Shown piece after piece: positions 1-64,000 of a stretch of 64,000 nucleotides of DNA (position 1 is its first letter; every line of letters starts with the position of its first letter). The DNA is from Gluconobacter cerevisiae (GTDB taxonomy: Bacteria; Pseudomonadota; Alphaproteobacteria; Acetobacterales; Acetobacteraceae), in NCBI RefSeq assembly GCF_015244675.1, contig NZ_JABCQO010000008.1, positions 62,001 to 126,000 of the forward strand, written 5' to 3'. The notes beneath the pieces were generated by a model. That model worked only from the letters and a program-made list of their open reading frames with translations. It searched no databases and had not been told where the DNA came from. The translations under genes were made by a program, and so were the position numbers.

Positions 1-11
1 AATTGCATACC

Positions 12-467
12 ATGACTGATGATGATAAGCAGAAACTTTATTTACTCGCTGATTTAATTCATGCGATCAGTCGGCAACTTACGACCCCAACAAACCTCAA
101 ACCCGCTCCCTGCACTTCAGTCGAAATTCTGGTTATGCGTTATATTAGACAGAACGCAGGTGCATCCGCGCGGGATGCGGCTGAGGCAACGCTTTTACCG
201 TCAAGCAATTTCAGTCGGATATTGCGAGGATTGACGGAGAAAGGCCTACTTCGGCAGGAAAAAGATACTCGCGATGCACGAGGGAAAAAACTCTATCTGA
301 CCGATGTTGCAAAGACTAATTTCAGTCTGATGCGAGAAGCATGGAGCAAGGATCTAGAAGGACTGATCGAGGACTCCGATCAAATCGATCTCGTAAATAC
401 AACGCTTAAAGATATTGAAACTAAGCTTCTAGCGCGACGACGAACTGATAATTCAGCCAGCGCGTGA
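12..467 (+). CDS. MarR-family transcriptional regulator
   Basis: A winged-helix regulator of about 151 residues. The DNA-binding core is recognisable: a helix-turn-helix around ASARDAAEATLLPSSNFSR, then the wing with GLLRQEKDTRDARGKKLYLT, the DxRxxxLxLT signature typical of MarR proteins. I start it at the ATG at position 12 because the in-frame upstream codon is only a TTG right at the window edge. It stands alone upstream of a dead transposase, so its target cannot be read from its neighbours. MarR proteins usually repress a nearby efflux or catabolic gene in response to a small aromatic ligand; that is family knowledge, not seen here. Confidence 0.8.
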   Translation: MTDDDKQKLYLLADLIHAISRQLTTPTNLKPAPCTSVEILVMRYIRQNAGASARDAAEATLLPSSNFSRILRGLTEKGLLRQEKDTRDARGKKLYLTDVAKTNFSLMREAWSKDLEGLIEDSDQIDLVNTTLKDIETKLLARRRTDNSASA

Positions 468-597
468 GGCTAGGTTCCGCACTCATGACCAGAAGATAAC
501 GTTTGCTGCAAGACAGATGGAGTGTTCGAAAAATCCTTTGGTTTTGAGGGTTCCTCTGTGATTCCATTTCCTCTTAGTTGATTGGGGATGATGGAAG

Positions 598-1572
598 ATG
601 AAGTAGGCTTGTTTCTTTGATGTTGAAGAGCGGCTTGCTCGATTGAGCGGGTTCGGTGATCAACTCGAAGCGTTTTCCCGGACTGTGGATTTTGCAGCGT
701 TCCGTCCTGATCTGGAAAAGGCCCTGGCGTATTTCGATGGAAGCAATGGCGGACGACCGCCTTTTGATGCGGTGCTGATGTTCAAGATCCTGGTGATCCA
801 GACGTTGAACAACCTGTCTGATGAACGGGCAGAGTATCTGATCAACGACTGCCTGTCGTTCATGCACTTCCTTGGTTGGGGGCTTTCAGATCGGGTGCCG
901 GATGCCAAACACTCTGGCTGTTCCGCGAGCGTCTGACACAGGCGGGTGCGATCGATGGGCTGTTCAACCGCTTTGACGCAATCCTGCGCAACGCCGGGTA
1001 TTTGCCTATGTCCGGCCAGATCCTGGACACCACACTGGTGGCTGCGCCAAAGCAGCGCAATACGAACGCTGAGAAAGTCGATCTTCGGAAGGGACGGATC
1101 CCACAGGAATGGCAGGACAAACCGGCAAAGCTGTCGCACAAGGATCGTCATGCGCGCTGGATGCTGAAGTTCACGAAGGCGGAGCGACAGGATGATGGAA
1201 CGATCCCCGCAACGAACCTCGCCATCCCGTTCTTTGGCTACAAGTCGCACATCTCCATCGACCGGAAGTTCCGGTTCATCCGCAAATGGAAAATGACGCA
1301 TGCCGCCGCCAGTGATGGCGCCAGGCCGCGCGAGGGCCTGCTGGATAAAACCAATACGGCCTCAACGGTTTGGGCTGACACGGCGTATCGCTCAAAAACC
1401 AATGAAGACTTCATGGAAAAGCACGGCTTTGTCTCAAAGGTTCACAGAAAAAAGCCGCATCTCAAACCTATGCCCCGGCATCACCCGGGTCACTATAAGG
1501 ATCGGGCTTGCCAATATCGTCTATAATATGCGTCGCTTCCTCTTCTTGGAGCGGATCAGCACCACAGCGTAG
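598..1572 (+). mobile_element. Decayed IS5-family transposase (pseudogene)
   Basis: The reading frame opens at ATG 598 but meets an amber codon at codon 3, then reads on as an IS5-type N-terminus (GFGDQLEAFSRTVDF). Near 890 it shifts frame into VPDAK/LWLFRERLTQAGAIDGLFNRF and later WADTAYRSKTNEDFMEKHG. Around 1475 the conserved block that normally holds the third catalytic residue (the RVEH glutamate of the DDE triad) is missing. The last codons (RIGLANIVYNMRRFLFLERI) are in another frame. With a stop, at least one frameshift and an internal deletion it cannot make an active enzyme. I could not identify matching terminal inverted repeats, so the element ends are uncertain. Confidence 0.85.
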
Positions 1573-2150
1573 CTATCAAGCGGGTAACAGCCTCCAATCT
1601 GCTCAAAACACAGATCAACAGAGATCCAAAGAACCGTCAATCAGAACGCCCAAAGCCCAAAATCAGAACCAAAGTACATCAACCAATGGTTCTTCGATCC
1701 CTCCACCTGTATCCATAAGGCTATTATTAACGGACATAGTGTGTCTTTTCCATCTGGCCACGAAATTTGTTGAAATCCTTCATTGAAGAAAACGATACTC
1801 TGGCGAGGCGCTGCAACCGAAAGTGTCACCTTAGTCAGGTTACCTACATCAACAGGACCGTCTCGCAGGCGGCGAACCGCGCTCTATCATGCAGAACCAG
1901 CCACCAGAATAACGTCTGATAATCGGAAACGCTCGCAGTGATATCCGCTCTTTTTCACCCGCGTTTGAGGCGGAACTATACTCAAAATTGAAAAACGAAA
2001 ACCTATTCTGAAAAATTATTTATTTATCCATCATATTTATGAAACATATTTGTCATGAAATTATTACACGACATTACAGATACGCAAACATAATGTTCGC
2101 CGCGTTATCACCGCCCAGATTTTATCTTCTTGATGCCGGGAAAACGCGAA
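1573..2150. other. Intergenic region upstream of the TonB receptor
   Basis: No convincing gene. The first part is the tail of the dead IS element; from about 1960 the DNA becomes clearly AT-rich and probably holds the promoter of the TonB receptor. A stretch near 2047-2085 has TGTCAT- and TGTAAT-like repeats loosely resembling a phosphate box, but the match is weak. Confidence 0.35.
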
Positions 2151-4541
2151 ATGAAAAAGAATGGTGTCCTGCTCACCACCTGTCTGAGTTCGTTGGTCTT
2201 CTACAGTGCCCATGCAGCTTCAGTCCCTACAAAAACATCCACTTCTGGAGACACTTCCCAGCACAGGACACCGCAGACGGCCCCGAAGAAACCTGTTGCA
2301 AAAAAGAACGTAATCCCTGACGCGACCGTTTCCAACAAATCAGAATCCATCGTCGTTCTCGGCTCCGGCGCCTCGCGCGAAACCCAAACGCTCTCCCATC
2401 TGGCGCTACAGGAAGTCGCTCCCGGCACCAGCCCTCTAAAGACGCTCTCAAAACTCCCCGGCGTCATGTTCACGTCTTCAGATCCGCTGGGATCTTACGA
2501 ATGGTCGCAGCAGATCATCATCCGCGGTTTCGACCAGAGCCGTCTGGGCTTCACAATGGATGGCATCCCACTCGGCAACCTCGCCTATGGCAACGATAAT
2601 GGCCTGTCGATCGGCCGCGCCCTGCAAACCGAAAATAACGGTCCCGCAACCCTCGCCCAGGGTGCAGGATCAGTCGGCGTTGCGGCTTCGAACGATCTCG
2701 GTGGTGCACTCGAATTCACGTCCATCGATCCCACCACGAAATATGGTGTGGATGTTGCCGGAACGGTCGGGTCTTACGGCACATGGCGCACATTCGCCCG
2801 CGTCAATTCCGGCACGCTGCCGGGCGGCGGACGACTGTACGTCTCATACGATTATCAGGACGCCAACAAGTGGAAAGGCGACGGCATTCAGCAGCAGCAG
2901 CAGGCAAATGCCAAGTTCATCCAGCCGCTTGGTGAGAAGGTCAAACTGACCCTGTTTGGCGATTACAGCCAGCGCGCGGAAAATGATTATCAGGATCTGT
3001 CCCTGCAACTGATTCACACCCGCGGCTACAACGTCGATAACGTCACCAACGACTACGGACTGGCCAAGCAGATCGCCCGAGCCTACCAGAACGGCACGCC
3101 CTTTCCGCAGGGCATCACCAATCAGGATCAGTCCTATTACAACTCCGCTGGCCTGCGAAAGGACGCACTGGGCTATGGACGTCTGGACTTCGACATCACC
3201 GGCCGCCTCAAGGGCTACGCCACGGTCTACGGCCATACCAATACCGGCGAAGGTATTTACGCCACACCCTACGAACCCACGCCTGACTCACTCGGCGGCT
3301 CACCCCTTTCGGTGCGAACCACCGAATATGACATCCACCGCGAAGGTTTTATCGGCGGCCTGACTTACAAGATAGCCCATCATACGATCGACGGTGGATT
3401 CTGGTTTGAAAACAACGACTTCGAACAGGCACGTCGTTTTTATCCGCTTAGCGAAAGCGGCTATACAGGCAGTTCAGTCCACTGGTTCCGCAACAATCCG
3501 TTCGCCACGCAGTGGCAGAGCGCATTCAATACCAAGACGTATCAGTTCCATCTTCAGGACACTTGGCAGATCACTCCGGCCTTCAAGCTGAATTACGGCT
3601 TCAAGTCGCTGGTCGTCGACAACCACGCCCGCCAGCTCGAAGGTAACTACATGGGCACCCCGACGACCAACACCTATGCCGGAGGCTCCATTACATCAGC
3701 CAACGGCTTCCTGCCGCAGCTTGGCGGCAATTACCGCATCAATCGTCACAACGAAATCTTCGCCGATTTCGCCCGTAACATGGCAGCCTTCGACAATTCC
3801 ACAACCGGCGCCACCAGCCCGTTCGCCATGACAACCGCAGCGTATGCAGCGACCAAGAATTCTCTGCATCCTGAAATGTCCTACAGCGAAGAAATCGGCT
3901 ACCGCTATCACGATCATCGCATTCAGGCCTCCCTGACCGGCTATTACATTGAGTTCGAAAACCGCCTCGCCTCCATCTCGCCCGTATCCAGCGGGACGAA
4001 CGTTCAGGGCTATGCCAGCATCCTGAGCAATGTCGGCGGCGTCACGGCACGCGGCATCGACGCCGCATTCAATTACCATTTCACTGATAACTGGTCGATT
4101 TACGCCTCCTACGCCTATAACCAGTCCACCTATGACGACAACCTGACGACAGGCGGCGTGACATACACCACCAAGGGCAAGAGCGTGGTTGCAATGCCGC
4201 GCAATCTGGCCAACGTACAACTCAGCTACGACGACGGCTCGATCTGGGGCAATGTCGGCATGCAGTATCAGGGGCGCAGAACCTACACCTACATGAACGA
4301 CCAGTGGATCAAGCCGAACGACATCTTCAACCTGAATGTCGGCTATCGCTTCCACAGCCATAACTGGGTGCTGCACGGTCTGGACGCCCAGATCAACGTC
4401 ACCAACCTGTTCGACAAACGCTATGTCGCCACCGTCGGCAGCACGGGCTTTGCCGTCAGCGATCCGTCCGGCAGCCTCCAGACCCTTCAGGCCGGTGCCC
4501 CCCGCATGGTGTTCTTCACCCTGCGCAAGCACTTCTTCTGA
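2151..4541 (+). CDS. TonB-dependent outer-membrane receptor
   Basis: An outer-membrane beta-barrel of about 796 residues that would import a ligand using TonB energy. I start at ATG 2151 because it begins a clean signal peptide (MKKNGVLLTTCLSSL...SAHA) that the upstream TTG/ATG codons would spoil. A plug domain follows, with PLKTLSKLPGVMF, QIIIRGFDQSRLGFTMDGIPLG and the TonB-box-like start ESIVVLGSG. The rest is a typical 22-stranded barrel with many aromatic-ending strands, finishing in TLRKHFF, a proper terminal strand with C-terminal Phe. It lies 29 bp upstream of a secreted phospholipase/phosphatase in the same direction. The pair probably forms one operon, suggesting capture of a product or cofactor linked to that enzyme. 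Confidence 0.9.
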   Translation: MKKNGVLLTTCLSSLVFYSAHAASVPTKTSTSGDTSQHRTPQTAPKKPVAKKNVIPDATVSNKSESIVVLGSGASRETQTLSHLALQEVAPGTSPLKTLSKLPGVMFTSSDPLGSYEWSQQIIIRGFDQSRLGFTMDGIPLGNLAYGNDNGLSIGRALQTENNGPATLAQGAGSVGVAASNDLGGALEFTSIDPTTKYGVDVAGTVGSYGTWRTFARVNSGTLPGGGRLYVSYDYQDANKWKGDGIQQQQQANAKFIQPLGEKVKLTLFGDYSQRAENDYQDLSLQLIHTRGYNVDNVTNDYGLAKQIARAYQNGTPFPQGITNQDQSYYNSAGLRKDALGYGRLDFDITGRLKGYATVYGHTNTGEGIYATPYEPTPDSLGGSPLSVRTTEYDIHREGFIGGLTYKIAHHTIDGGFWFENNDFEQARRFYPLSESGYTGSSVHWFRNNPFATQWQSAFNTKTYQFHLQDTWQITPAFKLNYGFKSLVVDNHARQLEGNYMGTPTTNTYAGGSITSANGFLPQLGGNYRINRHNEIFADFARNMAAFDNSTTGATSPFAMTTAAYAATKNSLHPEMSYSEEIGYRYHDHRIQASLTGYYIEFENRLASISPVSSGTNVQGYASILSNVGGVTARGIDAAFNYHFTDNWSIYASYAYNQSTYDDNLTTGGVTYTTKGKSVVAMPRNLANVQLSYDDGSIWGNVGMQYQGRRTYTYMNDQWIKPNDIFNLNVGYRFHSHNWVLHGLDAQINVTNLFDKRYVATVGSTGFAVSDPSGSLQTLQAGAPRMVFFTLRKHFF

Positions 4542-4570
4542 TCGTTGACCTTTTCACGGATGACGCCCTG

Positions 4571-6586
4571 ATGCCACGTTCTCCCAGCCGACGACAGTTT
4601 CTCCGGCTCGGCTCCGCCACTGCGGCGACGGCCCTCCTGCCAGAGAACCTGAAGCGTGCCCTCGCCATCGCGCCACATACCGTCACAGGCACGATTCAGG
4701 ACGTGGAACATGTCGTCATCCTGATGCAGGAAAACCGGTCTTTCGACCACTATTTCGGCTCCCTTCAGGGGGTTCGCGGCTACGCAGACCCCCGCGCCGA
4801 ACGCCTGCCGGATGGCAGCAGCGTCTTTGCCCAGCCGGACGGAAAGGGAGGCACAGTTCTCCCGTTCCTGTTCAACACGGCCCACACCTCCAGCGCCTGC
4901 CTCGCCAGTCTCGACCATAGCTGGAAAGACACCCAGGCCGCATGGAACGACTGGAACACATGGATCTCCCACAAGGGGCCCATGACCATGGGTCATTTCA
5001 CACGCGCTGAAATTCCTTATTATTACGCCCTCGCCGACGCCTTTACGATCTGCGACGCCTATCACGCCTCCATTTTCGGCCCGACCAATCCCAACCGCCT
5101 TTTCCTGTTTTCCGGAACAAGTGGTCTGGCCGTTGGCCATTCCGGCAAACAAGCCGTCGAGAACGTGGATGACGGGAACTGGTCGGCCGACATGACCCAT
5201 GACCATCCCGATTTCACACCGTTCCGATGGGAGACTTATCCAGAAAGACTTCAGGACGCTGGCGTCTCTTGGCGCGTTTATCAGGAATACGACAATTTCG
5301 GCGATAACCCCCTCGCCTCCTTTGCACAGTTCCGCAACCTCGACCCGACATCCTGGCAATACCGTCGCGCACGACAGATCGTTCCCGGCTCTACTGAAGC
5401 CGACATGCACACCACCGAAGGCCGCTACCTTGTCGCCGAATTCGAACGCGACGTCTCGGAAGGACGCCTGCCTCAGGTCTCCTGGATCGTTCCGCCCACA
5501 GCCCTGAGCGAACACCCCAATGCCCCGCCCGGCTACGGCGAACATCTTATTTCCCAGTTCATGGACGTCTTCGTCCGCCATCCAGACGTCTGGTCACGCA
5601 CCGTCTTCATTCTCAATTACGATGAAAATGACGGGTTTTTCGACCACGTCCCCGCCCCGGTTCCCGCGCTGACACCAGAGCAGGGCGGCGGGACGGTCTC
5701 AACACAGGGAGAGTCCTATCACGATGTTCCGGTCGGATTGGGCCCGCGCGTGCCCGCCATCATCGTCTCGCCTTGGACAAAAGGGGGCTGGGTCAATTCA
5801 CAGGTGTTCGACCACACCTCCGTTCTGCGATTTCTCGAAGCACGTTTCGGCGTCAAATGCCCGAACATCACGCCATGGCGCCGCAGCGTATGCGGCGATC
5901 TGACATCCGTGTTCGACTTCGCACAGACAGACCGAACATGGACCGCGAGCCTCCCGAACACAGACGACTACCTCCCCGAAACGCGTCGCTCCTGCCAGCT
6001 TCCGCACCCTGCCGTCCCAACGGTTCAGAAACTGCCTCGGCAGGAAGCAGGTCAACGCCCTGCACGCGCCCTGCCCTATCATTTACAGGCAGATTTCCTC
6101 GCACCCGAAACACTCAGGCTAACCAATACGGGTACACAGGGCGCCGTCTTCCGCGTTCGCACCCACGGCACCACACGGCATTACACCCTCGACGCCCGCT
6201 CAAGCCTCTCCCTTCCGGTAAGTTCCTCCGATCAGAACGCCATCACGGTCCATGGTCCCAATGGCTTCTATCGCTCCCTGAGCGGAGAGACGCTACCCGA
6301 AGCCACACTCCAGCATGATCCGCAACATGATGTCCTGCTCCTGTCGCTTCGCAACACAACGCCCAATCTCCAGACCTTCCACATCACGGAAAAGCACAGC
6401 CACAACGAGCGTACGATTTCCCTGCCACACGGCGAAACCATGACAACCTCATGGGCCATTGCCCCGGCTTCATACTGGTACGATCTGAACATCCGCTCGG
6501 CCGAACGGCCTCACACAGTACTGCAACTGGCAGGGCGCATCGAAACCGGACGACCAAGCCTGACAGAACCTCAATCGGAATCATAA
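4571..6586 (+). CDS. Tat-exported phospholipase C / phosphoesterase family protein
   Basis: About 671 residues. The N-terminus has a twin-arginine signal (PSRRQFLRLGSATAATALL), so the folded enzyme is exported through Tat. The phosphoesterase core shows the family's metal and active-site motifs: VILMQENRSFDHYFG near residue 55, IFGPTNPNRLFLFSGT near 170 and LNYDENDGFFDHVP near 350. The last 200 residues look like the tandem beta domains typical of bacterial non-haemolytic, phosphocholine-specific phospholipases C. It probably releases phosphorylated head groups or phosphate outside the cytoplasm. The exact substrate (phosphatidylcholine or another phosphoester) cannot be read from sequence. 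It follows the TonB receptor closely and is likely co-transcribed. Confidence 0.88.
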   Translation: MPRSPSRRQFLRLGSATAATALLPENLKRALAIAPHTVTGTIQDVEHVVILMQENRSFDHYFGSLQGVRGYADPRAERLPDGSSVFAQPDGKGGTVLPFLFNTAHTSSACLASLDHSWKDTQAAWNDWNTWISHKGPMTMGHFTRAEIPYYYALADAFTICDAYHASIFGPTNPNRLFLFSGTSGLAVGHSGKQAVENVDDGNWSADMTHDHPDFTPFRWETYPERLQDAGVSWRVYQEYDNFGDNPLASFAQFRNLDPTSWQYRRARQIVPGSTEADMHTTEGRYLVAEFERDVSEGRLPQVSWIVPPTALSEHPNAPPGYGEHLISQFMDVFVRHPDVWSRTVFILNYDENDGFFDHVPAPVPALTPEQGGGTVSTQGESYHDVPVGLGPRVPAIIVSPWTKGGWVNSQVFDHTSVLRFLEARFGVKCPNITPWRRSVCGDLTSVFDFAQTDRTWTASLPNTDDYLPETRRSCQLPHPAVPTVQKLPRQEAGQRPARALPYHLQADFLAPETLRLTNTGTQGAVFRVRTHGTTRHYTLDARSSLSLPVSSSDQNAITVHGPNGFYRSLSGETLPEATLQHDPQHDVLLLSLRNTTPNLQTFHITEKHSHNERTISLPHGETMTTSWAIAPASYWYDLNIRSAERPHTVLQLAGRIETGRPSLTEPQSES

Positions 6587-6609
6587 CCCCCAGTTCATCA
6601 AGATCCTCC

Positions 6610-6941
6610 GGCTCTGTTGCAAAATTTGCGCTCATGCCTACAGGTTCCACTATAAGAAATTGCCTTTCTCGTACGTTAAGACCGGACGAATAGGGAAATA
6701 TTGCCACTTTTAAACTCAGGTCTCATAGGAAGAAGACAGTCAGGCATCTGTCGTAGCAAGTTGCGAGCCGCCTCCACTACTTAAGCCTTCCAAACCTGAT
6801 CTTGATACTATTGCGACGTTTGTGTTTCCGCCTGTCGTATTTGACGGGTTTTCCGGAGGACCTCATTTATAGAATGGAAAGTTTTACGCTTTTCTCTTCC
6901 AGAGCGTCCATGAACCAGTCGCCGCCATAACGCCGGTCTCC
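6610..6941 (-). mobile_element. Relic of an IS5-like element (transposase 3' end plus terminal repeat)
   Basis: On the minus strand, 6941 to 6723 reads as a decayed transposase C-terminus: GDRRYGGDWFMDALEEK, a stop, then SSGKPVKYDRRKHKRRN, IRFGRLK, another stop, WRRLATCYDRCLTVFF and a third stop. This matches the KRRxxIExMFGRLKDWRRVATRYDRC block of IS5-family (IS427-like) transposases. Just beyond it, 6610-6623 is GGCTCTGTTGCAAA, which has the form of an insertion-sequence terminal repeat. This 14-mer also resembles IS6-family ends, so which element it came from is unclear. No partner repeat was found. Confidence 0.6.
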
Positions 6942-7043
6942 CAGTATCCATTGTGCAGAATGATTTCAAAGCGCGCGGCGTAGGCCAAGAGCTTGCCTGA
7001 GTGGCTTTTATTCTCTCAGGCGAGCATCCATGCCCCGATAGGT

Positions 7044-7540
7044 TCAGTTCGATCCGAATTGGCGTCTCCTCTCTGAAGGCTTGACGAAACGCGTGGCGAG
7101 CAACAGGGCGCCATGAAATAACGCGAGCAATCCAAATGTTTCGGCATAAGCTTCCGATCCGGCATGGGACGAGCCGACCGTCGCAAACCGCCATCCAAGG
7201 AACGTGGCGCATGCTGTAATCAATGTCGGCCCATCTATTCTTTGCACAATATTCAGCGCAGTCGTTGCCATCGGGATATCCGCGCGCGCGATCGAAGCGT
7301 ATCCCACGCTCATCGCCGGAATGCCGACGGCCCGCCGCCACGCAACAACAATGCTATGGTCAGCAAGGCGACGTTCAGGTCGCCATAGGCGAGCACCACC
7401 AAAATCACTGTGCCGACCAACAACAAAAGAGCCCCGCAACCGGTCAGACCGCGCGCGTCAAACCGGTCAATCAGACGTCCAATGAGCGGATAGACGCACA
7501 TCATCCCCAAACCCAAAGGCACCATGAGAAACCCGGCCCG
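7044..7540 (-). pseudogene. MFS drug-efflux transporter (DHA2-like) fragment
   Basis: Read on the minus strand from about 7540, the first frame gives membrane-like FLMVPLGLGMMCVYPLIGRLIDRF, then LLLLVGTVILVVLAYGDLN. Near 7320 the frame shifts and continues as VGIPAMSVGYASIARADIP, MATTALNIVQRI and GLLALFHGALLLATRF. These are the C-terminal transmembrane segments of a 14-TM DHA2-type transporter. The N-terminal two-thirds is missing: the fragment starts right after the stop of the hydrolase at 7542. It is therefore a truncated and frameshifted remnant, probably created by a deletion that joined it to the hydrolase gene. Confidence 0.75.
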
Positions 7541-7541
7541 T

Positions 7542-8108
7542 TTAGGCCTCCAGCGCAATCGCCTCACTCGTCGTCACGCGCCCAAGAAGGGGGAAAATCT
7601 CCTCGCAGGCAAAGCGTTGCATCTCGTTCGTGAATGTAGACATGACATCCGTGGCAAGCACGACGTTGTATCCATGCTCGTGCGCCGCTCTGGCAGTCGA
7701 TTCCACGCCCAGATTGGTGGCGATTCCGCCGAGTACGACCGTGCTGATCCCGCGACGTCGAAGCTGAAGATCGAGATCCGTGCCGTAGAAGACACCCCAT
7801 TGCCGTTTCGTGACACGCAGATCGGTCGGTTCGGCAAGCCCCTCGACCAGTTCTGCCCAGTCTGGTGCGAAGCCGCCAGGCGGTGAAAAGGAACGATCGA
7901 CGATCGCATGCACGGCATCGGCGAAATCTGGCGCGAACGCTACATTCACCAGAATGACTGGAGCCCCAGCAGCCCGGAAACGCGTTGCAAGTTCTATCGA
8001 TTTCTCGACAATCTCAGCACCCGGTGTCGGAGCCAAAGGAAGCCCTGTAATGCCCTTCTGGAGATCGATCAGAACGAGGGCCGTTCTGCTGGCTGGAAGC
8101 GAAATCAT
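7542..8108 (-). CDS. Isochorismatase-like hydrolase lacking the usual cysteine
   Basis: A complete 188-residue cysteine-hydrolase/isochorismatase-fold protein. It starts with TALVLIDLQKGI, which carries the catalytic Asp, and has the Lys region TKRQWGVFYGTDLD. The nucleophile loop reads GGIATNLGVESTARAA. In amidohydrolase members the residue before VESTA is Cys; here it is Gly, as in the non-cysteine isochorismatase subgroup, so a Cys-dependent amidase role is unlikely. The gene is transcribed away from a TetR regulator with two operator-like palindromes between them, so it is probably the regulated target. Its true substrate is unknown. Confidence 0.82.
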   Translation of the reverse strand: MISLPASRTALVLIDLQKGITGLPLAPTPGAEIVEKSIELATRFRAAGAPVILVNVAFAPDFADAVHAIVDRSFSPPGGFAPDWAELVEGLAEPTDLRVTKRQWGVFYGTDLDLQLRRRGISTVVLGGIATNLGVESTARAAHEHGYNVVLATDVMSTFTNEMQRFACEEIFPLLGRVTTSEAIALEA

Positions 8109-8180
8109 GGCAAAGCCTTCCTATCGGCGTTAGAACCGCCATCCCGAACCGTTATCGGGAAAACGCGGAACGTGAATAAG

Positions 8181-8225
8181 TTGAGTATACACTCAAGCAG
8201 GAGCATTATTTGAGTATGGGCTCAA
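8181..8225. promoter_or_regulatory. Two TetR-type operators between hydrolase and regulator
   Basis: TTGAGTATACACTCAA at 8181-8196 and TTGAGTATGGGCTCAA at 8210-8225 are two copies of the same 16-bp palindromic motif (TTGAGT...RCTCAA), 29 bp apart, close to three helical turns. They lie in the divergent region between the hydrolase and the TetR gene; the second overlaps the TetR start codon. This is what an autoregulating TetR controlling a divergent gene would need. Confidence 0.7.
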
Positions 8226-8872
8226 ATTCGTCAAGAGGTAAACGGACGTCTCTCCAGCCGATGCGCGCGGCTGGGCGTCAGCGCGTCGAGGAATTACTGG
8301 AGGCCGCGTCGGACCTCATGGCGGAACGAGGGTACGAGGCGACGACCATGGCAGAGATTGCCGCGCTCGCCGGGGCGAAGATTGGCTCGCTCTATCGGTT
8401 CTTTCCAAACAAAGAGGCGGTGGCGGACGCTTTGGTGCAGCGGCATATCGTCGTCCTGGAAGACGAATACGCGGCACTTGCCAAACGTGCCGCTACGCTG
8501 TCCCCGAACGCTCTGGCGGACGTTCTGATCGAGCTGCTTGTCACGCTTCATCCCCGTGTGAAATCCCTCTCCGCACTGATGGAGGCGCAGACTGACAAGA
8601 TGGAGATCCGTGATCTTGCGCGAGGACATGCCGTAGCCGGAATTGCGGCAGCGTTGCGTGTCTGTGCACCAGGATTAAATGAGACACTCGCGAAAGACAT
8701 CGCAGCAGTCGTTTTGAATACCATGAAAGTCTTGCGTGGCATGCTCGCGCAAGACGCGCCCACTACGCCAGGCGCGCCTGACGAATTGCGGCGGATGCAC
8801 CGTCTTTATCTGGCGGACCGGCTGGAGCCGTTTCGGCATGCTCCAGACAGCATAACGGACGCAGAGCCATAA
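8210..8872 (+). CDS. TetR-family transcriptional repressor
   Basis: About 220 residues. The N-terminal helix-turn-helix is clear: LLEAASDLMAERGYEATTM, then AEIAALAGAKIGSLYRFFPNKEAVADAL, the TetR signature. The C-terminal all-alpha ligand-binding domain has no recognisable effector motif. Two starts are possible. TTG 8210 has AGGAG at 8199-8203 with ideal 6-nt spacing; ATG 8216 is 12 nt from it. The upstream DNA carries two copies of a palindrome, one overlapping the start, which suggests autorepression together with control of the divergent isochorismatase-like gene. Confidence 0.85.
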   Translation: MSMGSNSSRGKRTSLQPMRAAGRQRVEELLEAASDLMAERGYEATTMAEIAALAGAKIGSLYRFFPNKEAVADALVQRHIVVLEDEYAALAKRAATLSPNALADVLIELLVTLHPRVKSLSALMEAQTDKMEIRDLARGHAVAGIAAALRVCAPGLNETLAKDIAAVVLNTMKVLRGMLAQDAPTTPGAPDELRRMHRLYLADRLEPFRHAPDSITDAEP

Positions 8873-9023
8873 TTTCGTGGATTGGTGCAGTATTCGCCCT
8901 ACGACCTAAGAGCCTTGGCACTGTCCCCGAGAGCGAGATGTCGTGGGAGCTTGCAACTCTTGTCAGACCTACCTTGCGATCAAAAACGCTTCTGATAGCG
9001 TGCGCAAATAAAATGAATTTTGT

Positions 9024-9392
9024 TCATGCAGGACATCGTCGAAGATTATATTGAATTATTTCAATAACCGCCTGCCAAAAAGATCTGGCTGTTTGGAACT
9101 CACGCGTGAGTTCATTCGCCCAGAAATTAAAAATAATGGTCGATTTTGTATATGTTTCTAATTTACTATCTGTCCATGAAAGCCAAACGGTAGCCTCATC
9201 AACGAGCCTTTTCCGATAGGACGGAATACGTTGACAGAAAGATCCCAAGCATTCGGTAAGGTTTTTACCTTGCATATCCCAACTATCATCTAGTGTATAT
9301 GTCAACTGACCAATAGCTGGATATTGTAAACGGACTTGATCGAGAATTGGTAAATTCTCCGGAATTAAATCAATTTCTCCCATTATATTCAT
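9024..9392 (-). CDS. Uncharacterised 122-residue protein
   Basis: A small soluble protein starting MNIMGEIDLIPENL with ATG codons at 9392 and 9383. It is acidic and rich in Trp/aromatics (DDSWDMQGKN, TVWLSWTDSKLE, IIFNFWANELTR). No signal peptide or membrane segment is seen. Its base composition is more AT-rich than its neighbours and it stands alone, which suggests acquisition by transfer. The size and isolation recall orphan immunity proteins of contact-dependent or toxin systems, but I see no diagnostic motif, so no function is assigned. Confidence 0.5.
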   Translation of the reverse strand: MNIMGEIDLIPENLPILDQVRLQYPAIGQLTYTLDDSWDMQGKNLTECLGSFCQRIPSYRKRLVDEATVWLSWTDSKLETYTKSTIIFNFWANELTREFQTARSFWQAVIEIIQYNLRRCPA

Positions 9393-9877
9393 TTCTTCGA
9401 AAGGTTATATTCACTTTGCACCCACACGTTGATCGGGATGAGATTGCGTTACAATCATGCCCATGTCGCGAGAAGTATGGTGATTGGATTCCTTGCGGCT
9501 GTCTTTCTCCGCATTTACCCACCATTCCACGATCAGATATCTTGAAATGTTGGGAAGGAGCATGACCGCTCATATCAAGCTGGATCGGCCTTCCGGAAGT
9601 CAACAGAATCCGCAATACGCGGTTAACCGCCGAGATTCGATACGGAGCAAAAATCCTGCGGGAAAAAGAATATCCGCCATCTGCCTGGAAAAATTCCCCA
9701 CAATTGACAAGGCAAATGCTGATATGGCCGCTGCTCGCGCGACGAGATCTGTCATTGTCAGTGATGTGTCGCCACTCCAAAGCGCACGACCTCTCGTAGC
9801 GATCTCGTGATTTGCAACTGCGCCTTCCAATATCTTCGTGACGCCGATTGGTTCAGGCGCAAGAAAAAGGCCCGACC
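9393..9877. other. 485-bp stretch with no confident gene
   Basis: Several short frames are open on both strands, including one of about 50 codons on the minus strand ending at 9411, but none has both a good start and family-like sequence. It probably contains degraded coding DNA between the orphan gene and the monooxygenase. Confidence 0.3.
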
Positions 9878-11389
9878 TCAAGACGATGCAGCGTATGTCT
9901 GGCAGGGTGGCAAAACGTGCGCAAAATAGCGCGAAAGCCCCGTCTCTAGCTCGTCAGAGGAGAAAATTCCGGCAATGTAACCGTCCGGACGCACGAGCAC
10001 CCAGTGATCGGGTTCGATCCCGTACGCTTCGGCGATATGGCCATCATCATCGACGAGTTCATGCCCCGCGCCGACGGCGACGATACGAACACCCGCGATG
10101 GCCGACGACCGGTCACGCACCTCATAGCCAAGCAGGGTCCAGTGAGTCCCTTGAAAAACCGTAAACAGCCGTGTCCGCTGCCCGGCCTGTCCGCGACAGG
10201 GCGCATCAGGAGCGCGATCGCCCGCCTGCACTTTGCCGCTTACCGAACCGGGCACGCTCAACGATGAACCGCGATAGCCGAGGTCGAGCTGACGCGCTTC
10301 GCGATCGCGCCGCATGGTGCCCTGTTTGGCTTCCCCGAGCAGCCGCGTTGAAAGACGCAGCATGTTCGCTGCGATTGGTCGACGCTCTGCCTCGTAGCTG
10401 TCGAGCAGCGCTTCCGGCGCTCCCGCGAGCACGGACGCCAGCTTCCAACCAAGATTATAGGCGTCCTGAACGCTGGTATTGAGGCCCTGACCGCCGGTTG
10501 GCGGGTGAACATGCGCCGCATCTCCCGCAATGAAGACGCGCCCGATCCGGTAGCGATCAGCCAGACGCGCACTCATCGTATAAATCGACGACCACGACAC
10601 CGAACGGACCGTAATGTCCCCTCTGCCGGTCCGGTCTTCGACGAGCGTGGTCAGCCCGGCCGGAGACAGGTCAACCTCTCCGTCCAGAGCCACAGGGGCC
10701 TGAATCTGGAACAGGTCCGTCCCCGCCAGTGGGCAGATCATCACCTGTGTTTCGGGTGCACCAAACTGGAACCGATGCCAGGCGGACCGATCCAACCCCT
10801 CCAGCCGCACATCGGCAACAATCGCACGCACGCCCAGTGCTTCTCCCGGAAAATCGATCGCCAATGCATGACGCACAAAACTGCGGCCACCATCGGTTCC
10901 GACGAGGAACCGGGCGCGGACAACCTGCTCGCCGCCTTGCTGTTCGATCCTCGCCGTAACGCCATCGTTGTCCTGCTGGAAACCGACCAACTGTGTCCCA
11001 AAATGCGGATGATGGCCCAGCTCAGCAAGCCGCTCTCGCATGACAGCTTCGGTTGAGAACTGTGGCAGCATCAGTGGCGCGGCATAGGGCTCGGCTGCGG
11101 TTGGAAAGACGTCCGCTTCCGTCAGCAGCGACATTTTATGGGTTCCATCAGGACGATACTGACAGAGCGGCGGATAGGGTCCGCCTGCCGCCGCTACACG
11201 ATCGACGAAACCGAGATCCTCGAAGATTTCCATCGTCCGGGGCTGGATGCCCTTTCCGCGCGACCCGCTGAACGGCTGCGTGTTCTGCTCGATCAGTTGG
11301 AACGAAACCCCGCGTCGGGCGAGGTCGATGGCAAGTGTCAGGCCTGCGGCCCCCGCACCCACGATCAAGACGTCTATATCGACAGACAC
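9878..11389 (-). CDS. FAD-dependent aromatic monooxygenase (PheA/TfdB type)
   Basis: About 503 residues. The Rossmann FAD motif IVGAGAAGLTLAIDLARRG is at the N-terminus. The middle holds the DG motif (LVGTDGGRSFVRHAL), followed by the second FAD motif IAGDAAHVHPPTGGQGLN near residue 285. A thioredoxin-like C-terminal domain (DGHIAEAYGIEPDHWVLVRPDGYIA) is typical of phenol/dichlorophenol hydroxylases and polyketide hydroxylases. I choose GTG 11389 because GGAG lies 6-9 nt upstream and the protein then begins VSVDIDVLIVG; upstream reading runs into the divergent promoter. It uses NAD(P)H and O2 to hydroxylate an aromatic ring; the substrate is unknown. Probably controlled by the divergent MarR gene. 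Confidence 0.87.
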   Translation of the reverse strand: MSVDIDVLIVGAGAAGLTLAIDLARRGVSFQLIEQNTQPFSGSRGKGIQPRTMEIFEDLGFVDRVAAAGGPYPPLCQYRPDGTHKMSLLTEADVFPTAAEPYAAPLMLPQFSTEAVMRERLAELGHHPHFGTQLVGFQQDNDGVTARIEQQGGEQVVRARFLVGTDGGRSFVRHALAIDFPGEALGVRAIVADVRLEGLDRSAWHRFQFGAPETQVMICPLAGTDLFQIQAPVALDGEVDLSPAGLTTLVEDRTGRGDITVRSVSWSSIYTMSARLADRYRIGRVFIAGDAAHVHPPTGGQGLNTSVQDAYNLGWKLASVLAGAPEALLDSYEAERRPIAANMLRLSTRLLGEAKQGTMRRDREARQLDLGYRGSSLSVPGSVSGKVQAGDRAPDAPCRGQAGQRTRLFTVFQGTHWTLLGYEVRDRSSAIAGVRIVAVGAGHELVDDDGHIAEAYGIEPDHWVLVRPDGYIAGIFSSDELETGLSRYFAHVLPPCQTYAASS

Positions 11390-11408
11390 TGGCAACTCCG
11401 CGAATAAA

Positions 11409-11470
11409 TGTGTAATATTCACGTATCTGAAGGTGACATCGAAAGCAACGAAAAACGTGAATAATGCACA
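11409..11470. promoter_or_regulatory. Paired inverted MarR-type boxes in a divergent promoter
   Basis: TGTGTAATATTCACG (11409-11423) and CGTGAATAATGCACA (11456-11470) are inverted copies matching at 13 of 15 positions, separated by 32 bp, in the gap between the monooxygenase and the MarR gene. The right copy contains the GTG start of the MarR gene. This arrangement fits binding of one MarR dimer at each box to control both promoters. Confidence 0.6.
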
Positions 11471-11909
11471 TGATCCTGATATCCTGCGCGGACTCCATGC
11501 CGCGATCATTGATCTGGTCGATGAAATCAACCGACCGCGTCGGGATGATCGCCTGATCGAAGAAGCAGGCATTCCGTTGGATCGGGCCCTGTTTCCGCTT
11601 CTGGCACGCGTATGGCGCTACGGTCCCATCGGCGTGGTCGACCTCGCGGACCGGACGGGCCGAGATCATACGACCATCAGCCGGCAAATGACCAAGCTGG
11701 AGGAACTGGACCTCATCGAGCGCAAGCCATCCATAACGGACAGGCGTGTTCGCGAAGCGACAGTAACAGGAAAGGGGCAGGAAATGGTCGACCTGCTCAA
11801 CGCAGCGCGCGAGAGGCTGGCCAACCGCATTCTTGTCGACTGGAACGATACTGACCTCAATCAGTTACAAACGCTTCTGCGACGCTTCGCTGACGACCTA
11901 ATGCGGTGA
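11457..11909 (+). CDS. MarR-family regulator divergent from a monooxygenase
   Basis: About 150 residues with a complete MarR winged helix: VVDLADRTGRDHTTISRQMTKLEELDLIERKPSITDRRVREATVTGKG, which contains the DxRxxxxxLT wing. The start GTG 11457 lies inside the right operator box, so autorepression is likely. Upstream in-frame codons overlap the divergent gene and do not look MarR-like. By analogy with other monooxygenase/MarR pairs, it would release its operator when the aromatic substrate or a related phenolic is present. Confidence 0.82.
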   Translation: MNNAHDPDILRGLHAAIIDLVDEINRPRRDDRLIEEAGIPLDRALFPLLARVWRYGPIGVVDLADRTGRDHTTISRQMTKLEELDLIERKPSITDRRVREATVTGKGQEMVDLLNAARERLANRILVDWNDTDLNQLQTLLRRFADDLMR

Positions 11910-12038
11910 TAAATCCAGTAAAATATCTGCCACTAGAATCAGACCGTTTGCTCCGGCCTGGCTCACGTTGACGGAGCGATTTATCGACAGGCAGAAGCGG
12001 GAAATTGAGTGCCTGAAGAATAGAGTTGGAGATACAGC

Positions 12039-12215
12039 GTGGCTCGAGGAAAGGGTAAGATTCCTCCTAAGCCTGCCAAGCAGCATCTTCCGTCGAAGAT
12101 CTGCCCGGTCTGCGATCGACCGTTCACTTGGCGCAAGAAATGGGCGAAGGACTGGGATCAGGTTCGGTATTGTTCTGAAGCCTGTAAGGGCATGCCGAAA
12201 GTACGACGGTTGTGA
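12039..12215 (+). CDS. DUF2256 zinc-ribbon protein (chromosomal copy)
   Basis: A 58-residue basic protein, GTG start at 12039. It carries [18 protein letters not shown] and [10 protein letters not shown], the CxxC...CxxxC zinc-ribbon layout of DUF2256. Function is unknown. Just upstream (about 11968-12038) a relic reads [13 protein letters not shown], similar to the coiled-coil gene before the prophage DUF2256 copy at 29894. That points to a shared two-gene module whose first gene is broken here. A terminator follows at 12217. Confidence 0.75.
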
Positions 12216-12216
12216 A

Positions 12217-12241
12217 AAGCCGCCTCGAAGGACGGCTTTTT
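12217..12241 (+). terminator. Rho-independent terminator after DUF2256
   Basis: Stem AAGCCG / CGGCTT with a 10-nt interior, followed by TTTTT, immediately after the DUF2256 stop. Confidence 0.7.
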
Positions 12242-12249
12242 GGGCAGTT

Positions 12250-12744
12250 CTAATGCTCGGAATCGGAGACTGAAAGTAGGCCACCTGTGCCATCTACCAA
12301 TGGCGGTGTCACTTTCCCCCGCACAAGCCAATAGACAGTGCCCAAAGCCAGTACAGCGCCCGATAGTGCCGCCATTTCCTGTACGTTCACGCCATTCAGA
12401 TCAAGGACGATGAATTTCCGAACCGTCGCCATCATGCCGATCAGCAGGACAGATCGCATGCGGGCCATACTGTGTGCTTGGCCACCCGGCATCACCAGAA
12501 TGGAGTGTTTGAACTCCAGCGCAATCAGCACAGTGAAAAACATGCCGAAAATGGCCTGAAGCAAAACCGGACTGGTCGGATCAAGTCCTGTATCCAAAAC
12601 CATGCGGATGACTGCCACAACAACATGCAGCAGACCCACGCATGCAACGACGGTAATACATAAAGTCAGAATGACCATGGCCGCTTCTTCGAACAGGTCG
12701 AAAGCGCGTGCCAGTTTGAGAAAACCTGGAATATTCTTGATCAT
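12250..12744 (-). CDS. psiE: PsiE-family phosphate-starvation-inducible membrane protein
   Basis: About 164 residues with four hydrophobic segments: MVILTLCITVVACVGLLHVV, then AIFGMFFTVLIALEF, SVLLIGMMATVRKFIVLD and LSGAVLALGTVYWLV. The pattern (cytoplasmic loop with KHSI, then RKFIVLDL) is that of PsiE. ATG 12744 (MIKNIPG) is used; a GTG four codons upstream is possible because GGAG lies close to it. PsiE is induced by phosphate limitation in enterics, but its molecular role is not known. Convergent with the DUF2256 gene. Confidence 0.78.
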   Translation of the reverse strand: MIKNIPGFLKLARAFDLFEEAAMVILTLCITVVACVGLLHVVVAVIRMVLDTGLDPTSPVLLQAIFGMFFTVLIALEFKHSILVMPGGQAHSMARMRSVLLIGMMATVRKFIVLDLNGVNVQEMAALSGAVLALGTVYWLVRGKVTPPLVDGTGGLLSVSDSEH

Positions 12745-12921
12745 GGCCAACAACACATCTCCGTGATTGATGGAGGATCGTACTGTTATGTGGCGATTTC
12801 GAGAAGAGTGCTGGGTGTTTGCGAGGATGACGGTTTGTAGTCAGGCAGACTGAGTGTCTTATTGTTGCAACCATCCGGCACGACGAGGCTTTATCTCCTG
12901 AACTGCGCAGGGGAAGCATTC

Positions 12922-13707
12922 ATGTCTATCCAGGGATTGTCGCGTTTTCAGAGTAAAAAGGTTCTCGTTACGGGTGCCGCCTCAGGCATTGGCCACGCCA
13001 CAGCGCTTCGGTTTCTTGACGAGGGCGCTCATGTCATCCTCGTGGATCGAGACAAGGCGAAGCTTGATGACGCTACGAAGGCGCTGGCCCCGAAATATGC
13101 CGTGCCATCCTTGACGGATATTTCCGTCCCGGAACAGGTTGAGGCTCTCTGTAAATTTGTCGAGGAATATTTTGGGACGCTTGATGTTCTGGTGAATAAC
13201 GCTGGTGTGACGGCTATGGGCACCGTTCTGGATTGCGATCTGGCAACCTGGAGCACCGTCTGCGCGACCACCCTCACCGGCACTCTGAACGTCAGCCGCA
13301 CATTTCTTCCCATGCTGATCAAAGCGAAAGGCAACATCGTCAACACCGCTTCGGTTTCCGGCATGCGAGGAGATTGGAATACGGCGTATTACGATGTCGC
13401 GAAAGGCGGCGTAGTGAACCTGACCCGTGTGATGGCAATGGACCACGGCAAGAGTGGCGTGCGCGTCAATGCAATCTGCCCCTCGGTCACGCGTACGGCC
13501 ATGACGGCAGAGGCGGTCAAAGACAAGGCATTTGTCAAAAGCGTGGAAGATCGTGTGCCATTACAGCGCCTTGGAGAACCAGAAGACATGGCCGCTGCCA
13601 TTACATTTTTGGCAAGCGCGGATGCGTCCTACATCACAGGCCTTATTATGCCTGTGGATGGTGGCGTGACTGCTTCCAACGGCCAGCCACCATTCCCGAT
13701 GTCATAA
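12922..13707 (+). CDS. SDR-family oxidoreductase
   Basis: A classical short-chain dehydrogenase of about 261 residues. It has the cofactor motif VTGAASGIGHATALRF, the NNAG motif (LVNNAGVTAMG), the catalytic Ser region (NTASVSGMRG) and YxxxK in AYYDVAKGGVVNL, followed by ICPSVTRTAM and the C-terminal ITGLIMPVDGGVTAS. The Asp after beta-2 (LVDRDKAK) suggests NAD(H) preference. ATG 12922 has GGGGAAG about 6 nt upstream. The substrate is unknown; acetic acid bacteria hold many SDRs acting on polyols and ketones. It is the last host gene before the prophage attachment site. Confidence 0.88.
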   Translation: MSIQGLSRFQSKKVLVTGAASGIGHATALRFLDEGAHVILVDRDKAKLDDATKALAPKYAVPSLTDISVPEQVEALCKFVEEYFGTLDVLVNNAGVTAMGTVLDCDLATWSTVCATTLTGTLNVSRTFLPMLIKAKGNIVNTASVSGMRGDWNTAYYDVAKGGVVNLTRVMAMDHGKSGVRVNAICPSVTRTAMTAEAVKDKAFVKSVEDRVPLQRLGEPEDMAAAITFLASADASYITGLIMPVDGGVTASNGQPPFPMS

Positions 13708-13968
13708 AATCAAAGTACCCTCTCTGGCTGATCTGCCGCGTCCGTGTCTCCCGTCACGATCAGTCAGGATATCGCGGGCGTTTAGGTAGATATGACGAAG
13801 GCCGGTATCGTGAGCGTCTCAGGAGTGCAGCACTGAACAGCGGACTAGGCCGTCCGATTTGGGTCGATAGATATAGATATCGACAGCATGCGGAAGCAAG
13901 AGATGTCGGATAAATTCCAGACTTTCTCTTGAAAAATGAGATTTTATAAGGATTTTTACCGGACCGAG

Positions 13969-14018
13969 TGGTGGGCGCAACAGGGATTGAACCTGTGACC
14001 CCTACCATGTCAAGGTAG
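13969..14018 (-). tRNA. 3' part of tRNA-Val(GAC): left attachment site of the prophage
   Basis: On the minus strand this reads as a tRNA from the anticodon arm to CCA: stem CTACC, loop TTGACAT (anticodon GAC), stem GGTAG, variable loop, T-arm ACAGG-TTCAATC-CCTGT, acceptor TGCGCCC, then ACCA. The 5' half (acceptor GGGCGCA and D-arm) is absent; instead the DNA continues into phage sequence and the integrase gene 77 bp away. This is what remains when a phage recombines into the 3' end of a tRNA gene and displaces the original 3' end. The restored full tRNA should lie at the other end of the prophage, beyond the window. Confidence 0.85.
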
Positions 14019-14095
14019 TTGAATAGTTCCAAAAAATGGCAGTTTTTCAACGGTTCTAGCGCAGCACAATCATTGACTGCACCAGTTCTGCACAT

Positions 14096-15199
14096 TTAAG
14101 CATTTATCCCCAGCCACTCGATGATCTCATTCCGGTAGGCATCGGGCATCACTTTGGCGTACCGAGTGACCGTCGTGATGTTGCCCCATCCGCCGTCAGC
14201 CTTAAGGCGCATCAGATCCTTGTGCAGGCAGTATTGCCAGCTTGCCCATGTGTGACGTGCATCATGCGGGGTGACGTTAGGGACGAACACGCTCTTCGAC
14301 TTCTCCTGTCCCTTCGGTGTCCACACGCGCACACGCCCCGGAAGACCAGCCTTGCGACAAGCCACCGCCCATCCAGACTTGATCTGGCCGCCACTCGTTC
14401 GGCCGTTTTCAGAATAAGCCTCTCCGATCTCCCTGCCCTGCCCGTTTCTCGATTTTCTCGCGCGAACGGGACGGAATACGCGGCCATCCCGGTTCGGTAG
14501 AGAAGCCAACGACGCACAGACGCGGGGCGGCAGATCGATATGCCGCTCGTTCCCTTGCTTCTGCCAGACAACGGCTCGCCTTCCCCTTAGGTCCACACAG
14601 GCCCAGTCCAGTTCAAGAGCCTCTGACATACGAGCCCCTGTGCCGAACAGGAACACCAGAAGCGGCTTCAGATGGACAGCTGCATTGTCGATCAATAGCG
14701 TCACCTGCTCTGGGCGCAGATAGATCGTTCTCCCAGTTGGAATGCGAGGCTTATCGAACGCAGGACGATCACACCACTTACGGATCGCAGCAAACTCCAG
14801 AACTGACCGCAGTGGAGTAAGGACGGATCGGACCTTGGTGGCGGGATTGGCCTCGGCACCGTCGCGGAGGATATGTCGATAAGCTTGGTCCAATGATGTT
14901 TGGTCGATATCCGAAAGGCGGATGGTCCCGAAGTACGCCAGAAGCCTGAGGAGGTAAGCCTTGGTCGCATCCGACCTTGGCTCGGCCTCAAGATAAGCAG
15001 TGATGGCATGAGCAAATGTTACAACCGCGCGTTTGCCGTAGATGCCTTCCTGCCAGAGTTCAGCTTCGCGCTTTGCACGGTATTCTTCTGCCTGCCTCGG
15101 GTCAGCAGTTCCTGTGCTTTCATAAATGCTCTGTCCTTTGACAGTTCCACGGACATAGAGCTTTTCTGAATCGGTGCGTTTGTAGACTTTGAGTGGCAT
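14096..15199 (-). CDS. int: Tyrosine-type phage integrase
   Basis: A 367-residue site-specific recombinase that would integrate the phage into tRNA-Val. N-terminal arm- and core-binding domains are followed by the catalytic domain: Arg190 in GTGARMSEAL, His312 and Arg315 in PHDARHTWAS, and the nucleophile Tyr347 in TRYAKV. The third histidine position appears as Trp (GGWGN), which is common. The 3' end points at the attachment site 77 bp away. Its first 181 bp overlap the excisionase-like gene in another frame. It is the last gene of the leftward operon. Confidence 0.93.
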   Translation of the reverse strand: MPLKVYKRTDSEKLYVRGTVKGQSIYESTGTADPRQAEEYRAKREAELWQEGIYGKRAVVTFAHAITAYLEAEPRSDATKAYLLRLLAYFGTIRLSDIDQTSLDQAYRHILRDGAEANPATKVRSVLTPLRSVLEFAAIRKWCDRPAFDKPRIPTGRTIYLRPEQVTLLIDNAAVHLKPLLVFLFGTGARMSEALELDWACVDLRGRRAVVWQKQGNERHIDLPPRVCASLASLPNRDGRVFRPVRARKSRNGQGREIGEAYSENGRTSGGQIKSGWAVACRKAGLPGRVRVWTPKGQEKSKSVFVPNVTPHDARHTWASWQYCLHKDLMRLKADGGWGNITTVTRYAKVMPDAYRNEIIEWLGINA

Positions 15200-15393
15200 T
15201 CCAGACTCAACAGAAGGCGTTTATAATCTGCCGGATAGAAGATAAAGCGACTACCCCATCGACGGTGGGTAGGGCCTCCATGGAATTCATGAACGCGGCT
15301 GAGATGTTGTCTGAGCTTTGTCTTTCCGATCCGGCCTTTCAGGCGTTTGAGTACGTCCTGAAAGGTCATCGTTTCATCGGGGAACTCACTCAT
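15019..15393 (-). CDS. Excisionase-like helix-turn-helix protein overlapping the integrase
   Basis: A 124-residue basic protein. Its first 70 residues (MTFQDVLKRLKGRIGKTKLRQHL ... RWGSRFIFYPADYKRLLLSL) look like a MerR/Xis-type winged helix in which a short wing (FIFYPADY) follows the recognition helix. Position next to int, strand and size fit an excisionase or recombination directionality factor. The low-complexity C-terminal part is encoded over the first 181 nt of the integrase in another frame. Translationally coupled to the upstream gene by an ATGA-type overlap. Confidence 0.65.
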   Translation of the reverse strand: MSEFPDETMTFQDVLKRLKGRIGKTKLRQHLSRVHEFHGGPTHRRWGSRFIFYPADYKRLLLSLECHSKSTNAPIQKSSMSVELSKDRAFMKAQELLTRGRQKNTVQSAKLNSGRKASTANARL

Positions 15394-15565
15394 CGCGCGC
15401 TCCCTTACGTACTATGGTCCAGCCCATACGGTTCAGTTCGTACAGAACGCGGTCAACGCGCTCGCCGGGAGAAACACCATGCTTCTCTTTGCGAGCCATA
15501 CCCTGCTGCTGAAGGGCCTCGAGCACATCGCACTTTATTTCTGTGTTTCTTATTACGTCACTCAT
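15386..15565 (-). CDS. Small phage protein, 59 residues
   Basis: Minus-strand gene reading MSDVIRNTEIKCDVLEALQQQ to WTIVRKGARDE. It starts inside the end of the preceding gene and stops inside the start of the excisionase-like gene, so it sits in a tight chain of coupled phage genes. The C-terminal YELNRMGWTIVRKG could be a small helix-strand unit. Function unknown. Confidence 0.6.
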   Translation of the reverse strand: MSDVIRNTEIKCDVLEALQQQGMARKEKHGVSPGERVDRVLYELNRMGWTIVRKGARDE

Positions 15566-15750
15566 CCCCGTTCCTCCGCATCCATGGCCGTGTCGATGCT
15601 GTGGCGAATATCTGTGAGGTCAGCGGGAAGTGATTTCTGATATCGCGCTAAAGCGACATCTTTCCAGCGCCCGTAAGAAGCATGCTCTCCGACGACAATG
15701 TCTTGTTCTCCAAGCCAGTTAATCCGATCCGTATCCGTCCGCCCGCTCAT
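15562..15750 (-). CDS. Small phage protein, 62 residues
   Basis: Reads MSGRTDTDRINWLGEQDIVV to TAMDAEERG. It contains an INWL...VVGEHASYGRW pattern often seen in small phage proteins of recombination operons. Overlaps both neighbours by a few bases. No known function. Confidence 0.6.
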   Translation of the reverse strand: MSGRTDTDRINWLGEQDIVVGEHASYGRWKDVALARYQKSLPADLTDIRHSIDTAMDAEERG

Positions 15751-15935
15751 GCCGGGTCTCCTGCAGGCTTACATGTCTGCGCTTTTTCAAACGCGGCTAT
15801 GGCTTGTTCAACTCGACATTCTGCACTCGTGAGAGCATTGATTCGCTCTTGTGCCATCAGCATGTTTCGCTGTTCTTCAGCGATCTGGATGCGTATGGCG
15901 CGGGTAGCCGCTTCCATGACATTCTTGTCCATCAT
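15747..15935 (-). CDS. Small helical phage protein
   Basis: 62 residues starting MMDKNVMEAATRAIRIQIAE. Mostly one long charged helix (EEQRNMLMAQERINALTSAE) likely to form a coiled coil. The start is chosen at 15935 (or the adjacent ATG 15932) because GGGAGGGG lies just upstream. The ATG overlaps the stop of the methyltransferase. Function unknown. Confidence 0.6.
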   Translation of the reverse strand: MMDKNVMEAATRAIRIQIAEEQRNMLMAQERINALTSAECRVEQAIAAFEKAQTCKPAGDPA

Positions 15936-16438
15936 ACCCCTCCCTCGCGTGTGAGCATCAAGCCGTAGCCAGACCGCGCTGCACGTCGAAGCCCTTCTTT
16001 CCCTTGCTGCCCCATCGCCATTAAGGCAATTCCACCCTGCGGGCTCTTTGCAACCGTTCCATCCGTCTGGACAAACTTGGTTTTCCCGCAAGGGAACAGA
16101 ATGGCATCCATCCAAGGAGCGTAATCATGGAACCATCCGGCGCTAGTCAGGGCATTGACCAGCACAATACCGTTCCCGTGCGCCACGAAACGCTTTAGCC
16201 ACGGCACAATGCCATTCCGTCCGCCAAAGGGCGGATTGAGCCAGACAAAGCCGTCCCATGGCTGGGTCAGGCCATCCTCATCGGGCGTGAAGAACTGGTT
16301 CGCTGGAACGCAAATATGCGTCCTGTCAGTCGGTGAGCATGGGTCTAAATCGAAACGGCATCCAAGAGCGGAAAAGACCTCGGGCGGTGTGTAATGCTCG
16401 TCTGTCTTCCCGGCACGCAGAGGGAATGACTGGCTCAT
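15932..16438 (-). CDS. Phage DNA N6-adenine methyltransferase (Dam type)
   Basis: 168 residues, the size of the phage-borne DNA_N6_adenineMT family. It has EHYTPPEVF near the N-terminus, DLDPCS, and the catalytic motif WLNPPFGG (NPPF) near residue 68. It probably methylates adenine in phage DNA, either to evade host restriction or to set regulation; the target site cannot be read. Overlaps the genes on both sides by a few bases within the leftward operon. Confidence 0.85.
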   Translation of the reverse strand: MSQSFPLRAGKTDEHYTPPEVFSALGCRFDLDPCSPTDRTHICVPANQFFTPDEDGLTQPWDGFVWLNPPFGGRNGIVPWLKRFVAHGNGIVLVNALTSAGWFHDYAPWMDAILFPCGKTKFVQTDGTVAKSPQGGIALMAMGQQGKEGLRRAARSGYGLMLTREGGV

Positions 16439-16902
16439 GACTGATCTCCATCGCGCGTGAGGGCGGCGATCTTGAGCCGGACTTCCGTAGGTATGTTCTC
16501 GACGAGTTTAGGCCCTAAGAGGGCACTTGCATTCAGCCCGCACTCGATCAAAGCACCCCTCAGGCTGTCCCGTTCCGCCTCCAACTCCGCAATCCGTGCT
16601 TCCAGCGCGGCGACGTTGGCGGGATGGGCGTAGAGGACGCGTTTATGTTCTGGATCGCGCTCGTCTTCTTCCCATTCCGATTTCTTGCAATCAAACCAAC
16701 CGTAGTAATCACCACGGTAGACCTGATAGACAGGCTCCTGCCCCTCCGCATCCTTCCGGCGCTGTTCCGCCGCGCCATCTTCAAAGCATTTCCGGGCGTA
16801 ACGCGCCAATTTCGGCAGGTCGTGCGGGGACAAACCAAGAGCGCGCATGATTTCTAGAGCCATTGCTTCGCCATATTCACGTTTCTGTTCGGTCTGGCTC
16901 AT
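16435..16902 (-). CDS. Hypothetical phage protein with coiled coil
   Basis: 155 residues. The middle has YQVYRGDYYGWFDCKKSEW, a pattern seen in DUF551-like and other small phage proteins. It is followed by a coiled coil (VAALEARIAELEAERDSLRG). No enzymatic motif. Coupled by overlap to the methyltransferase downstream. Confidence 0.65.
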   Translation of the reverse strand: MSQTEQKREYGEAMALEIMRALGLSPHDLPKLARYARKCFEDGAAEQRRKDAEGQEPVYQVYRGDYYGWFDCKKSEWEEDERDPEHKRVLYAHPANVAALEARIAELEAERDSLRGALIECGLNASALLGPKLVENIPTEVRLKIAALTRDGDQS

Positions 16903-17027
16903 CGGTAGTGCCCCATGTCATCGCGGTCGGGATTGAAGTCGTCATGATCGTTCGTGAGCCAGCGCCATAGTTCACGGATGCAGCCAGCCGCGAACTGGAT
17001 CGGGCGGAAGAGAGTGGTCATCACCAT
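16899..17027 (-). CDS. Tiny phage protein, 42 residues
   Basis: MVMTTLFRPIQFAAG to DDMGHYR. ATG 17027 has AGAGGA about 4 nt upstream; a second ATG at 17021 is possible. Its stop overlaps the start of the next gene in the same manner as the rest of the operon, which is the main support. Function unknown. Confidence 0.5.
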   Translation of the reverse strand: MVMTTLFRPIQFAAGCIRELWRWLTNDHDDFNPDRDDMGHYR

Positions 17028-17119
17028 GTGATCCTCTGTGCCCAATCGTCGAAATTTTCGTCATGGCCCGAGTCTGGCTCGGTGAAGAACTGGCGGATTT
17101 TCTTGAGGAGGCTCTTCAT
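17021..17119 (-). CDS. Tiny phage protein, 32 residues
   Basis: MKSLLKKIRQFFTEPDSG to WAQRITW. Its ATG overlaps the TGA of the gene before it, and its stop overlaps the next start, giving a continuous coupled chain. The amphipathic basic N-terminal helix is the only visible feature. Function unknown. Confidence 0.45.
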   Translation of the reverse strand: MKSLLKKIRQFFTEPDSGHDENFDDWAQRITW

Positions 17120-17622
17120 TTCGCGGCGCTCCGGATGGCTTCGAGTGAACCTTCACGGTTGATCCACGAGCACTCACCCGGCTTTGCCTCCACCGGATTT
17201 TGCGCGATGTCCCAGATGCCGGGAACGCTATTAAGTCCCCGTTCGGCATGGTACCGATACCAATTAGTATCCGGTCCGGACGTTGCCGCCATACTGCAAA
17301 GCACGCCCCTCATGCGTTCATACCCAACTGCGAGAGAGCGGATCAGGGCGTCATTCTCCTCCCTCTCCGCCGCCACAGCATCGGCAATGGCTTCCTTAAG
17401 ATCGGATGGCGTTACAGTACTCGCGAGATAGGAATATCCAGCACCATCGGCATTTGGTGCGCCGAGATTAAAGCCGCAGTCTGGATCAGCTTTCCAAGCC
17501 TCTATGCGCCAGTCCCACCACATCGGAATGGGATGCTCTGAACCATCGCAATTCAGTAAATGCCAAGCATCACGATCACGCCCAAACACGGGAAATCCAT
17601 CCCACTTCACAGCTTCACTCAC
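17116..17622 (-). CDS. Hypothetical phage protein, about 168 residues
   Basis: Chosen start GTG 17622 (VSEAVKWDGFPV) because a purine-rich GGGGAGGG is upstream and the preceding small gene ends 1 bp before it. An upstream ATG would overlap that gene. It contains WHLLNCDGSEHPIPMWWDWR and a helical ADAVAAEREENDALIRSLAVGYERMR region. No family recognised. Confidence 0.6.
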   Translation of the reverse strand: MSEAVKWDGFPVFGRDRDAWHLLNCDGSEHPIPMWWDWRIEAWKADPDCGFNLGAPNADGAGYSYLASTVTPSDLKEAIADAVAAEREENDALIRSLAVGYERMRGVLCSMAATSGPDTNWYRYHAERGLNSVPGIWDIAQNPVEAKPGECSWINREGSLEAIRSAAK

Positions 17623-17623
17623 C

Positions 17624-17713
17624 TCAAACCCTCCCCGGCCGAGAGCCGGCCGCAAGATGGAGCAGGATCACGAGGGCCAGTGCCTCGCAGAGGGTAGGTA
17701 TTAAAGAAGTCAT
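17624..17713 (-). CDS. Tiny hydrophobic phage peptide, 29 residues
   Basis: MTSLIPTLCEALALVILLHL then AAGSRPGRV: one short transmembrane-like helix and a basic tail. Supported mainly by its ATGA overlap with the gene before and its 1-bp spacing to the gene after. Confidence 0.4.
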   Translation of the reverse strand: MTSLIPTLCEALALVILLHLAAGSRPGRV

Positions 17714-17886
17714 CACGCGCTCCACTTCTCAGCATTCAGCAGGCCGCACTCGCGGCGGATTTCGTTGTCGTCATGTCGGAGGTCTGAGAGGCACGGCAGG
17801 GCCGCCGCACGCTCGATCCGCTCCATGAGGAAGGACCGTGCAATCACGTCGCTCAGGTCCTCGTTGATCTCGCGGGGGTGGGTCAT
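17713..17886 (-). CDS. Small phage protein, 57 residues
   Basis: MTHPREINEDLSDVIARSF to GLLNAEKWSA. Predicted helical and acidic. Start overlaps the end of the larger gene at 17883. Function unknown. Confidence 0.5.
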   Translation of the reverse strand: MTHPREINEDLSDVIARSFLMERIERAAALPCLSDLRHDDNEIRRECGLLNAEKWSA

Positions 17887-18524
17887 GCCGGCACCATGTC
17901 GTCTGCAGGCATATCGCTTTCGTTGAGAGCTTCAGCCTTCGAAGTCACCGCGGCCTGCAGTCCAGCGAGGCGCGGGTGACCGTTTTCGGTCAGGGATGCG
18001 ATCGCCTTCTTGTAGTTGTCGGTTCCCGTGACGTTCTGCAAATCCTGAAGGGTTGCGGCCTTCTCGACTGCTGCCAGCCGACCATCAATCCACGCTGCCC
18101 ACCGGTCGGCAGGCGCTTCCCGCTGTTCCGGCTGAATTCGCAGCGGCTTGACCGTGTAGAGCTTCTTGCTCCCCCGCGTGACCTGCAGGGCAAGCGGCGT
18201 ATCCTGCGTGATATCGGTCATGTGGCTGATGCGGATGCCGCCAACAGCGATCCCGCCGAACTTGACCGACGGCTCACGGAACAGGGTCATACCCTTTCCC
18301 GCATATGCCTTCCCGTCCTTACCCCAGACGTTCACCAGAACGCGGCGCATCGACTTGCACGGATAGTAAGGCTTACCGTTGCATCCCTCATAAAAGATGG
18401 CAATCGGCTGGTCTGCGTTGCCTTCGCGCACATCCTGAATGCGCACCGTCAGCGGGCCGCCCATCAGATCGTCAGCATTCAACTGATCTGACTTGGCGAT
18501 GATGGTTTTCGACAGATCGACCAT
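17883..18524 (-). CDS. Exonuclease-linked phage protein, possible ssDNA-binding or annealing partner
   Basis: 213 residues, directly downstream of and overlapping the YqaJ exonuclease. The first 110 residues are beta-rich (GPLTVRIQDVREG, ADQPIAIFYEG, PYYPCKSMRRVLVNVWG, GMTLFREPSVKFGGIAVGGIRISHM), which would fit an OB-like fold. The rest is helical with an acidic end (NESDMPADDMVPA), as single-stranded DNA-binding proteins often have. Lambda-type exonucleases normally pair with an annealing protein or SSB; no RecT, Beta or Erf motif is visible here. The partner role is therefore inferred from position only. Confidence 0.65.
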   Translation of the reverse strand: MVDLSKTIIAKSDQLNADDLMGGPLTVRIQDVREGNADQPIAIFYEGCNGKPYYPCKSMRRVLVNVWGKDGKAYAGKGMTLFREPSVKFGGIAVGGIRISHMTDITQDTPLALQVTRGSKKLYTVKPLRIQPEQREAPADRWAAWIDGRLAAVEKAATLQDLQNVTGTDNYKKAIASLTENGHPRLAGLQAAVTSKAEALNESDMPADDMVPA

Positions 18525-19216
18525 CAGAGAACAATCTCCTCTTCCATGCTGCGCCGTTCCGTTTCCAGGAACCGCAGATCAGGGCTTTTCAGGGCTGTTT
18601 CGTATTCAGCGCGCTTGGCCGCGATCTCGCCTTCAAAGGCTATCGCGGCATCAATCAGCGCGTCCTGCATCACTGGATCCGGATAGACACGGCGGATCAT
18701 CATCTTGCCGCCGCCCATGGCCGGGAAACTGATGAAGTCGAGCCACTTCCGGCCTGATACCAACAGGCCGGTCTGGATCTGAGCCATGTATTCGGTCGGG
18801 ACTTCCCCACCGCAGATCACGCCGAGCTGCAGGCCGTGAGCGCGTGACTTGCATTCCAGTAGGCCGTCGTCACCAACCAAGCCGTCTGGTGAGTATCCGA
18901 TCGTGAAACCAAACCGGTCCTCAGCCATGAAACCAACCTCAGACACCGGGGCGATGTTCTGGGCGTAGAGTAGCTTGGCCTCGATCTCGTCTTCATGACC
19001 GCGCTGCATCGCGAAGGTCTGGGGCACTTCCTCAACCACGCCACTGATGCGCTGCGCCAGAAGATCCAGAACCAGTCGGCGCGCGGCCTCGTTCTTGGCG
19101 GCCTTCCCGGTCGGGGTCAGCAGCTTGCCGATCACGCTTGCCGTCAGAACGCCGCAACGTGCCTGCAGCCATTCGTCTGTGCCCTGCTCGAGGTCGGTGT
19201 AGACGCGGAGTGTCAT
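18524..19216 (-). CDS. YqaJ-type phage recombination exonuclease
   Basis: 230 residues of the lambda-exonuclease/YqaJ fold. N-terminal QGTDEWLQARCGVLTAS is the conserved opening helix with the DEW/R pattern. The metal-binding core is GYSPDGLVGDDGLLECKSRA (Asp ... Glu-x-Lys), followed by PTEYMAQIQTGLLVSGRKWLDFISF. It would degrade one strand from double-strand ends to feed recombination. Overlaps genes on both sides; the next gene may be its DNA-binding partner. Confidence 0.88.
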   Translation of the reverse strand: MTLRVYTDLEQGTDEWLQARCGVLTASVIGKLLTPTGKAAKNEAARRLVLDLLAQRISGVVEEVPQTFAMQRGHEDEIEAKLLYAQNIAPVSEVGFMAEDRFGFTIGYSPDGLVGDDGLLECKSRAHGLQLGVICGGEVPTEYMAQIQTGLLVSGRKWLDFISFPAMGGGKMMIRRVYPDPVMQDALIDAAIAFEGEIAAKRAEYETALKSPDLRFLETERRSMEEEIVL

Positions 19217-19503
19217 GCCACCCCCCGCGTTTCCATCATGATGAAGGCCAGACCGGCATGCACTGCGCCGAGCGTCCGCATGACCTGTTTCACGTCGGGG
19301 CGTTCGTAGATCTCGTTCAGCCGCGTCAGCGCCGACGTCTTCACGTCCCGAGCCACACGACGGTCATTTTCCAGCGGCGCGATAATCGCCTGATTGCTGT
19401 GGTAAGTGATCAGGCTCTCAAGGTTCAGGATCTCCCGCCGTACCGCAGGCGGAAAGAACTCCAGTTCACCAGACGCACTTCGGGCGTTTGCTGTTTCACG
19501 CAT
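19213..19503 (-). CDS. Hypothetical phage protein, 96 residues
   Basis: MRETANARSASGELEFF to FIMMETRGVA. Mainly helical with ESLITYHSNQAIIAPLENDRRV and a C-terminal hydrophobic helix. Its last bases overlap the exonuclease start. No family recognised. Confidence 0.6.
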   Translation of the reverse strand: MRETANARSASGELEFFPPAVRREILNLESLITYHSNQAIIAPLENDRRVARDVKTSALTRLNEIYERPDVKQVMRTLGAVHAGLAFIMMETRGVA

Positions 19504-19532
19504 TTCAGAAATTCCTGTGGTTTACTTGCTTG

Positions 19533-19712
19533 TCAGGCGGCGATTGCGGATGTGTTTTCAGTCGTTTCGAAGCGGCGACTTGCGAAGCGAAGTTCTGCCA
19601 ACATGTCGAACCACTGGCTGTCGGTCATGCTGCCATCATCAAGAGCTTCGGCATTGTCTTCGAGGATGGCGCATGCCTTGCTCAGTGCTGCTGCGGTCGG
19701 GTTCTGGGGCAT
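19533..19712 (-). CDS. Small phage protein, 59 residues
   Basis: MPQNPTAAALSKACAILEDN to TTENTSAIAA. Acidic and helical; a start at 19712 overlaps the stop of the upstream gene. Function unknown. Confidence 0.55.
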   Translation of the reverse strand: MPQNPTAAALSKACAILEDNAEALDDGSMTDSQWFDMLAELRFASRRFETTENTSAIAA

Positions 19713-19948
19713 TACGCTGCCTCCTGAACTATTCGGCGCATCGGGGCGCGCTCAAGCTGGCGGATCTGGGCAATCGTGGTGTCACGATGCCATTCCAGCC
19801 GCGCCACAGCCGTCGGATCAGCCGCAATCTCGGTGTCGATACGGGACAGTTTGTTCTTCAGCGCGGTCAGTGTCGCGCTATCGCCAGAGCCCGGACGCCA
19901 ATGGGCATCAAACGCACTCTGTGAGAAATTGTCAGGCAGGTTCGCCAT
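19712..19948 (-). CDS. First gene of the leftward operon, 78 residues
   Basis: MANLPDNFSQSAFDAHW then TLTALKNKLSRIDTEIAAD, predicted as a helical hairpin. It lies directly downstream of the repressor-controlled leftward promoter (about 19987-20015) and so would be the first protein made from it. AGGGAGAACC precedes the ATG. Function unknown. Confidence 0.6.
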   Translation of the reverse strand: MANLPDNFSQSAFDAHWRPGSGDSATLTALKNKLSRIDTEIAADPTAVARLEWHRDTTIAQIRQLERAPMRRIVQEAA

Positions 19949-19986
19949 TGTGGTTCTCCCTCGCCGCTTCGTGCGGTGTGAGAGAA

Positions 19987-20038
19987 CCTTATGCGGGGAT
20001 TATACCGCACGTCAATAACTATTTTGGGGATATCCCCG
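19987..20038 (-). promoter_or_regulatory. Leftward early promoter with two repressor sites
   Basis: Read leftward, TTGACG (20010-20015) and ATAAGG (19987-19992) form a -35/-10 pair with a 17-bp gap. The gap is filled by operator TGCGGTATAATCCCCGCA (19992-20009). A second palindrome, GGGGATATCCCC with flanks TTT and GCA, lies at 20024-20041. Both match the sites near the repressor gene at 22350-22436. This is the equivalent of lambda PL/OL and would drive the operon down to int. Confidence 0.7.
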
Positions 20039-20044
20039 CATATC

Positions 20045-20069
20045 CTAATAAAAAGAGACCCGGCTCTCT
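20045..20069 (-). terminator. Terminator after the proline-rich gene
   Basis: On the minus strand, AGAGA-GCCGGG-TCTCT is followed by TTTTATT, directly after the stop at 20071. A modest stem but a good T-run. Confidence 0.5.
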
Positions 20070-20070
20070 G

Positions 20071-20208
20071 TCAGCTCACGGGCTGAGGTGGCTCCTGCAT
20101 GGGTGGAGGGGCCTCGCCCGGTGGCGGATACGGATTAGGGTATGGCGGTCCGGGCGGGTGTGGCGGCGGTGCTGGTGGCTGACCGCAGGCTGTTCGAATG
20201 TCGGGCAT
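20071..20208 (-). CDS. Tiny proline-rich protein, 45 residues
   Basis: MPDIRTACGQPPAPPPHPPG continuing with runs of PP, YPNPYPPP and PMQEPPQPVS; about 40 percent proline. ATG 20208 has GGAG about 7 nt upstream. Extreme composition makes a random open frame possible, but the ribosome site and the terminator behind it support a gene. Function unknown. Confidence 0.45.
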   Translation of the reverse strand: MPDIRTACGQPPAPPPHPPGPPYPNPYPPPGEAPPPMQEPPQPVS

Positions 20209-20270
20209 AGTCATCTCCAATGGCGGGTGACGATTATTCAAAGCCTGTTCGGCGCGCGGGTTTAGTTTGG

Positions 20271-20298
20271 GTAAAAAGAAACCCGGCCGGAGCCGGGT
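20271..20298 (-). terminator. Terminator of the DUF1828 cassette
   Basis: Minus-strand stem ACCCGGC/GCCGGGT (20281-20298, loop TCCG) followed by TTCTTTTTAC, just after the stop at 20303. Confidence 0.75.
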
Positions 20299-20302
20299 GG
20301 GG

Positions 20303-21064
20303 TTAGGCTAACTGAGCAATATTTCTGGGTAGTCCCTTATCAACATCGATAAGGATGGCCCCGGAGCTCTGAAGAAGCGCCAGATCATCCGACTTCCAGA
20401 TAGTATCTATTCCCTCCAACGCCATCGCCATAAAGGCTGGCTTCTTGTTGGCATGAGAAATATCCGAGAACTTCGTATATGCAGGATAGATGGAAGCCAT
20501 AAACGGCGTAACGACTTCAAATGCAGCGTACTGTTTCTGGGGTAACGCCACTATAGTTGAGACTTCGTACGTTTTGTTCAGGCCGCGAACTCTCGAGCCA
20601 CGTTCAATGCGCTTCTCTCCAAAAGCATCCTTAAGCATGCTGTGCAGCTTTTCTTCGACAGCCTCTGCTCGTCCGTGAACCGCATCGGCTGCGAACATCT
20701 TCTCTACCCATGCCTGAGATGCATTTGCCACCAATAACACTGAGCCAATGATCTGATCGTGAGAAGAGCATTCCACTCGCCACTCGCCCGCAAGATACGA
20801 AACGCCAAAATTGCGCTTTATTGCATCCGCCCGCCTTGCCGCCGAGCGTGGCGAAGGAGTCATTAAATGGTCCCGAAGAACACTCCATCCATCCCCTGCA
20901 TCCGTAACCGTCCATGAGTGTTCTCCGGTACGGAATAACGTGACACCTACACCTTGCCCATCCGCGTAAAGACAATGCGTCTGGATGCGAACAGCATCCC
21001 CCCGCAATTCAATGCCCGAAAAAACCGGCCTCAAAAGTTCGGCAACGTCTACAAAGGTGCTCAT
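20303..21064 (-). CDS. DUF1828-domain protein in the immunity region
   Basis: 253 residues. The N-terminal half is DUF1828-like: LLRPVFSGIELRGDAVRIQTHCLY, then GVGVTLFRTGEHSWTVTDAGDGW. The rest carries the typical partner region (EEKLHSMLKDAFGEKRIER ... AFEVVTPFMASIYPAYTKFSD). The start is ATG 21064 next to the preceding stop. Function unknown; DUF1828 genes are often found next to small partner genes in mobile DNA. Placed between the repressor and the leftward promoter, with its own terminator, it is likely expressed in the lysogen and is a candidate exclusion or defence factor. Confidence 0.7.
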   Translation of the reverse strand: MSTFVDVAELLRPVFSGIELRGDAVRIQTHCLYADGQGVGVTLFRTGEHSWTVTDAGDGWSVLRDHLMTPSPRSAARRADAIKRNFGVSYLAGEWRVECSSHDQIIGSVLLVANASQAWVEKMFAADAVHGRAEAVEEKLHSMLKDAFGEKRIERGSRVRGLNKTYEVSTIVALPQKQYAAFEVVTPFMASIYPAYTKFSDISHANKKPAFMAMALEGIDTIWKSDDLALLQSSGAILIDVDKGLPRNIAQLA

Positions 21065-21065
21065 A

Positions 21066-21572
21066 TTATAACCCAAGCGTCGGCTGGAATTCCGGTTCCG
21101 GCACAACTCCCTGTATGTTCATAGCCTTTAAGGCGTAACGTATAGCCTGGGCTGCATCCACTAAATTCTCATCGACAGGTGAGGCTATCTCTCTCCACTT
21201 ATCATGAGGGAGTACGCGGTTATTTCCCCACGCATATCTCCGACTGATACGGGCAGCAAAATATTGCCGGTGAAGACTTTGCGGCGCCCACTCCGGCGCC
21301 TTGTTGGTATGCGAGTTACGGGGAAGGTAACTAAGCCTCTCAAGAGGAATTTTTTCGACCGCAAGAGTAAGGTTTAACCAACCGACTAGACCATCGCTCG
21401 CGGCATGACCATGCAGCTTGAGACCATTCAATGGCTCGTCATTAAGACGAAGGGTCGCAGAAAATGAAAATGCGCTGGATGGCCTATCCTCGTTGCTCCA
21501 ATTTACCCGTCCCGAGATCTGCTTTGGGGTAAGTAGAATTGTATCAAGTGCACACAGGGACGCCTCAGTCAT
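21066..21572 (-). CDS. Partner of the DUF1828 protein, unknown function
   Basis: 168 residues, ending 1 bp before the DUF1828 gene starts, so the two are co-translated. Beta-rich N-terminal half (SSAFSFSATLRLNDEPLNGLKL), then ISRRYAWGNNRVLPHDKWRE and a C-terminal helix with ENLVDAAQAIRYALKAM. No recognised catalytic motif. Likely acts together with its neighbour. Confidence 0.65.
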   Translation of the reverse strand: MTEASLCALDTILLTPKQISGRVNWSNEDRPSSAFSFSATLRLNDEPLNGLKLHGHAASDGLVGWLNLTLAVEKIPLERLSYLPRNSHTNKAPEWAPQSLHRQYFAARISRRYAWGNNRVLPHDKWREIASPVDENLVDAAQAIRYALKAMNIQGVVPEPEFQPTLGL

Positions 21573-21624
21573 AGCTTTTCATCATCCCACCCTCACTTCC
21601 AAGTCCACTTCCCAACGACGCGGC

Positions 21625-22350
21625 TCACGAGAAGGAAGCCTTCGGGTTTGGCTGATAGCTACCAACTACAAGCGCCTGGATCGCCACGTCCGGCACCCCT
21701 GCGCTGTCCTGACCATCTTGCGGCGGCAAGATGACGGGCGTCTGAAATGCCGGATCCCAACTCTGGGGCCATAGGATCACCGTTCCGTCATCCCTGATCT
21801 GGACGGCCTTTACCGTAGCTTCATACTGATCCGTCTTGCTGCATCGCTGCACAGCAACCACGAAGTCACCTGTCTTGGGCAAACGGCCCAGATCACCGAA
21901 ATTGATGACCACGACCACGGAGCCTTCCGGGAAGACCTTGTTCATGGACTGGCCACAGACTTTCAGGCCGTAGCGGTGAAAGCCCTGATAGGCCGTGTCG
22001 ATCGGAACGGTGATCGCGTACCAATCCACAGCAGGCCACTCGATGGCTTCGCGCCAGACGCCTGCCTGTACGTCGCCTCGGACTTCGATTTGTGTGGTGT
22101 GGATAGGCTCAAGCGGCGTTTTCTGCCCCTCAAGAACCTCCACAAGCGAAGCGGGCGAGACTTCAAGAACCTGCGCGAGTGCTGCCAACTTATCAGACCT
22201 CGGCGGATGTCCGCGCCTTCTCATATCCCGAATGAAGTCCACACCAACGGCAGGATTGATCTCGCGCGCCTTAAGGCAGGCCTTCCGATCTGAAAGGCCC
22301 TTGGCAGCAAGGAGTACGTCAATCTTTGCGAGAAGGCTTTCAACACTCAT
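21625..22350 (-). CDS. CI-like prophage repressor with S24 self-cleavage domain
   Basis: 241 residues. The N-terminal domain is an XRE-type DNA-binding domain (VGVDFIRDMRRRGHPPRSDKLAALAQVLEV). The C-terminal LexA/S24 peptidase domain has the Ala-Gly cleavage site at 96-97 (VQAGVWRE), catalytic Ser135 in KVCGQSMNKVF and Lys181 in ATVKAVQ. All parts needed for RecA-stimulated self-cleavage are present, so the prophage is probably SOS-inducible. It faces the Cro-like gene across a 96-bp control region with three operator-like sites, one touching its own start. Confidence 0.9.
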   Translation of the reverse strand: MSVESLLAKIDVLLAAKGLSDRKACLKAREINPAVGVDFIRDMRRRGHPPRSDKLAALAQVLEVSPASLVEVLEGQKTPLEPIHTTQIEVRGDVQAGVWREAIEWPAVDWYAITVPIDTAYQGFHRYGLKVCGQSMNKVFPEGSVVVVINFGDLGRLPKTGDFVVAVQRCSKTDQYEATVKAVQIRDDGTVILWPQSWDPAFQTPVILPPQDGQDSAGVPDVAIQALVVGSYQPNPKASFS

Positions 22351-22441
22351 ACGGGAATTATCCCGTTTCCCGCGCGATCAGTCATCCGGTTATATCCCCG
22401 CACTTTTTGCTTGACGTATGCGGGCATATCCCCGCAATAAT
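22350..22441. promoter_or_regulatory. Right operator region between repressor and Cro
   Basis: Three sites share the half-site TGCGGGGAT: TACGGGAATTATCCCGTT (22350-22367), TCCGGTTATATCCCCGCA (22385-22402) and TGCGGGCATATCCCCGCA (22419-22436). The last begins 2 bp after a TTGACG -35 (22411-22416) and runs into the AATA-type -10 near 22435-22440. Binding there would block the rightward promoter; binding at the first would repress the repressor gene. Confidence 0.75.
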
Positions 22442-22446
22442 GTTTT

Positions 22447-22713
22447 ATGACCCCTACCGATCAGCTTCTGGCGCTTTCGAAAAGCTACTGCGACTTGCGT
22501 GGCATTTCCGAACGCACAGCGTCAGGCATCATCTTTCGTGACAGTCGGACCATTGTTCGCGTGAAGGCGGGTGGAAGCCTGACCCTCAAGAGCTTCGAAC
22601 GGGCCATCAACTGGTTCCGCGAGAACTGGCCGGACAACGCCGAATGGCCTGCTGGTGTTGATCGCCAGCCCCTCCCCACCCGCGCCAAGCGGAAGGAGGC
22701 GGCCAATGCTTAA
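22447..22713 (+). CDS. Cro-like regulator
   Basis: 88 residues. Helix-turn-helix-like region: RGISERTASGIIFRDSRTIVRVKAGGSLTLKSFERAINWF, which resembles small phage regulators. It is the first rightward gene, divergent from the repressor. No ribosome-binding site is visible, and the promoter -10 is only a few bases before the ATG. The mRNA may therefore be leaderless or nearly so, as with lambda cI from PRM. Confidence 0.72.
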   Translation: MTPTDQLLALSKSYCDLRGISERTASGIIFRDSRTIVRVKAGGSLTLKSFERAINWFRENWPDNAEWPAGVDRQPLPTRAKRKEAANA

Positions 22714-22745
22714 AGGTCTCGTCAGCCCTGAAGACTCTCGGGAAT

Positions 22746-23012
22746 TTATCGCTCGTCCTTCAGTTTGTAATGCTGGGCAAGCATCTTATCGGCACCAAAG
22801 CGGATCGCTTCGGACACTCTCGCTTGCGCTTCGTAAATTCGGTCGTTGGGCGTTCCTTCTCGGAAGGACTGCATCTTTGTCAGCATCATCTCTAAAATCT
22901 CTACCTGTCGGTCGTCCCCGACTGCCATTGCGGCGATCATGTTGCCAAGTTGAGTGCAGGCATACGAGATCATGTAATATTCGAGGGATTTTTCCTCAGG
23001 CATCCAGTTCAT
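22746..23012 (-). CDS. Small helical protein on the opposite strand of the early region
   Basis: 88 residues, MNWMPEEKSLEYYMISYACT to MLAQHYKLKDER. It has credible helical composition with ILEMMLTKMQSFRE and RIYEAQARVSEAIRFGADK. It lies antisense within the rightward early operon, which is unusual, but no plus-strand frame here looks better. It may be expressed in the lysogen. Function unknown. Confidence 0.5.
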   Translation of the reverse strand: MNWMPEEKSLEYYMISYACTQLGNMIAAMAVGDDRQVEILEMMLTKMQSFREGTPNDRIYEAQARVSEAIRFGADKMLAQHYKLKDER

Positions 23013-23108
23013 CCTCTGTAGTGGCAGATGGTGAAAGCGGGGACTCCGTTGCCGCCGATCCCCGCAATGACGCTACGCCCGATACTTCCGTGAAGGGAGT
23101 CCGGGACG

Positions 23109-23195
23109 ATGCTTGATTTCGCGTCATGCGCATTCGCCGCCTTGTCCTTCGCCACGTTCATCCGCGCGCATTTTGCCGGGAGGGTCGCACAATGA
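23109..23195 (+). CDS. Possible tiny hydrophobic peptide
   Basis: 28 residues: MLDFASCAFAALSFATFIR then AHFAGRVAQ, one membrane-like helix. Its stop overlaps the ATG of the next gene. Weakly supported. Confidence 0.3.
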   Translation: MLDFASCAFAALSFATFIRAHFAGRVAQ

Positions 23196-23710
23196 CGGCG
23201 CGCTACGACTGGACACCTCACCTTCCCGAGGTCGAGGCGATGTTGCGAGCCGGGAAGACCCGCCGCGAGATCGCTACCCAACTCGGGGTGAAGGAAACCT
23301 CCCTCTCCTCGATGATTGGTCGTCATGGCCTTGCGGGCCTGTCGCCGAACGGCAGCGCAACGGGTGGCTCGTCTCCGCAGAACACGCACAACCGCATCGA
23401 TTGGGCCCCGCTGATGCCGACGCTCTTTGAGATGATGGAGCGCAATGAAAGCGCTGGCACCATTGCGAAGGCCTTGGGTGTTTCGCCTGCCTCCCTGTCG
23501 GCCGCGATGGAGCGGCAGGTTCCTAAGGCTATCCGCACCAAATGGAAGAAAGCCCGTCAGGAAGCGACGCACCCGAAGAAGGAACGTGCCGAGCCGGTCC
23601 TGCGGGGGCCGCTTGAGCCGTTTTCGGATGTTTCGTGGCGTGCGTTGTTCGGTGGTTATGCGCCTCCTGTTCCGGACTGTGCGTTCGGTCGGGACCGCGG
23701 GCTGCACTGA
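23192..23710 (+). CDS. Phage DNA-binding protein with two helix-turn-helix units
   Basis: 172 residues, start ATG 23192 with GGGAGGG upstream. The first HTH is in VEAMLRAGKTRREIATQLGV KETSLSSMIGRH, the second in MMERNESAGTIAKALGVSPASLSAAMER; both are resolvase/GcrA-like. The C-terminus is basic then low-complexity. Probably an early regulator or replication accessory protein. Confidence 0.65.
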   Translation: MTARYDWTPHLPEVEAMLRAGKTRREIATQLGVKETSLSSMIGRHGLAGLSPNGSATGGSSPQNTHNRIDWAPLMPTLFEMMERNESAGTIAKALGVSPASLSAAMERQVPKAIRTKWKKARQEATHPKKERAEPVLRGPLEPFSDVSWRALFGGYAPPVPDCAFGRDRGLH

Positions 23711-23713
23711 GCC

Positions 23714-23896
23714 TCACCCCCAGATGTCCGCTCCAACCAACATCGCCAGTTTGAGCGCCAAGTGGTCTTTGACCTCCTGCGGCTGCCGACTGTGCAGAGC
23801 GCCCCAGAGCTGGGCATCCCTGCACAGTGCGACGGCAAGATGCGGCGTATCCGCATCGATCTCGAATTGTGGTGTCTGGGGCGGGTCTCCTTCCAT
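23714..23896 (-). CDS. Small phage protein, 60 residues
   Basis: MEGDPPQTPQFEIDADTPHL then AVALCRDAQLWGALHSRQPQ to MLVGADIWG. ATG 23896 has AGGAG about 8 nt upstream. Transcribed against its neighbours and ends 3 bp from the stop of the HTH gene. Function unknown. Confidence 0.5.
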   Translation of the reverse strand: MEGDPPQTPQFEIDADTPHLAVALCRDAQLWGALHSRQPQEVKDHLALKLAMLVGADIWG

Positions 23897-23995
23897 CGTG
23901 GTTGCTCCTTCTCTGCTCGGTGACACGGCAGAGAATGGAGGAACAAGATGCGTAAAAGTAGGTGGATTTGTCCCCGAAATTTTCGGGAGGACCGC

Positions 23996-24307
23996 ATGAG
24001 CACTGTGACTGCTGCTGCCTATTCCGAAACCGTTACGGAAGTGCTGCGGCGCAAATACGGCCCGCTGCGTCATTCCGCGAAATTACTCGCGCAGGCGGTC
24101 GGCTCGACCCCGCGCACCGTCCAAAACTGGCTGGATGGAACCAACGCCCCGCGCGGCGCTGAACTCATCCGCCTCATGCAGGAATGCGACGAGCTGGCAG
24201 ACGAAATCTTCCGGCTCGTCAGGGAGGGGAAATGCCCTGGTTCAAAATTACACGTGGACGGTTCGGTTTCGGGAGAAACCCCGGACCTCCTCCGTCATAT
24301 CGCCTGA
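23996..24307 (+). CDS. Small HTH regulator
   Basis: 103 residues from ATG 23996 (GGGAGGA upstream). Contains HSAKLLAQAVGSTPRTVQNWLDGTNAPRGAELIRLM, a clear helix-turn-helix of the XRE/transposase type, then an acidic helix. Likely an early phage DNA-binding protein. Confidence 0.72.
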   Translation: MSTVTAAAYSETVTEVLRRKYGPLRHSAKLLAQAVGSTPRTVQNWLDGTNAPRGAELIRLMQECDELADEIFRLVREGKCPGSKLHVDGSVSGETPDLLRHIA

Positions 24308-24432
24308 CGTGGGTTCATCTCGTGTTCAAAGATTGGGATGCCTACGAGGCCTATGTCGCGGCGAAGTTTGAGAAGTATGAGCGCGCGCTGAAGGCTGCTC
24401 ACACTGCGCTTTGTGAGGAGTTGCGGAAGTGA
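24232..24432 (+). CDS. Small phage protein, 66 residues
   Basis: MPWFKITRGRFGFGRNPG, then LVFKDWDAYEAYVAAKFEKY. The ATG has AGGGAGGGG just upstream. It overlaps the HTH gene by 76 bp in another frame and the next gene by 4 bp. Function unknown. Confidence 0.6.
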   Translation: MPWFKITRGRFGFGRNPGPPPSYRLTWVHLVFKDWDAYEAYVAAKFEKYERALKAAHTALCEELRK

Positions 24433-24650
24433 GCGAGCGCCTAGACCGAATGGATGTGTTCCGCATTCTTCGCGAGACAATCAAGGGTAAGTACGGAAAT
24501 CAGCGTACTTTTGCAGAACGGATGGGGTGTACGCCTCAATACGTTTCTGACGTCATGAATGGACGGCGCGACATTCCTGCGGCGTTTTTGAAAGCGTGCG
24601 GAGTACGTCAAATCACGTACTTTACGCGGGGGGATGTGATCGATGCGTAA
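24429..24650 (+). CDS. Small XRE-type DNA-binding protein
   Basis: 73 residues with a GTG start overlapping the preceding stop. GNQRTFAERMGCTPQYVSDVMNGRRDIPAAFLKACG is a typical XRE/Cro helix-turn-helix. Follows the same coupled arrangement as its neighbours. Confidence 0.72.
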   Translation: MSERLDRMDVFRILRETIKGKYGNQRTFAERMGCTPQYVSDVMNGRRDIPAAFLKACGVRQITYFTRGDVIDA

Positions 24651-25080
24651 GATCACCTTCACCCTCCCTGCGCCGTTCCCGCTTGTGAACCGTACGAGCG
24701 GCTACAGTCATTTCACAGCAGCTCGTCAGAAGAACCAGATGCAACGTGAAGTAGTCGCTGTGGCTTATCATCTGCGCCCGTCTGTGCCGTTTGAGCGGGC
24801 GCATGTCCTGATCGAGCGCCACTCTGTCGGAACGCCTGATACGGACAATCTGGTGGGCTCTGCCAAGCGTCTAATCGACTGCCTGACGACACCTTGCCCG
24901 CTTGTTGTGCGGACGCCAGGCGCTCGTCAGCGCATCAAGAACAAGCGCGGGCTGGGCTTTATCGTGGACGATGGGCCGAAGCATCTCGTACTTGATGTGA
25001 AGGCCGTGAAGTGTCGCCTGTGCGAACAGAGGACGGTCGTTACGATCACCGAAATTGTGGGCGCAGAGGTGGCGGCATGA
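24643..25080 (+). CDS. RusA-like Holliday junction resolvase
   Basis: 145 residues. The RusA pattern is visible: PAPFPLVNRTSGYSHFTAAR at the N-terminus, then the acidic DNL motif in GTPDTDNLVGSAKRLIDCL and the second acidic pair in GLGFIVDDGPKHLVLDVKAV. RusA proteins cut four-way DNA junctions using these Asp residues. A Cys pair in KCRLCEQR is extra. The large insert between the motifs is longer than in E. coli RusA, so the call is likely but not certain. Confidence 0.7.
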   Translation: MRKITFTLPAPFPLVNRTSGYSHFTAARQKNQMQREVVAVAYHLRPSVPFERAHVLIERHSVGTPDTDNLVGSAKRLIDCLTTPCPLVVRTPGARQRIKNKRGLGFIVDDGPKHLVLDVKAVKCRLCEQRTVVTITEIVGAEVAA

Positions 25081-25892
25081 GCGCACGCAGATGGGCAAAA
25101 TTTTGGTGGCAAGACTGGCAACGCGATCCGGCGCTGCGAATGTGCTCCCTCGCAGCGCGCGGCGCTTGGATCGAAATGCTGTGCTTGATGGCCGACGCTG
25201 ATCCGGTCGGACACCTGCTGGTCAACGGACGATCGCCGAACATGCGACAGCTCTCCGCTGTGCTCGGATGCTCTGAACGCGAGGCAACCAAGCTGGTGGC
25301 GGAACTCGAAGAAAACGGAGTTTTTAGCCGTTCCGAAGATGACACCATCTTCAGCCGCCGTATGGTCAGGGATAAGGCTATCAGCGATGAAGCCGCTGCC
25401 AACGGTAAGAAAGGGGGTAATCCCAACATTACCGGAAAGGGAAAGCGCAAGGTTAAGGGTGAAGACGCAGAGGGGTTAACCCCCTCCCTTAAGGCAAACG
25501 CAACCCCTCCCCTTAAACACCAAGAAACAGAAGCAGAAGCAGATACAGAAAGAACACTCTCACTTCGTTCGAGTGAACGCGCGCAAAATCCGAAATCGGA
25601 AAAACCAAAACGGGCTTGCCGCCTCCCTGTCGACTGGAAGCCATCGCCGGAGATGGCTGAATTTGCCCGATCAAACGGCGTCGATCCTGAGCGAACAGCG
25701 GCAGTTTTCCGGGATTATTGGGTTGGTGTTCCCGACCCCAAGGGCCGCAAAGTCGACTGGAACGCGACGTGGCGGAACTGGGTTCGGCGTGAGGACAGCA
25801 TGCAGCCAAACCCGCAGCGGACTGCGCCTTCCGAGCGCCGAATTGCCGTCAACGCTGCATGGGCCGGAGTGCCCGATATCGAGGGAGTTTGA
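25077..25892 (+). CDS. Phage replication-type protein (DUF1376/YdaU-like)
   Basis: 271 residues, start ATG 25077 overlapping the previous stop. The N-terminal winged-helix region reads KFWWQDWQRDPALRMCSLAARGAWIEMLCLM, then LSAVLGCSEREATKLVAELEENGVFSR, as in YdaU/DnaT-like phage replication proteins. A long polar linker follows, with a C-terminal VDWNATWRNWVRRED motif often found in helicase-loader proteins. It probably helps start phage DNA replication. Confidence 0.72.
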   Translation: MSARRWAKFWWQDWQRDPALRMCSLAARGAWIEMLCLMADADPVGHLLVNGRSPNMRQLSAVLGCSEREATKLVAELEENGVFSRSEDDTIFSRRMVRDKAISDEAAANGKKGGNPNITGKGKRKVKGEDAEGLTPSLKANATPPLKHQETEAEADTERTLSLRSSERAQNPKSEKPKRACRLPVDWKPSPEMAEFARSNGVDPERTAAVFRDYWVGVPDPKGRKVDWNATWRNWVRREDSMQPNPQRTAPSERRIAVNAAWAGVPDIEGV

Positions 25893-25895
25893 GCC

Positions 25896-26507
25896 ATGAG
25901 CATCGCAACCCATCGCCCCACAGCCGTCGTCATCGCCCCCACTTTCTCGCCAGCTTTCGGGGATCTCAAAGCCCTGATCGAGGCCAAGCGTGAGGGGTAT
26001 CTCTGGCGGTCCGATCTTACGCCGGATCGCATCCGTGCCGTCCGCAAACAGCTCTCCGATGCCGAGCGCGCCTGCCTTCAACCCAACCCCGTCGTGGTCG
26101 CATCTTGGCTCAAGGGGCTGGCGCAACTGGTGAGCAACGGCCCTGCCGATCCCGATGAAGCCGCAACACGAACCCGAGCGATTTTTGAGGTCTGTTCCGA
26201 CATTCCCGCTGGAGCCTGGACCCCAGCAACCCGCGTCGCATGGACCCGTCAGCCGCCGCGCAATGGTTATCCCGTCGGCTCTCGCTGGCCAGCACCGGGC
26301 GAACTCTACACCCACCTACTCCCGTTTGCTGAGGCAATCCGGGCTGAAGTGGCTGGGCTACGGGAGATCCTCGCAATGGCGGAAGCGCCGCGTGAGCCGG
26401 AGCGCAAGCGGCCGGATCGGGCAGAACTGGCTCGGGCTGGTGCTTTGGCTGATGCGGTTATCCGCGAGCTGCGTGCGGCAGGCGGCGAAATGGAGAGCCG
26501 GTCATGA
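25896..26507 (+). CDS. Hypothetical phage early protein, 203 residues
   Basis: Contains DLTPDRIRAVRKQLSDAERAC, PGELYTHLLPFAEAIRAEV and a charged C-terminal helix. Four bases after the replication-type gene, so co-transcribed. No family recognised; it resembles proteins placed next to replication genes in other alphaproteobacterial phages. Confidence 0.6.
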   Translation: MSIATHRPTAVVIAPTFSPAFGDLKALIEAKREGYLWRSDLTPDRIRAVRKQLSDAERACLQPNPVVVASWLKGLAQLVSNGPADPDEAATRTRAIFEVCSDIPAGAWTPATRVAWTRQPPRNGYPVGSRWPAPGELYTHLLPFAEAIRAEVAGLREILAMAEAPREPERKRPDRAELARAGALADAVIRELRAAGGEMESRS

Positions 26508-26737
26508 TGCGGCGAGACATCCCGGAGAACATGCACGGAGAGGTACCGCCTTTGGGCCCTGAGTGCGGTGTGGAATATCAGACGATACACGATGGGGTGG
26601 AAACGCCTGCAGGCGATGGCGATGCCTCTACGGCTTTGTTCGGGAATTATGGAACAATAAACAGCGAGGGCGGTGTTTTTCGTTATTCCTTAATCGAACC
26701 AAATGCAGTATTATTCATAAACTTATTTATGAATTGA
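26504..26737 (+). CDS. Possible short gene truncated by AT-rich insertion
   Basis: 77 codons starting with an ATGA overlap to the gene before it, which supports translation. The first 45 residues (MMRRDIPENMHGEVPPLG...) fit local GC-rich composition, but the end (FRYSLIEPNAVLFINLFMN) is AT-rich and looks like read-through into the moron that follows. It may be an original gene whose 3' end was replaced. Confidence 0.35.
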   Translation: MMRRDIPENMHGEVPPLGPECGVEYQTIHDGVETPAGDGDASTALFGNYGTINSEGGVFRYSLIEPNAVLFINLFMN

Positions 26738-26748
26738 GGATTATTTTT

Positions 26749-27225
26749 GTGTCTTTACTAGATGGCTTTGTTAACGGAAAAGAACAAGCAAAAAGACTCG
26801 AAGACATCTTGAGATTTGAAGGTGAATTAGATGGTCTCTTTTTGAAAAAAGAGACTGAATTGGGTGATACCTGTGATGCCGACACTATAGACAAAAAAAT
26901 TGAACTCAAAAAGAAATGGTATGACTTTAAGAAAATATGCTGGGAAATGGAAAATGCAAGATTAAACAGATCGCTAGCTGAATTTGCGGCGCTATTTTCT
27001 GCTGCTGGATTTCTTATTCCCTACTGGACCTATAATTTCTCGGTCATCCAGAAAAATGATCCCAACGTGAACCATTGGTTAGCTATAGGAGTCACAATTT
27101 TGGCCGTGATCACAGGCGCGTGTTATATTTATAAGTTCGTAAAATCACATAATATTGTCGCAAAATTAGCTCGCTTCACAAAAAAGAAAGAGCAACCCGC
27201 CGACCAAAAAAATATATCTACCTAA
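26749..27225 (+). CDS. AT-rich moron: small membrane protein
   Basis: 158 residues from GTG 26749, with GAGGA 8 nt upstream. A charged N-terminal helical region (VNGKEQAKRLEDILRFEGEL) is followed by two membrane segments (FAALFSAAGFLIPYWTYNF and WLAIGVTILAVITGACYIY) and a Lys-rich tail. The DNA is much more AT-rich than the phage core, as for genes added by transfer. No known family. Two-TM proteins of this type in prophage accessory sites often block other phages, but that is inference. Confidence 0.65.
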   Translation: MSLLDGFVNGKEQAKRLEDILRFEGELDGLFLKKETELGDTCDADTIDKKIELKKKWYDFKKICWEMENARLNRSLAEFAALFSAAGFLIPYWTYNFSVIQKNDPNVNHWLAIGVTILAVITGACYIYKFVKSHNIVAKLARFTKKKEQPADQKNIST

Positions 27226-27246
27226 AAACCGCCCCGAAAGGCGGCT
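27224..27246 (-). terminator. Terminator of the first antirepressor operon
   Basis: Minus-strand CCGCC/GGCGG stem (27229-27244) with TTTTT after it, 7 bp past the stop at 27253. The plus-strand side lacks a T-run. Confidence 0.65.
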
Positions 27247-27252
27247 CCATAG

Positions 27253-27603
27253 TCAGGCTGCTTCCAGCGACCGGGCAGCGCCCTTCCCTGTTTTTACCGA
27301 GGTGGCGCAGGGCACTGGCACATACCGCCCAAGCACCTTCACCTGTAGAAATTCCGGCACTCTGGCGGAGTAGAAACCAGACACATACGGAATGAGTGCA
27401 CTGCGTATGCGGGCCAGCCGTGCCCGGTCCTCTGGATGGTTTTTCGCGATGGGCGCGACATAGATCTCGCCTTTCGTCCCAATGACCACGGCTTCCGTTC
27501 CCGGTTCGAGATCGTAGTCCGTTGCGTCAAAGCACAGCATCTCACCCTCGACCATGACCGCGCCTGTAACCCGTGCGTCCTGCCGGGTGGCCAGCGCGTT
27601 CAT
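27253..27603 (-). CDS. Antirepressor-linked phage protein (copy 1)
   Basis: 116 residues: MNALATRQDARVTGAVMVEG with GEMLCFDATDYDLEPGTEAVV and RLARIRSALIPYVSGFYS. The fold looks small and beta-rich. A second copy at 63054 is nearly identical for the first 90 residues and differs at the C-terminus. Each copy starts inside the stop of a KilAC antirepressor, so the two genes travel as a cassette. Function unknown. Confidence 0.7.
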   Translation of the reverse strand: MNALATRQDARVTGAVMVEGEMLCFDATDYDLEPGTEAVVIGTKGEIYVAPIAKNHPEDRARLARIRSALIPYVSGFYSARVPEFLQVKVLGRYVPVPCATSVKTGKGAARSLEAA

Positions 27604-27964
27604 GACGCTGGCTCCGGCTTCTTGGCGAAAGGGCGCGCCTCCATCTGCATCAGGTCCGGATCAATCTTCGCACCCGGCACGATCTGAGCCAGTTTTGCGA
27701 GACCCTTAGGCAGAACTTTCACCGTATCGCGGGTCTTTTCCTCGCCGTTCGGGCCCGTGTAGGTGGCGATCTTGTGCCAGAGATACCCGGCGTCGATTTT
27801 GGCTTGATAGGCCAGCCAGTTCTTGCCGTTGTTCCGGCGATAGATCCACTGCGACGTGGCCATGAACGCAATCAGCGCCTTGGGCTTCACTTGCAGGATC
27901 TTTGCCGCTTCCGTCAGGCCGTATGATCCATCGGCCGTGCTGATGCGGTCGAGGGCGGCGGCTT
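27317..27964. repeat. Inverted repeat, left arm (648 bp)
   Basis: This segment and 62693-63340 are nearly identical in opposite orientation. They cover the KilAC domain and most of the following small gene. The encoded KilAC segment of about 125 residues is the same in both copies. Confidence 0.85.
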
Positions 27965-28409
27965 TGGGGGCGGCAAGAGCCAACTGCTCCCGCTGCTTTT
28001 CCACAACCGATTGAAGACCAGTCAGCGCACGAAGGGCAAGCTGTTCAGGCGTCTCCGGGGGAGCGATCTCACCACGTTTGAACGCTGCAAACTGCGTGAC
28101 AATCTCAATGGTGATCTTCGTCGCCGCTGTCGTCTCAGACTTGGCAGTGATGAAGAGGGCCTGTTCTTCATTGAGATAGTGTTCGATCACGGTGTGTCCA
28201 CCGGTTTCCGGGCGACGCGCCACCGTGGCGCATCGACCCATCCGGCAAAGTTCTGCCTCATACCGCTTGATCAGCTTGCGAATATCGCGCGGACGATCGA
28301 AACCCAGGCACGTTGCAAGATCGGTGTCGAGGATACGCAGTTCGCCATCGTGCATGGCGGGAGCGATTACGTTTGAGCCTTCAACGGCTTTCGTGATAAC
28401 GTCTGACAT
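27600..28409 (-). CDS. Phage antirepressor with KilAC domain (module 1)
   Basis: About 269 residues from ATG 28409 (MSDVITKAVEG; AAGGA upstream). The N-terminal domain (LDTDLATCLGFDRPRDIRKL, YLNEEQALFITAKSE, IVTQFAAFKRGE) is of the antirepressor/regulatory type. The C-terminal half is KilAC (ANT): AALDRISTADGSYGLTEAAK, LQVKPKALIAFMATSQWIYR, IDAGYLWHKIATY. Such proteins bind and disable phage repressors. The KilAC half is almost identical to that of the gene at 62290, while the N-terminal domains are unrelated. It sits next to an RHH repressor pair, as in P22 immI. Confidence 0.85.
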   Translation of the reverse strand: MSDVITKAVEGSNVIAPAMHDGELRILDTDLATCLGFDRPRDIRKLIKRYEAELCRMGRCATVARRPETGGHTVIEHYLNEEQALFITAKSETTAATKITIEIVTQFAAFKRGEIAPPETPEQLALRALTGLQSVVEKQREQLALAAPKAAALDRISTADGSYGLTEAAKILQVKPKALIAFMATSQWIYRRNNGKNWLAYQAKIDAGYLWHKIATYTGPNGEEKTRDTVKVLPKGLAKLAQIVPGAKIDPDLMQMEARPFAKKPEPAS

Positions 28410-28426
28410 TGCAGTGTAATCCTTAT

Positions 28427-28615
28427 TCACTGGTTAGAGGCATCGGACTTGCTTCCTACGGCGGGGTCCGATGCCTTTTCTTTTTCCATTTCCTGCCGAA
28501 GCAAGAACGTGATGTGCGCACCCATAGTGCGCTCCTGCTGTTTCGCGCGACGTTGAAGGAAATCCTTCACGCTTTGCTCAAGTCGGATGTGGATTTGGGG
28601 GTCTCGTATGGTCAT
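28427..28615 (-). CDS. Arc/Mnt-like RHH repressor (module 1, leftward)
   Basis: 62 residues from ATG 28615 (AGGAGCC upstream). DPQIHIRLEQSVKDFLQRRA KQQERTMGAHITFLLRQEME is a ribbon-helix-helix dimer unit: beta strand IHIRL then two helices. It precedes the antirepressor gene on the same strand and is divergent from another RHH gene; three palindromic sites lie between them. Likely represses the antirepressor operon. Confidence 0.8.
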   Translation of the reverse strand: MTIRDPQIHIRLEQSVKDFLQRRAKQQERTMGAHITFLLRQEMEKEKASDPAVGSKSDASNQ

Positions 28616-28624
28616 GGCTCCTGC

Positions 28625-28687
28625 TACCATTTTGGTATAAATCACTAATACCAATTTGGTATCATTGCCGTCAATACCAAATTGGTA
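28625..28687. promoter_or_regulatory. Three RHH operators, TACCAAWTTGGTA
   Basis: Perfect or near-perfect 13-bp palindromes: TACCATTTTGGTA (28625-28637), TACCAATTTGGTA (28649-28661) and TACCAAATTGGTA (28675-28687), spaced 24 and 26 bp. They fill the divergent promoter between the two RHH genes, the arrangement used by Arc and Mnt. Confidence 0.82.
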
Positions 28688-28699
28688 CACCGTCAAAAA

Positions 28700-28966
28700 A
28701 TGACAAAAAACGAGTCTCAGATCCATGTTCGAGTACCAGACGACCTAAAGTCTCACCTGGAGGAATCTGCCAAAAATTCTGGCCGCTCGTTGAATGCAGA
28801 GGTAGTCAAAAGACTGGAAGCATCAGTCTCGTTAGATGCTATCCCTACAAACATGGCTGAATTTGATGCTCAATATCTTGAGGCGGCTGAGATGTATGTA
28901 ATGGTTGCGGATGATGCATCTGTGATGCGGCTATTATCAAAACGATTTTTAAATAGAGAAAAATAA
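28700..28966 (+). CDS. Arc-family RHH DNA-binding protein (module 1, rightward)
   Basis: 88 residues from ATG 28700 (MTKNESQIHVRVPDDLKSHL). The strand IHVRVP and helices LEESAKNSGRSLNAEVVKRLE are a classic Arc ribbon-helix-helix, followed by an acidic tail. Divergent from the other RHH gene. The two proteins probably bind the three palindromes between them, perhaps with opposite outcomes. Confidence 0.8.
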   Translation: MTKNESQIHVRVPDDLKSHLEESAKNSGRSLNAEVVKRLEASVSLDAIPTNMAEFDAQYLEAAEMYVMVADDASVMRLLSKRFLNREK

Positions 28967-29036
28967 TCCTTTTGGGGAATTTCTATTCCGAAACCGTCAT
29001 ATTAATAATATATTATATAATTAAGGATTTCTTCTG

Positions 29037-29522
29037 TTGAAAAGAATATTCAAATACATTTCATGTATTTTTTTCTCTATATTTTGCCTCGGTATAATCG
29101 GGCAATTAATTTCTCCAACAAAAAATTTTAATAATAATAGCGCAGCACAGCCGCGTCCTGATGTTGAAGAAAATAACTCCTCTCTCTTCGGGCAAAATAA
29201 TCTGACTTCCGTTCAAAATAACGCAGTCAGGTCAGCGATAAATTACTTAAACATGTCTGGTTTTTCACGAGCTGGTCTTATCCATCAACTATCTTCTGAT
29301 GCTGGAGATGGTTACCCAGTAGCCGATGCTACTGTCGCACTGGACAGCTTGGCTGTAGACTGGAATGAAAATGCAGTCCGGTCTGCCAAACAGTACCTTG
29401 AAGTGTCAGGATTCTCCTGTAAGGGCCTGATTCACCAATTGTCTTCAACAGCTGGGGATAAATATACACTAGGCCAGGCAACTTACGGCGCCCATAAAGC
29501 CGGAGCGTGCGGGCCAACGTGA
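29037..29522 (+). CDS. Ltp-repeat protein, probable superinfection exclusion factor
   Basis: 161 residues from TTG 29037 (AAGGA upstream). N-terminal hydrophobic helix (YISCIFFSIFCLGIIGQLI), then a polar linker, then two Ltp repeats (about 62-109 and 112-159): NAVRSAINYLNMSGFSRAGL and NAVRSAKQYLEVSGFSCKGL, each continuing with IHQLSS and an acidic turn. Ltp-type proteins, known from the S. thermophilus phage TP-J34 lipoprotein, sit at the cell surface and block DNA injection by related phages. A lipobox is not obvious here, so it may be a membrane-anchored rather than lipid-anchored version. AT-rich, so acquired. Confidence 0.8.
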   Translation: MKRIFKYISCIFFSIFCLGIIGQLISPTKNFNNNSAAQPRPDVEENNSSLFGQNNLTSVQNNAVRSAINYLNMSGFSRAGLIHQLSSDAGDGYPVADATVALDSLAVDWNENAVRSAKQYLEVSGFSCKGLIHQLSSTAGDKYTLGQATYGAHKAGACGPT

Positions 29523-29685
29523 AAGGTTCCCTCCCCCCGCATATTGTGGTTTGGAAAACTCCGCGACGAAAATGCATCTTTGCGTACCGGTTAACCCAAA
29601 AGGCCAGCATGTCCCACTACATAGAAACATGCTCGTGGGAAATGAGGTCATGGCCCTCCCCTAGTATCTGAACCCTTGGGCGGAA

Positions 29686-29871
29686 GTGCGGAGGTTGCGC
29701 GCCCAGTTGCGCAGCGAGAGCGATCATTATTCAGAACGGCATGCAGGATTCATGCGGCACACTGACAGCCAGAAGCGGGAGATTGAGCGGCTCAAGACGC
29801 GGGTTGCTGAGCTGGAGCCGTGCGATCCGAAGCCGGGACGTGTGAAGGTGACGCGGAAGCCACGATCATGA
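29686..29871 (+). CDS. Small coiled-coil protein before DUF2256
   Basis: 61 residues from a GTG, with [20 protein letters not shown] then [10 protein letters not shown], a short coiled coil, and a basic end ([10 protein letters not shown]). The frame is open slightly upstream, so the true start is uncertain. Related by the QKREIExLKxRV segment to the relic before the chromosomal DUF2256 gene at 12039. Function unknown. Confidence 0.5.
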
Positions 29872-29893
29872 GCCAGATGTGGGAGTTCTGAGC

Positions 29894-30055
29894 ATGACCA
29901 GAGGAAGAGGTAAGATCGCACCCAAACCCGCCAAACAAAACCTCCCTTCCAAGGTCTGTCCTGTCTGCGACCGTCCGTTCACTTGGCGCAAGAAATGGGC
30001 AAAGGTTTGGGATCAGGTTCGGTATTGCTCCGAGGCTTGTAAGGGCGGTCGGTAG
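29894..30055 (+). CDS. DUF2256 zinc-ribbon protein (prophage copy)
   Basis: 53 residues: [20 protein letters not shown], then [20 protein letters not shown] and [12 protein letters not shown]. Same CxxC...CxxxC zinc ribbon as the host protein at 12039, with most residues identical. Lies among accessory genes in the prophage. Function unknown. Confidence 0.7.
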
Positions 30056-30081
30056 GAATTTAGCAGTAGATTGGACAAAAA

Positions 30082-30765
30082 GTGAATATTGAAGAATTAA
30101 AAGACAAAAAACTTTGGAGCTATATAAAATTCTTTTCACTCGTTTTTTCGATTCCAATTTCCATTGTTTCTGCCTTTGTAATGGTTTTCATAATCTGGAA
30201 TGACTCCGAAGACTCAGTATCTTCTTGGGTATCTTCAGGAGCTTCTGTGATTAGTGCCTTAGCTACGATTGGTGTTGGGGTGTTTGCTTATAAAATTGCC
30301 CAGAAACAGAACGATTCGGGTCAAATTGGTGTTTTAATAGATGTTTCTCGGTATTTTTCAGATTCAATAAATTCAAATTTCACTTCGATGACTAGCGCTT
30401 CATCTCAACACTTGGCTGACATGGAATTTCCCTCAAATTACATAGGCGATTATATACAAATGGGGGAAATTATAAAAAGCGTATCAAGTGATACGACAGC
30501 AGATACCTCGAAAATAGTCTTTAAATCGCTTATTTCGCCCATGGCATGGAACGAATTAGAGACTGGGAAACTATTGTGGAATTTCATAAACTATGAACTG
30601 AAGAGCAGAGGTATAGAGTTTTCATTATTAACTGAAGATGAAAAGAAAATATTTATCACGATATACCGTCAATATAAAGACTCACAAAATAACTTCTGCA
30701 AACTAGTTAATATAGAAAATAGAGAATATTGGATTCAAATAGAAAAAAGATTACAAATAAACTAG
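30082..30765 (+). CDS. AT-rich moron: two-TM protein with cytoplasmic domain
   Basis: 227 residues from GTG 30082. Two membrane segments (IKFFSLVFSIPISIVSAFVM and SSGASVISALATIGVGVFAY) are followed by a soluble helical domain to the end (QIGVLIDVSRYFSD, LSPM..NELETGKLLWNFINYEL). Strongly AT-rich compared with phage genes. No known family. The two-TM-plus-helical-domain shape is common among phage-exclusion and defence effectors, but nothing proves it. Confidence 0.65.
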   Translation: MNIEELKDKKLWSYIKFFSLVFSIPISIVSAFVMVFIIWNDSEDSVSSWVSSGASVISALATIGVGVFAYKIAQKQNDSGQIGVLIDVSRYFSDSINSNFTSMTSASSQHLADMEFPSNYIGDYIQMGEIIKSVSSDTTADTSKIVFKSLISPMAWNELETGKLLWNFINYELKSRGIEFSLLTEDEKKIFITIYRQYKDSQNNFCKLVNIENREYWIQIEKRLQIN

Positions 30766-30817
30766 AAATTTTTTTAAAATTATTCAATATTATAATCTCC
30801 ATATATTTACATTATTC

Positions 30818-30847
30818 GCGCGATTAACTTAATATTGTTGATCGCGC
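30818..30847. repeat. Inverted repeat in AT-rich spacer
   Basis: GCGCGATTAA and TTGATCGCGC, one mismatch, 10 bp apart, in the 259-bp AT-rich gap before the packaging genes. A second shorter one, CACAG...CTGTG, follows at about 30851-30873. No gene is seen in this gap; these could be regulator sites for the late operon promoter. Confidence 0.45.
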
Positions 30848-31024
30848 AATCACAGAATAATGGTAAGCCTGTGATATTTCGTCACAGCCTTCCTTGCGCC
30901 CAACAAAGCACAACGATAGATTCTGTTTATGAAAGATCCTTCTACTAAGAGGGTTAAGCATCCTACCATTCATTTTAACGCTTCCTCCTTGTACAGACAC
31001 CCTCCCCTGTACTAACCTGCTCCC

Positions 31025-31657
31025 ATGCCAGCAGCCCAGAAATCCCGCGCCGGACTCGGCGATACGATCCGCCAGTTTTCGACGCCGAAGACGATCCGAA
31101 AAACGGCATTCATCCCAGTCAAAGCGGAGGATAATTCCCCGACGCCGGAACGGCTTTCAAAGGGGGACTATGAGTGGCAGGGCAAGAAGCGGATCAAGCT
31201 GAATACCGTCAACGCTCTGCACATGGCTGGCGACATCAACGGCGATGCAGTCACCGCCGCGAAATGGTGGATCTGCGATTATGTGTTTGCGAACCATGGA
31301 TATTTGGACATTTTGAGTGACGTCCTGCCGTCTGGATACGAGAAGGGCGACGTCCACACATTCGCAATTTCCCGTGGGAATGCGGCCGAACGTATCGGCA
31401 TGATCCGCGATCGGCTCGGGTTCTGCGCTCATGTACGGCTGGAGATGATGCTGGCTCGGGAACTGTCGTTCTCAGCCATGGGAGCGGCGCTTTACCCGGC
31501 TCTCGGAAAAGCTCTTCAACGCGGAAAGGTCTCCGCTCAATGCGCGCTCATTCTTGAGCAGCTCCCCGCGGTCTATACAGACACTCGCCGAGAAATCAGG
31601 CAGCGGATCGAACGCAACGCCGCCGAGAAAGGGCTTGTACCTGCCAGCGCGCCCTGA
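31025..31657 (+). CDS. Hypothetical phage protein opening the packaging operon
   Basis: 210 residues. Contains NALHMAGDINGDAVTAAKWW, AISRGNAAERIGMIRDRLGF and LILEQLPAVYTDTRREIRQ. No family recognised. Its position just before the terminase genes suggests a late regulator or packaging accessory. Confidence 0.6.
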   Translation: MPAAQKSRAGLGDTIRQFSTPKTIRKTAFIPVKAEDNSPTPERLSKGDYEWQGKKRIKLNTVNALHMAGDINGDAVTAAKWWICDYVFANHGYLDILSDVLPSGYEKGDVHTFAISRGNAAERIGMIRDRLGFCAHVRLEMMLARELSFSAMGAALYPALGKALQRGKVSAQCALILEQLPAVYTDTRREIRQRIERNAAEKGLVPASAP

Positions 31658-31717
31658 TACGGTTGGGCAACACTGAAGAATTGCGCCTGTAGCGCAAAAT
31701 ATCCCGGACAATTCGCT

Positions 31718-32068
31718 ATGCCCTCACCCGCCCTCACAGTCGGTGATGTGGTGTGGTGGAAGAGTGGCCGCTATCTAGTTGTCTCCCTGACACATTACAG
31801 CGTGGCGATTTGCCCGATTGTTCTATGCCCGGTTCCAAGTCATCGGGCAGATGTGAAGCCCTCCTGGTTCGACGCGATCAATCTTCGCGTTGATTGCGAA
31901 GCTGCAATCAGGTGTGTGCCCTTTGGTGTCCCTGTTCGCTTTGTGGAACCTGCGGGATATCAGGCGACCGGGGAATTGGTGGCGCGTGTCAGGTTGGCTA
32001 TCGGTCGAGAAGTTTCGGCGCGACAGCTTGAGGAAGCTCACGGTTTCTCGCTGTTGCAAGCCATGTAG
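31718..32068 (+). CDS. Small beta-rich phage protein, possibly MazF/PemK-like
   Basis: 116 residues: VGDVVWWKSGRYLVVSLTH, CPIVLCPVPSHRAD, RFVEPAGYQATGELVARVRL. The GDVVW opening, alternating strands and late RL resemble the PemK/MazF barrel, but the family's catalytic Arg and Thr positions are not clear. No antitoxin gene is next to it. Equally well a structural or packaging accessory. Confidence 0.5.
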   Translation: MPSPALTVGDVVWWKSGRYLVVSLTHYSVAICPIVLCPVPSHRADVKPSWFDAINLRVDCEAAIRCVPFGVPVRFVEPAGYQATGELVARVRLAIGREVSARQLEEAHGFSLLQAM

Positions 32069-32238
32069 CTCTGTAGGTGCTCTCGTTACGGTTCTCATTT
32101 CAAAACTGAGAGACCTGATCTCCCGTGAGGCCGTTCCACAGGTAAACATAATCGACGCAACGCATAAATAGGCCTCGCACCCTTAAATGACGGACGGTGA
32201 GACAGGCAGCGTTTTCCCATTCAAAAAGGATCAAGCCT

Positions 32239-32700
32239 ATGGCTGGGCGAAAAGGTCTGGCTAAAGGTCGGACGACAACGAAAACAACACGCTCAACGCG
32301 TAATCCGCGTGAGATATTCCTGCAGCATCTTCGCAAAACGTCGAACATTTCGGAGTCTGCAAGAATAGCGTTGATTGACCGGGCAACCGCCTACAAATGG
32401 CGTGAGGCCGATCCCGAATTTGCCCGGGCATGGGAAGATGCGATTGACGAGGCAACCGATGCTTTGGAAGCTGAGGCACGTCGTAGGGCATTGGATGGTC
32501 ATGAGGAGTACGTCATCTCCATGGGGCAGATTGTCCGCGATCCCGAGACGGGCAAACCCCTTGTGCAGCGGAAGTTCAGCGACAGTCTGACTACCTTGCT
32601 TCTAAAGGCGCATCGACCTGAGAAGTACCGGGAACGGCATGACGTTCAACAGAGCGGTGCCATCGCCGTCACCATCACCTCGGATGACAATGCGCTGTAA
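32239..32700 (+). CDS. Terminase small subunit
   Basis: 153 residues from ATG 32239 (AAGGATC upstream). Basic N-terminus (GRKGLAKGRTTTKTTRS), helix-turn-helix SNISESARIALIDRATAYKWREADPEFARAW, then LEAEARRRALDGHEE and KFSDSLTTLLLKAHRPEKYR, which is the terminase small-subunit pattern. It recognises the DNA packaging start site. Ends 3 bp before the large subunit. Confidence 0.82.
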   Translation: MAGRKGLAKGRTTTKTTRSTRNPREIFLQHLRKTSNISESARIALIDRATAYKWREADPEFARAWEDAIDEATDALEAEARRRALDGHEEYVISMGQIVRDPETGKPLVQRKFSDSLTTLLLKAHRPEKYRERHDVQQSGAIAVTITSDDNAL

Positions 32701-32703
32701 TCC

Positions 32704-34014
32704 ATGGTTGCCACACTGAACCCCGCTCAGGCCGACGCAAATCGTCTTCTAGGCTCTCCAGCAACGCATATCCTCCTTCGCGGTGGCTCTCGGTCGGGTA
32801 AGACTTTCCTGTTGATCCGCGCCATTATCATACGGGCGGTGAAGGCTCCGGGCTCGCGGCACGGTATCTTCCGTCACCGCTTCAATGCCCTGAAGCACAC
32901 GATTATCGGCGACACGTTCCCGAAGGTCATGCGACTTTGCTTCCCGGATCTGCCATACACGCTCAACCGGACTGATTGGTACGTCACCCTTCCGAATGGC
33001 TCGGAGATCCTGTTTCACGGCTTGGACAGTTCGGAGCGGACCGAGAAGATCCTTGGGCTTGAGTTCGCGACTGTTTACATGAACGAAGCAAGCCAGATCA
33101 GCTACGCGGCACGGAATATGCTGCTGACCCGCTTGGCGCAGAAAACCTGTCTCTCAGTCAAGGAATACATCGACGCCAACCCGCCAACGACTTCGCACTG
33201 GCTCTATAGTCTGTTTGAGCGGAAGGTTGAGCCCAAGGGCGGAGACCCCCTGCCCGACCCTGCCGATTACGCGACGATGCAGATCAACCCGGACGCGAAC
33301 CGAGCAAACCTGTCGCCCGAATATCTGAAACAGCTTGAATCCCTGCCCGAGAAGGAGCGTCAGCGCTTTCTATTTGGCAATTACCAGACAGCCATTGATG
33401 GCGCGCTCTGGACTCTGGACCTTATCAAACGCTCGGCACCGATAGCGGATGCAAACCGCGATGGGGTGCTGTTGCAGATGCGTCGAATTGTTGTCTCAGT
33501 CGACCCCTCCGGATGCTCCGGTCCCGAAGACTACCGTTCTGACGAAATTGGCATTGCGGTGACGGGAGTGGACCGTGATGGCACTGGTCACGTTCTTGCT
33601 GATCTCACCTGTCGTCAGGGACCAGCAGGATGGGCAAAAGTCGCTCTGGATGCACTGGATCTGTGGAAAGCGGATCGGATTGTCGCTGAACGGAACTTTG
33701 GCGGCGCGATGGTTGAGCAGACGATCCGATCTGTCCGAGCAACTGCTCCGGTTAAACTGGTCACAGCTTCCCGTGGGAAATATGCTCGAGCCGAGCCAAT
33801 TGCCGCCCTCTACGAACAGGGCAAGGTTATGCATCACGGCCGGTTCCCGGATCTTGAGGACCAGATGTGCCAGTTCTCGGCCTCTGGCTTCCAAGGCGCC
33901 CGCTCACCCGACCGTGCAGACGCGATGGTTTGGGGTCTGACGGAAGTCATGCTTGAGGACCAGCCGTCTAACGGCTTCCGGCGTCTAACCCCCGCTGAAA
34001 TGGCAATGATCTAG
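32704..34014 (+). CDS. Terminase large subunit (packaging ATPase/nuclease)
   Basis: 436 residues. Walker A GGSRSGKTF at about 27-35, Walker B FATVYMNEAS near 120, motif III RLAQKTCLSVKEYIDANPP. The nuclease domain starts with VVSVDPSG, followed by ADRIVAERNFGGAMVEQTIR and RSPDRADAMVWGLTEV, the RNase H-fold metal-binding residues. PBSX/phage_terminase_3-like. Pumps DNA into the head and cuts it. Confidence 0.92.
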   Translation: MVATLNPAQADANRLLGSPATHILLRGGSRSGKTFLLIRAIIIRAVKAPGSRHGIFRHRFNALKHTIIGDTFPKVMRLCFPDLPYTLNRTDWYVTLPNGSEILFHGLDSSERTEKILGLEFATVYMNEASQISYAARNMLLTRLAQKTCLSVKEYIDANPPTTSHWLYSLFERKVEPKGGDPLPDPADYATMQINPDANRANLSPEYLKQLESLPEKERQRFLFGNYQTAIDGALWTLDLIKRSAPIADANRDGVLLQMRRIVVSVDPSGCSGPEDYRSDEIGIAVTGVDRDGTGHVLADLTCRQGPAGWAKVALDALDLWKADRIVAERNFGGAMVEQTIRSVRATAPVKLVTASRGKYARAEPIAALYEQGKVMHHGRFPDLEDQMCQFSASGFQGARSPDRADAMVWGLTEVMLEDQPSNGFRRLTPAEMAMI

Positions 34015-34023
34015 GATTTATCT

Positions 34024-35547
34024 ATGTGGCCTTTCACCCGCAAGCGAGCAGTGGACACAACGCGGGTCCGGGTGGAACCGCGCATTGCCGAGGCAACCCC
34101 CTCTCCATTCAATGGGGACGTATGGCGCGAGGTGGAGCGTGGCCTCTCTCGTGGGGCGGACCGGCCTTCATACGCCCTTTACCGTCCACTTGACGGCGTG
34201 CGGCCGAAGGCGTCTCCCATTGCGCAGGACAGCGCCATACCGCCTGCCGTTCAGAACTTCATGAATAACGCTGTGGCAGATGGGGTGGCCTTCATGGGCT
34301 ATCCGCGCCTGGCCGCCATGGCTCAGCGGGCCGAATACCGTCATATCGTCGGAACACTGGCCGAGGAATCGACCCGCGAATGGATCGAGTTTCGTGCAGC
34401 GGACGGGGAAGATAAATCAGAACGCCTGAAGGATCTCCGATCAGAATTTACGCGCCTGAAGGTACGGGAGCGGTTTCGTCAGCTCTCGGAATATGACGGC
34501 TTTTATGGTCTCGGGATGCTTTATCTGGATACAGGCTTGCCGACACGTTCTCCGGATCTTGCCACACCTCTTCTCGTCGAACCTGAAACCATCGGCATTG
34601 GCGCTCTCAAGTCGCTGCGGGTAATTGACCCGATCTGGATTAGTCCGAACGACTACAACGCTGCAGACCCCCTAAAATCCGCTTTCTATCGCCCATCCAC
34701 ATGGTGGGTGCAGGGCGCGAACCTGCACGAAAGTCGTCTTTTGCGTTTCGTATCTCGCGACGTGCCAGACATTCTGAAGCCATCATACAATTTTGGCGGG
34801 ATGTCTCTGACCCAGATGGCCAAGCCTTATGTCGATAACTGGCTCAGAACGCGACAGTCCGTGGCAGATCTGATTAACGGCTGCTCCATCGTTAATCTGA
34901 AAACCGATCTCATGGCCACCATGCAAAAAGTAGGCGTTGGCGGCCTAATTGACCGCGTGCAGTCATTTATCAAGTTTCGCTCCAACCGTGGCGTTATGCT
35001 TACGGACAAGGAAAAAGAAGAGCTTCAGATCCTTTCGGCCAATCTGGCGGGGCTGGACAAGCTTCAGGCTCAGGCACTGGAACAAATCTGTGTTGTCGCC
35101 CAGATGCCACTGGTCAAGTTTACGGGTATATCTCCATCCGGGCTCAATGCTTCGTCGGATGGTGAAATCAGGGTCTGGTATGACCGGGTCGCCGCCTATC
35201 AGGAACAGTTCTTCCGCCCTCACCTCACGCGAGTGATGCGCATCATCATGCTGTCTTTATGGGGGAAGATTGATGAAAGCATCGATTTCGCATTCATCCC
35301 GCTCTGGCAGATGGATGACGCCGCCAAAGCTGCGATCCTCAAGACCAAGGCTGATACCGTGGTTGAACTGATCGAAGCCGGGGTCGTATCGCCAGAGGAA
35401 GGGCGCAAGGTCGTGGCTGACGACCCGGATAGCCCGTTTGACGGCATTGATGTTGATGATGTTCCGCCGCCCCCAGAAGATGGAGACGATCATATCTCTC
35501 TGTTGTCAGATCCGGCGGCGGGGAATGTAGGGGCAAGTGGGGTTTAG
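34024..35547 (+). CDS. Portal protein (DUF1073 type)
   Basis: 507 residues. The DUF1073 portal signature includes LAAMAQRAEYRHIVGTLAEE, FRQLSEYDGFYGLGMLYLDTG and RLLRFVSRDVPDILKPSYNF. The stem/crown region QMPLVKFTGISPSGLNASSDGEIRVWYD is highly typical. It forms the dodecameric ring at the head vertex for DNA entry and tail joining. The family profile has been confused with Acb1 anti-CBASS proteins, but gene order and length identify it as portal. Confidence 0.92.
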   Translation: MWPFTRKRAVDTTRVRVEPRIAEATPSPFNGDVWREVERGLSRGADRPSYALYRPLDGVRPKASPIAQDSAIPPAVQNFMNNAVADGVAFMGYPRLAAMAQRAEYRHIVGTLAEESTREWIEFRAADGEDKSERLKDLRSEFTRLKVRERFRQLSEYDGFYGLGMLYLDTGLPTRSPDLATPLLVEPETIGIGALKSLRVIDPIWISPNDYNAADPLKSAFYRPSTWWVQGANLHESRLLRFVSRDVPDILKPSYNFGGMSLTQMAKPYVDNWLRTRQSVADLINGCSIVNLKTDLMATMQKVGVGGLIDRVQSFIKFRSNRGVMLTDKEKEELQILSANLAGLDKLQAQALEQICVVAQMPLVKFTGISPSGLNASSDGEIRVWYDRVAAYQEQFFRPHLTRVMRIIMLSLWGKIDESIDFAFIPLWQMDDAAKAAILKTKADTVVELIEAGVVSPEEGRKVVADDPDSPFDGIDVDDVPPPPEDGDDHISLLSDPAAGNVGASGV

Positions 35548-35624
35548 GGGGCATCTCGATCAATCAAGGCGAACCTACATAACCATAGAGCCGCCCTTCG
35601 GCGTACTTTTGATCGGAGATCGCC

Positions 35625-36446
35625 ATGGCTTTACGTTGCGAGTCTGCGCAGCCGCGTAAGCATCCTACGACACTCAAGCCTGTCCGACCCAATGCCGGAG
35701 TTGAGATTGCCTACTATAAGGCTCTCATGGCTCTGATCGACGAAATGGACGCCAGCCTCACATATTGGCTCAAGATAAACTACCGGAAGCACGAAGCAGC
35801 CATAGCGCAGGACAGCGTGGCGGACGAACTTCAGAAGGTCATGAACCGTCTGACGGCCCGCTGGCGCAGTCTGTTCGATGACCGGGCGCGGAAGATGGCG
35901 GAGACGCAGGCGGGGAAGTGGCAGAAGGGCGCTGACACATCGCTGATGAGCAAGCTGAAGCAGGCCGGATTTGCAGTGAAGTTCAGGCCATCTAAGGCTG
36001 TGACGGATGTGTTAGATGGCGTAATCAATGAGAACGTCGGGCTGATCAAAAGCATCGCCGAGCAGCATTTAAGCGACGTCTCGGCGATGGTTCAGCGTTC
36101 CGTCCTGGCTGGGCGCGATTTGTCTACGCTGACGACCGAATTGCAGGACCGCTACGGCATAACGAAACGCCGTGCCGCCTTTATCGCCCGGGATCAGAAC
36201 AACAAGGCCACGTCCTTCATTACTCGAAGGCGGCAGATCGATCTGGGGCTGACCGAGGCAATCTGGTGTCATTCGAGTGCGGGCAAGCATCCCCGGCCAA
36301 ACCACGTGAAGGCCGGCCGTGAGCGGCTTCGCTACGACATTCGCAAAGGTGCGGACGTGGACGGAGATGGCAAGCTGATTTTCCCGGGCGAGGAGCCGAA
36401 CTGCCGGTGCACGTCAAGGGTGATCGTGAGTGGATTTGATGACTGA
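35625..36446 (+). CDS. SPP1 gp7-like minor head protein
   Basis: 273 residues. The C-terminal phage_Mu_F domain is clear: RAAFIARDQNNKATSFITRR, then GLTEAIWCHSSAGKHPRPNH and the Cys-containing end FPGEEPNCRCTSRVIV. It is a minor capsid protein linked to the portal and DNA ejection. Sits in the usual place between portal and DUF2213 protein. Confidence 0.88.
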   Translation: MALRCESAQPRKHPTTLKPVRPNAGVEIAYYKALMALIDEMDASLTYWLKINYRKHEAAIAQDSVADELQKVMNRLTARWRSLFDDRARKMAETQAGKWQKGADTSLMSKLKQAGFAVKFRPSKAVTDVLDGVINENVGLIKSIAEQHLSDVSAMVQRSVLAGRDLSTLTTELQDRYGITKRRAAFIARDQNNKATSFITRRRQIDLGLTEAIWCHSSAGKHPRPNHVKAGRERLRYDIRKGADVDGDGKLIFPGEEPNCRCTSRVIVSGFDD

Positions 36447-37776
36447 CATTCTCGCCTATGACCGCATGGGGAGCGTTCGGACGGTTGATGCTGATGGGCG
36501 GCTTCGCGTTGCCAGGACGCCAATCAGCAAGGCCAATATCTGCCCGTATCGGGGAAATGAAATCCCCGGATGGGACAAGCTGGGCCTTCACCCTGAACGG
36601 ATCTACCGCCTCTTGCGCGATCCTCAGGAGTTGGAGAAGGCAGCGCACACCTTCAATGGTCTACCTGTCCTCGAAGAACACTACCACGTCACTGCCGATG
36701 ATCCCCGGCGTGATCTGGTCATCGGAACCACCGGCAACGAGGCGTCTTTCGAGGCGCCTTTTCTGTATGACAGCCTCGTCATCTGGGATGGGCCGTCAAT
36801 CGAGCGGATCAAGAGCGGCGAGCAGCGCGAACTTTCCAGCGCTTATCGCTACCGCCCGGACATGACTGCCGGCGTGTTCAATGGAGAGCCTTATGACGGT
36901 GTAATGCGGGACATTATTGGTTCCCATGTCGCCGTTGTTCCTGCGGGTCGCGCTGGCCCAGACGTCCTTGTTGCGGACTCAAAACCGGAAAATATAAACA
37001 TGCCAAAGAACATGACGTTGCGGGACAAGCTCCTGGCATCCGTCACCCCTTTCCTTGCCAAGGACGCGGATCTCGAAGCCTGCAAGAAGGCGATGGACGA
37101 CGATCTGAACGACAAGACGGCCACAGACGATGCTGCTGATACGCTGCGGAACCTGCTGTCCGGTCGCGTTCCGGATGATGTGATGGATCAGGTTCTGGCC
37201 CTGTTTCAGAACGAAGCCACTGGCGGAGACCTCGGTGTAGCCACGGATGATGACATCGAGACGCGCCGCGAGAAGCTGAAAGCTGCTGGCCTGACGGATG
37301 ATGAGGTGGACAAGTGCCTCGGGGCCCTGACTGCGACAGCCTCGGATGAGGAGACGACAGAGGCGGATCGCCAGCGTGAAGCCGAAGGGGCGCGTCAGGC
37401 CGACGCCGAGCGGACAGCACGTGAAAAGGCGGATGAGATCCAGAGCGCAATGGACGCGAAGCTCAAGACAGCCGTGGCTGATGCCGAGCGGAACACGATC
37501 CGTCGCATGAATGAGCTTCATGCTGCCCGCGATGCGGTAAAACCCTTCGTAGGGACGGTCGCCATGGATAGCGCCGAAAACGTCTATGGTTTTGCCTTGA
37601 AGAAAGAAGGCTACGACCTATCCGGCATCCCGGGCAGCGCATATCGGGCCATGTTCACGCAGCATGCGAAGAGCAAGGCGATTGCTACGAAGGCTCCTGG
37701 CCTCGCAACTGACAGCGCCGCATCCGTGTCTTTCCTGGAAAAGTTTCCTTCCCTCACCCGTATCAAGGGGGCCTGA
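36439..37776 (+). CDS. DUF2213 head protein (probable protease/scaffold)
   Basis: About 445 residues from ATG 36439, overlapping the preceding stop. The first 180 residues are DUF2213: RTPISKANICPYRGNEIPGW, PVLEEHYHVTADDPRRDLVIG, SSAYRYRPDM, DIIGSHVAVVPAGRAGPDV. The next 200 are acidic and coiled-coil (REKLKAAGLTDDEVDK, EADRQREAEGARQADAERTA), as expected for an internal scaffold. It probably processes and shapes the prohead. Confidence 0.85.
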   Translation: MTDILAYDRMGSVRTVDADGRLRVARTPISKANICPYRGNEIPGWDKLGLHPERIYRLLRDPQELEKAAHTFNGLPVLEEHYHVTADDPRRDLVIGTTGNEASFEAPFLYDSLVIWDGPSIERIKSGEQRELSSAYRYRPDMTAGVFNGEPYDGVMRDIIGSHVAVVPAGRAGPDVLVADSKPENINMPKNMTLRDKLLASVTPFLAKDADLEACKKAMDDDLNDKTATDDAADTLRNLLSGRVPDDVMDQVLALFQNEATGGDLGVATDDDIETRREKLKAAGLTDDEVDKCLGALTATASDEETTEADRQREAEGARQADAERTAREKADEIQSAMDAKLKTAVADAERNTIRRMNELHAARDAVKPFVGTVAMDSAENVYGFALKKEGYDLSGIPGSAYRAMFTQHAKSKAIATKAPGLATDSAASVSFLEKFPSLTRIKGA

Positions 37777-37778
37777 TC

Positions 37779-38267
37779 ATGGGTTTCCAGACTTCCGTTA
37801 ACCAGCAGCCCGCCATTGGTGTGCCTGGCGACTTTGCGTCGAACAACCCGACCGCCACGGTCCTCGCTGGTGAGGGTGCTCTTGTCGCCGGTTCTGGTGG
37901 CGTGACCGTTGCGGCCTTCGCTTGGATTGGAACGGACGGTAAGACTGTTACCAACGCGGGCACGACTGCTCCGGACGGTTTCGTCCATCGCGAACTTCAG
38001 GGCCTCATCGCCAACATCTACGATGAAGCCACGATGCTGGTCCCCGCTGGATACATGGTCTCGCTCTATGCGGCAGGCGATTTCTTCGCAGCCAGCAAGA
38101 CGGCAGCCACGCGCGGTCAGAAGGTATTCGCCTCCACGACGGACGGCAGCATCAGCACCGGTGCAGCGGGAGCAACCGTAACCGGGGCTATCGAAACGCC
38201 CTTTTATGTCGGTTCCGCGGGCGCGGCTGGCGACACCATCAAAATCACGACGTGGGATCATCACTGA
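37779..38267 (+). CDS. Capsid cement/decoration protein (Gp24-like)
   Basis: 162 residues, almost free of Trp/Cys and rich in Gly/Ala/Thr/Val beta structure: GFQTSVNQQPAIGVPGDFAS, GVTVAAFAWIGTDGKTV, TMLVPAGYMVSLYAAGDFF. It matches the structural cement family that stabilises capsids. Ends in a TGATG overlap with the major capsid gene. Confidence 0.8.
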   Translation: MGFQTSVNQQPAIGVPGDFASNNPTATVLAGEGALVAGSGGVTVAAFAWIGTDGKTVTNAGTTAPDGFVHRELQGLIANIYDEATMLVPAGYMVSLYAAGDFFAASKTAATRGQKVFASTTDGSISTGAAGATVTGAIETPFYVGSAGAAGDTIKITTWDHH

Positions 38268-39304
38268 TGCCTTACTCTACCGAACTCGACCTTCTCGCTG
38301 GTAAGGGGTTGGTCTTCCCTGATGGCACGGGTGTTCTCGAAAATGACGCCCTCCTTGCCAGCGATGCGATTGCCATGGATGCCGTGCCGGAGCTTTCTAC
38401 TACGGCTTCTGCTGGTATTCCGGCCTTCATGACGTCCTATGTCGATCCAAAGCTGATCAATGTCGTCTTCACGCCCATGCGCGGCGCAGATCTTGGCGGC
38501 GAGGTCAAAAAGGGTGACTGGACCACGACCAACGCCATTTTCCCTATGATTGAGGTCACGGGCGAGGTGTCCAGTTACGGTGACTGGAACAACAACGGTC
38601 AGGTCAATCTGAACCCGACGTTTCCCGACCGGCAGTCCTACCATTATCAGGTGTTCGCCAAATGGGGTGAGCGTCAATTGGATATGGCCGGCAAGGCACG
38701 CATTCAGTGGGCTGCTGGCCTGCGTCAGGCCGCAGCCCTGAAGCTGAATAAGTTTCAGAACCAGACGTATTTCTATGGCGTCGCGGGACTGCGGAACTAC
38801 GGCTACTTGAATGACCCTTCCCTGCCCGCCTCCATCGTACCCGAGACCAAGGCAGCGGGTGGTACGAGCTGGACGAATGCGACGTCCGTCGAGATGCAAC
38901 ACGACGTTATCGCGCTGATCAACCAGTTGCGTGAACAATCGGGCGGTATCGTGGATACCGACAGCAACATTACGATCGGTCTTTCACCGACCAGTTCTGG
39001 CAAGCTGACGATCGCCAACGAGTACGGCAAGTCCGCCCTCGACATGCTCAAGGCGTCTTACCCGAACCTACGTTTCATTCAGGCGGTGGAGTTCGGCGAC
39101 GTTGTAGGCATGGCGGTTCAGACCATGCTTGCCATGGCTGAAGACATTGATGGCCAGAAGACTGCCGAAGCTGCTTTCACCGAGAAGCTGCGCGCTCATG
39201 CCGTTGTTACAGAAAATTCGGGCTGGTCTCAGAAAATGAGCCAGGGCACCTACGGCGCAATCATCTACATGCCGCTCGGCATCGCAACTATGGCGGGGAT
39301 CTGA
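38267..39304 (+). CDS. Major capsid protein (DUF2184 type)
   Basis: About 345 residues from ATG 38267. DUF2184-like sequence: GIPAFMTSYVDPKLINVVFTP, MRGADLGGEVKKGDWTT, PDRQSYHYQVFAKWGERQL, KSALDMLKASYPNLRFIQAV and a C-terminal YGAIIYMPLGIATMAGI. HK97-fold capsid subunit by family knowledge. Position after the cement gene fits. Confidence 0.88.
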   Translation: MPYSTELDLLAGKGLVFPDGTGVLENDALLASDAIAMDAVPELSTTASAGIPAFMTSYVDPKLINVVFTPMRGADLGGEVKKGDWTTTNAIFPMIEVTGEVSSYGDWNNNGQVNLNPTFPDRQSYHYQVFAKWGERQLDMAGKARIQWAAGLRQAAALKLNKFQNQTYFYGVAGLRNYGYLNDPSLPASIVPETKAAGGTSWTNATSVEMQHDVIALINQLREQSGGIVDTDSNITIGLSPTSSGKLTIANEYGKSALDMLKASYPNLRFIQAVEFGDVVGMAVQTMLAMAEDIDGQKTAEAAFTEKLRAHAVVTENSGWSQKMSQGTYGAIIYMPLGIATMAGI

Positions 39305-39307
39305 TCC

Positions 39308-39646
39308 ATGAGTGAAACGCGTATCGGGAACACTGTTACGGTAGGCTGCAAACTGCCGAACGGATTGGTCCTTAAGGCCGGAGAAAGCAAGGCTATCCTT
39401 GCCGGCTCCAACTCCTCTCGTGTGATCGGCGGATACGGCCTGACGGCTGTTCCTGCAGATCTCTGGGCTGAATGGCAGAAGGCGCATGCAGACACGCCCT
39501 TCATTAAGAAGAATATTGTGTTCATGCAGACCACTGCCGCCAAGGCTGAGGCGCAGGCCAGTGAGCAGTCAGAAGTAAAAACAGGCCTTGAAGGCCTTGA
39601 CCCGGACAAGCCTGCTGCTGGCATCACGCCTGTCGAGAAGAAGTAA
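39308..39646 (+). CDS. Head-region structural protein, unknown
   Basis: 112 residues. [20 protein letters not shown] then a helical, charged C-terminus. Short spacing (3 bp after capsid, 4 bp before the neck gene). A small beta domain, probably a head accessory protein. Confidence 0.65.
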
Positions 39647-39650
39647 TCTG

Positions 39651-40067
39651 ATGCCGGTGGCGCAACTCAACTACGCGCTGTGGTCGAAGCGCTATCCGGC
39701 GCTTGGCGCAAATGTGGATGAAGATCTTGCCAATGCCTATTGGGCCGAGGCGGGACTTTATCTCGACAATACGGAATGTAGTCCGGTGCAGGATGTAGCT
39801 CAACGCTGCCTCCTGTTCGGGATGCTGGCTGCGCACTTGGCCCAGATCAATCTTCCGGCCGATCAAGGGGGATCAGGCATTGTTGGGCGTGTCTCGGCCG
39901 CCAGCGAAGGCAGTACATCGGTCAGTGCCGATATGGGGCCTGTTACAGGCTCGCAGGCATGGTTCCTGCAGACGCAGGCCGGGGCTTCATTTTGGCAGGC
40001 GACAATCTGGCTTCGGACGGCGCAGTACGTCACCACGTCCTACGTTCAGCAGGAGACATGGCCCTGA
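39651..40067 (+). CDS. DUF4054 head-tail adaptor
   Basis: 138 residues from ATG 39651. FxxxYPxxx opening ([20 protein letters not shown]), then [19 protein letters not shown] and [17 protein letters not shown]. Typical of the DUF4054 connector proteins. Overlaps the next gene by TGATG. Confidence 0.82.
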
Positions 40068-40744
40068 TGGCAAAGACCGCAATCAAAGGCATGGCCCGGC
40101 TGCAGGCGACGCTGAGCGGCAAGGTTCAGGGCGCGCAGAAAAACTGGATGGCCCGGCTGCTGGATCGGGTTCTTCGCAGGTCCGCGCAGATGCAGATGAA
40201 TATCGGCTTCTTGGAGGGGGCGACGTATCCGAAATCTTCGGGAGATAAAAGCGGGCTTGCCCCTGGAGCGGCATATGCTGATGGCCTGCCGGTAGCCGCC
40301 ATTGCTTATCAGAACGAATTCGGCGGTGAAATCGAAATTCCAGGATACGAGCAGAAGATCTATCGCTCAGTCGCTGCTGACGGCTCTTTCCGCAAAAATG
40401 GAAAATTCGTCAAAGCCAAATCGTCCAATTTCGAAACAACACACACCGTTCCAGCGCATACCGTCACCATCCCTGCACGACCCTTCATGCGCAACGCTAT
40501 TGCCAATAATCAGGATCAGTGGCCCGCGTTGCTGGCTGCGGCTCTCAAGCAGGCAAAAGGCGATCTGGATAAGGCCCTAGACATAGCAGCCGAGGCGATT
40601 GTCGGTCAGGTTCAGGAGGAAATTCGGAATCTCGGTGATCCTCCCAATGCTCCCTCGACCATCCGTTCAAAGGGCTTCGACAAGCCCCTGATCGACACCG
40701 GGCACATGCTGAACAGCGTCGGCTACGAGGTGGTCAGTGATTAA
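40067..40744 (+). CDS. Neck/tail-completion protein (HK97 gp10-like)
   Basis: About 225 residues. Has AYQNEFGGEIEIPGYEQ, TIPARPFMRNAIANNQDQW and GFDKPLIDTGHMLNSVGYEV, the pattern of virion-morphogenesis/gp10-like proteins (an E/N-rich loop, RPFMR, then DTGxMLxSV). ATG 40067 overlaps the previous stop; ATG 40058 is also possible with the AGGAG at 40051-40055 very close. Confidence 0.8.
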   Translation: MAKTAIKGMARLQATLSGKVQGAQKNWMARLLDRVLRRSAQMQMNIGFLEGATYPKSSGDKSGLAPGAAYADGLPVAAIAYQNEFGGEIEIPGYEQKIYRSVAADGSFRKNGKFVKAKSSNFETTHTVPAHTVTIPARPFMRNAIANNQDQWPALLAAALKQAKGDLDKALDIAAEAIVGQVQEEIRNLGDPPNAPSTIRSKGFDKPLIDTGHMLNSVGYEVVSD

Positions 40745-41123
40745 CGTCTTCGCCATCGCCAATGCTGCGACGAACGCGATCAACCCGCCCATTCAGGCCA
40801 TCCTTCGGGTCTCGGATGGTGAGACAGTCAATCTGGATTTCAGCGTCACACCGAATACCACGGACCTGCTCTGCACGATCAAGGTGCAGGCTCTGAGCAC
40901 GTCGGACCTTCAGCGCATCCAGAACATCACCCAGCAGTCCGACATGAGGGCCGTCTATATCGCTGGCGGCATCAAGGGATTGAACCGGGCGCTCCAGACG
41001 GGCGGTGACGTGCTGCATTTCTACGGCTCCGACTGGCTGGTCACGCAAGTTCTCGAAGAATGGGGATATGGAAGATGGTCCAAGCTTGCGGTGACGCGCC
41101 AGACGTCGCCAGTTCAGGAATAA
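40737..41123 (+). CDS. Neck/tail structural protein, 128 residues
   Basis: GTG start overlapping the preceding stop. Has DFSVTPNTTDLLCTIKVQAL, then DVLHFYGSDWLVTQVLEEWG YGRWSKLAV, a small beta-barrel pattern common in phage neck proteins. Overlaps the next gene by 49 bp. Confidence 0.7.
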   Translation: MINVFAIANAATNAINPPIQAILRVSDGETVNLDFSVTPNTTDLLCTIKVQALSTSDLQRIQNITQQSDMRAVYIAGGIKGLNRALQTGGDVLHFYGSDWLVTQVLEEWGYGRWSKLAVTRQTSPVQE

Positions 41124-41638
41124 CGTTTACCCTCACGGACAGCGCGCTTTATCTGGCACTGGGCGAGTACCTCAAGACGGTTCTCCCCTCGCCTTTCCGC
41201 ATCCGGCAGGGCCAGCAGAACAGAACGCCCTCCCCGGTCGGGCCGTATTGCGTGATGCAGCTCATCACAACGCGGCTTCTGGCGACGAACGGCTGGTCCT
41301 ACACGGACACGTCTCGCACCGTCACGGAGATGCGGGAGGTCACAGTTCAGGTTAGCGCATTCGGCGCGGGGGCTGGCGACGCGCTCAAGCAGGCCTGCGG
41401 GCTGTGGCGTGATTTCTATGCCACCGACTGGTTTCGGGCGAATGCGCCGATCCTGTCTCCTTTGACAGCTGCAGAACCCCGTCAGCTTGGCTTCTCCAAC
41501 TCGGAGAACCAATACGAAGACGCCTGGTCCGTCGATCTGAAAATGCAGGTCAACTACCAGCGCACCATCCCGCAGCAATTTGCCTCGGAGGTCACTGTGA
41601 CCACGATCGAGGCCGACACACTCACAACGCAGGAGTAA
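41075..41638 (+). CDS. Tail terminator/neck protein (LIC_12616-like)
   Basis: About 187 residues from ATG 41075. It contains YCVMQLITTRLLATNGWSYT, VTVQVSAFGAGAGDALKQAC and QLGFSNSENQYEDAWSVDLK MQVNYQ, typical of gp12-like neck-terminator proteins. It lies just before the sheath gene, as usual in contractile-tail phages. Confidence 0.75.
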   Translation: MVQACGDAPDVASSGITFTLTDSALYLALGEYLKTVLPSPFRIRQGQQNRTPSPVGPYCVMQLITTRLLATNGWSYTDTSRTVTEMREVTVQVSAFGAGAGDALKQACGLWRDFYATDWFRANAPILSPLTAAEPRQLGFSNSENQYEDAWSVDLKMQVNYQRTIPQQFASEVTVTTIEADTLTTQE

Positions 41639-41644
41639 CAGCCA

Positions 41645-42787
41645 GTGGCTGGCATCCCCATTTCACAGGTGGTCTCTGTCACCCCGAGCGCGCTGACTGC
41701 GGCGGGCGGTGTGGCGTTAATCAATGGCCTGATCATCACCGAAAACGCAGTCGTTCCGGCCGGAACTGTGGTCGCATACACGACAGCAGCAGCCGTTTCG
41801 ACCGCGTTCGGCGCGACCTCCACGGAGGCGCAGATGGCAGCCGTGTATTTCAGCGGCTACACCGGTGCGAACGAAACGCCGAGCAAGCTGTATTTTGCAG
41901 GCTTCGCGTCCGGTACAGCCTTCCCCGGTTATCTTACCACGCTGATCGGCACGACGCAGGACTTTGCAGGTTTCACGACAGCTTTCGAACCTACGCTGAC
42001 TGATAAGCAGGCCATCGCAACATGGGTGAGCGAACAGGCTGACCGGTTCTGGTATGCGGCCTGGGACACGGATGCGCAGGCGACCACGCAGAACAGCGAA
42101 ACGGCTTTTGGCGTCTGGTTGACAGCGCAGAGCCTCGACGGCACGAGCGTGTTCTACAAAGATCCGCTTGTCGCGGCTGGCGCGCTTGGCTGGATGGCAT
42201 CGCTGGACTTCGACGCCACAGACGGACGCAAGAACCTGTTCGGCTGCCAGTTCTCCGGCGTCTCGGCCACCGTCACGGATGGTGCGACCGCTAGCGTTCT
42301 CGCGGCTAACGGTTATTCCTTCTACGGCATGCACGCGAACGGTCTGGGCCGCTTCACCTTCCTGCGCGGCGGAATGGTTTCGGGTCAGTTCAAGTGGGCT
42401 GACAGCTACATCAACCAGATCTGGCTGAATGCGTCGTTCCAGTCGGCCATGCTTACACTGCTGCTCTCTGCGGGGAGTATTCCCTACAATACGCAGGGCG
42501 ATGCGCTGATCTCGGCAGCAGCTCAGGATACCATCAATCAAGCTCTCGCCTTTGGAGCCATCCGCGCAGGCGTCACACTCACGACTGCTGAAGCGCAGGA
42601 GGTCAACAATTCGGCCGGCCTGACGATCTCCGACACGCTCCAGACACGCGGCTGGTACTTCCAGCCCAACGCTTCGACGGCACCTGCCTCGGACCGCGTG
42701 GCCCGAACCTCGCCCCCCTGCAAGTTCTGGTACACCGATGGCCAGTCCGTGCAGTCCGTCAACCTTGCTTCCGTTGAGGTTCAGTAA
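41645..42787 (+). CDS. Tail sheath protein (DUF3383)
   Basis: 380 residues from a GTG. DUF3383 pattern: ISQVVSVTPSALTAAGGVAL, then LINGLIITENAVVPAGTV, STEAQMAAVYFSGYTGANET PSKLYFAGF, and the C-terminal WYFQPNASTAPASDR with KFWYTDGQSVQSV. DUF3383 proteins are sheath-like in myoviruses, so this prophage makes a contractile tail. Confidence 0.88.
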   Translation: MAGIPISQVVSVTPSALTAAGGVALINGLIITENAVVPAGTVVAYTTAAAVSTAFGATSTEAQMAAVYFSGYTGANETPSKLYFAGFASGTAFPGYLTTLIGTTQDFAGFTTAFEPTLTDKQAIATWVSEQADRFWYAAWDTDAQATTQNSETAFGVWLTAQSLDGTSVFYKDPLVAAGALGWMASLDFDATDGRKNLFGCQFSGVSATVTDGATASVLAANGYSFYGMHANGLGRFTFLRGGMVSGQFKWADSYINQIWLNASFQSAMLTLLLSAGSIPYNTQGDALISAAAQDTINQALAFGAIRAGVTLTTAEAQEVNNSAGLTISDTLQTRGWYFQPNASTAPASDRVARTSPPCKFWYTDGQSVQSVNLASVEVQ

Positions 42788-43224
42788 TGGCCGGAAACTT
42801 CATTACGTCAGCCAATGGTATCATGACGCTGACGATCGCCTCTCTTTTTGATGCGCCGATCACGCTCCAGAATTGGGGATCAGATCGAGCGTGGGAGCAG
42901 GAAGCCGTTGAGATGCTGGAATCTCAGATGTCGATTGATGGCGTTCTGAACCGCGGCTACATTCCGCGCCCGGTCAATCAGACGCTTACCTTCTCAGCCG
43001 CCTCTCCATCTATCGTCTATCTTGAGGCAATCTGGACGGCGCAGCAGTCAACCATGACAGCCATTTCCCTTGGTGCTGAACTGACCATTCCGTCCACCAA
43101 ACGGAAATACACGTTTACGAATGGCGCCATGATGACGGGTAGCGTTGCTCCGAATGGTGGCACGGTCCTTGAGGCGCGGGCATTCACCTTCCAGTGGGAA
43201 AAAGTCTTCCCGGCGGGGATCTGA
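42787..43224 (+). CDS. Tail tube protein
   Basis: 145 residues, directly after the sheath: LTIASLFDAPITLQNWGSD, then VLNRGYIPRPVNQTLTFSAA and TNGAMMTGSVAPNGGTVLEA. A single beta-sandwich, consistent with the inner tube of contractile tails. Overlaps the sheath stop by one base. Confidence 0.82.
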   Translation: MAGNFITSANGIMTLTIASLFDAPITLQNWGSDRAWEQEAVEMLESQMSIDGVLNRGYIPRPVNQTLTFSAASPSIVYLEAIWTAQQSTMTAISLGAELTIPSTKRKYTFTNGAMMTGSVAPNGGTVLEARAFTFQWEKVFPAGI

Positions 43225-43225
43225 C

Positions 43226-43702
43226 ATGAAGTCGATTGAATGGAGCCCCGCATCTGGTACGGACGTGGGCAAGCGGTTCATTATCACCCGTATGTCTGCT
43301 TTCGCAGCTGACAAGTGGGCGCGCCACCTTTCAAAAGCGGTGATCCAGAGCACGAACAAAATGTCTGAAGCCATGCTGGACCAGGCTGTCCGGCGGGCAA
43401 TGGAAGAAGGCATCCTCGGCATCGCCTCCATGTCCATGACCATCTTCGCCAACATTGACGATGAGGCGTGTGACAAGGCGTTCGATGCACTCCTCTCCTG
43501 CGTGCAGATCGTGCGAATGGAAGGGATGATGCCCGTCAATCTGACAGACGCGGACATTTCAGACCCCCAGACCCTGACCGACCTGCGCTCGGAGGCATTC
43601 AATCTCCACGTGGGTTTTTTCAAAGCCGCGATCTTCCAGAGTTCCCCGCTCGCGGCATCCTTAATCCGGGCAGTCAGCCCAGTAAGTCCACCAGCCCCGT
43701 AA
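43226..43702 (+). CDS. Tail assembly chaperone, short form
   Basis: 158 residues: RFIITRMSAFAADKWARHLS, AMLDQAVRRAMEEGILGIAS and DLRSEAFNLHVGFF. It occupies the chaperone slot between the tube and tape-measure genes. At GGT TTT TTC (43613-43621) a slippery site with a downstream stem-loop allows a -1 shift to make a longer form. In normal decoding it ends at 43702. Confidence 0.8.
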   Translation: MKSIEWSPASGTDVGKRFIITRMSAFAADKWARHLSKAVIQSTNKMSEAMLDQAVRRAMEEGILGIASMSMTIFANIDDEACDKAFDALLSCVQIVRMEGMMPVNLTDADISDPQTLTDLRSEAFNLHVGFFKAAIFQSSPLAASLIRAVSPVSPPAP

Positions 43703-43836
43703 ACCTCTCGCGGATCATGGCAACGGTTATCGGGGAGCGGATAGCGACACTCCATGAGCTGATGACCGTCTACGACAGCGAGGACATGCTCCTGATGTGG
43801 GAAGCGGCCATGGTCACAGCTTACAACAAGGGTTAG
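43226..43836 (+). CDS. Tail assembly chaperone, long form by -1 frameshift
   Basis: If the ribosome slips back one base at T-TTT-TTC (43615-43621), the protein continues as QSRDLPEFPARGILNPGS, then TSPVNLSRIMATVIGERIATL and HELMTVYDSEDMLLMWEAAM to the TAG at 43834-43836, giving about 203 residues. The second part is protein-like and has no good independent start except an internal ATG at 43717 without a ribosome site. This copies the G/GT arrangement of lambda and most tailed phages. The long form would bind the tape measure. Confidence 0.72.
43615..43656 (+). promoter_or_regulatory. Programmed -1 frameshift signal
   Basis: Slippery heptamer TTTTTTC (43615-43621, read as GGT TTT TTC) is followed after 3 nt by a perfect 7-bp stem: GCCGCGA (43625-43631) pairs with TCGCGGC (43650-43656) around an 18-nt loop. 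The pieces match the classic X-XXY-YYZ site plus stimulator. Confidence 0.75.
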
Positions 43837-43843
43837 GGCCAGC

Positions 43844-45676
43844 ATGGCGAACGTCATAGACAGCCTGGTCATTCAGCTTGGCCTTGATGGTCGAGGTGTC
43901 GCCAAGGGCGCGCAGCAGGCATCCAAGAGCCTCGATCAGGTCGAGCGCAGCGCCAGCAAGACGCAAGGGGCCCTGGCAGAAAGCGGAAAAGCTGCGGCGG
44001 ACGGGTTCTCCCGCGCCCGCACGGAAGCCCTCGCCCTGCTGGCTGTCTTCACCGGCGGCCGGACGCTCAAGGCCTTCACGTCAGAAATCACCCGCTCCAA
44101 TGCCGAACTCGGCTACATGGCGCAGCGGCTCGATATGGACCCGCGCAAGCTGTACCAGATGCAGCGTGCAGTCATGGCCGTGGGTGGGTCAGCGCAAGAG
44201 GTCGGAGCGTCCTTTCAAGCAATGCAGCAAATGATGGTGGACCCGGCTCAGGCGGGGAACATGCAAAGGATCATGAGCCAGCTTGGGGTGACGGATTATG
44301 CTGACGCACACGGTCATATCCGGGAAGATATTCTCAAACGCCTGAACCGTTCCACGCAGGGCATGGATCAGGGCGTCAAGAACAGCCTTCTGTCTCAACT
44401 GGGCATCGGCCAGGGCGAGATTAATCTGATCGACCAGACTACTGCGGCCTTTGACAAGTTGCAGGGCCAGTTCAAAAACGCAGGCCCTACACCTGACCAG
44501 ATCCGGGATAGTCAGCAGCTTCTGAAGGACTGGGTGGACCTGACCACTACAACGGAAGGTCTGGGACGCGCGATTCTCGGAGACCTGACCCCGGCCATCG
44601 ACGGTGTGGTAACGAAAATCACCGCGTGGGAGAAAGAGAACCCGGACCTTGCCAAACATATCGGTGAGATCACACTTGGCGTTGTTGCTCTTGGGACGGC
44701 GCTCGGGGCGGTAGGTACTGCCGTCACCGGCATTATGGCAATCCGGGGCATCAAGGCCCTGCTTATGGGCGGCGCCAATATCGAAGCCCTACGGAGCGCG
44801 GCTTGCGGATGCGAGTGCAAGGGCGGGGCAGAAGGGGCCGCCAAGGAGGCAGCGGAGGAAGCTCCCAGACGTGCCGGGCAGGCAACCGAAGCCGAGCGCA
44901 TGGGCGGCGGAAAGCTCTCTCCGTATCTGGCAGAAGGCACAGACGCGGCTGGAACCGGGCTCACGTTGGGCCGGGCCGCGCTTTTCGCAACGCGCCTGAC
45001 TGGCTGGGGTGCGGTAGGATATGCCGCTCTCCACGCAGACGGCCTGAACAAGGGCGAGAGCACAGCCGTGGATCGCCTTCGGGCGCGGGGGGCTTTCGGT
45101 CCTGATCCTTTCGGCGCTTACGCCAAGAGCGTGGCCGGGATCGAGGGCGCACGCTATGACCAGATGGGCGGCGCGGGTGGCAAGTACGCCGGGAAGTACC
45201 AGATGGGTGCCGAGGCCATTCAGGATGCGGCCCGACGCCTGCATGAGGCTGTCCCGACGCAGGACCAGTTCCTCCATGATCTTGCCATGCAGGAGCGGTT
45301 CTTCAAGGCGTACACGGAGCAGAACGCGGCCGTACTCAACTCCAAGAGCGCAGATTTCCGCAACGCCTCACTGACACGCCAGTATGCCATTCTTGCCTAT
45401 GCTCACAACCAGGGCGCGGGCGGGGCGCTGAACTGGATGAAGACCGGCCAGGTCGGGCACGATGCATTCGGCACGGCCGGGACCCGTTACTCCGATGCTG
45501 CAACGGCGGCCGTCGCGGCGCAAAGCGCGACCGGGAACGTCACGCACACGACGGAAGTCCATGTGGGTGACGTCCATATCCACGCGAACACGGACAACCC
45601 GCAGCAACTCGCGCGCGACTTCCACCAGGAACTTCGCCGCACCCTCCCGCTCATCAATGCGCAAGGACAGGCCTGA
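43844..45676 (+). CDS. Tail tape-measure protein with lysozyme-like domain
   Basis: 610 residues. The N-terminal tape measure has VIDSLVIQLGLDGRGVAKGAQ and long helices, with hydrophobic segments in the middle (GVVALGTALGAVGTAVTGIM). The C-terminal part is a peptidoglycan-hydrolase domain: AYAKSVAGIEGARYDQMGGA, then KYAGKYQMGAEAIQDAARRL and YAILAYAHNQGAGGAL; the Glu in GIEGARY is the likely catalytic acid. It sets tail length and would open the cell wall during entry. Short for a myovirus tape measure, so the tail is probably modest in length. Confidence 0.87.
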   Translation: MANVIDSLVIQLGLDGRGVAKGAQQASKSLDQVERSASKTQGALAESGKAAADGFSRARTEALALLAVFTGGRTLKAFTSEITRSNAELGYMAQRLDMDPRKLYQMQRAVMAVGGSAQEVGASFQAMQQMMVDPAQAGNMQRIMSQLGVTDYADAHGHIREDILKRLNRSTQGMDQGVKNSLLSQLGIGQGEINLIDQTTAAFDKLQGQFKNAGPTPDQIRDSQQLLKDWVDLTTTTEGLGRAILGDLTPAIDGVVTKITAWEKENPDLAKHIGEITLGVVALGTALGAVGTAVTGIMAIRGIKALLMGGANIEALRSAACGCECKGGAEGAAKEAAEEAPRRAGQATEAERMGGGKLSPYLAEGTDAAGTGLTLGRAALFATRLTGWGAVGYAALHADGLNKGESTAVDRLRARGAFGPDPFGAYAKSVAGIEGARYDQMGGAGGKYAGKYQMGAEAIQDAARRLHEAVPTQDQFLHDLAMQERFFKAYTEQNAAVLNSKSADFRNASLTRQYAILAYAHNQGAGGALNWMKTGQVGHDAFGTAGTRYSDAATAAVAAQSATGNVTHTTEVHVGDVHIHANTDNPQQLARDFHQELRRTLPLINAQGQA

Positions 45677-46398
45677 TGGCATTCCCAAACGTCACGATGC
45701 CGTCCGTCTGGGATATCCCGGTCGCGGCTGGCGTCCCTGCCCTTCTGGGCCAATCCATCAGCGCGGGCGTGGATGCTTCGGCCTCTACCGCCCTCGCGGG
45801 CGTGGTGGAGAATTACATCACCTCGCAGGCCGCGAAGCAGTGGGGAATATTTGATTCCACGAACACGCAGCTTCTGACGTCCGGGCGCGTGATGGGGATC
45901 GAGTACGAGAACAGTTACATGGTCTCGGATGCCCCACTGGAAGGCGGCGCTTTCGCGTCCTACAACAAGGTGAAGGTGCCGTATAATGCTCGGGTCATCA
46001 TGGTGTGTGACGGATCTGAAACCGGCTCAGATGGGCTTCTGTCCGCCATTACAAAGCTGATCCCCAATCTGTCGGGCGCGACAGGCCAACACGTCAGGGC
46101 GTCGTTCCTGTCCACGCTTGAAAGCCTTTGCGCGGACACGAACCTCTATTCCGTGGTGACGCCAGAGTTCACGGCGGTGAACGCCAATATCCTTGGCTAT
46201 CGCTGGCGGCGCGAGAGTCGGAGCGGTGTGACCATGCTCATGGCGGAAATCATGATCCGGCAGATCCGGAACACTGGCACGGCAGCCTATACGAACACAG
46301 CCCAGCCCCAGGGCGAGCAGGCCGTCCAGAACGGTACAGTCCAGACCACCACGCCTACCCTGCCCGTTCAAACCTCTGTTCTGGGGGTTACGCTGTGA
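45676..46398 (+). CDS. Baseplate-proximal tail protein
   Basis: 240 residues. It contains VMGIEYENSYMVSDAPLEGG AFASYNKV and ARVIMVCDGSETG and ends with repeated QT/PT. It fits the small baseplate hub protein of DUF3383-type phages (between tape measure and baseplate plug). Overlaps neighbours on both sides. Confidence 0.72.
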   Translation: MAFPNVTMPSVWDIPVAAGVPALLGQSISAGVDASASTALAGVVENYITSQAAKQWGIFDSTNTQLLTSGRVMGIEYENSYMVSDAPLEGGAFASYNKVKVPYNARVIMVCDGSETGSDGLLSAITKLIPNLSGATGQHVRASFLSTLESLCADTNLYSVVTPEFTAVNANILGYRWRRESRSGVTMLMAEIMIRQIRNTGTAAYTNTAQPQGEQAVQNGTVQTTTPTLPVQTSVLGVTL

Positions 46399-46697
46399 AC
46401 GTCGTTCAGATCCCCCTCGCAGCCACAGCGAGCCAGACCCTCAACGTCGTCCTGAACCAGCAGCTTGTCCGCTTGGACGTCTATCAGCGTTCCACCGGCC
46501 TTTACCTGAACGTCTGGTTGAATGACGTGCAGGTCGTGGCCGGGGCCATCTGCCAGAACCTGAACCCCGTGGTCCATGCGGAGTATCTGGGGATCGGCGG
46601 TGATTTCGTGTTCGTAGATACGCAGGGCAGCGATGATCCGGCCTATGACGGACTGGGCGGCCGGTATGTGCTGACTTTTATGGCGACCGGGACCTGA
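46395..46697 (+). CDS. Baseplate plug protein
   Basis: 100 residues from GTG 46395 overlapping the previous stop. NVVQIPLAATASQTLNVVLN, then YLNVWLNDVQVVAGAICQNL and GIGGDFVFVDTQGSDDPAYD with LGGRYVLTFMA; this matches phage baseplate plug proteins. The next baseplate gene is 4.6 kb away, beyond an accessory island. Confidence 0.8.
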   Translation: MNVVQIPLAATASQTLNVVLNQQLVRLDVYQRSTGLYLNVWLNDVQVVAGAICQNLNPVVHAEYLGIGGDFVFVDTQGSDDPAYDGLGGRYVLTFMATGT

Positions 46698-46732
46698 GCA
46701 CAACACCCGCCCCGGAGTCCGGTCAAACAGGC

Positions 46733-47026
46733 TCAGGCTCTCCGCAACGCCTCGTTGATGCGGGTCTGCCAACCCGGCCCGGTGCTCTTGAACTTCTCTA
46801 GAACGTCCTGATCCAGTCGGAGCGAGACAGAGCGCTTCGTGGCAGCCTTCTGAGGACCGCGAACGCGCCTCGCCTTTGCCAGCGCCGGAGCGACTTCAAC
46901 TGCCGGTCTCATGGCCTGAAAGTCAGCCTCAGTCAGTTCAGGGTTATCGCTATCGAGTGCAATGCCCTGATTGATCCGGGCATCTTCCTCGTCAGTCGGC
47001 ATGATGATGTTAGTCTTGCTAGACAT
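46733..47026 (-). CDS. brnA: BrnA-type antitoxin
   Basis: 97 residues: IIMPTDEEDARINQGIALD, then NPELTEADFQAMRPA and RSVSLRLDQDVLEKFKSTGP GWQTRINEALRRA, the ribbon-helix-helix tail of BrnA. Its start overlaps the BrnT stop. BrnA neutralises BrnT and represses the operon. Confidence 0.87.
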   Translation of the reverse strand: MSSKTNIIMPTDEEDARINQGIALDSDNPELTEADFQAMRPAVEVAPALAKARRVRGPQKAATKRSVSLRLDQDVLEKFKSTGPGWQTRINEALRRA

Positions 47027-47273
47027 AGAGCAATACCTCCCGTTTATTCGCTTTCCGTAAGCTGATGATCCGAACGATCCGGGTTTCAATACTGTACACC
47101 AGCACATGAAGACGGTCGCCGATGGGGCCGATCGCAACAAGGCGCGGTTCGTTCGATGAGTGACTGGCCCTGATGAAAGCCGCGTCCCATTCAAAGCCTT
47201 CAGCGATAACGAAATCAACGCCGTGCTTCTCAATGTTGCTCAGGCGCTTCGTTTCGTCCCAGTCGTATCTCAT
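47019..47273 (-). CDS. brnT: BrnT-type RNase toxin
   Basis: 84 residues with the BrnT signature: YDWDETKRLSNIEKHGVDF, then RLVAIGPIGDRLHVLVYS and RIISLRKANKREVLLYV. BrnT is a RelE-fold ribonuclease that halts translation under stress. Together with BrnA it forms a type II system carried in the baseplate island. Confidence 0.9.
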   Translation of the reverse strand: MRYDWDETKRLSNIEKHGVDFVIAEGFEWDAAFIRASHSSNEPRLVAIGPIGDRLHVLVYSIETRIVRIISLRKANKREVLLYV

Positions 47274-47332
47274 GGTTTATTGTATATACGGATAGACTGG
47301 TGGCGTCAATCTAATTGTAGGTACTATTTGAG

Positions 47333-47360
47333 GGGATGGCGGTTTTTGCCGCCCCTCCCC
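47333..47360 (-). terminator. Possible terminator between lipoprotein and BrnT genes
   Basis: GGCGG-TTTTT-GCCGCC hairpin with GGGG/CCCC flanks, no strong T-run. Placed after the lipoprotein stop at 47394. Confidence 0.35.
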
Positions 47361-47393
47361 GATATGGTTGAGGCATGTCAAATCGGTGGTAAA

Positions 47394-48245
47394 TTAAGGA
47401 AGATATTTAATGACAGAAAGACTTGGAGCAACAATCTGACTACCCGTTATCGAGGTGTATGTCGTCGGAATTCCGCCCATCATTACGGCAGCAGCTCCAT
47501 AATGAAGGTGCCCACTTGGATCTGTCACAAAGGTCGCGAACGTCTGATTTACATTGGGCATAGTGTCTACAATCAAAACCGTATTTGTGCTTATCCATTG
47601 CGGCTGCCCCCATCGAGCCGCTATATTTGCCACATAGCATTTATTTTCAGTAAGATAAGGATCTTGAAAGGCAAGCATTATTGGCACGGTTACGGGTACG
47701 CCGTGGCAGCGGGCAATGATACCTTGGCCATAGGTGTTAATGCCCTCTTGATAGCGTTCTTGTTCTTCTTTTTTGCGCATATCGGAATATACTAATTCCG
47801 CGGACTGCCCTTGATGGATTTTTTCGGCAATTTTCAAGATTTCGTTACGCTGAATTCCTGAATTCTCGCTTTTGGCCGTCCGAAGATCGGATAGAGAAAC
47901 TTTGTTCTGTGCAATTTCTGTAAATATATATTTGTAATCGCTCGCAAGGGCTGATGTCGGAGTGGGTGAATTGTCCATAATTTGACCGACAATTGACACT
48001 TCTTCAGCGGTAGTCGCGCCGTTCTGGCGGAACATATTGGCGTCATTTGGGCTGTACCCCAGGTCATGCCACTGTCGTGCGTCGTGATAGGTGAAGCCTG
48101 CGACTTTCCACTCTTCCGGTGAATGGTAATAGGAATCAGACGTATCTTCTTGCGGCCACTGGCTCCATTCGTCGGGCTTGCTGGTATCTAGTTCAGCACA
48201 TCCTGACAGCACTAACGCCGCCATAACGCAAAGACACTTCTTCAT
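47394..48245 (-). CDS. Lipoprotein moron of unknown function
   Basis: 283 residues. Start ATG 48245 gives the lipoprotein signal MKKCLCVMAALVLSGCAEL with lipobox LSGC. The mature part has WKVAGFTYHDARQWHDLGYS PNDANMFRQNG, a motif-like repeat of W/GF/G-Y-xx-A, and GQPQWISTNTVLIVDTMPN near the end. AT-richer than the phage core. It shares a 30-bp leader block with the secreted moron at 61389. Lipoproteins expressed from prophages often change surface properties or exclude other phages; no direct evidence here. Confidence 0.75.
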   Translation of the reverse strand: MKKCLCVMAALVLSGCAELDTSKPDEWSQWPQEDTSDSYYHSPEEWKVAGFTYHDARQWHDLGYSPNDANMFRQNGATTAEEVSIVGQIMDNSPTPTSALASDYKYIFTEIAQNKVSLSDLRTAKSENSGIQRNEILKIAEKIHQGQSAELVYSDMRKKEEQERYQEGINTYGQGIIARCHGVPVTVPIMLAFQDPYLTENKCYVANIAARWGQPQWISTNTVLIVDTMPNVNQTFATFVTDPSGHLHYGAAAVMMGGIPTTYTSITGSQIVAPSLSVIKYLP

Positions 48246-48250
48246 CCACC

Positions 48251-48280
48251 CCTCCATTCACACTCCGTAACATGCCGGAG
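48251..48280 (-). promoter_or_regulatory. Shared leader block of two secreted morons (copy 1)
   Basis: CCTCCATTCACACTCCGT then AACATGCCGGAG. It matches 61961-61990 at 24 of 30 positions, including the last 12 bases, and lies just upstream of the lipoprotein start; the CCTCC is its ribosome site read on the minus strand. Confidence 0.55.
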
Positions 48281-48300
48281 TTTGGGGTGGAGGGGGAGTC

Positions 48301-48684
48301 CTATTGATCGTCAGAAGCGGCGCGAATTTTCTCAAGGCGTCGCTCAAGTTGCGTTAGACGCATCTCTGAGATCTCAACGGCGTCTTTCGCCGACTGATCA
48401 TCTGGATGATCTTCAAGCCAGATCAGGGCTTCTTCATACATCCCACGCTCTAAAAACAGAGCGTCTTCGATTTGCTGCTCTTCACTGGGGCCGGTGCGCA
48501 CCGCTGTGGCGAAGGCGTCGCTTTCTTCAGTGATGATGTCATACATGGGGTCATTGAACGTTCTTGCGAGCCGTTCATTTATCTCGGCGGTCATAGAATG
48601 GCCGCGCTTTTCCGCCGCCTCTGCCACCTGCCGTTTCAGTGCTTCGGGTATCCGGAGTCGGAAATGAAGATCTTCTCGTGCCAT
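48301..48684 (-). CDS. Arc-family RHH repressor (module 2, leftward)
   Basis: 127 residues from ATG 48684. MAREDLHFRLRIPEALKRQV then AEAAEKRGHSMTAEINERLA is an Arc ribbon-helix-helix. The acidic helical tail (EISEMRLTQLERRLEKIRAA) is unusually long and may dimerise or bind a partner. Divergent from the small RHH gene at 48786 with shared sites between. Confidence 0.78.
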   Translation of the reverse strand: MAREDLHFRLRIPEALKRQVAEAAEKRGHSMTAEINERLARTFNDPMYDIITEESDAFATAVRTGPSEEQQIEDALFLERGMYEEALIWLEDHPDDQSAKDAVEISEMRLTQLERRLEKIRAASDDQ

Positions 48685-48695
48685 GCCCCACACGA

Positions 48696-48776
48696 TGCCA
48701 CACATTTCGCTTGACCGATATGCCGCACGCCTGATAGCGGTGTGTCTGCCACACCAAATGACACACGGGTGTGGCA
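48696..48776. promoter_or_regulatory. RHH operators of module 2 (TGCCACAC boxes)
   Basis: TGCCACAC at 48696-48703 and 48747-48754, and the inverse GTGTGGCA at 48769-48776. The middle one is part of a palindrome GGTGTGTCTGCCACACC (48739-48755). They fill the divergent promoter of the two RHH genes and differ completely from the TACCAAWTTGGTA sites of module 1. Confidence 0.65.
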
Positions 48777-48785
48777 GGAGGTAAA

Positions 48786-48992
48786 ATGCAAGTTCGAGAA
48801 TGGTCGCAGTTCAGGATGAGGCTCCCGCCTGATCTGCATATGGCCCTGAAGCTGAGCGCCGTCAGGAACCGCAGAACACTCAATGCGGAGTTCGTGTTTG
48901 CCCTCGAAGGCTACGCAGCAACAATTTCGGAAACAGAAAAGGCGTCGGACCAGCCTGCAAGCAATCCCGACGCCTCAACCACCACCCTCTGA
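48786..48992 (+). CDS. Small Arc-family RHH protein (module 2, rightward)
   Basis: 68 residues from ATG 48786 (AGGAGG upstream): WSQFRMRLPPDLHMALKLSA then VRNRRTLNAEFVFALEGYAA. A complete ribbon-helix-helix with an acidic Ser/Asp tail. First gene of the rightward antirepressor operon. Confidence 0.78.
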   Translation: MQVREWSQFRMRLPPDLHMALKLSAVRNRRTLNAEFVFALEGYAATISETEKASDQPASNPDASTTTL

Positions 48993-49005
48993 AAAGGAAA
49001 TGGCC

Positions 49006-49257
49006 ATGAGCCACATTATCACATTGGGCATCACGCCCGCAATGATTCCGGGTATCCGCAAGGCTGCTGAGATCTGCGAGGAATACGGCGAAGAAAATTT
49101 GAGCATCGCTCACGATGACATAAGGCGCGTATGCGCCAAGAAAGAGCGTTCGGAAGCCGATTTCGACCGTTCGGATATGCACGGAGTGCGGTATCATGCC
49201 GGCAAAGAAATGGCGTCCCTTCTGCGCAACCTCATTCGCGAAGGAGATGCAGCATGA
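49006..49257 (+). CDS. Small phage protein before the antirepressor
   Basis: 83 residues from ATG 49006 (AAGGA 8 nt upstream); an ATG at 49000 is possible. SHIITLGITPAMIPGIRKAA EICEEYGEENLSIAHDDI then a helical tail. Its stop overlaps the antirepressor start. Function unknown. Confidence 0.62.
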   Translation: MSHIITLGITPAMIPGIRKAAEICEEYGEENLSIAHDDIRRVCAKKERSEADFDRSDMHGVRYHAGKEMASLLRNLIREGDAA

Positions 49258-50141
49258 GCAATGCAATCATTTCCTTCAATTTTGAGGGTGTGCAGGTTCA
49301 AGCCGTAAACCGAAATGGCGACGCATGGTTTGTCGGTATGGAGGTAACGGCCGCTCTTGGATACGCCGATACCGATCAGGCTATCCGAAACCACTGCAAA
49401 GCCGCAGAAAACCTTAAACCCGTTGAATTGACGGGTTTGGGAATAAGCGCCAAATCGCCGCGCGGACTCAAGCTCATCCCTGAACGCGATTTGTATCGCT
49501 TAGTGATGAATTCCCAGAAGCCGACGGCTATTGCCTTCGAGGAGAAGGTGGTGGGAGAGATCCTTCCTTCCATTCGCAAGACTGGCGGCTACATCGCGGC
49601 AGCTAAGGAAGAGACTCCGGAAGAGTTGGCGCTTCGGGCCGTGACGGTTCTGCAGGCTGCGCTAGAGCGTCAAAGGGAAGAGAGTCGCCTTGAGATCGAA
49701 CGTCAAAAGGCATTGATTGACGAAACCGCCCCCAAGGCTGCGGCACTAGATCGGATCAGTGCGTCAGGCGGCGAGTTTGGTCTGACCGAAACGGCAAAAA
49801 TGATTCAGGTGAAGCCGGGGAAATTCTTTGACTGGCTAGATCAGAACCGTTGCCGGTACAGTAAGGGTAAGGCCAAGATGGCCTATCAAGAGCGCATTGA
49901 TGCCGGATATCTTAAAAACCGGGCGAACCCTTACATCGACGCGAATGGTGAGCCGCAGGTTGGGAATACCATCAAGGTTACAGCCAAGGGGCTGGCATGG
50001 TTCGCCAGAATGGTTCCGGACGCTGAACTTGACCCGGTCTATGCGCACCTTGCGGAGAACGAAGCCAAGACCGGCCTTCGCAATCTGGCTGAAAAGGTCG
50101 GTAAGCCCCCTTTCGCCAAATCCCCGGAGCCAGTGTCATGA
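49254..50141 (+). CDS. Phage antirepressor, BRO-N plus KilAC (module 2)
   Basis: 295 residues from ATG 49254. The N-terminal BRO-N domain: IISFNFEGVQVQAVNRNGDA WFVGMEVTAALGY, then LIPERDLYRLVMNSQKP and GEILPSIRKTGGYIA. A helical linker, then KilAC: AALDRISASGGEFGLTETAK, then MIQVKPGKFFDWLDQNRCR and GNTIKVTAKGLAWFARMV. BRO/KilAC proteins act as antirepressors in lambdoid and P22-like phages. The KilAC part is homologous to, but clearly different from, those in modules 1 and 3. Confidence 0.88.
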   Translation: MSNAIISFNFEGVQVQAVNRNGDAWFVGMEVTAALGYADTDQAIRNHCKAAENLKPVELTGLGISAKSPRGLKLIPERDLYRLVMNSQKPTAIAFEEKVVGEILPSIRKTGGYIAAAKEETPEELALRAVTVLQAALERQREESRLEIERQKALIDETAPKAAALDRISASGGEFGLTETAKMIQVKPGKFFDWLDQNRCRYSKGKAKMAYQERIDAGYLKNRANPYIDANGEPQVGNTIKVTAKGLAWFARMVPDAELDPVYAHLAENEAKTGLRNLAEKVGKPPFAKSPEPVS

Positions 50142-50476
50142 CCTATGTTCCGCTGGCAACGGCGGAACGTCAGGAACAGGCCGCAAGAGCGCGTGTGCAA
50201 CTCATCACCTCTGACGCCATGCTGATCAACGAGATGAACCGTTGGACGGCTCTCCGCTACAACGGCATCCCGGCAGATCAGGCAGCGGCGGATCTTTGGT
50301 ATGAGATTGAGGGTTACCAGCCGAAAACAGAGCGTGCCAAAGCCGCTAAAGCTCAGTTCCTTCGACAGTTCCCCTATGTCGCACTCAAGCGGAGCGAGTT
50401 TGAAGAACGCCTTAATAAAGCTGCTGAAGCCTTCGAGCGCCGGAATGAGCGCGTAGGAGCGAAACTCTGCGCCTGA
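50138..50476 (+). CDS. Antirepressor-linked phage protein, 112 residues
   Basis: Starts with an ATGA overlap with the antirepressor. MTYVPLATAERQEQAARARV, then NRWTALRYNGIPADQAAADL and a helical end. It holds the same place as the 116-residue genes in modules 1 and 3 but is not clearly related. Function unknown. Confidence 0.62.
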   Translation: MTYVPLATAERQEQAARARVQLITSDAMLINEMNRWTALRYNGIPADQAAADLWYEIEGYQPKTERAKAAKAQFLRQFPYVALKRSEFEERLNKAAEAFERRNERVGAKLCA

Positions 50477-50484
50477 CTACGGAG

Positions 50485-50507
50485 CCGCCCTTCGGGGCGG
50501 TTTTTTT
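50485..50507 (+). terminator. Terminator of antirepressor module 2
   Basis: CCGCCC-TTCG-GGGCGG stem followed by seven T, right after the 50476 stop. Confidence 0.85.
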
Positions 50508-50575
50508 AGCTTCATGGTATTGACAGAGGTGAAAGGCCCATTGACTGACTGCGTAAAATACGCATATAAGCTCAT

Positions 50576-50956
50576 ATGTCCGGACCTTGCTCAAACCACG
50601 CCGTAGCTGAACTACACGCCTTCAGACGAGCGGCATTCGATGCGGGGATGACAGAAGACGACATCAGCGAGGTCGTGACGATCGTGTCTCAAGACCCGCA
50701 TGCTGGTGTTGTGATTAAGGGGACTGGAGGATGTCGCAAACTCCGTATTGCCGGCAAGGGCAGAGGAAAAAGCGGCGGGTACCGGACCATAACATTCTTC
50801 GGGGGTGATGAACTGCCTGTTTTTCTGATCACTGTTTTTTCCAAAGGTGAAAAAGTGAATCTTAGTCAAAAAGAGCGAAATGCCCTCGTGGGTATGACGC
50901 GGCAGATCATCACAGCGTATGAAATGAAGATTATAAGAATAGGAACCGGAACATGA
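50576..50956 (+). CDS. RelE/HigB-type toxin
   Basis: 126 residues. AFRRAAFDAGMTEDDISEVV then GVVIKGTGGCRKLRIAGKGR GKSGGYRTITFF and PVFLITVFSKGEKVNLSQKE, the RelE-fold pattern of toxins whose gene precedes an XRE antitoxin (HigBA-like). It probably cuts mRNA in the ribosome. The stop overlaps the antitoxin start. Confidence 0.85.
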   Translation: MSGPCSNHAVAELHAFRRAAFDAGMTEDDISEVVTIVSQDPHAGVVIKGTGGCRKLRIAGKGRGKSGGYRTITFFGGDELPVFLITVFSKGEKVNLSQKERNALVGMTRQIITAYEMKIIRIGTGT

Positions 50957-51279
50957 GCAAAAGCGCGTTTGATAAAATCGCCGCAGGCCTAGACGAGGCC
51001 ATTGCTATTGCAGAAGGCACAATGGAGCCGGCGCAACTGCATGTTCCGGCTGAAATCGACGTTAAGGCAATCCGTAATAAGGTAGGCATGACACAAGAGG
51101 CATTTGCTTCCGCCTTCTGTTTTACGGTCCACCAAATTCGTCAATGGGAACAGGGACGGGTCCGCCCGCTAGGAGCGATGCGCGCCTATCTGATGTTTAT
51201 CGATAAGTTTCCGCGAGAAGTGAAAGCGAGCCTCGTGACGTCTGTAGATGATGTGACGCCTGCGCGGAGAGCTGGATAA
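50953..51279 (+). CDS. XRE antitoxin (HigA-like)
   Basis: 108 residues. DVKAIRNKVGMTQEAFASAF, then CFTVHQIRQWEQGRVRPLGA is a helix-turn-helix of the XRE family, typical of antitoxins paired with RelE-like toxins. Likely neutralises the toxin and autoregulates. Confidence 0.85.
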   Translation: MSKSAFDKIAAGLDEAIAIAEGTMEPAQLHVPAEIDVKAIRNKVGMTQEAFASAFCFTVHQIRQWEQGRVRPLGAMRAYLMFIDKFPREVKASLVTSVDDVTPARRAG

Positions 51280-51307
51280 ATTATCCCTTCTCCAATGAGG
51301 CATTACC

Positions 51308-51334
51308 AGCCGCCCCTCACCGGGCGGCTTTTTT
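51308..51334 (+). terminator. Terminator ending the cargo island
   Basis: AGCCGCCC-CTCACC-GGGCGGCT with six T after it. The same 22-base hairpin occurs again at 63449-63470. Confidence 0.85.
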
Positions 51335-51355
51335 ATTGCCTGAAAGGATCGCCGC

Positions 51356-52354
51356 ATGAGTGAAACAACCACGGTCACAGCCTCGCGCCGCAAACCGAGC
51401 TTCACCAAGAAGCAGATTGACGTGTCCTTCACTGTTCCAACCGGGTCCATTGGACCGGGTAGCACGGCGGACAAGGTCACCCTCTCAGGGCTTCGTGTGC
51501 GGGCGACCGTGACGAACGCGGGGATGTTTACTGGAGCCCAGCTTTCCCTTCGGGTCGAGGGCATGACGCTCGCCATGATGAACCGGCTTTCAGTAGTCAT
51601 TGCGATGACGAACACCACAAACCAGACGAACACCCGCTTCTCTGGCGCGACGGTCCAGGTGCAGGCAGGGGACGCGGGCAGCACGCTCTCGACGGTTTTC
51701 CTTGGCGACATTGCGGAAGCCTTCGTGGACTTCTCCGGCGCTCCGTCTGTGGCTTTTCAGGTGCTGGCTTATGACACCCTTCAGATGAAGGTAAAGCCAT
51801 GCCCTCCCACAACGTATGATAAGCCAACCCCAGCGGCGACCATCTTCAGCGAACTGGCGGCAAAGGCCGGGCTTACCTTTGCAAACCACGGTGTAAACCA
51901 GACGATCAATTCGTTTTATGAGGCGGGCGACCTCATGAAGCAGATCGACAAGCTGGCGCACAGCATCCATGCAGTCTATCGCATCGATACAGTGACCGGG
52001 ATGCTGCATGTCTGGGGAAAATCAAGCGACGGGACGCAGCAGAAAACCACGGTGAAACTGAGCAAATCAACCGGGTTGGTTGGGTACGCCGCCTACAATC
52101 AGAACGGCATCGGCGTGACGGCGTTCTTCAATCCGGCGCTCCAGTACATGATCCCATTCCAGCTTGTGAGCGAGTACCTGCCTGAAGGCTGGGTCAATAA
52201 CCAGATGGGGCAGAGCATCCCGCAAATGCCATCCTCGGGCCTGTGGAAGCCGACAATGGTCACGCATGACCTCGCATCCGAACTCCCAAACGGCCCGTGG
52301 TTCACGCAGATGACAGCGATCCGCGCTGACGTTCCCCAAGCAAAGGCGTACTGA
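51356..52354 (+). CDS. Baseplate hub protein
   Basis: 332 residues. KKQIDVSFTVPTGSIGPGS, then TNTRFSGATVQVQAGDAGST and AKAGLTFANHGVNQTINSFY, with MKQIDKLAHSIHAVYRIDTV and a late KLSKSTGLVGYAAYNQNGIG. This matches gp44-like hub proteins of contractile tails. Resumes the baseplate cluster after the island. Confidence 0.78.
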   Translation: MSETTTVTASRRKPSFTKKQIDVSFTVPTGSIGPGSTADKVTLSGLRVRATVTNAGMFTGAQLSLRVEGMTLAMMNRLSVVIAMTNTTNQTNTRFSGATVQVQAGDAGSTLSTVFLGDIAEAFVDFSGAPSVAFQVLAYDTLQMKVKPCPPTTYDKPTPAATIFSELAAKAGLTFANHGVNQTINSFYEAGDLMKQIDKLAHSIHAVYRIDTVTGMLHVWGKSSDGTQQKTTVKLSKSTGLVGYAAYNQNGIGVTAFFNPALQYMIPFQLVSEYLPEGWVNNQMGQSIPQMPSSGLWKPTMVTHDLASELPNGPWFTQMTAIRADVPQAKAY

Positions 52355-52992
52355 TGTCCGGCTCTACTTCATCCTTCGTCGGCATCACGCAGGGGAATAC
52401 CGACGGAAGCGCGATCGACGCGACTGTACGGCGCAATCTGTCCGACATGGGCACCAACGTCCTAGTTCAGGTGTCCGCCGTACACGCCGGAGACGGCATC
52501 GTCGGTACTGTGGACGTCGCGCCGATGGTTCACCAGCAGACCAGTGACGGAACAGCGGTCCCGCATGGCACGATCTATGGCGTTCCATATCTTCGCATTC
52601 AGGGTGGGGCCTGCGCGGTCATCGTTGATCCGGTAGCCGGTGACATCGGGTACATAATCATCTCCGGTCGCGACCAGTCGAACGTGGTCGCAACCCGCGC
52701 CCCTGCCCTGCCCGGCAGCTTTCGGCAGCACTCCATGGCGGATTGCGTCTATGTGGGCGGGTTCCTGAACGAGGCTCCGGCGCATTACGTCCAGATCACC
52801 ACGGACGGCGTCCGAATTGTCACAACCGGCAAGGTCACGGTGCAGGCGTCCGAAATGGACGTGAACTGCAATTTGAATGTGGCAGGCTCGATCAAGGCAA
52901 CTGGCGATGTGAAGGCTGGATCTGTGTCGCTGGAAAGCCACCTTCACGGCGGGGTTCAGTCCGGATCAGGGAAGACTTCCGCTCCGGAATAG
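52354..52992 (+). CDS. Gp138-family baseplate spike
   Basis: 212 residues. An OB-like N-terminal region (TNVLVQVSAVHAGDGIVGTV DVAPMVHQQ), then GAGGACAVIVDPVAGDIGYI-type repeats, and a C-terminal beta-helix (VTVQASEMDVNCNLNVAGSI KATGDVKAG) ending in SLESHLHGGVQSG, whose HLHGG is typical of membrane-puncturing spikes. Overlaps the hub gene by one base. Confidence 0.87.
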   Translation: MSGSTSSFVGITQGNTDGSAIDATVRRNLSDMGTNVLVQVSAVHAGDGIVGTVDVAPMVHQQTSDGTAVPHGTIYGVPYLRIQGGACAVIVDPVAGDIGYIIISGRDQSNVVATRAPALPGSFRQHSMADCVYVGGFLNEAPAHYVQITTDGVRIVTTGKVTVQASEMDVNCNLNVAGSIKATGDVKAGSVSLESHLHGGVQSGSGKTSAPE

Positions 52993-53064
52993 TCTTGTAC
53001 TTGCCAGCAGACTAAACTACTGTCCGAATAAATCCCCACACAAGCGCGTTGCGCGGGATACCCC

Positions 53065-53418
53065 ATGAAATCGCTACTTCTCGACCGCTCGACGTGGGGC
53101 CTTGCCCTCGACGCGAATGGCAATCTTGCTGTCTGCACAGAGCCGTATTCCGTCATTCAGGACGTAGCATGTGCCGTCCGAACATGGCTGGGAGAGTGCT
53201 GGTACGATACCAGCCTGGGCCTTCCTTACGATAGCGGCATTTTTGATGGCGCATCGTCCATTCCCCTTCTGCGCTCCCAAGCCGAACAGGCCGCAATGAC
53301 CGTTCCGGGTGTAGCGGCGGCGCAATGTGCCCTGTTTGGTCCGCGCGCTGATCGATCAGTCGGCGGCATGATTGCCGTGACCCTTACGACAGGAGAGACG
53401 CAGAGTGTCCAGTTCTGA
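53065..53418 (+). CDS. Gp25-like baseplate wedge protein
   Basis: 117 residues: WGLALDANGNLAVCTEPYSV IQDVACAVRTWLGECWYDT, then GLPYDSGIFDG and VPGVAAAQCALFGP. The GpW/Gp25 fold with a lysozyme-like sheath initiator role. Before the J protein as in all related phages. Confidence 0.87.
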   Translation: MKSLLLDRSTWGLALDANGNLAVCTEPYSVIQDVACAVRTWLGECWYDTSLGLPYDSGIFDGASSIPLLRSQAEQAAMTVPGVAAAQCALFGPRADRSVGGMIAVTLTTGETQSVQF

Positions 53419-54364
53419 CGCCACCACGTCTGTCCCCGCCTGCTCGCTGACAGATGCCGGATTTGTGGCTCCATCAGAGCCGGATATTCTCGCAGGCGTT
53501 CAGGCCGATATCAGCGCGGCCCTTGGTGGCAATGTAAATCCTGACCTGCGGACGCCGCAGGGCCAGCTTGCAACAAGCGAAACGGCTATCATAGGCGACT
53601 GCAATGATCAGCTTCTCGGGCTGTTCAACGGCTTTGATCCCCGCAACGCTGCTGGACGGATGCAGGATGCGCTCGGCTACATCTATTTCATGGAGCGCAA
53701 TACCGGGGAAAGCCGGGCCGATTTCGAGGCGCGACGTGAGGCGACGGTAGAGGCCAACAGCAGCGGGACCAACGCTTCCATTTTGGGCGCCCTTCTGAAC
53801 CTTGCAGGCGTCAACGACGCCTACGTCGTGGACAACCCGTCCGGCAATGACGCAACAATCGGTGGCGTTACTGTTCCAGCCCGCACCTTGTTCATTTCAG
53901 TCTCGGGCGGGAGCGCTTCAGATATCGGCCTCGCCATTCTGAAAAAGAAAAACCCCTGCTCGATGACGAGTGGTTCTTCCTCCGTCACGGTTCAGGACCC
54001 CAACAGCGCCTATGGCGGGAACGGCCCCTCCTATACCTTCAATTACACGATCGCCACCGATACGGCGGTCTATATCGCTGTCACGATCGCCAATTCGACG
54101 GCTGTTCCGTCTACGGCTCTGGCTGATATTCAGGCTGCCGTCATTGCCGCGTTCAACGGAACCGACGGAGGTGGTCGCGCGCGGATCGGTGCGGAGCTGT
54201 TCGCCAGCCGGTTTTATGCTGGCATTGCATCCTTGGGAGCATGGGCGCGCATCGTGGAAATCACGATCGGCACGTCCGCCAGTCCGACAGGCTTCACGGC
54301 CCAGATGAGCATAGCGCAACGCCCGGTGATTCTGGCGGACAACATTACTCTCACACTGGTGTAG
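53405..54364 (+). CDS. Baseplate J-like protein
   Basis: 319 residues from a GTG overlapping the Gp25 gene by 14 bp. It has GRMQDALGYIYFMERNTGES, RADFEARREATVEANSSGTN ASILGALLNLAGV, then a C-terminal VEITIGTSASPTGFTAQMSI. The wedge protein that links fibres to the hub. Confidence 0.88.
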   Translation: MSSSDATTSVPACSLTDAGFVAPSEPDILAGVQADISAALGGNVNPDLRTPQGQLATSETAIIGDCNDQLLGLFNGFDPRNAAGRMQDALGYIYFMERNTGESRADFEARREATVEANSSGTNASILGALLNLAGVNDAYVVDNPSGNDATIGGVTVPARTLFISVSGGSASDIGLAILKKKNPCSMTSGSSSVTVQDPNSAYGGNGPSYTFNYTIATDTAVYIAVTIANSTAVPSTALADIQAAVIAAFNGTDGGGRARIGAELFASRFYAGIASLGAWARIVEITIGTSASPTGFTAQMSIAQRPVILADNITLTLV

Positions 54365-54371
54365 GTGGCTG

Positions 54372-54953
54372 ATGGAGAACGTCAACGAGACGATCCTCGC
54401 CCAATACGCCAACGATCCCAGTATCAACACGATTATTGCAGGGTTCAATCAGGCGATTGATCCAGCCGCTTTGGTCGACCTTTTTTACGCTCAGGTTTTT
54501 AATCCCCAGACGGCCATTGGCTGGGGGCTGGATGTCTGGGGCCGCATCGTTGGCGTGGGCCGCGTTCTGAACGTGGCGGAGACTGGTTACATCGGCTTTC
54601 ATGAAGCGGATGATGGCTCCAGTGTCATAGGCGGCTTCGGGTACGGAATTTTCTACGGCGGACAGGGATCGACCAGTAACTTCGCCCTGACTGATGATGC
54701 ATTCCGAACCTTGATCTTTGCCAAGGCAGCCGCGAACCTTTGTGATGGCTCGATCGCGTCTATCAACGCCATCCTCATGCGTCTTTTTTCGGCGAACGGG
54801 AAGATCTGGATCGCCGAAACCTCAGAAACGATGATGACCATCAATCACGACTGGACCCTCACTCCGGTTCAGGCGGCGATCATTGAGCAATCAGGCGTGT
54901 TGCCCCGTCCAAGCACTGTGACTCTGGCCTATGCGAAGGCGTCTCTCTCATGA
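54372..54953 (+). CDS. DUF2612 baseplate/tail protein
   Basis: 193 residues: ETILAQYANDPSINTIIAGF NQAID, then QTAIGWGLDVWGRIVGVGRV, FALTDDAFRTLIFAKAAAN and LTPVQAAIIEQSGVLPRPST. A match to DUF2612, which occupies the tail-protein I slot in this type of phage. Confidence 0.85.
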   Translation: MENVNETILAQYANDPSINTIIAGFNQAIDPAALVDLFYAQVFNPQTAIGWGLDVWGRIVGVGRVLNVAETGYIGFHEADDGSSVIGGFGYGIFYGGQGSTSNFALTDDAFRTLIFAKAAANLCDGSIASINAILMRLFSANGKIWIAETSETMMTINHDWTLTPVQAAIIEQSGVLPRPSTVTLAYAKASLS

Positions 54954-55837
54954 AACTCTCTGATTTTGCGCCGCAATTCCCCGTCCTATGGGCATCCAGC
55001 GGCAGCACTACGACCGTACAATATCCTTTACTATCTGGCACGTCCCTTGCGACAGGGCGGGCATCCATTGCGTCCGGATTTCCTGCCGTAAACTTTACAC
55101 CCCCGGCCGCGGGAGGCGTTTATCCGTGGGGTGCTGACTGGAACGGAGCCCTCAAAACACTTTCTGTTTCGGCACAGAACTATGAGGCCGGGGTAATCCC
55201 GATCTTCTCCCAGAATTTTGCAAATGCCATCGGCGGTTATCCCCAAAACGCTATTGTCGCAGACGCAAACACCGCTGGCCTCTTCTGGGTCTCGACGGCC
55301 GATGCGAATACGACCGTTCCGGCCACGCCAAACTCAGCTTGGCAGAAATTCGGCTGGAATCAGTTCATCAAACAGGGTTGGGGCTTTTCCACATTTGGAA
55401 ACAGCAATGTTTATCTTGGTTGGCGTAAAGACGGTTCCGGTCTCGGTGTGGGAATTGACTCCACAGATATAGGGAATGTCGCCATTCAAGGCGGCGGCAA
55501 GTTGGGTTGGGGAGACTGGACGGAGCAGAATTACACGCTCCCGTCTGGTGGTAACAGAACAATCAGTCTGACGTTCACCGCTCCAAGCGCTGGATATGTC
55601 CACGCCGTTGGATCGGCTAACTTTGCTGCCCAGAACTCCAATCAATCACAGCTATCTGTCGTTATAAATGGCACCACATTAAGTGCAGATAATGTGACCG
55701 GGGCAACCGCGATGACGAACCATTCCTGTATTTTGGTTAATGCTGGAACCGTGGTGGTTGCATCTTATCTCGGCACATCGGCCACGAACCCTCCGAATGT
55801 GGGTCACACGCTCAGCTATTTATTCATACCGTCGTGA
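54950..55837 (+). CDS. Tail fibre protein
   Basis: 295 residues: FAPQFPVLWASSGSTTTVQY then ADWNGALKTLSVSAQNYEAG, TPNSAWQKFGWNQFIKQGWG and a C-terminal beta sandwich (LPSGGNRTISLTFTAPSAGY VHAVGSANF). The front part is a collar binding the baseplate; the tail may bind the host. Overlaps the DUF2612 stop. Compared with neighbours it is richer in Asn/Ser and lower in GC, as adhesins often are. Confidence 0.78.
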   Translation: MKLSDFAPQFPVLWASSGSTTTVQYPLLSGTSLATGRASIASGFPAVNFTPPAAGGVYPWGADWNGALKTLSVSAQNYEAGVIPIFSQNFANAIGGYPQNAIVADANTAGLFWVSTADANTTVPATPNSAWQKFGWNQFIKQGWGFSTFGNSNVYLGWRKDGSGLGVGIDSTDIGNVAIQGGGKLGWGDWTEQNYTLPSGGNRTISLTFTAPSAGYVHAVGSANFAAQNSNQSQLSVVINGTTLSADNVTGATAMTNHSCILVNAGTVVVASYLGTSATNPPNVGHTLSYLFIPS

Positions 55838-55844
55838 GGGCACA

Positions 55845-56174
55845 ATGACTGTCTATGCACTCGAAAAAAGCGCTTCTGGGGCAGTAACTGGTCTGGCATC
55901 TTGGGGTGATGACAAAACGATTCTTCCAGATGGGTTTGTGTCATGCACGGCGGACGAATACGCAGCAGCCAAATCAACCTTCATGAACTCCCTGAAAGAT
56001 CAGGCGATCGGTGCTCTCGCTGCAGTTCAGGCAGATGCGGCACTGACTGTGGCAATGGGCAGTACATTTGGCTCCCGGATGCGAGCTTATGTCTCCGCTC
56101 TTCAAAACATTTCTGACGGAACCGATACGGCCAGTACGGTGCTGCCCGCTAAGCCGGACCCGGTATCTACATGA
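55845..56174 (+). CDS. Tail-fibre assembly-like protein
   Basis: 109 residues from ATG 55845: MTVYALEKSASGAVTGLASW GDDKTILPDGFVSCTADEYA, then helices ending SALQNISDGTDTAS. Placed directly after the fibre gene as chaperones often are. Function inferred from position and size. Confidence 0.62.
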   Translation: MTVYALEKSASGAVTGLASWGDDKTILPDGFVSCTADEYAAAKSTFMNSLKDQAIGALAAVQADAALTVAMGSTFGSRMRAYVSALQNISDGTDTASTVLPAKPDPVST

Positions 56175-56620
56175 CATGGATGCCCTGCCAGCGCATTACG
56201 CGCGTCGACGTGCCGTCCGCTTTCCGTATCCGGGGACTGGCCGCAAACGCGGTCATCTGCTGGCCTGATACCACCGCAGGGTCCGGGGCAGATTACAGCA
56301 TTGATTTCTCGCACCTTCTGGGGTGCTCCGACCGGATCGTGGAAGTTGAAGCCATGTGCAGCGGCGGCGTGATCGCATGGACCAGCACTTACGGAACCCT
56401 GGCCACTATGTGGGTGCAATGGCTGTGCTCAGGCGCGCAAACAGCAACGCTTTCCGTTCGCACGGCCACAGGCGCAGTCTTCACGGCTACCGCCTCCATC
56501 ATAGTCCGCTGCGCGCCCCAGCTGATTGCCTGTGACGCCCCGGCCTATGCCCCGAATGCCTTTTTCCTTGGCTCGGCGATCGTGCCTGATGCCTCCGGAA
56601 GCCCCCTGATCTTCGGATAG
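56171..56620 (+). CDS. Fibre-tail adaptor-like protein
   Basis: 149 residues. Ig-like beta pattern: SAFRIRGLAANAVICWPD, then IVEVEAMCSGGVIAWTSTYG and TLSVRTATGAVFTATASIIV RCAPQL. Probably links the spike encoded downstream to the baseplate. Four-base overlap with the gene before. Confidence 0.65.
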   Translation: MTWMPCQRITRVDVPSAFRIRGLAANAVICWPDTTAGSGADYSIDFSHLLGCSDRIVEVEAMCSGGVIAWTSTYGTLATMWVQWLCSGAQTATLSVRTATGAVFTATASIIVRCAPQLIACDAPAYAPNAFFLGSAIVPDASGSPLIFG

Positions 56621-56625
56621 ACCCC

Positions 56626-57036
56626 ATGCCTCAACTCGCGTCTGACCCCGCACTCACGCAAACGAGCGTGCAGGCGACGGATCTGCTTGTCTTCCTCCGG
56701 CCTGTTCTCAATGCCCAGAATACTGTTACCGGCTATGAGCCTTGCAACATCACCGCGAATAATTTTGCAGTGTCGGTCGTAGCTCTGGGCCTTCTCCAGC
56801 TTGGGCAGACGCTTCCGACAAAAGCGCCGGAGGGCGGCGGTCTTTGGATGAACGGTGATGTATTTGCATATTCGGCCATGACAGGCACGGCGTCTGGCAT
56901 GCCCTTGTCGCCTCAGGCTCTCGCCGCGTCCCTTGCTGCACTCCTGGCCGCAAGTCCGACCATGGGAGCTGGCACCAATTTCAACGGCTTTCAGAACAAT
57001 GCCGGTGTCGCAACCCAGGTGGATGACGGCAAATGA
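56626..57036 (+). CDS. Hypothetical tail protein, 136 residues
   Basis: Ala/Leu-rich: QATDLLVFLRPVLNAQNTVT, GDVFAYSAMTGTASGMPLSP QALAASLAALLA. Precedes the large spike gene and overlaps it by 4 bp. May be the spike's N-terminal attachment part or an assembly factor. Confidence 0.6.
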   Translation: MPQLASDPALTQTSVQATDLLVFLRPVLNAQNTVTGYEPCNITANNFAVSVVALGLLQLGQTLPTKAPEGGGLWMNGDVFAYSAMTGTASGMPLSPQALAASLAALLAASPTMGAGTNFNGFQNNAGVATQVDDGK

Positions 57037-59399
57037 AAAAACTTATTCTGACGCTGGCTCTCCTGCCGTCACTGGCAGGCGCTGCGCCTATTACCAGCCA
57101 GTGGATTGCTCCGGGCAACGGTATCAGCGGTGCTTCGATCATCAATGCCCCCAATACACTCTGGGATCGGCAGACTATCGCCGCAGTGATGGCCGCGCTC
57201 CAGAAGAATGTGCCAGGGGGTGTGGCGGGACTGAATATGAATGGTGCCATGACGGCGCCGCTTTTAAGCGCGTCTGGAACATTTGGCGTCCAGTCGCAGA
57301 CGGCTTACCCGTCAATGTATGTCGGGCAGGACATGACCGCCGTTCTCGGCAGTCCTTTAGTCGGGAACAACACGCTCCAGATGGGCGGCGCGCCCCTCGG
57401 GACTGTCGCCAATTCCCCGATGGGATCACCCGGACTGCCTCAGAGCCTGGTCATTTCCAGCCACCCCGACGGACCATTCAACAATGGGTGCGGCCTTTGC
57501 CTCTTCACGACGGGTGGCCAGCAGAACACTATGCTGGCTGAACTGGGCGGTGACGATTACGAAGGGGATAGCCGGATCGTTCCCATCAGCTTTGATACGG
57601 CTGGGATCTACTGGGAGGCCGGGTCACGTCAGGCGCGACTGGTTCTGCCCGTAACGGCTTACACCACCACAACGGCGACCTTGAGCGTAGCCCTGACGCC
57701 TCAGCAGCTCCTGTTGATCCATCAGGGCCAGTACATCATCACCAATTCCGCCGACCCCGCCGCATCAGATGCTGAAACATGGGACAATCCCCATTGCCTG
57801 GCAGGCATCGTCAGAAGCGTGGACAATACGGGGCCAACTGCCGTTATCACGGTCTGGGCCTGGAACCGGATGGAACATTCAGGAGCCAGCCAAACCCCGA
57901 GCCTTACCAGCCTGGATACGTTCTATTTCCCGAAAACTCCCGCTCCTGCCGTGTTCGTGGGATCTCCGACGAAAGTCTTCGGGTTCAATACGATGATGCA
58001 GTACGACGGCGCGTTCACGGGCGCAGGTACGCGCGACACGTCGTCAGTTCATCAACTCGAATGGGGCGAGGTGGACGTCAACGTGCAGAACGAGACGCGG
58101 GCGGGAGCCTTGAGCTATCACGGGCTGACGTTTGGCGGAGGCCAGTCTGTCCCGGCAGGAGCGTCGATCACTCCGGGTCAGGTATTTACGTCGGAAAGCT
58201 ACGAACTGATGCTGGCGAATGACATGCCACATCATCTGGAGATTGCCGATGCCTGCGGGAACATGGCGATTGATACCAATCAGCTCTATCTCCCTTCCGC
58301 CTGCTCTCTGTTCGCTCTGAAACCCGTTGGGGCCGTCTATGATTTCGATATGACGGAACTGCATCAGATCGTCGCAGGATATAATGAGCGGCTGGTAACG
58401 CATATCACCAGCGACGGCACGGGAACGGGAAGCTACACCAACGCGACCCTGCGCTTCGGGCCGCGTATCAATGGTACGAAGGGCAACACGTCCAGCACGG
58501 ATACCGCCTCTCTTCTGGGCGAGATCGACTTCCCGGGCAGCACGGGCGGCGTGGCGCTGTGCGGATATGGCGTGAATTGCGGCCTGTCAGTAGCTGGCAA
58601 CGGCGATGTATCGTTGGCGGGCGCGCTCAATGTTGCCGGGGGTGCAACATTCAAAAATCAGGTGAGCGTGAATGCAAACCTCGTGACGACCGGGACGACC
58701 TACTACCAGAATACGGCGGGCGACAATATTGTCGCAGTAGCGGCATCCACGGATGCATCGAAGAATAGCGTACTGGCATATTCAAGCGTGGCATCTGGTG
58801 GCGCGTCCGTTCTGTTTAACCTCCCAACGACTGTTGGTAATGACCTGACTGTCACCGGGGGGCTGGAAACACATGGGAGTGCTGTTATCGGTGGGTATGG
58901 CGGTAGCACCCTGTTCAAGGATGGGGTGACGTTCAATCAGCAAATCACGGCCAAATCCAATATCGCTCTTCAGGGAACGCAGTTTTTCCAGAGTCCCAGC
59001 GGATCCAACATTGCACAGCTCTTAGGGCAAACCGATGCCAGCACTGGCGACACGTCGGTCGTGCTCTCCGGTCTTGGGCAGAATACGCATTTCGATATCG
59101 ACATCCCGACAAACCTCAACAGCGATCTGCTCATCGCAGGAGGTCTGACGTCCCATGGGAATACAGTTCTGGGAGGCTTTGGCGGCTCCATTAGCATGAA
59201 GGATGCCACGACAATCAGCGCCGATATGACTGTCACGGGATCAGGCACGATTCAAGGCAACCTGACTGTCGGGGGGAATGGCGGCACAACTATTATGAAG
59301 GATGGGGTGGTTCTCACCAGCCTGAACGGAGCCGGGAACGCTTACGCCTGCCTGAACTCATCAGGGCAGCTCTATCGTAGTGCAACGGCATGCAACTAG
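57033..59399 (+). CDS. Tail spike/fibre with a signal-peptide-like N-terminus
   Basis: 788 residues, starting MKKLILTLALLPSLAGAAPI, which looks exactly like a Sec signal peptide with an Ala-x-Ala site. A region of beta-rich domains follows (FGVQSQTAYPSMYVGQDMTA and EWGEVDVNVQNETRAGALSY), then C-terminal repeats of GGxxxHGxxVxGGxGGSxxxKDxxT (around 600-770) that look like a trimeric beta-helix. It ends with ACLNSSGQLYRSATACN, a possible Cys-locked tip. This is probably the host-binding spike. A cleavable signal on a tail protein is odd, because tails assemble in the cytoplasm. Confidence 0.75.
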   Translation: MKKLILTLALLPSLAGAAPITSQWIAPGNGISGASIINAPNTLWDRQTIAAVMAALQKNVPGGVAGLNMNGAMTAPLLSASGTFGVQSQTAYPSMYVGQDMTAVLGSPLVGNNTLQMGGAPLGTVANSPMGSPGLPQSLVISSHPDGPFNNGCGLCLFTTGGQQNTMLAELGGDDYEGDSRIVPISFDTAGIYWEAGSRQARLVLPVTAYTTTTATLSVALTPQQLLLIHQGQYIITNSADPAASDAETWDNPHCLAGIVRSVDNTGPTAVITVWAWNRMEHSGASQTPSLTSLDTFYFPKTPAPAVFVGSPTKVFGFNTMMQYDGAFTGAGTRDTSSVHQLEWGEVDVNVQNETRAGALSYHGLTFGGGQSVPAGASITPGQVFTSESYELMLANDMPHHLEIADACGNMAIDTNQLYLPSACSLFALKPVGAVYDFDMTELHQIVAGYNERLVTHITSDGTGTGSYTNATLRFGPRINGTKGNTSSTDTASLLGEIDFPGSTGGVALCGYGVNCGLSVAGNGDVSLAGALNVAGGATFKNQVSVNANLVTTGTTYYQNTAGDNIVAVAASTDASKNSVLAYSSVASGGASVLFNLPTTVGNDLTVTGGLETHGSAVIGGYGGSTLFKDGVTFNQQITAKSNIALQGTQFFQSPSGSNIAQLLGQTDASTGDTSVVLSGLGQNTHFDIDIPTNLNSDLLIAGGLTSHGNTVLGGFGGSISMKDATTISADMTVTGSGTIQGNLTVGGNGGTTIMKDGVVLTSLNGAGNAYACLNSSGQLYRSATACN

Positions 59400-59462
59400 G
59401 AGGTCAATACTCAGAGCAATAACCCAACAAAATGACCTGATGAACAACCTGACAGACAGCCG

Positions 59463-59484
59463 CCGCCCATGAGGCGGTTTTTTT
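59463..59484 (+). terminator. Terminator after the spike gene
   Basis: CCGCC-CATGA-GGCGG then seven T, between the spike and the lysis genes. Confidence 0.75.
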
Positions 59485-59500
59485 ATGACTGGAGGGCAGA

Positions 59501-59770
59501 ATGCCCGATGAAAATACCGGCAGCACAGATTTGCTTGAACGAGTTGTGCGTGTCGAGACAAAACTCGAGCATCAGCAGGACACGACGCAGTCTCTGTCGG
59601 ATCGTGTGGGAACGCTTGAAGATACGGTGAAAAGCGGCTTCGCATCTCTCGGCGCCAAAATGGATTCTTTAAACAGCCGTCGCGCCATGGTCATCGCGGG
59701 TGGCTCAGGCATGGGAGGCGGTGTCGCTGTGGGTCTGTATTCCCTCGCACACCTGCTTTGGCACCTGTAA
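59501..59770 (+). CDS. Small coiled-coil protein with one membrane segment (holin-like)
   Basis: 89 residues: LLERVVRVETKLEHQQDTTQ, then SLSDRVGTLEDTVKSGFASL is a coiled coil, and RAMVIAGGSGMGGGVAVGLY SLAHLLWHL is a membrane helix. The shape recalls XhlA/hemolysin-type holin partners. Overlaps the endolysin-like gene by TAATG. Confidence 0.68.
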   Translation: MPDENTGSTDLLERVVRVETKLEHQQDTTQSLSDRVGTLEDTVKSGFASLGAKMDSLNSRRAMVIAGGSGMGGGVAVGLYSLAHLLWHL

Positions 59771-60249
59771 TGACCAGACTTAATCTCTCACAGATCAAGC
59801 GTCTGTGGATCCGTCCGGCATTGCAGGCAATTGGCCTGGATGATCCGGCTCACGTCAACATCGTGACGGGCATCGGACTGGTCGAGAGCGGCTATGTCTG
59901 GCTGGAGCAGCTGCACGATGGACCTGCCAAGGGGTTCTGGCAGATGGAGCCTGCCACCCATGACGACATCTGGAAAAACTCGTTGCCGGCACCGTGCCGG
60001 TCGAAGATTGCGTCCGGACTGAACCGCCTTTTGTATGGCCAGACTCATTCCGCCGATTTGATGATCGCTCTCCCGCTGTATGGCGCGGGCATGTGTGCGG
60101 TCAAAGTTCTTCTGGCGCCTGAACCGATCCCGGCCGCTGACGATGCGTCCGGCCAGGCGCGGTATCACAAACGCTGGTACAACAGCCCGCTTGGAGCAGC
60201 CTCTGTGATGGCCAACATCTCGAACTTTCAGGCCGCGATCGCCGCCTGA
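59770..60249 (+). CDS. Endolysin-like transglycosylase
   Basis: 159 residues from ATG 59770. GIGLVESGYVWLEQLHDGPA then KGFWQMEPATHDDIWKN holds the catalytic Glu (VESGY) and the GFWQMEP motif of lysozyme-like transglycosylases. Breaks peptidoglycan for release. No signal peptide, so it needs a holin. Confidence 0.77.
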   Translation: MTRLNLSQIKRLWIRPALQAIGLDDPAHVNIVTGIGLVESGYVWLEQLHDGPAKGFWQMEPATHDDIWKNSLPAPCRSKIASGLNRLLYGQTHSADLMIALPLYGAGMCAVKVLLAPEPIPAADDASGQARYHKRWYNSPLGAASVMANISNFQAAIAA

Positions 60250-60276
60250 CATTCCCTCGAATATCTGGAGAACACC

Positions 60277-60612
60277 ATGGACTGGACAACCCTGTTCCAG
60301 ACGGTCCTGCCGTACCTGCCTGCGCGGTATGCGGGAGATATCGTCTCGATCCTGACCTTCCTGATCGCGGCGGCCGCGCTGGCCATGCGCTTCTGGAAGC
60401 CGCCCGCCTCGGGCAGCAGGCTGTCGCTGATCTACAAGGTCGTTTCCAGCCTGGCGCAGTCGAAGGGCTGGAACACGAATGCTTATCAGCCCGATGCCAA
60501 GGCCCTGATGATCCCGGCCGAGGCCAGCCGTACGATCGAGGCGGCCAAGCTGGGCCTCGATCCGACCTCAACCCATCCCAAGGCTGGTGCGCCTCCCAAG
60601 CCGGCCGCCTGA
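60277..60612 (+). CDS. Lysis-region membrane protein (holin or spanin partner)
   Basis: 111 residues with one membrane helix (IVSILTFLIAAAALAMRFW), then a soluble part with KALMIPAEASRTIEAAKLGL and a Pro/Ala-rich end. In the lysis cluster, either holin or i-spanin-like; not decidable from sequence. Confidence 0.62.
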   Translation: MDWTTLFQTVLPYLPARYAGDIVSILTFLIAAAALAMRFWKPPASGSRLSLIYKVVSSLAQSKGWNTNAYQPDAKALMIPAEASRTIEAAKLGLDPTSTHPKAGAPPKPAA

Positions 60613-60656
60613 CCCGAAGGAGGCAGGCTCCGCCTGTCAGACCGCTCTGCAATGAC

Positions 60657-60708
60657 AACTTGCGAATTTGCGCAAGTTCATCCGCCGCCCTCTGAGGCGG
60701 TTTTTTTT
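60657..60708 (+). terminator. Tandem hairpins before the lipoprotein gene
   Basis: AACTTGCG/CGCAAGTT (60657-60678, perfect 8-bp stem) and CCGCC/GGCGG followed by eight T (60685-60708). Two stem-loops in a row make a strong stop. Confidence 0.78.
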
Positions 60709-60723
60709 ATGTCTGGAGACTTC

Positions 60724-61269
60724 ATGCGTAACCTCTTTCTGCATCCGTTCGCTTTCCTGAGCTGCATCTTCCGTCCAGCACGCTCCCTGGCTGTTCTGTT
60801 GCTTGTCGGATGCTTCGGGCTGGCGGCTTGTCAGACCACGGCGAACACGGCGACCTTCAACACGGCCGCGCTCAACAGTGACGCCACGGCCATCGCCTAT
60901 GCGGTCCAGGCGATCGAAGGCATTCCCGAACTGGAAAGCCACCTGTCTGCTGCGGACAAGGCGAAGTTCGACAACCTGATCGCGCAGATCCGCAGCGTGA
61001 CAGCGCAGGTGGCGGCCAACTCCAATGGCTCCATCACGGTGGCGACCGGCAAGGACTGGGCCAAGTCGCTCGGCACGGATCTCGAAACCCTGCTGGCGAT
61101 CGCGACCCCGATCGTGAAGGTCTATTCGCCCTCGGCTGCCACCTACATGCAGACCGTCCAGGCGATGATTCCGCTGGTCGAGGCGCTGGCCGGTGTCACG
61201 GCATCTCCGTATGCCGCGCCTCTTCAGTCGCCGGAGCTGATCCGCGCCCGGATCTATCAGGGCGTCTAA
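60724..61269 (+). CDS. Phage lipoprotein (possible outer spanin)
   Basis: 181 residues from ATG 60724, starting after a terminator. The N-terminus has FLSCIFRPARSLAVLLLVGC FGLAACQTT, with lipobox LAAC giving a lipid-anchored Cys. The mature part is helical (DATAIAYAVQAIEGIPELES, then HLSAADKAKFDNLIAQIRSV). Position at the end of the lysis genes is typical for an o-spanin, though it is long for one. Confidence 0.72.
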   Translation: MRNLFLHPFAFLSCIFRPARSLAVLLLVGCFGLAACQTTANTATFNTAALNSDATAIAYAVQAIEGIPELESHLSAADKAKFDNLIAQIRSVTAQVAANSNGSITVATGKDWAKSLGTDLETLLAIATPIVKVYSPSAATYMQTVQAMIPLVEALAGVTASPYAAPLQSPELIRARIYQGV

Positions 61270-61275
61270 TGCGAA

Positions 61276-61295
61276 GAGGCGGCTTCGGCCGCCTC
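61276..61295 (+). terminator. Terminator after the lysis cluster
   Basis: GAGGCGGC-TTCG-GCCGCCTC, a perfect 8-bp stem with a UUCG loop. Only a weak T-run (CTTTT) follows. Confidence 0.65.
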
Positions 61296-61388
61296 AAACC
61301 CTTTTGGATCAGGTGACAGGCAATATCTCCTTGCCAGAGCGGAGTTGGCTCAATCCTTTTTACTGCTAAATTATCTAAGTATGAAAAA

Positions 61389-61955
61389 TTAATTTTTTAG
61401 CATTATTAAGACAGAGAAGCTTTCTTGTTGAACCAATTCATTAAATTCGGGGGAAACTGAAAATTGTTTTGACACTGTGCGTACATTATCAGGGTCAAAA
61501 CGATCCCAATTAATTTTTTGATAGGTAGATTGGCTAAAATCGAACGAAAACATTGGTTTCTTGTCATCGTTACCATACTGATCGGTAGAAATGTAAGAAT
61601 AAGAGAAGTGGCAAGATTCATTTTTTACAGAACGCATTACTTTTGGAATAATTTCTTTGAAAAGTTCAACAGAAAAAATATTAGCCAAGTAATGGAAGGC
61701 ACTATTCCCAGCTTCAGGATCTAGCCGTTTGTTAAACAAACCGGACTCGATCATCTCTGGAAGCTGAGCGGAGAACTTCTGTTGGTCGATATCGATGTTT
61801 GCCTGACACCCATTCATATCGTGAACGTTAACAGCCATTCCCCACTGTTCATCTTTAGCAACGGCGTCCGATGCGTTTACATGCTTCGGTGCAGTCGTCA
61901 GCACCAAAATACAAATAAGATAAATCTTTAGTCTTATTCGGAATAATGCAGCCAT
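61389..61955 (-). CDS. AT-rich secreted moron of unknown function
   Basis: 188 residues. Start ATG 61955 (GGAGGGACAA upstream): ALFRIRLKIYLICILVLTTA PKHVNAS is a signal peptide. The mature part has DMNGCQANIDIDQQKFSAQL, GNSAFHYLANIFSVELFKEI and SCHFSYSYISTDQYGN, with two Cys that could pair. Strongly AT-rich. Shares a leader block with the lipoprotein moron at 47394. Probably exported to the periplasm or surface; role unknown. Confidence 0.72.
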   Translation of the reverse strand: MAALFRIRLKIYLICILVLTTAPKHVNASDAVAKDEQWGMAVNVHDMNGCQANIDIDQQKFSAQLPEMIESGLFNKRLDPEAGNSAFHYLANIFSVELFKEIIPKVMRSVKNESCHFSYSYISTDQYGNDDKKPMFSFDFSQSTYQKINWDRFDPDNVRTVSKQFSVSPEFNELVQQESFSVLIMLKN

Positions 61956-61960
61956 TTGTC

Positions 61961-61990
61961 CCTCCACGTATACACCGCAACATGCCGGAG
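61961..61990 (-). promoter_or_regulatory. Shared leader block of two secreted morons (copy 2)
   Basis: CCTCCACGTATACACCGC then AACATGCCGGAG, the partner of 48251-48280. Includes the ribosome site of the moron at 61955. Confidence 0.55.
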
Positions 61991-62004
61991 AACGAAAGGG
62001 CGGG

Positions 62005-62205
62005 CTAGGCGTCCTTTTCGGAGTCTAGTCCTTTTTGGATTAGGCGGCGGATGGCTTCGGATCGGGATAAATTATGAGCAGCCGCCCATGCCTCGAGAGC
62101 CGCGACGTCCTGTTCTGGCATTCGCGTGGATATCAGCGGGTCTCTGCCATTTTCGGGCGGACGACCTCTCTTCTTTTTTTGGTGCACCGATATTGCATTG
62201 CTCAT
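62005..62205 (-). CDS. RHH repressor (module 3)
   Basis: 66 residues: basic start (HQKKKRGRPPENGRDP), then LISTRMPEQDVAALEAWAAA HNLSRSEAIRRLIQKGL, a standard ribbon-helix-helix. Divergent from the Rha/KilAC antirepressor gene with a 12-bp inverted repeat between. Likely represses it. Confidence 0.78.
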   Translation of the reverse strand: MSNAISVHQKKKRGRPPENGRDPLISTRMPEQDVAALEAWAAAHNLSRSEAIRRLIQKGLDSEKDA

Positions 62206-62230
62206 AATTACGGTATACCCATATAAGCAA

Positions 62231-62260
62231 GGCGAAGCAAGACGGCCATCTCGCTTCGCC
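62231..62260. promoter_or_regulatory. Inverted repeat in the module 3 divergent region
   Basis: GGCGAAGCAAGA and TCTCGCTTCGCC (62231-62242, 62249-62260), 11 of 12 pairs, 6-bp gap. No T-run, so it is more likely an operator for the RHH protein or a leader hairpin of the antirepressor mRNA than a terminator. Confidence 0.5.
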
Positions 62261-62289
62261 CCCTAACCACCAGCAAGGGGCTATATCCC

Positions 62290-63057
62290 ATGTCGGCAGC
62301 TAATATGCTCGATATCACAAATTCGACGACAAAGACCATGTCCAGCCGCGAGATCGCGGAGCTAACGGGAAGCGGTCATGACAATGTGTTGAAAACAGTT
62401 CGCTCCCTCATAAAAAGGGGTGTCGTTTCTGGAAACGACACCCCTTACGTCCATTCGCAAAATGGGCAGACCTACACGGAAATTCTACTCGACTACCGCA
62501 ACACGATGGTTGTGGTGTCTGGCTATAGCCCTGAACTGCGCGCCAAGGTAATTGATCGCTGGATGGAGTTGGAGACACGCGCCGCCGTCGGACAGGCAGT
62601 CCCGGCCTCCTTCCGTGAGGCCCTGCTTCTAGCAGCCGACCAGCAGGAGAAGATTGAGGCACAAGACAAGGCTCTTGCAGTTGTCACACCAAAAGCCGCC
62701 GCCCTCGACCGCATCAGCACGGCAGACGGATCATACGGCCTGACGGAAGCGGCTAAGATCCTGCAAGTGAAGCCCAAGGCGCTGATTGCGTTCATGGCCA
62801 CGTCGCAGTGGATCTATCGCCGGAACAACGGCAAGAACTGGCTGGCCTATCAAGCCAAAATCGACGCCGGGTATCTCTGGCACAAGATCGCCACCTACAC
62901 GGGCCCGAACGGCGAGGAAAAGACCCGCGATACGGTGAAAGTTCTGCCTAAGGGTCTCGCAAAACTGGCTCAGATCGTGCCGGGTGCGAAGATTGATCCG
63001 GACCTGATGCAGATGGAGGCGCGCCCTTTCGCCAAGAAGCCGGAGCCAGCGTCATGA
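62290..63057 (+). CDS. Phage antirepressor, Rha-like plus KilAC (module 3)
   Basis: 255 residues. The N-terminal half is Rha-like: MSSREIAELTGSGHDNVLKT VRSLIKRG, then YTEILLDYRNTMVVVSGYSP and ELRAKVIDRWMELE. The C-terminal KilAC (from AALDRISTADGSYGLTEAAK on) is almost identical to the gene at 27600. One KilAC is thus joined to two different N-terminal domains in the same prophage. Confidence 0.88.
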   Translation: MSAANMLDITNSTTKTMSSREIAELTGSGHDNVLKTVRSLIKRGVVSGNDTPYVHSQNGQTYTEILLDYRNTMVVVSGYSPELRAKVIDRWMELETRAAVGQAVPASFREALLLAADQQEKIEAQDKALAVVTPKAAALDRISTADGSYGLTEAAKILQVKPKALIAFMATSQWIYRRNNGKNWLAYQAKIDAGYLWHKIATYTGPNGEEKTRDTVKVLPKGLAKLAQIVPGAKIDPDLMQMEARPFAKKPEPAS

Positions 63058-63340
63058 ACGCGCTGGCCACCCGGCAGGACGCACGGGTTACAGGCGCGGT
63101 CATGGTCGAGGGTGAGATGCTGTGCTTTGACGCAACGGACTACGATCTCGAACCGGGAACGGAAGCCGTGGTCATTGGGACGAAAGGCGAGATCTATGTC
63201 GCGCCCATCGCGAAAAACCATCCAGAGGACCGGGCACGGCTGGCCCGCATTCGCTGCGCTCTCATTCCGTATGTGTCTGGCTTTTACTCGCCTCGAGTGC
63301 CGGAATTTTTACAGGTAAAGGTGCTCGGGCGGTATGTGCC
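62693..63340. repeat. Inverted repeat, right arm (648 bp)
   Basis: Same sequence as 27317-27964 in the other direction, with only a few differences. Starts in the codons just before AALDRIS and ends inside the last codons of the next gene, where the two copies diverge. Confidence 0.85.
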
Positions 63341-63404
63341 CATATTCTCTCCGGCTTCGGAGAAAGCAGGAAAGAGTGCAGTGCGGGCGTTGGAACGCGC
63401 CTGA
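63054..63404 (+). CDS. Antirepressor-linked phage protein (copy 2)
   Basis: 116 residues; first 90 nearly identical to the gene at 27253 (Ser-to-Cys and Ala-to-Pro changes), then a different C-terminus (SPASEKAGKSAVRALERA). Overlaps the antirepressor stop as copy 1 does. Confidence 0.7.
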   Translation: MNALATRQDARVTGAVMVEGEMLCFDATDYDLEPGTEAVVIGTKGEIYVAPIAKNHPEDRARLARIRCALIPYVSGFYSPRVPEFLQVKVLGRYVPIFSPASEKAGKSAVRALERA

Positions 63405-63448
63405 CTACGGAGAGCCGCCCTTCGGGGCGCTCTGCGCCTGACCATCCA

Positions 63449-63475
63449 AGCCGCCCCTCACCGGGCGGCTTTTTT
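63449..63475 (+). terminator. Terminator of antirepressor module 3
   Basis: AGCCGCCC-CTCACC-GGGCGGCT plus six T, identical in its 22-base hairpin to 51308-51329. A second, weaker hairpin (GCCGCCC-TTCG-GGGCG) precedes it at about 63414-63430. Confidence 0.85.
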
Positions 63476-63487
63476 ATTGGAAAATCC

Positions 63488-64000
63488 ATGATCTATAAAC
63501 TGGGCAAGCGCGCCCCGAAACATGACCCGCGCACCTATCGCCTCGGCCGGGTGCTGGCCGTGCGTCTGCCGGCCGTGCCCGCAGCGCGGGACTGGTCGCA
63601 GAACGTGCCCTATCAGATGTGGGGCAATGACCGCTTCGGCTGCTGCGCGTTCGCCGCGCACGCCGCGCTGGTAGCGACCTGGACGAAGGCCGCGCAGAGC
63701 CTTGTGATGCTGTCGACCGAAACGGTGTTGGCGAATTATGCAGCGCTGACGGGCTTCGATCCGGCGACCGGGGCCAATGATGACGGCACCATCCTGCTGG
63801 ACGAGCTGAACGCCTGGCGTCGTGACGGCCTCCTGCGGCCGGGACAGACCCGCGATTACCTGACCGCCTACGGCTCGATCGCGCCGACCGATGTCGTGGG
63901 CATCCGTCGTGCCATCGCCTATCTGGGCGGCGTGCTGGCGGGTGTGCAGGTGCCGCAAGGCTTCCTCGATCTGGGACTTGGCGAGACCTGGGACTGGGAG
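63488..64000 (+). CDS. Hypothetical protein with a papain-like Cys motif (runs off the window)
   Basis: 171 codons from ATG 63488, still open at the edge. After KLGKRAPKHDPRTYRLGR come DWSQNVPYQMWGNDRFGCCA then FAAHAALVATWTKAA, reminiscent of the Cys-Ala helix of papain-like folds (QxxxGxCxAFA). The function and end are unknown. It is higher in GC than the genes before it. Likely still prophage, since no full tRNA-Val has appeared. Confidence 0.65.
   Translation, partial: MIYKLGKRAPKHDPRTYRLGRVLAVRLPAVPAARDWSQNVPYQMWGNDRFGCCAFAAHAALVATWTKAAQSLVMLSTETVLANYAALTGFDPATGANDDGTILLDELNAWRRDGLLRPGQTRDYLTAYGSIAPTDVVGIRRAIAYLGGVLAGVQVPQGFLDLGLGETWDWE

What the first reader, a model, noticed from the sequence alone, without database searches (positions are those of the whole stretch)
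27253..63404. Three immI-like modules, each RHH repressor plus KilAC antirepressor, in one prophage
At 27-29, 48-50 and 62-63 kb the same plan recurs: small RHH protein(s), a divergent promoter with its own palindromic operators, and an antirepressor that has a different N-terminal domain (regulatory/BRO-N/Rha) joined to a KilAC domain. P22 has one such module. Three with separate operator codes suggest a layered lysogeny switch or a set of weapons against repressors of different competing prophages.
Basis: partly seen in the sequence, partly recalled or inferred. Interest (0 to 1): 0.8.

Follow-up and report, generated by a model that had tools for sequence, protein, structure and literature searches.

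The report
Three P22-like antirepressor cassettes, one prophage
A virus dormant in an acetic-acid bacterium carries three antirepressor gene cassettes, two of them laid out like the well-known immI switch of Salmonella phage P22 down to a likely antisense RNA, with parts swapped between related viruses, which suggests competition between viruses over dormancy.

Summary
The observation largely holds. One 53-kb Gluconobacter prophage (67-bp repeat in a tRNA-Val gene) carries three KilAC antirepressor genes beside ribbon-helix-helix (RHH) repressor genes; no other genome scanned here had more than two KilAC genes. Modules 1 and 2 have the P22 immI plan: mnt-like RHH, operators, arc-like RHH, ant. 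Module 3 is reduced (one CopG-type RHH, no arc, weak operator). Module 1's operator occurs only at its own three sites in the 3.0-Mb genome.

(1) Antirepressors 1 and 3 share an inverted repeat with a 496-nt identical core inside diverged flanks: recent recombination between them. (2) Between arc and ant, on the antisense strand, lies a conserved, covarying hairpin with a T-run, where P22 has its sar antisense RNA. It is in 13 of 13 arc-type leaders examined and precedes Rha, Bro-N, KilA-N and ORF6N proteins in Gluconobacter and other genera of its family, yet Rfam's sar model does not match it.

Best reading: separately coded, exchangeable antirepressor cassettes for competition between phages, held off by RHH repressors and a sar-like RNA. 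Function is inferred: there are no transcript, binding or induction data, and P22 Ant belongs to a different protein family.

The parts
13953..14019 (.). left copy of the 67-bp direct repeat (att candidate); right copy at 67336-67402, outside the window, overlapping tRNA-Val(gac)
   Evidence: exact repeat; tRNA
21625..22350 (-). S24-type CI-like repressor, possible target
   Evidence: PF00717 E 1.6e-8
27253..27603 (-). module 1: 116-aa ORF behind ant, no family
   Evidence: homologues behind other ants
27600..28409 (-). module 1: antirepressor A1, weak Rha-like N-terminus plus KilAC
   Evidence: PF03374 E 4.6e-28, PF09669 below cut-off
27407..27902 (-). 496-nt tract identical to 62755-63250 (inverted)
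28373..28400 (+). module 1: possible antisense promoter TTGAGC-16-GATAAC inside ant (weak)
   Evidence: 8 of 12 consensus positions
28407..28491 (+). module 1: predicted sar-like antisense RNA; hairpin 28438-28476 then T-run
28427..28615 (-). module 1: arc-like RHH
   Evidence: weak Arc/RHH matches; start
28625..28687 (.). module 1: three operators TACCAWWYTGGTA
28700..28966 (+). module 1: mnt-like RHH
   Evidence: PF03869 E 1.5e-6
48301..48684 (-). module 2: mnt-like RHH
   Evidence: PF03869 E 3.7e-7
48746..48777 (.). module 2: operator-like inverted repeat, 10-bp arms
   Evidence: 0 of 500 shuffles
48786..48992 (+). module 2: arc-like RHH
   Evidence: RHH families below cut-off in Pfam, phrog_795 E 4e-10
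48925..49002 (-). module 2: predicted sar-like antisense RNA; hairpin 48939-48976 then T-run
   Evidence: fold z only -2.1
49000..49257 (+). module 2: 85-aa ORF between arc and ant
   Evidence: no Pfam family
49254..50141 (+). module 2: antirepressor A2, Bro-N plus KilAC
50138..50476 (+). module 2: 112-aa ORF behind ant
   Evidence: homologues behind other ants; no Pfam family
62005..62205 (-). module 3: CopG-type RHH
   Evidence: PF01402 E 1.3e-6
62212..62219 (.). module 3: palindrome GGTATACC, doubtful operator
62231..62260 (.). module 3: leader hairpin, poor T-run on the antisense strand
   Evidence: not matched by model R1
62290..63057 (+). module 3: antirepressor A3, Rha plus KilAC
62755..63250 (+). 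496-nt tract identical to 27407-27902 (inverted)
63054..63404 (+). module 3: 116-aa ORF behind ant, 89% identical to the one of module 1

Best explanation
Each module is an immI-type antirepressor cassette. In an established lysogen the mnt-like RHH protein, read divergently, sits on its own operators and shuts the promoter of the arc-ant operon; the arc-like RHH is the first protein of that operon. A short antisense RNA, started near the 5' end of ant (or of the first gene after arc) and ended at a hairpin and T-run at the 3' end of arc, covers the ribosome-binding site and keeps read-through transcripts from making Ant. On entry into a cell without the matching RHH, Ant is made briefly and disables a resident phage repressor, its N-terminal domain probably setting the target. 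With several codes in one phage, a resident with one matching RHH cannot silence all cassettes. Cassettes are exchanged between phages, and between slots of one phage, by recombination at the conserved antisense-RNA block and at the KilAC/3'-ORF block. Shown by sequence: the parts, the codes of modules 1 and 2, the covarying hairpin, the exchange, the identical tract. Inferred: transcription of the antisense RNA, repressor binding, antirepressor activity, targets, the competitive role. Module 3 is a reduced form to which only part of this applies.
For: P22's record has mnt(-), operators, arc(+), sar(-), ant(+), with the sar terminator at the arc 3' end and the sar promoter inside ant; modules 1 and 2 have the same gene order. 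Antisense hairpin with T-run in 13 of 13 arc-type leaders, 25-30 nt from the start codon, 9 of 9 outer pairs in each; two-sided changes in 11 cells against a shuffle mean of 3.1, reached in 0 of 5000. Module 1's antisense RNA folds as two hairpins (z -4.8) as P22 sar does (z -5.3). A covariance model gives 15 places in 26 Gluconobacter genomes; 14 lie behind an RHH-type gene and before an antirepressor-type gene or its operon partner; seven further places in six genomes of the family likewise. Module 1 operator: 3 sites in 3.0 Mb, all in module 1; G018 with the same RHH pair has three sites at the same 26/24 spacing in another slot. Three RHH-strand groups go with three operator types. Modules with unrelated RHH and unrelated ant genes are alike over about 80 nt around the hairpin and start. 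G016, terL 100% and portal 99% alike, has another RHH and N-terminus in slot I with homologous KilAC and 3' ORF. dN/dS 0.17-0.35.
Against: No expression, binding or induction data. The antisense promoter is weak (8 of 12 consensus positions in module 1), and the generic scan called neither an antisense promoter nor a terminator at these hairpins (its loop limit is 8). Module 2's antisense fold is only modestly better than shuffles (z -2.1, 6 of 200), and L052's is not (21 of 200). Stem registers were chosen by best pairing, and the sequences are related. Rfam's sar model finds P22 sar (97.8 bits) but nothing in the window. Module 3 lacks arc, has a poor T-run and no model match. P22 Ant is another family. 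Antirepressors near recE/CI in relatives lack the element. AlphaFold model poor (pLDDT 67), no fold match. In P22, immI deletion lowers lysogeny frequency (PMC11016777, passages), a role my reading does not use.
Confidence: 0.6

Rival explanations
1. The cassettes act within this prophage: Ant proteins counter its own CI (21625-22350) and tune the lysis-lysogeny decision on infection or induction, as layers of one switch.
For: P22 immI deletion lowers the frequency of lysogeny (PMC11016777, passages); P22 Ant acts on its own phage's C2.
Against: Nothing here ties an antirepressor to this CI. Cassettes swap between phages with different CI genes: G016 shares recE 95% and terL 100% but its locus shows no match to this CI (E limit 1e-6). 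Three different codes are not needed for one target.
Confidence: 0.25
2. The modules are toxin-antitoxin-like: RHH antitoxin-type regulators in front of a KilAC protein that is toxic by itself.
For: KilA-C of Phi11 Gp07 stops E. coli growth when overexpressed (PMC5944126, passages); repressor-antirepressor pairs were noted as TA-like (PMC2701414, passages); module 2 is flanked by brnTA and a RelE/HTH pair.
Against: P22-like order with two divergent RHH genes and an antisense hairpin; PMC2701414 itself judges antirepressors not to be typical toxins; no PADLOC match.
Confidence: 0.1
3. The hairpin is not an antisense RNA gene but a leader element of the sense mRNA, or a terminator that insulates the cassette, conserved as a recombination joint.
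For: It is palindromic and also present in the sense leader; antisense promoter evidence is weak; the model matches some loci on the sense strand.
Against: The T-run is on the antisense side in 13 of 13 arc-type leaders (6 to 10 T of 12), in both orientations of the module relative to the late genes; the conserved block reaches into the first codons of the next gene, where P22 has its sar promoter.
Confidence: 0.25
4. The 34.7-kb inverted repeat is an inversion switch that flips the late region.
For: Long inverted repeat with 496 identical nt; phage encodes a YqaJ/RecE-type exonuclease.
Against: A crossover in the identical core leaves both Ant proteins unchanged; relatives keep slot I in the usual orientation; no recombinase gene at the arms was seen.
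Confidence: 0.05

Closest known systems
Salmonella phage P22 immI (mnt, arc, sar, ant; 'ant moron')
   Same: Divergent mnt-like and arc-like RHH genes, operators between, ant behind arc, antisense hairpin at the arc 3' end; module 2 lies among late genes with ant in their direction, as in P22.
   Different: Ant is KilAC with Bro-N or Rha N-termini, not P22_AR_N/C; RNA not matched by Rfam sar; up to three cassettes in one phage; module 3 has no arc.
Rfam RF00262, sar RNA
   Same: Two-hairpin fold, position and strand relative to ant.
   Different: No sequence/structure match in the window or near module 1 at E up to 5; stem sequences unrelated.
Trans-acting antirepressors of Gifsy-1, Gifsy-3 and Fels-1 (PMC3121763, abstract)
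   Same: Antirepressor genes outside the main immunity region; action on foreign repressors is the proposed role.
   Different: Those are small proteins under LexA or a CI-type repressor; here KilAC proteins beside RHH genes.
C. difficile phage phiCDKH01, two KilAC antirepressors (PMC11172241, passages)
   Same: More than one KilAC antirepressor in one phage.
   Different: Both near one XRE repressor, 79% alike; no RHH or antisense RNA mentioned in the passages seen.
Phage P1 immI with c4 antisense RNA (recalled)
   Same: Antisense control of an antirepressor operon.
   Different: No Rfam family matched in the window; here the RNA lies antisense at the ant start, not upstream on the same strand (P1 layout recalled).

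Membership tests
P22-type immI region | two divergent RHH repressor genes (mnt, arc) in front of ant | tested here: met
   modules 1 and 2; module 3 not met: one CopG-type RHH, no arc
P22-type immI region | operators between mnt and arc read by the module's own RHH | tested here: inconclusive
   operator sequences found and unique for module 1, less specific for module 2, weak for module 3; binding not tested
P22-type immI region | antisense RNA (sar) at the arc-ant junction | tested here: inconclusive
   hairpin, T-run, position and covariation met in modules 1 and 2; promoter weak, transcript untested; module 3 not matched
P22-type immI region | Ant of the P22_AR_N/P22_AR_C family | tested here: not met
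   P22 Ant matches PF10547 and PF10548; A1-A3 match KilAC
P22-type immI region | Ant inactivates a phage repressor | not testable with these tools
   needs an experiment
Rfam RF00262 sar RNA | match to the curated model | tested here: not met
   control P22 97.8 bits; window none
KilAC antirepressors (PF03374) | KilAC domain above the curated cut-off | tested here: met
   A1, A2, A3: 98, 79, 98 bits, cut-off 25.3
Type II toxin-antitoxin | RHH antitoxin that binds and neutralises a toxic partner | not testable with these tools
   KilA-C toxicity is in print for Phi11 Gp07 only

The most novel reading that the evidence does not exclude
A previously undescribed family of sar-like antisense RNAs, not covered by Rfam RF00262, is the constant core of immunity cassettes in phages of acetic acid bacteria. 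Both sides of it are exchangeable: upstream the RHH repressor (Arc-type or CopG-type) with its operator code, downstream the recognition domain (Rha, Bro-N, KilA-N, ORF6N), with or without KilAC. The RNA block and the KilAC block act as recombination joints, so a phage can collect several independently coded antirepressors; this prophage has three and shows a fresh exchange between two of them.
Probability: 0.45. Interest if true: 0.75.

Novelty: new variant of a known kind. Interest (0 to 1): 0.6.

Why it matters
P22 immI is the textbook antirepressor switch with an antisense RNA. The same plan with an antisense hairpin at the same place, in alphaproteobacterial phages with unrelated antirepressor proteins, would mean that this control logic outlives the proteins it controls. 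Operator codes that diversify together with RHH residues, and several codes in one prophage, give a natural set for testing how phages escape each other's immunity and how RHH proteins change DNA specificity.

Tried and rejected
Inversion switch by the inverted repeat: a crossover in the identical core leaves both Ant proteins unchanged, and relatives keep slot I in the usual orientation; I read the tract as recombination between paralogues. Inversion is not excluded.

Late-gene terminator as the meaning of the hairpin: rejected because it is antisense to ant in both orientations of the modules relative to the late genes.

Known RNA families: no match in the window at gathering scores, no sar around module 1 at E up to 5 (modules 2 and 3 were not searched at that threshold). 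Defence genes: no PADLOC match for ten module or neighbour proteins. Structure: one AlphaFold job, pLDDT 67, no PDB match at E 0.001. 'An exported protein always follows mnt': true by eye in the window's three modules, but of 29 modules tried a script could score 16 and 5 passed a hydrophobicity threshold (one of these, L088, is a brnA frame), against 4 of 51 other window genes; 2 of the window's 3 modules were scored. Not a rule. The covariation count had inconsistent registers and is superseded.

Selection in counts: one search lists 47 antirepressor ORFs. I chose 24 leaders; 21 have a hairpin starting 26-31 nt from the point 2 nt inside the start codon; exceptions are L054, L064 and G024 (in G024 the model later found the element further upstream, before an extra gene). 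Antirepressors near recE/CI (L039, L041, L044, L045 and the second copies in L052, L053, L056) and distant ones show no such element by eye. Operators were parsed by eye; 8 modules are assigned to three groups, the rest of those printed are unassigned. The genome-wide model scan is lossy (150 candidates scored per genome as a rule): it missed the G007 module that one search finds.
Full report
What is there. The window is part of a 3.0-Mb genome in 40 contigs. A 67-bp direct repeat at 13953-14019 and 67336-67402 brackets an integrase (14096-15199, minus strand) and the phage genes; the right copy overlaps a tRNA-Val(gac) gene. The prophage is thus about 53.4 kb and holds all three modules. Its order is ordinary: integrase, YqaJ/RecE-type exonuclease, S24-type CI (21625-22350), replication, terminase, portal, tape measure, baseplate.

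The three modules. The genome has exactly three KilAC proteins, all here. Module 1: mnt-like RHH 28700-28966(+), arc-like RHH 28427-28615(-), A1 27600-28409(-), 116-aa ORF 27253-27603(-). Module 2: mnt-like RHH 48301-48684(-), arc-like RHH 48786-48992(+), 85-aa ORF 49000-49257(+), A2 49254-50141(+), 112-aa ORF 50138-50476(+). Module 3: CopG-type RHH 62005-62205(-), A3 62290-63057(+), 116-aa ORF 63054-63404(+). Of 100 genomes scanned (own included) 20 have KilAC: own three, G001 two, the rest one. Of 289 genomes of the class (own included) 11 have it, four others with two and the rest with one. Of 16 related virus records, many of them fragments, 4 have two, 11 one, 1 none. Against relatives, dN/dS is 0.22 and 0.35 for the A1 N-terminus, 0.17 and 0.23 for A2, 0.20 and 0.34 for A3; one further pair was saturated.

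Operators. TACCAWWYTGGTA occurs at three places in the genome, all in module 1, 24 and 26 nt apart. G018, whose RHH pair is 83% and 91% identical, carries three such sites at the same spacing although its module sits in another slot. By eye, RHH strand and operator go together in three groups: QIHVR with TACCAAWTTGGTA (2 modules), M-I/L-H-V/I-R with TATCACGGTGATA (2), SIT-I/V-R with GAGTGCA/TGCACTC (4) (that these residues touch DNA is recalled from Arc and Mnt). The other modules printed were not assigned. Module 2 has an inverted repeat at 48746-48777 (0 of 500 shuffles) with a half-site that is not specific to it. Module 3 has only an 8-bp palindrome.

The inverted duplication. A1 and A3 share a 732-nt inverted repeat, 94% identical, 34.7 kb apart. 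Inside it 496 nt are identical (27407-27902 and 62755-63250); the flanks match at 67 of 74 and 123 of 162 positions. The nearest other copies in hand are 96.0% (G. kondonii) and 94.4% (G. cadivus) identical over the same 496 nt. This is the pattern of a recent exchange between two older paralogues. The assembly is in 40 pieces, so long reads should confirm it.

A sar-like RNA. In P22 the 70-nt sar RNA runs from the start of ant back to a terminator at the 3' end of arc, with its promoter inside ant (record annotation). Passages in PMC2629481, PMC11016777 and PMC12111858 describe it as an antisense control of ant or of the arc-ant operon. Here, at the same place and strand relative to ant, is a hairpin followed by a T-run. 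I examined 24 leaders out of 47 antirepressor ORFs in hand; 21 have a hairpin at nearly the same distance from the start codon. In the 13 arc-type leaders nine outer pairs form in each, 25-30 nt from the start codon, with 6 to 10 T in the 12 nt at the 3' side. The 8 distinct arm pairs have two-sided changes at 6 of 9 pairs and in 11 cells; shuffles average 2.2 and 3.1, and 2 and 0 of 5000 reach the observed values; sliding one arm by 1-2 nt drops pairing to 50% or less. Registers were chosen by best pairing and the sequences are related, which favours the structure; RNAalifold on a separate MAFFT alignment gives the same stem, 10 of 14 pairs with a two-sided change. The 64-kb window holds 7 such terminator-like hairpins on both strands; two are these. 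Module 1's antisense RNA folds as two hairpins with z -4.8, P22 sar with z -5.3; module 2 gives z -2.1, module 3 z -2.7 and L052 z -1.2. The promoter is the weak point.

How far it goes. A covariance model from nine of these leaders matches the other four arc-type leaders at E 3.5e-10 to 3.5e-7, but none of the CopG-type leaders in that search, module 3 included, nor P22. In 26 Gluconobacter genomes it gives 16 matches at 15 places in 13 genomes. Fourteen places lie behind an RHH-type gene and before an antirepressor-type gene or its operon partner; one, in G007, is a plain terminator. Downstream proteins include Rha (L086, L089, L090, L094), KilA-N (L087) and ORF6N (L088) without KilAC; in L092 a 188-aa protein without family comes before a KilAC protein. 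The RHH genes are Arc-type or, in L086, L089 and L092, of the CopG-type PHROG families that module 3's RHH also matches. In 120 genomes of the family, own and G001 included, it matches 8 genomes; the six new ones hold seven places, before ORF6N, Rha, Bro-N plus KilAC, and KilA-N (one plus KilAC) proteins. RHH-type genes were confirmed by profile for L097, L098, L099 and both modules of G050; L101's candidate matched no family and L100's was judged by eye. G050 has two such modules 2.9 kb apart. Rfam's sar (RF00262) finds P22 sar at 97.8 bits and nothing in the window.

Exchange. The G. cadivus prophage (G016) matches this one at terL 100%, portal 99% and terS 99%, yet in slot I it has an A3-like N-terminus and a CopG-type RHH (38% to module 3's) joined to the homologous KilAC and 116-aa ORF, where the window has module 1. 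Module-1-type parts sit in slot II of other phages (G018, L051), and a slot near recE/CI holds other antirepressors. Modules with unrelated RHH and unrelated ant genes stay alike around the hairpin: module 2 against L089 and L088 has 20, 20 and 20 or 19 of 20 identical in three successive windows and 17 in the fourth, then 10 or 13, with 5 to 16 elsewhere. So the RNA block looks like one joint and KilAC plus its 3' ORF like the other. High turnover of antirepressor regions is known in P22-like phages: ten types in sixteen (PMC2629481, section 15 read).

How it probably works. By analogy with P22, RHH proteins silence each ant, the antisense RNA guards against read-through, and Ant acts when the phage enters a cell without the matching RHH. 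Read-through matters most for module 2, which lies between tape measure and baseplate hub with ant in the direction of the late genes. Antirepressors that hit foreign prophages are known for Gifsy and Fels-1 (PMC3121763, abstract). Several coded cassettes would let a phage keep at least one antirepressor active against most residents. Targets, binding and transcription are untested.

Novelty. Ten searches of the open-access library showed, in the titles and abstract starts listed, no sar-like RNA with KilAC, Rha, KilA-N or ORF6N antirepressors and no immI modules in acetic acid bacteria; several listings were cut, and subscription papers are missing. A paper on temperate phages of acetic acid bacteria does not use the word antirepressor in its main text (PMC8566455, passages). 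Two KilAC antirepressors in one phage are in print (PMC11172241, passages). I call this a new variant of a known kind.

Noticed in passing
29037-29522 (+): Ltp-type surface lipoprotein (PF07553, E 1.6e-29) behind the mnt-like gene of module 1; an 84% homologue sits beside the same RHH pair in G018 and another near a module in G013. P22 has sieA on the same side of mnt. A link of this family to superinfection exclusion is recalled.
   Followed up: partly
46733-47273 (-) and 50576-51279 (+): Module 2 is flanked by two toxin-antitoxin pairs: BrnT/BrnA and a RelE-type toxin with an HTH partner. BrnT/BrnA homologues flank modules in L028, L042 and L066.
   Followed up: partly
47394-48257 (-) and 61389-61967 (-): Proteins with signal-peptide-like starts lie behind the RHH genes of modules 2 and 3; the first has no Pfam family.
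   Followed up: partly
leaders in L028, L042, L066, L067: The loop of the sar-like hairpin occurs in both orientations (TCGCCAAAC and its reverse complement), as if the stem-loop had been inverted.
   Followed up: no
L102 (G050:C1:2076000-2088000): Two sar-like RHH/antirepressor modules (KilA-N and ORF6N) in tandem, followed by a RelE/HigA-like pair (by eye).
   Followed up: partly
63488-64000 and beyond (+): Protein of unknown function (phrog_19005) between module 3 and the right att repeat.
   Followed up: no
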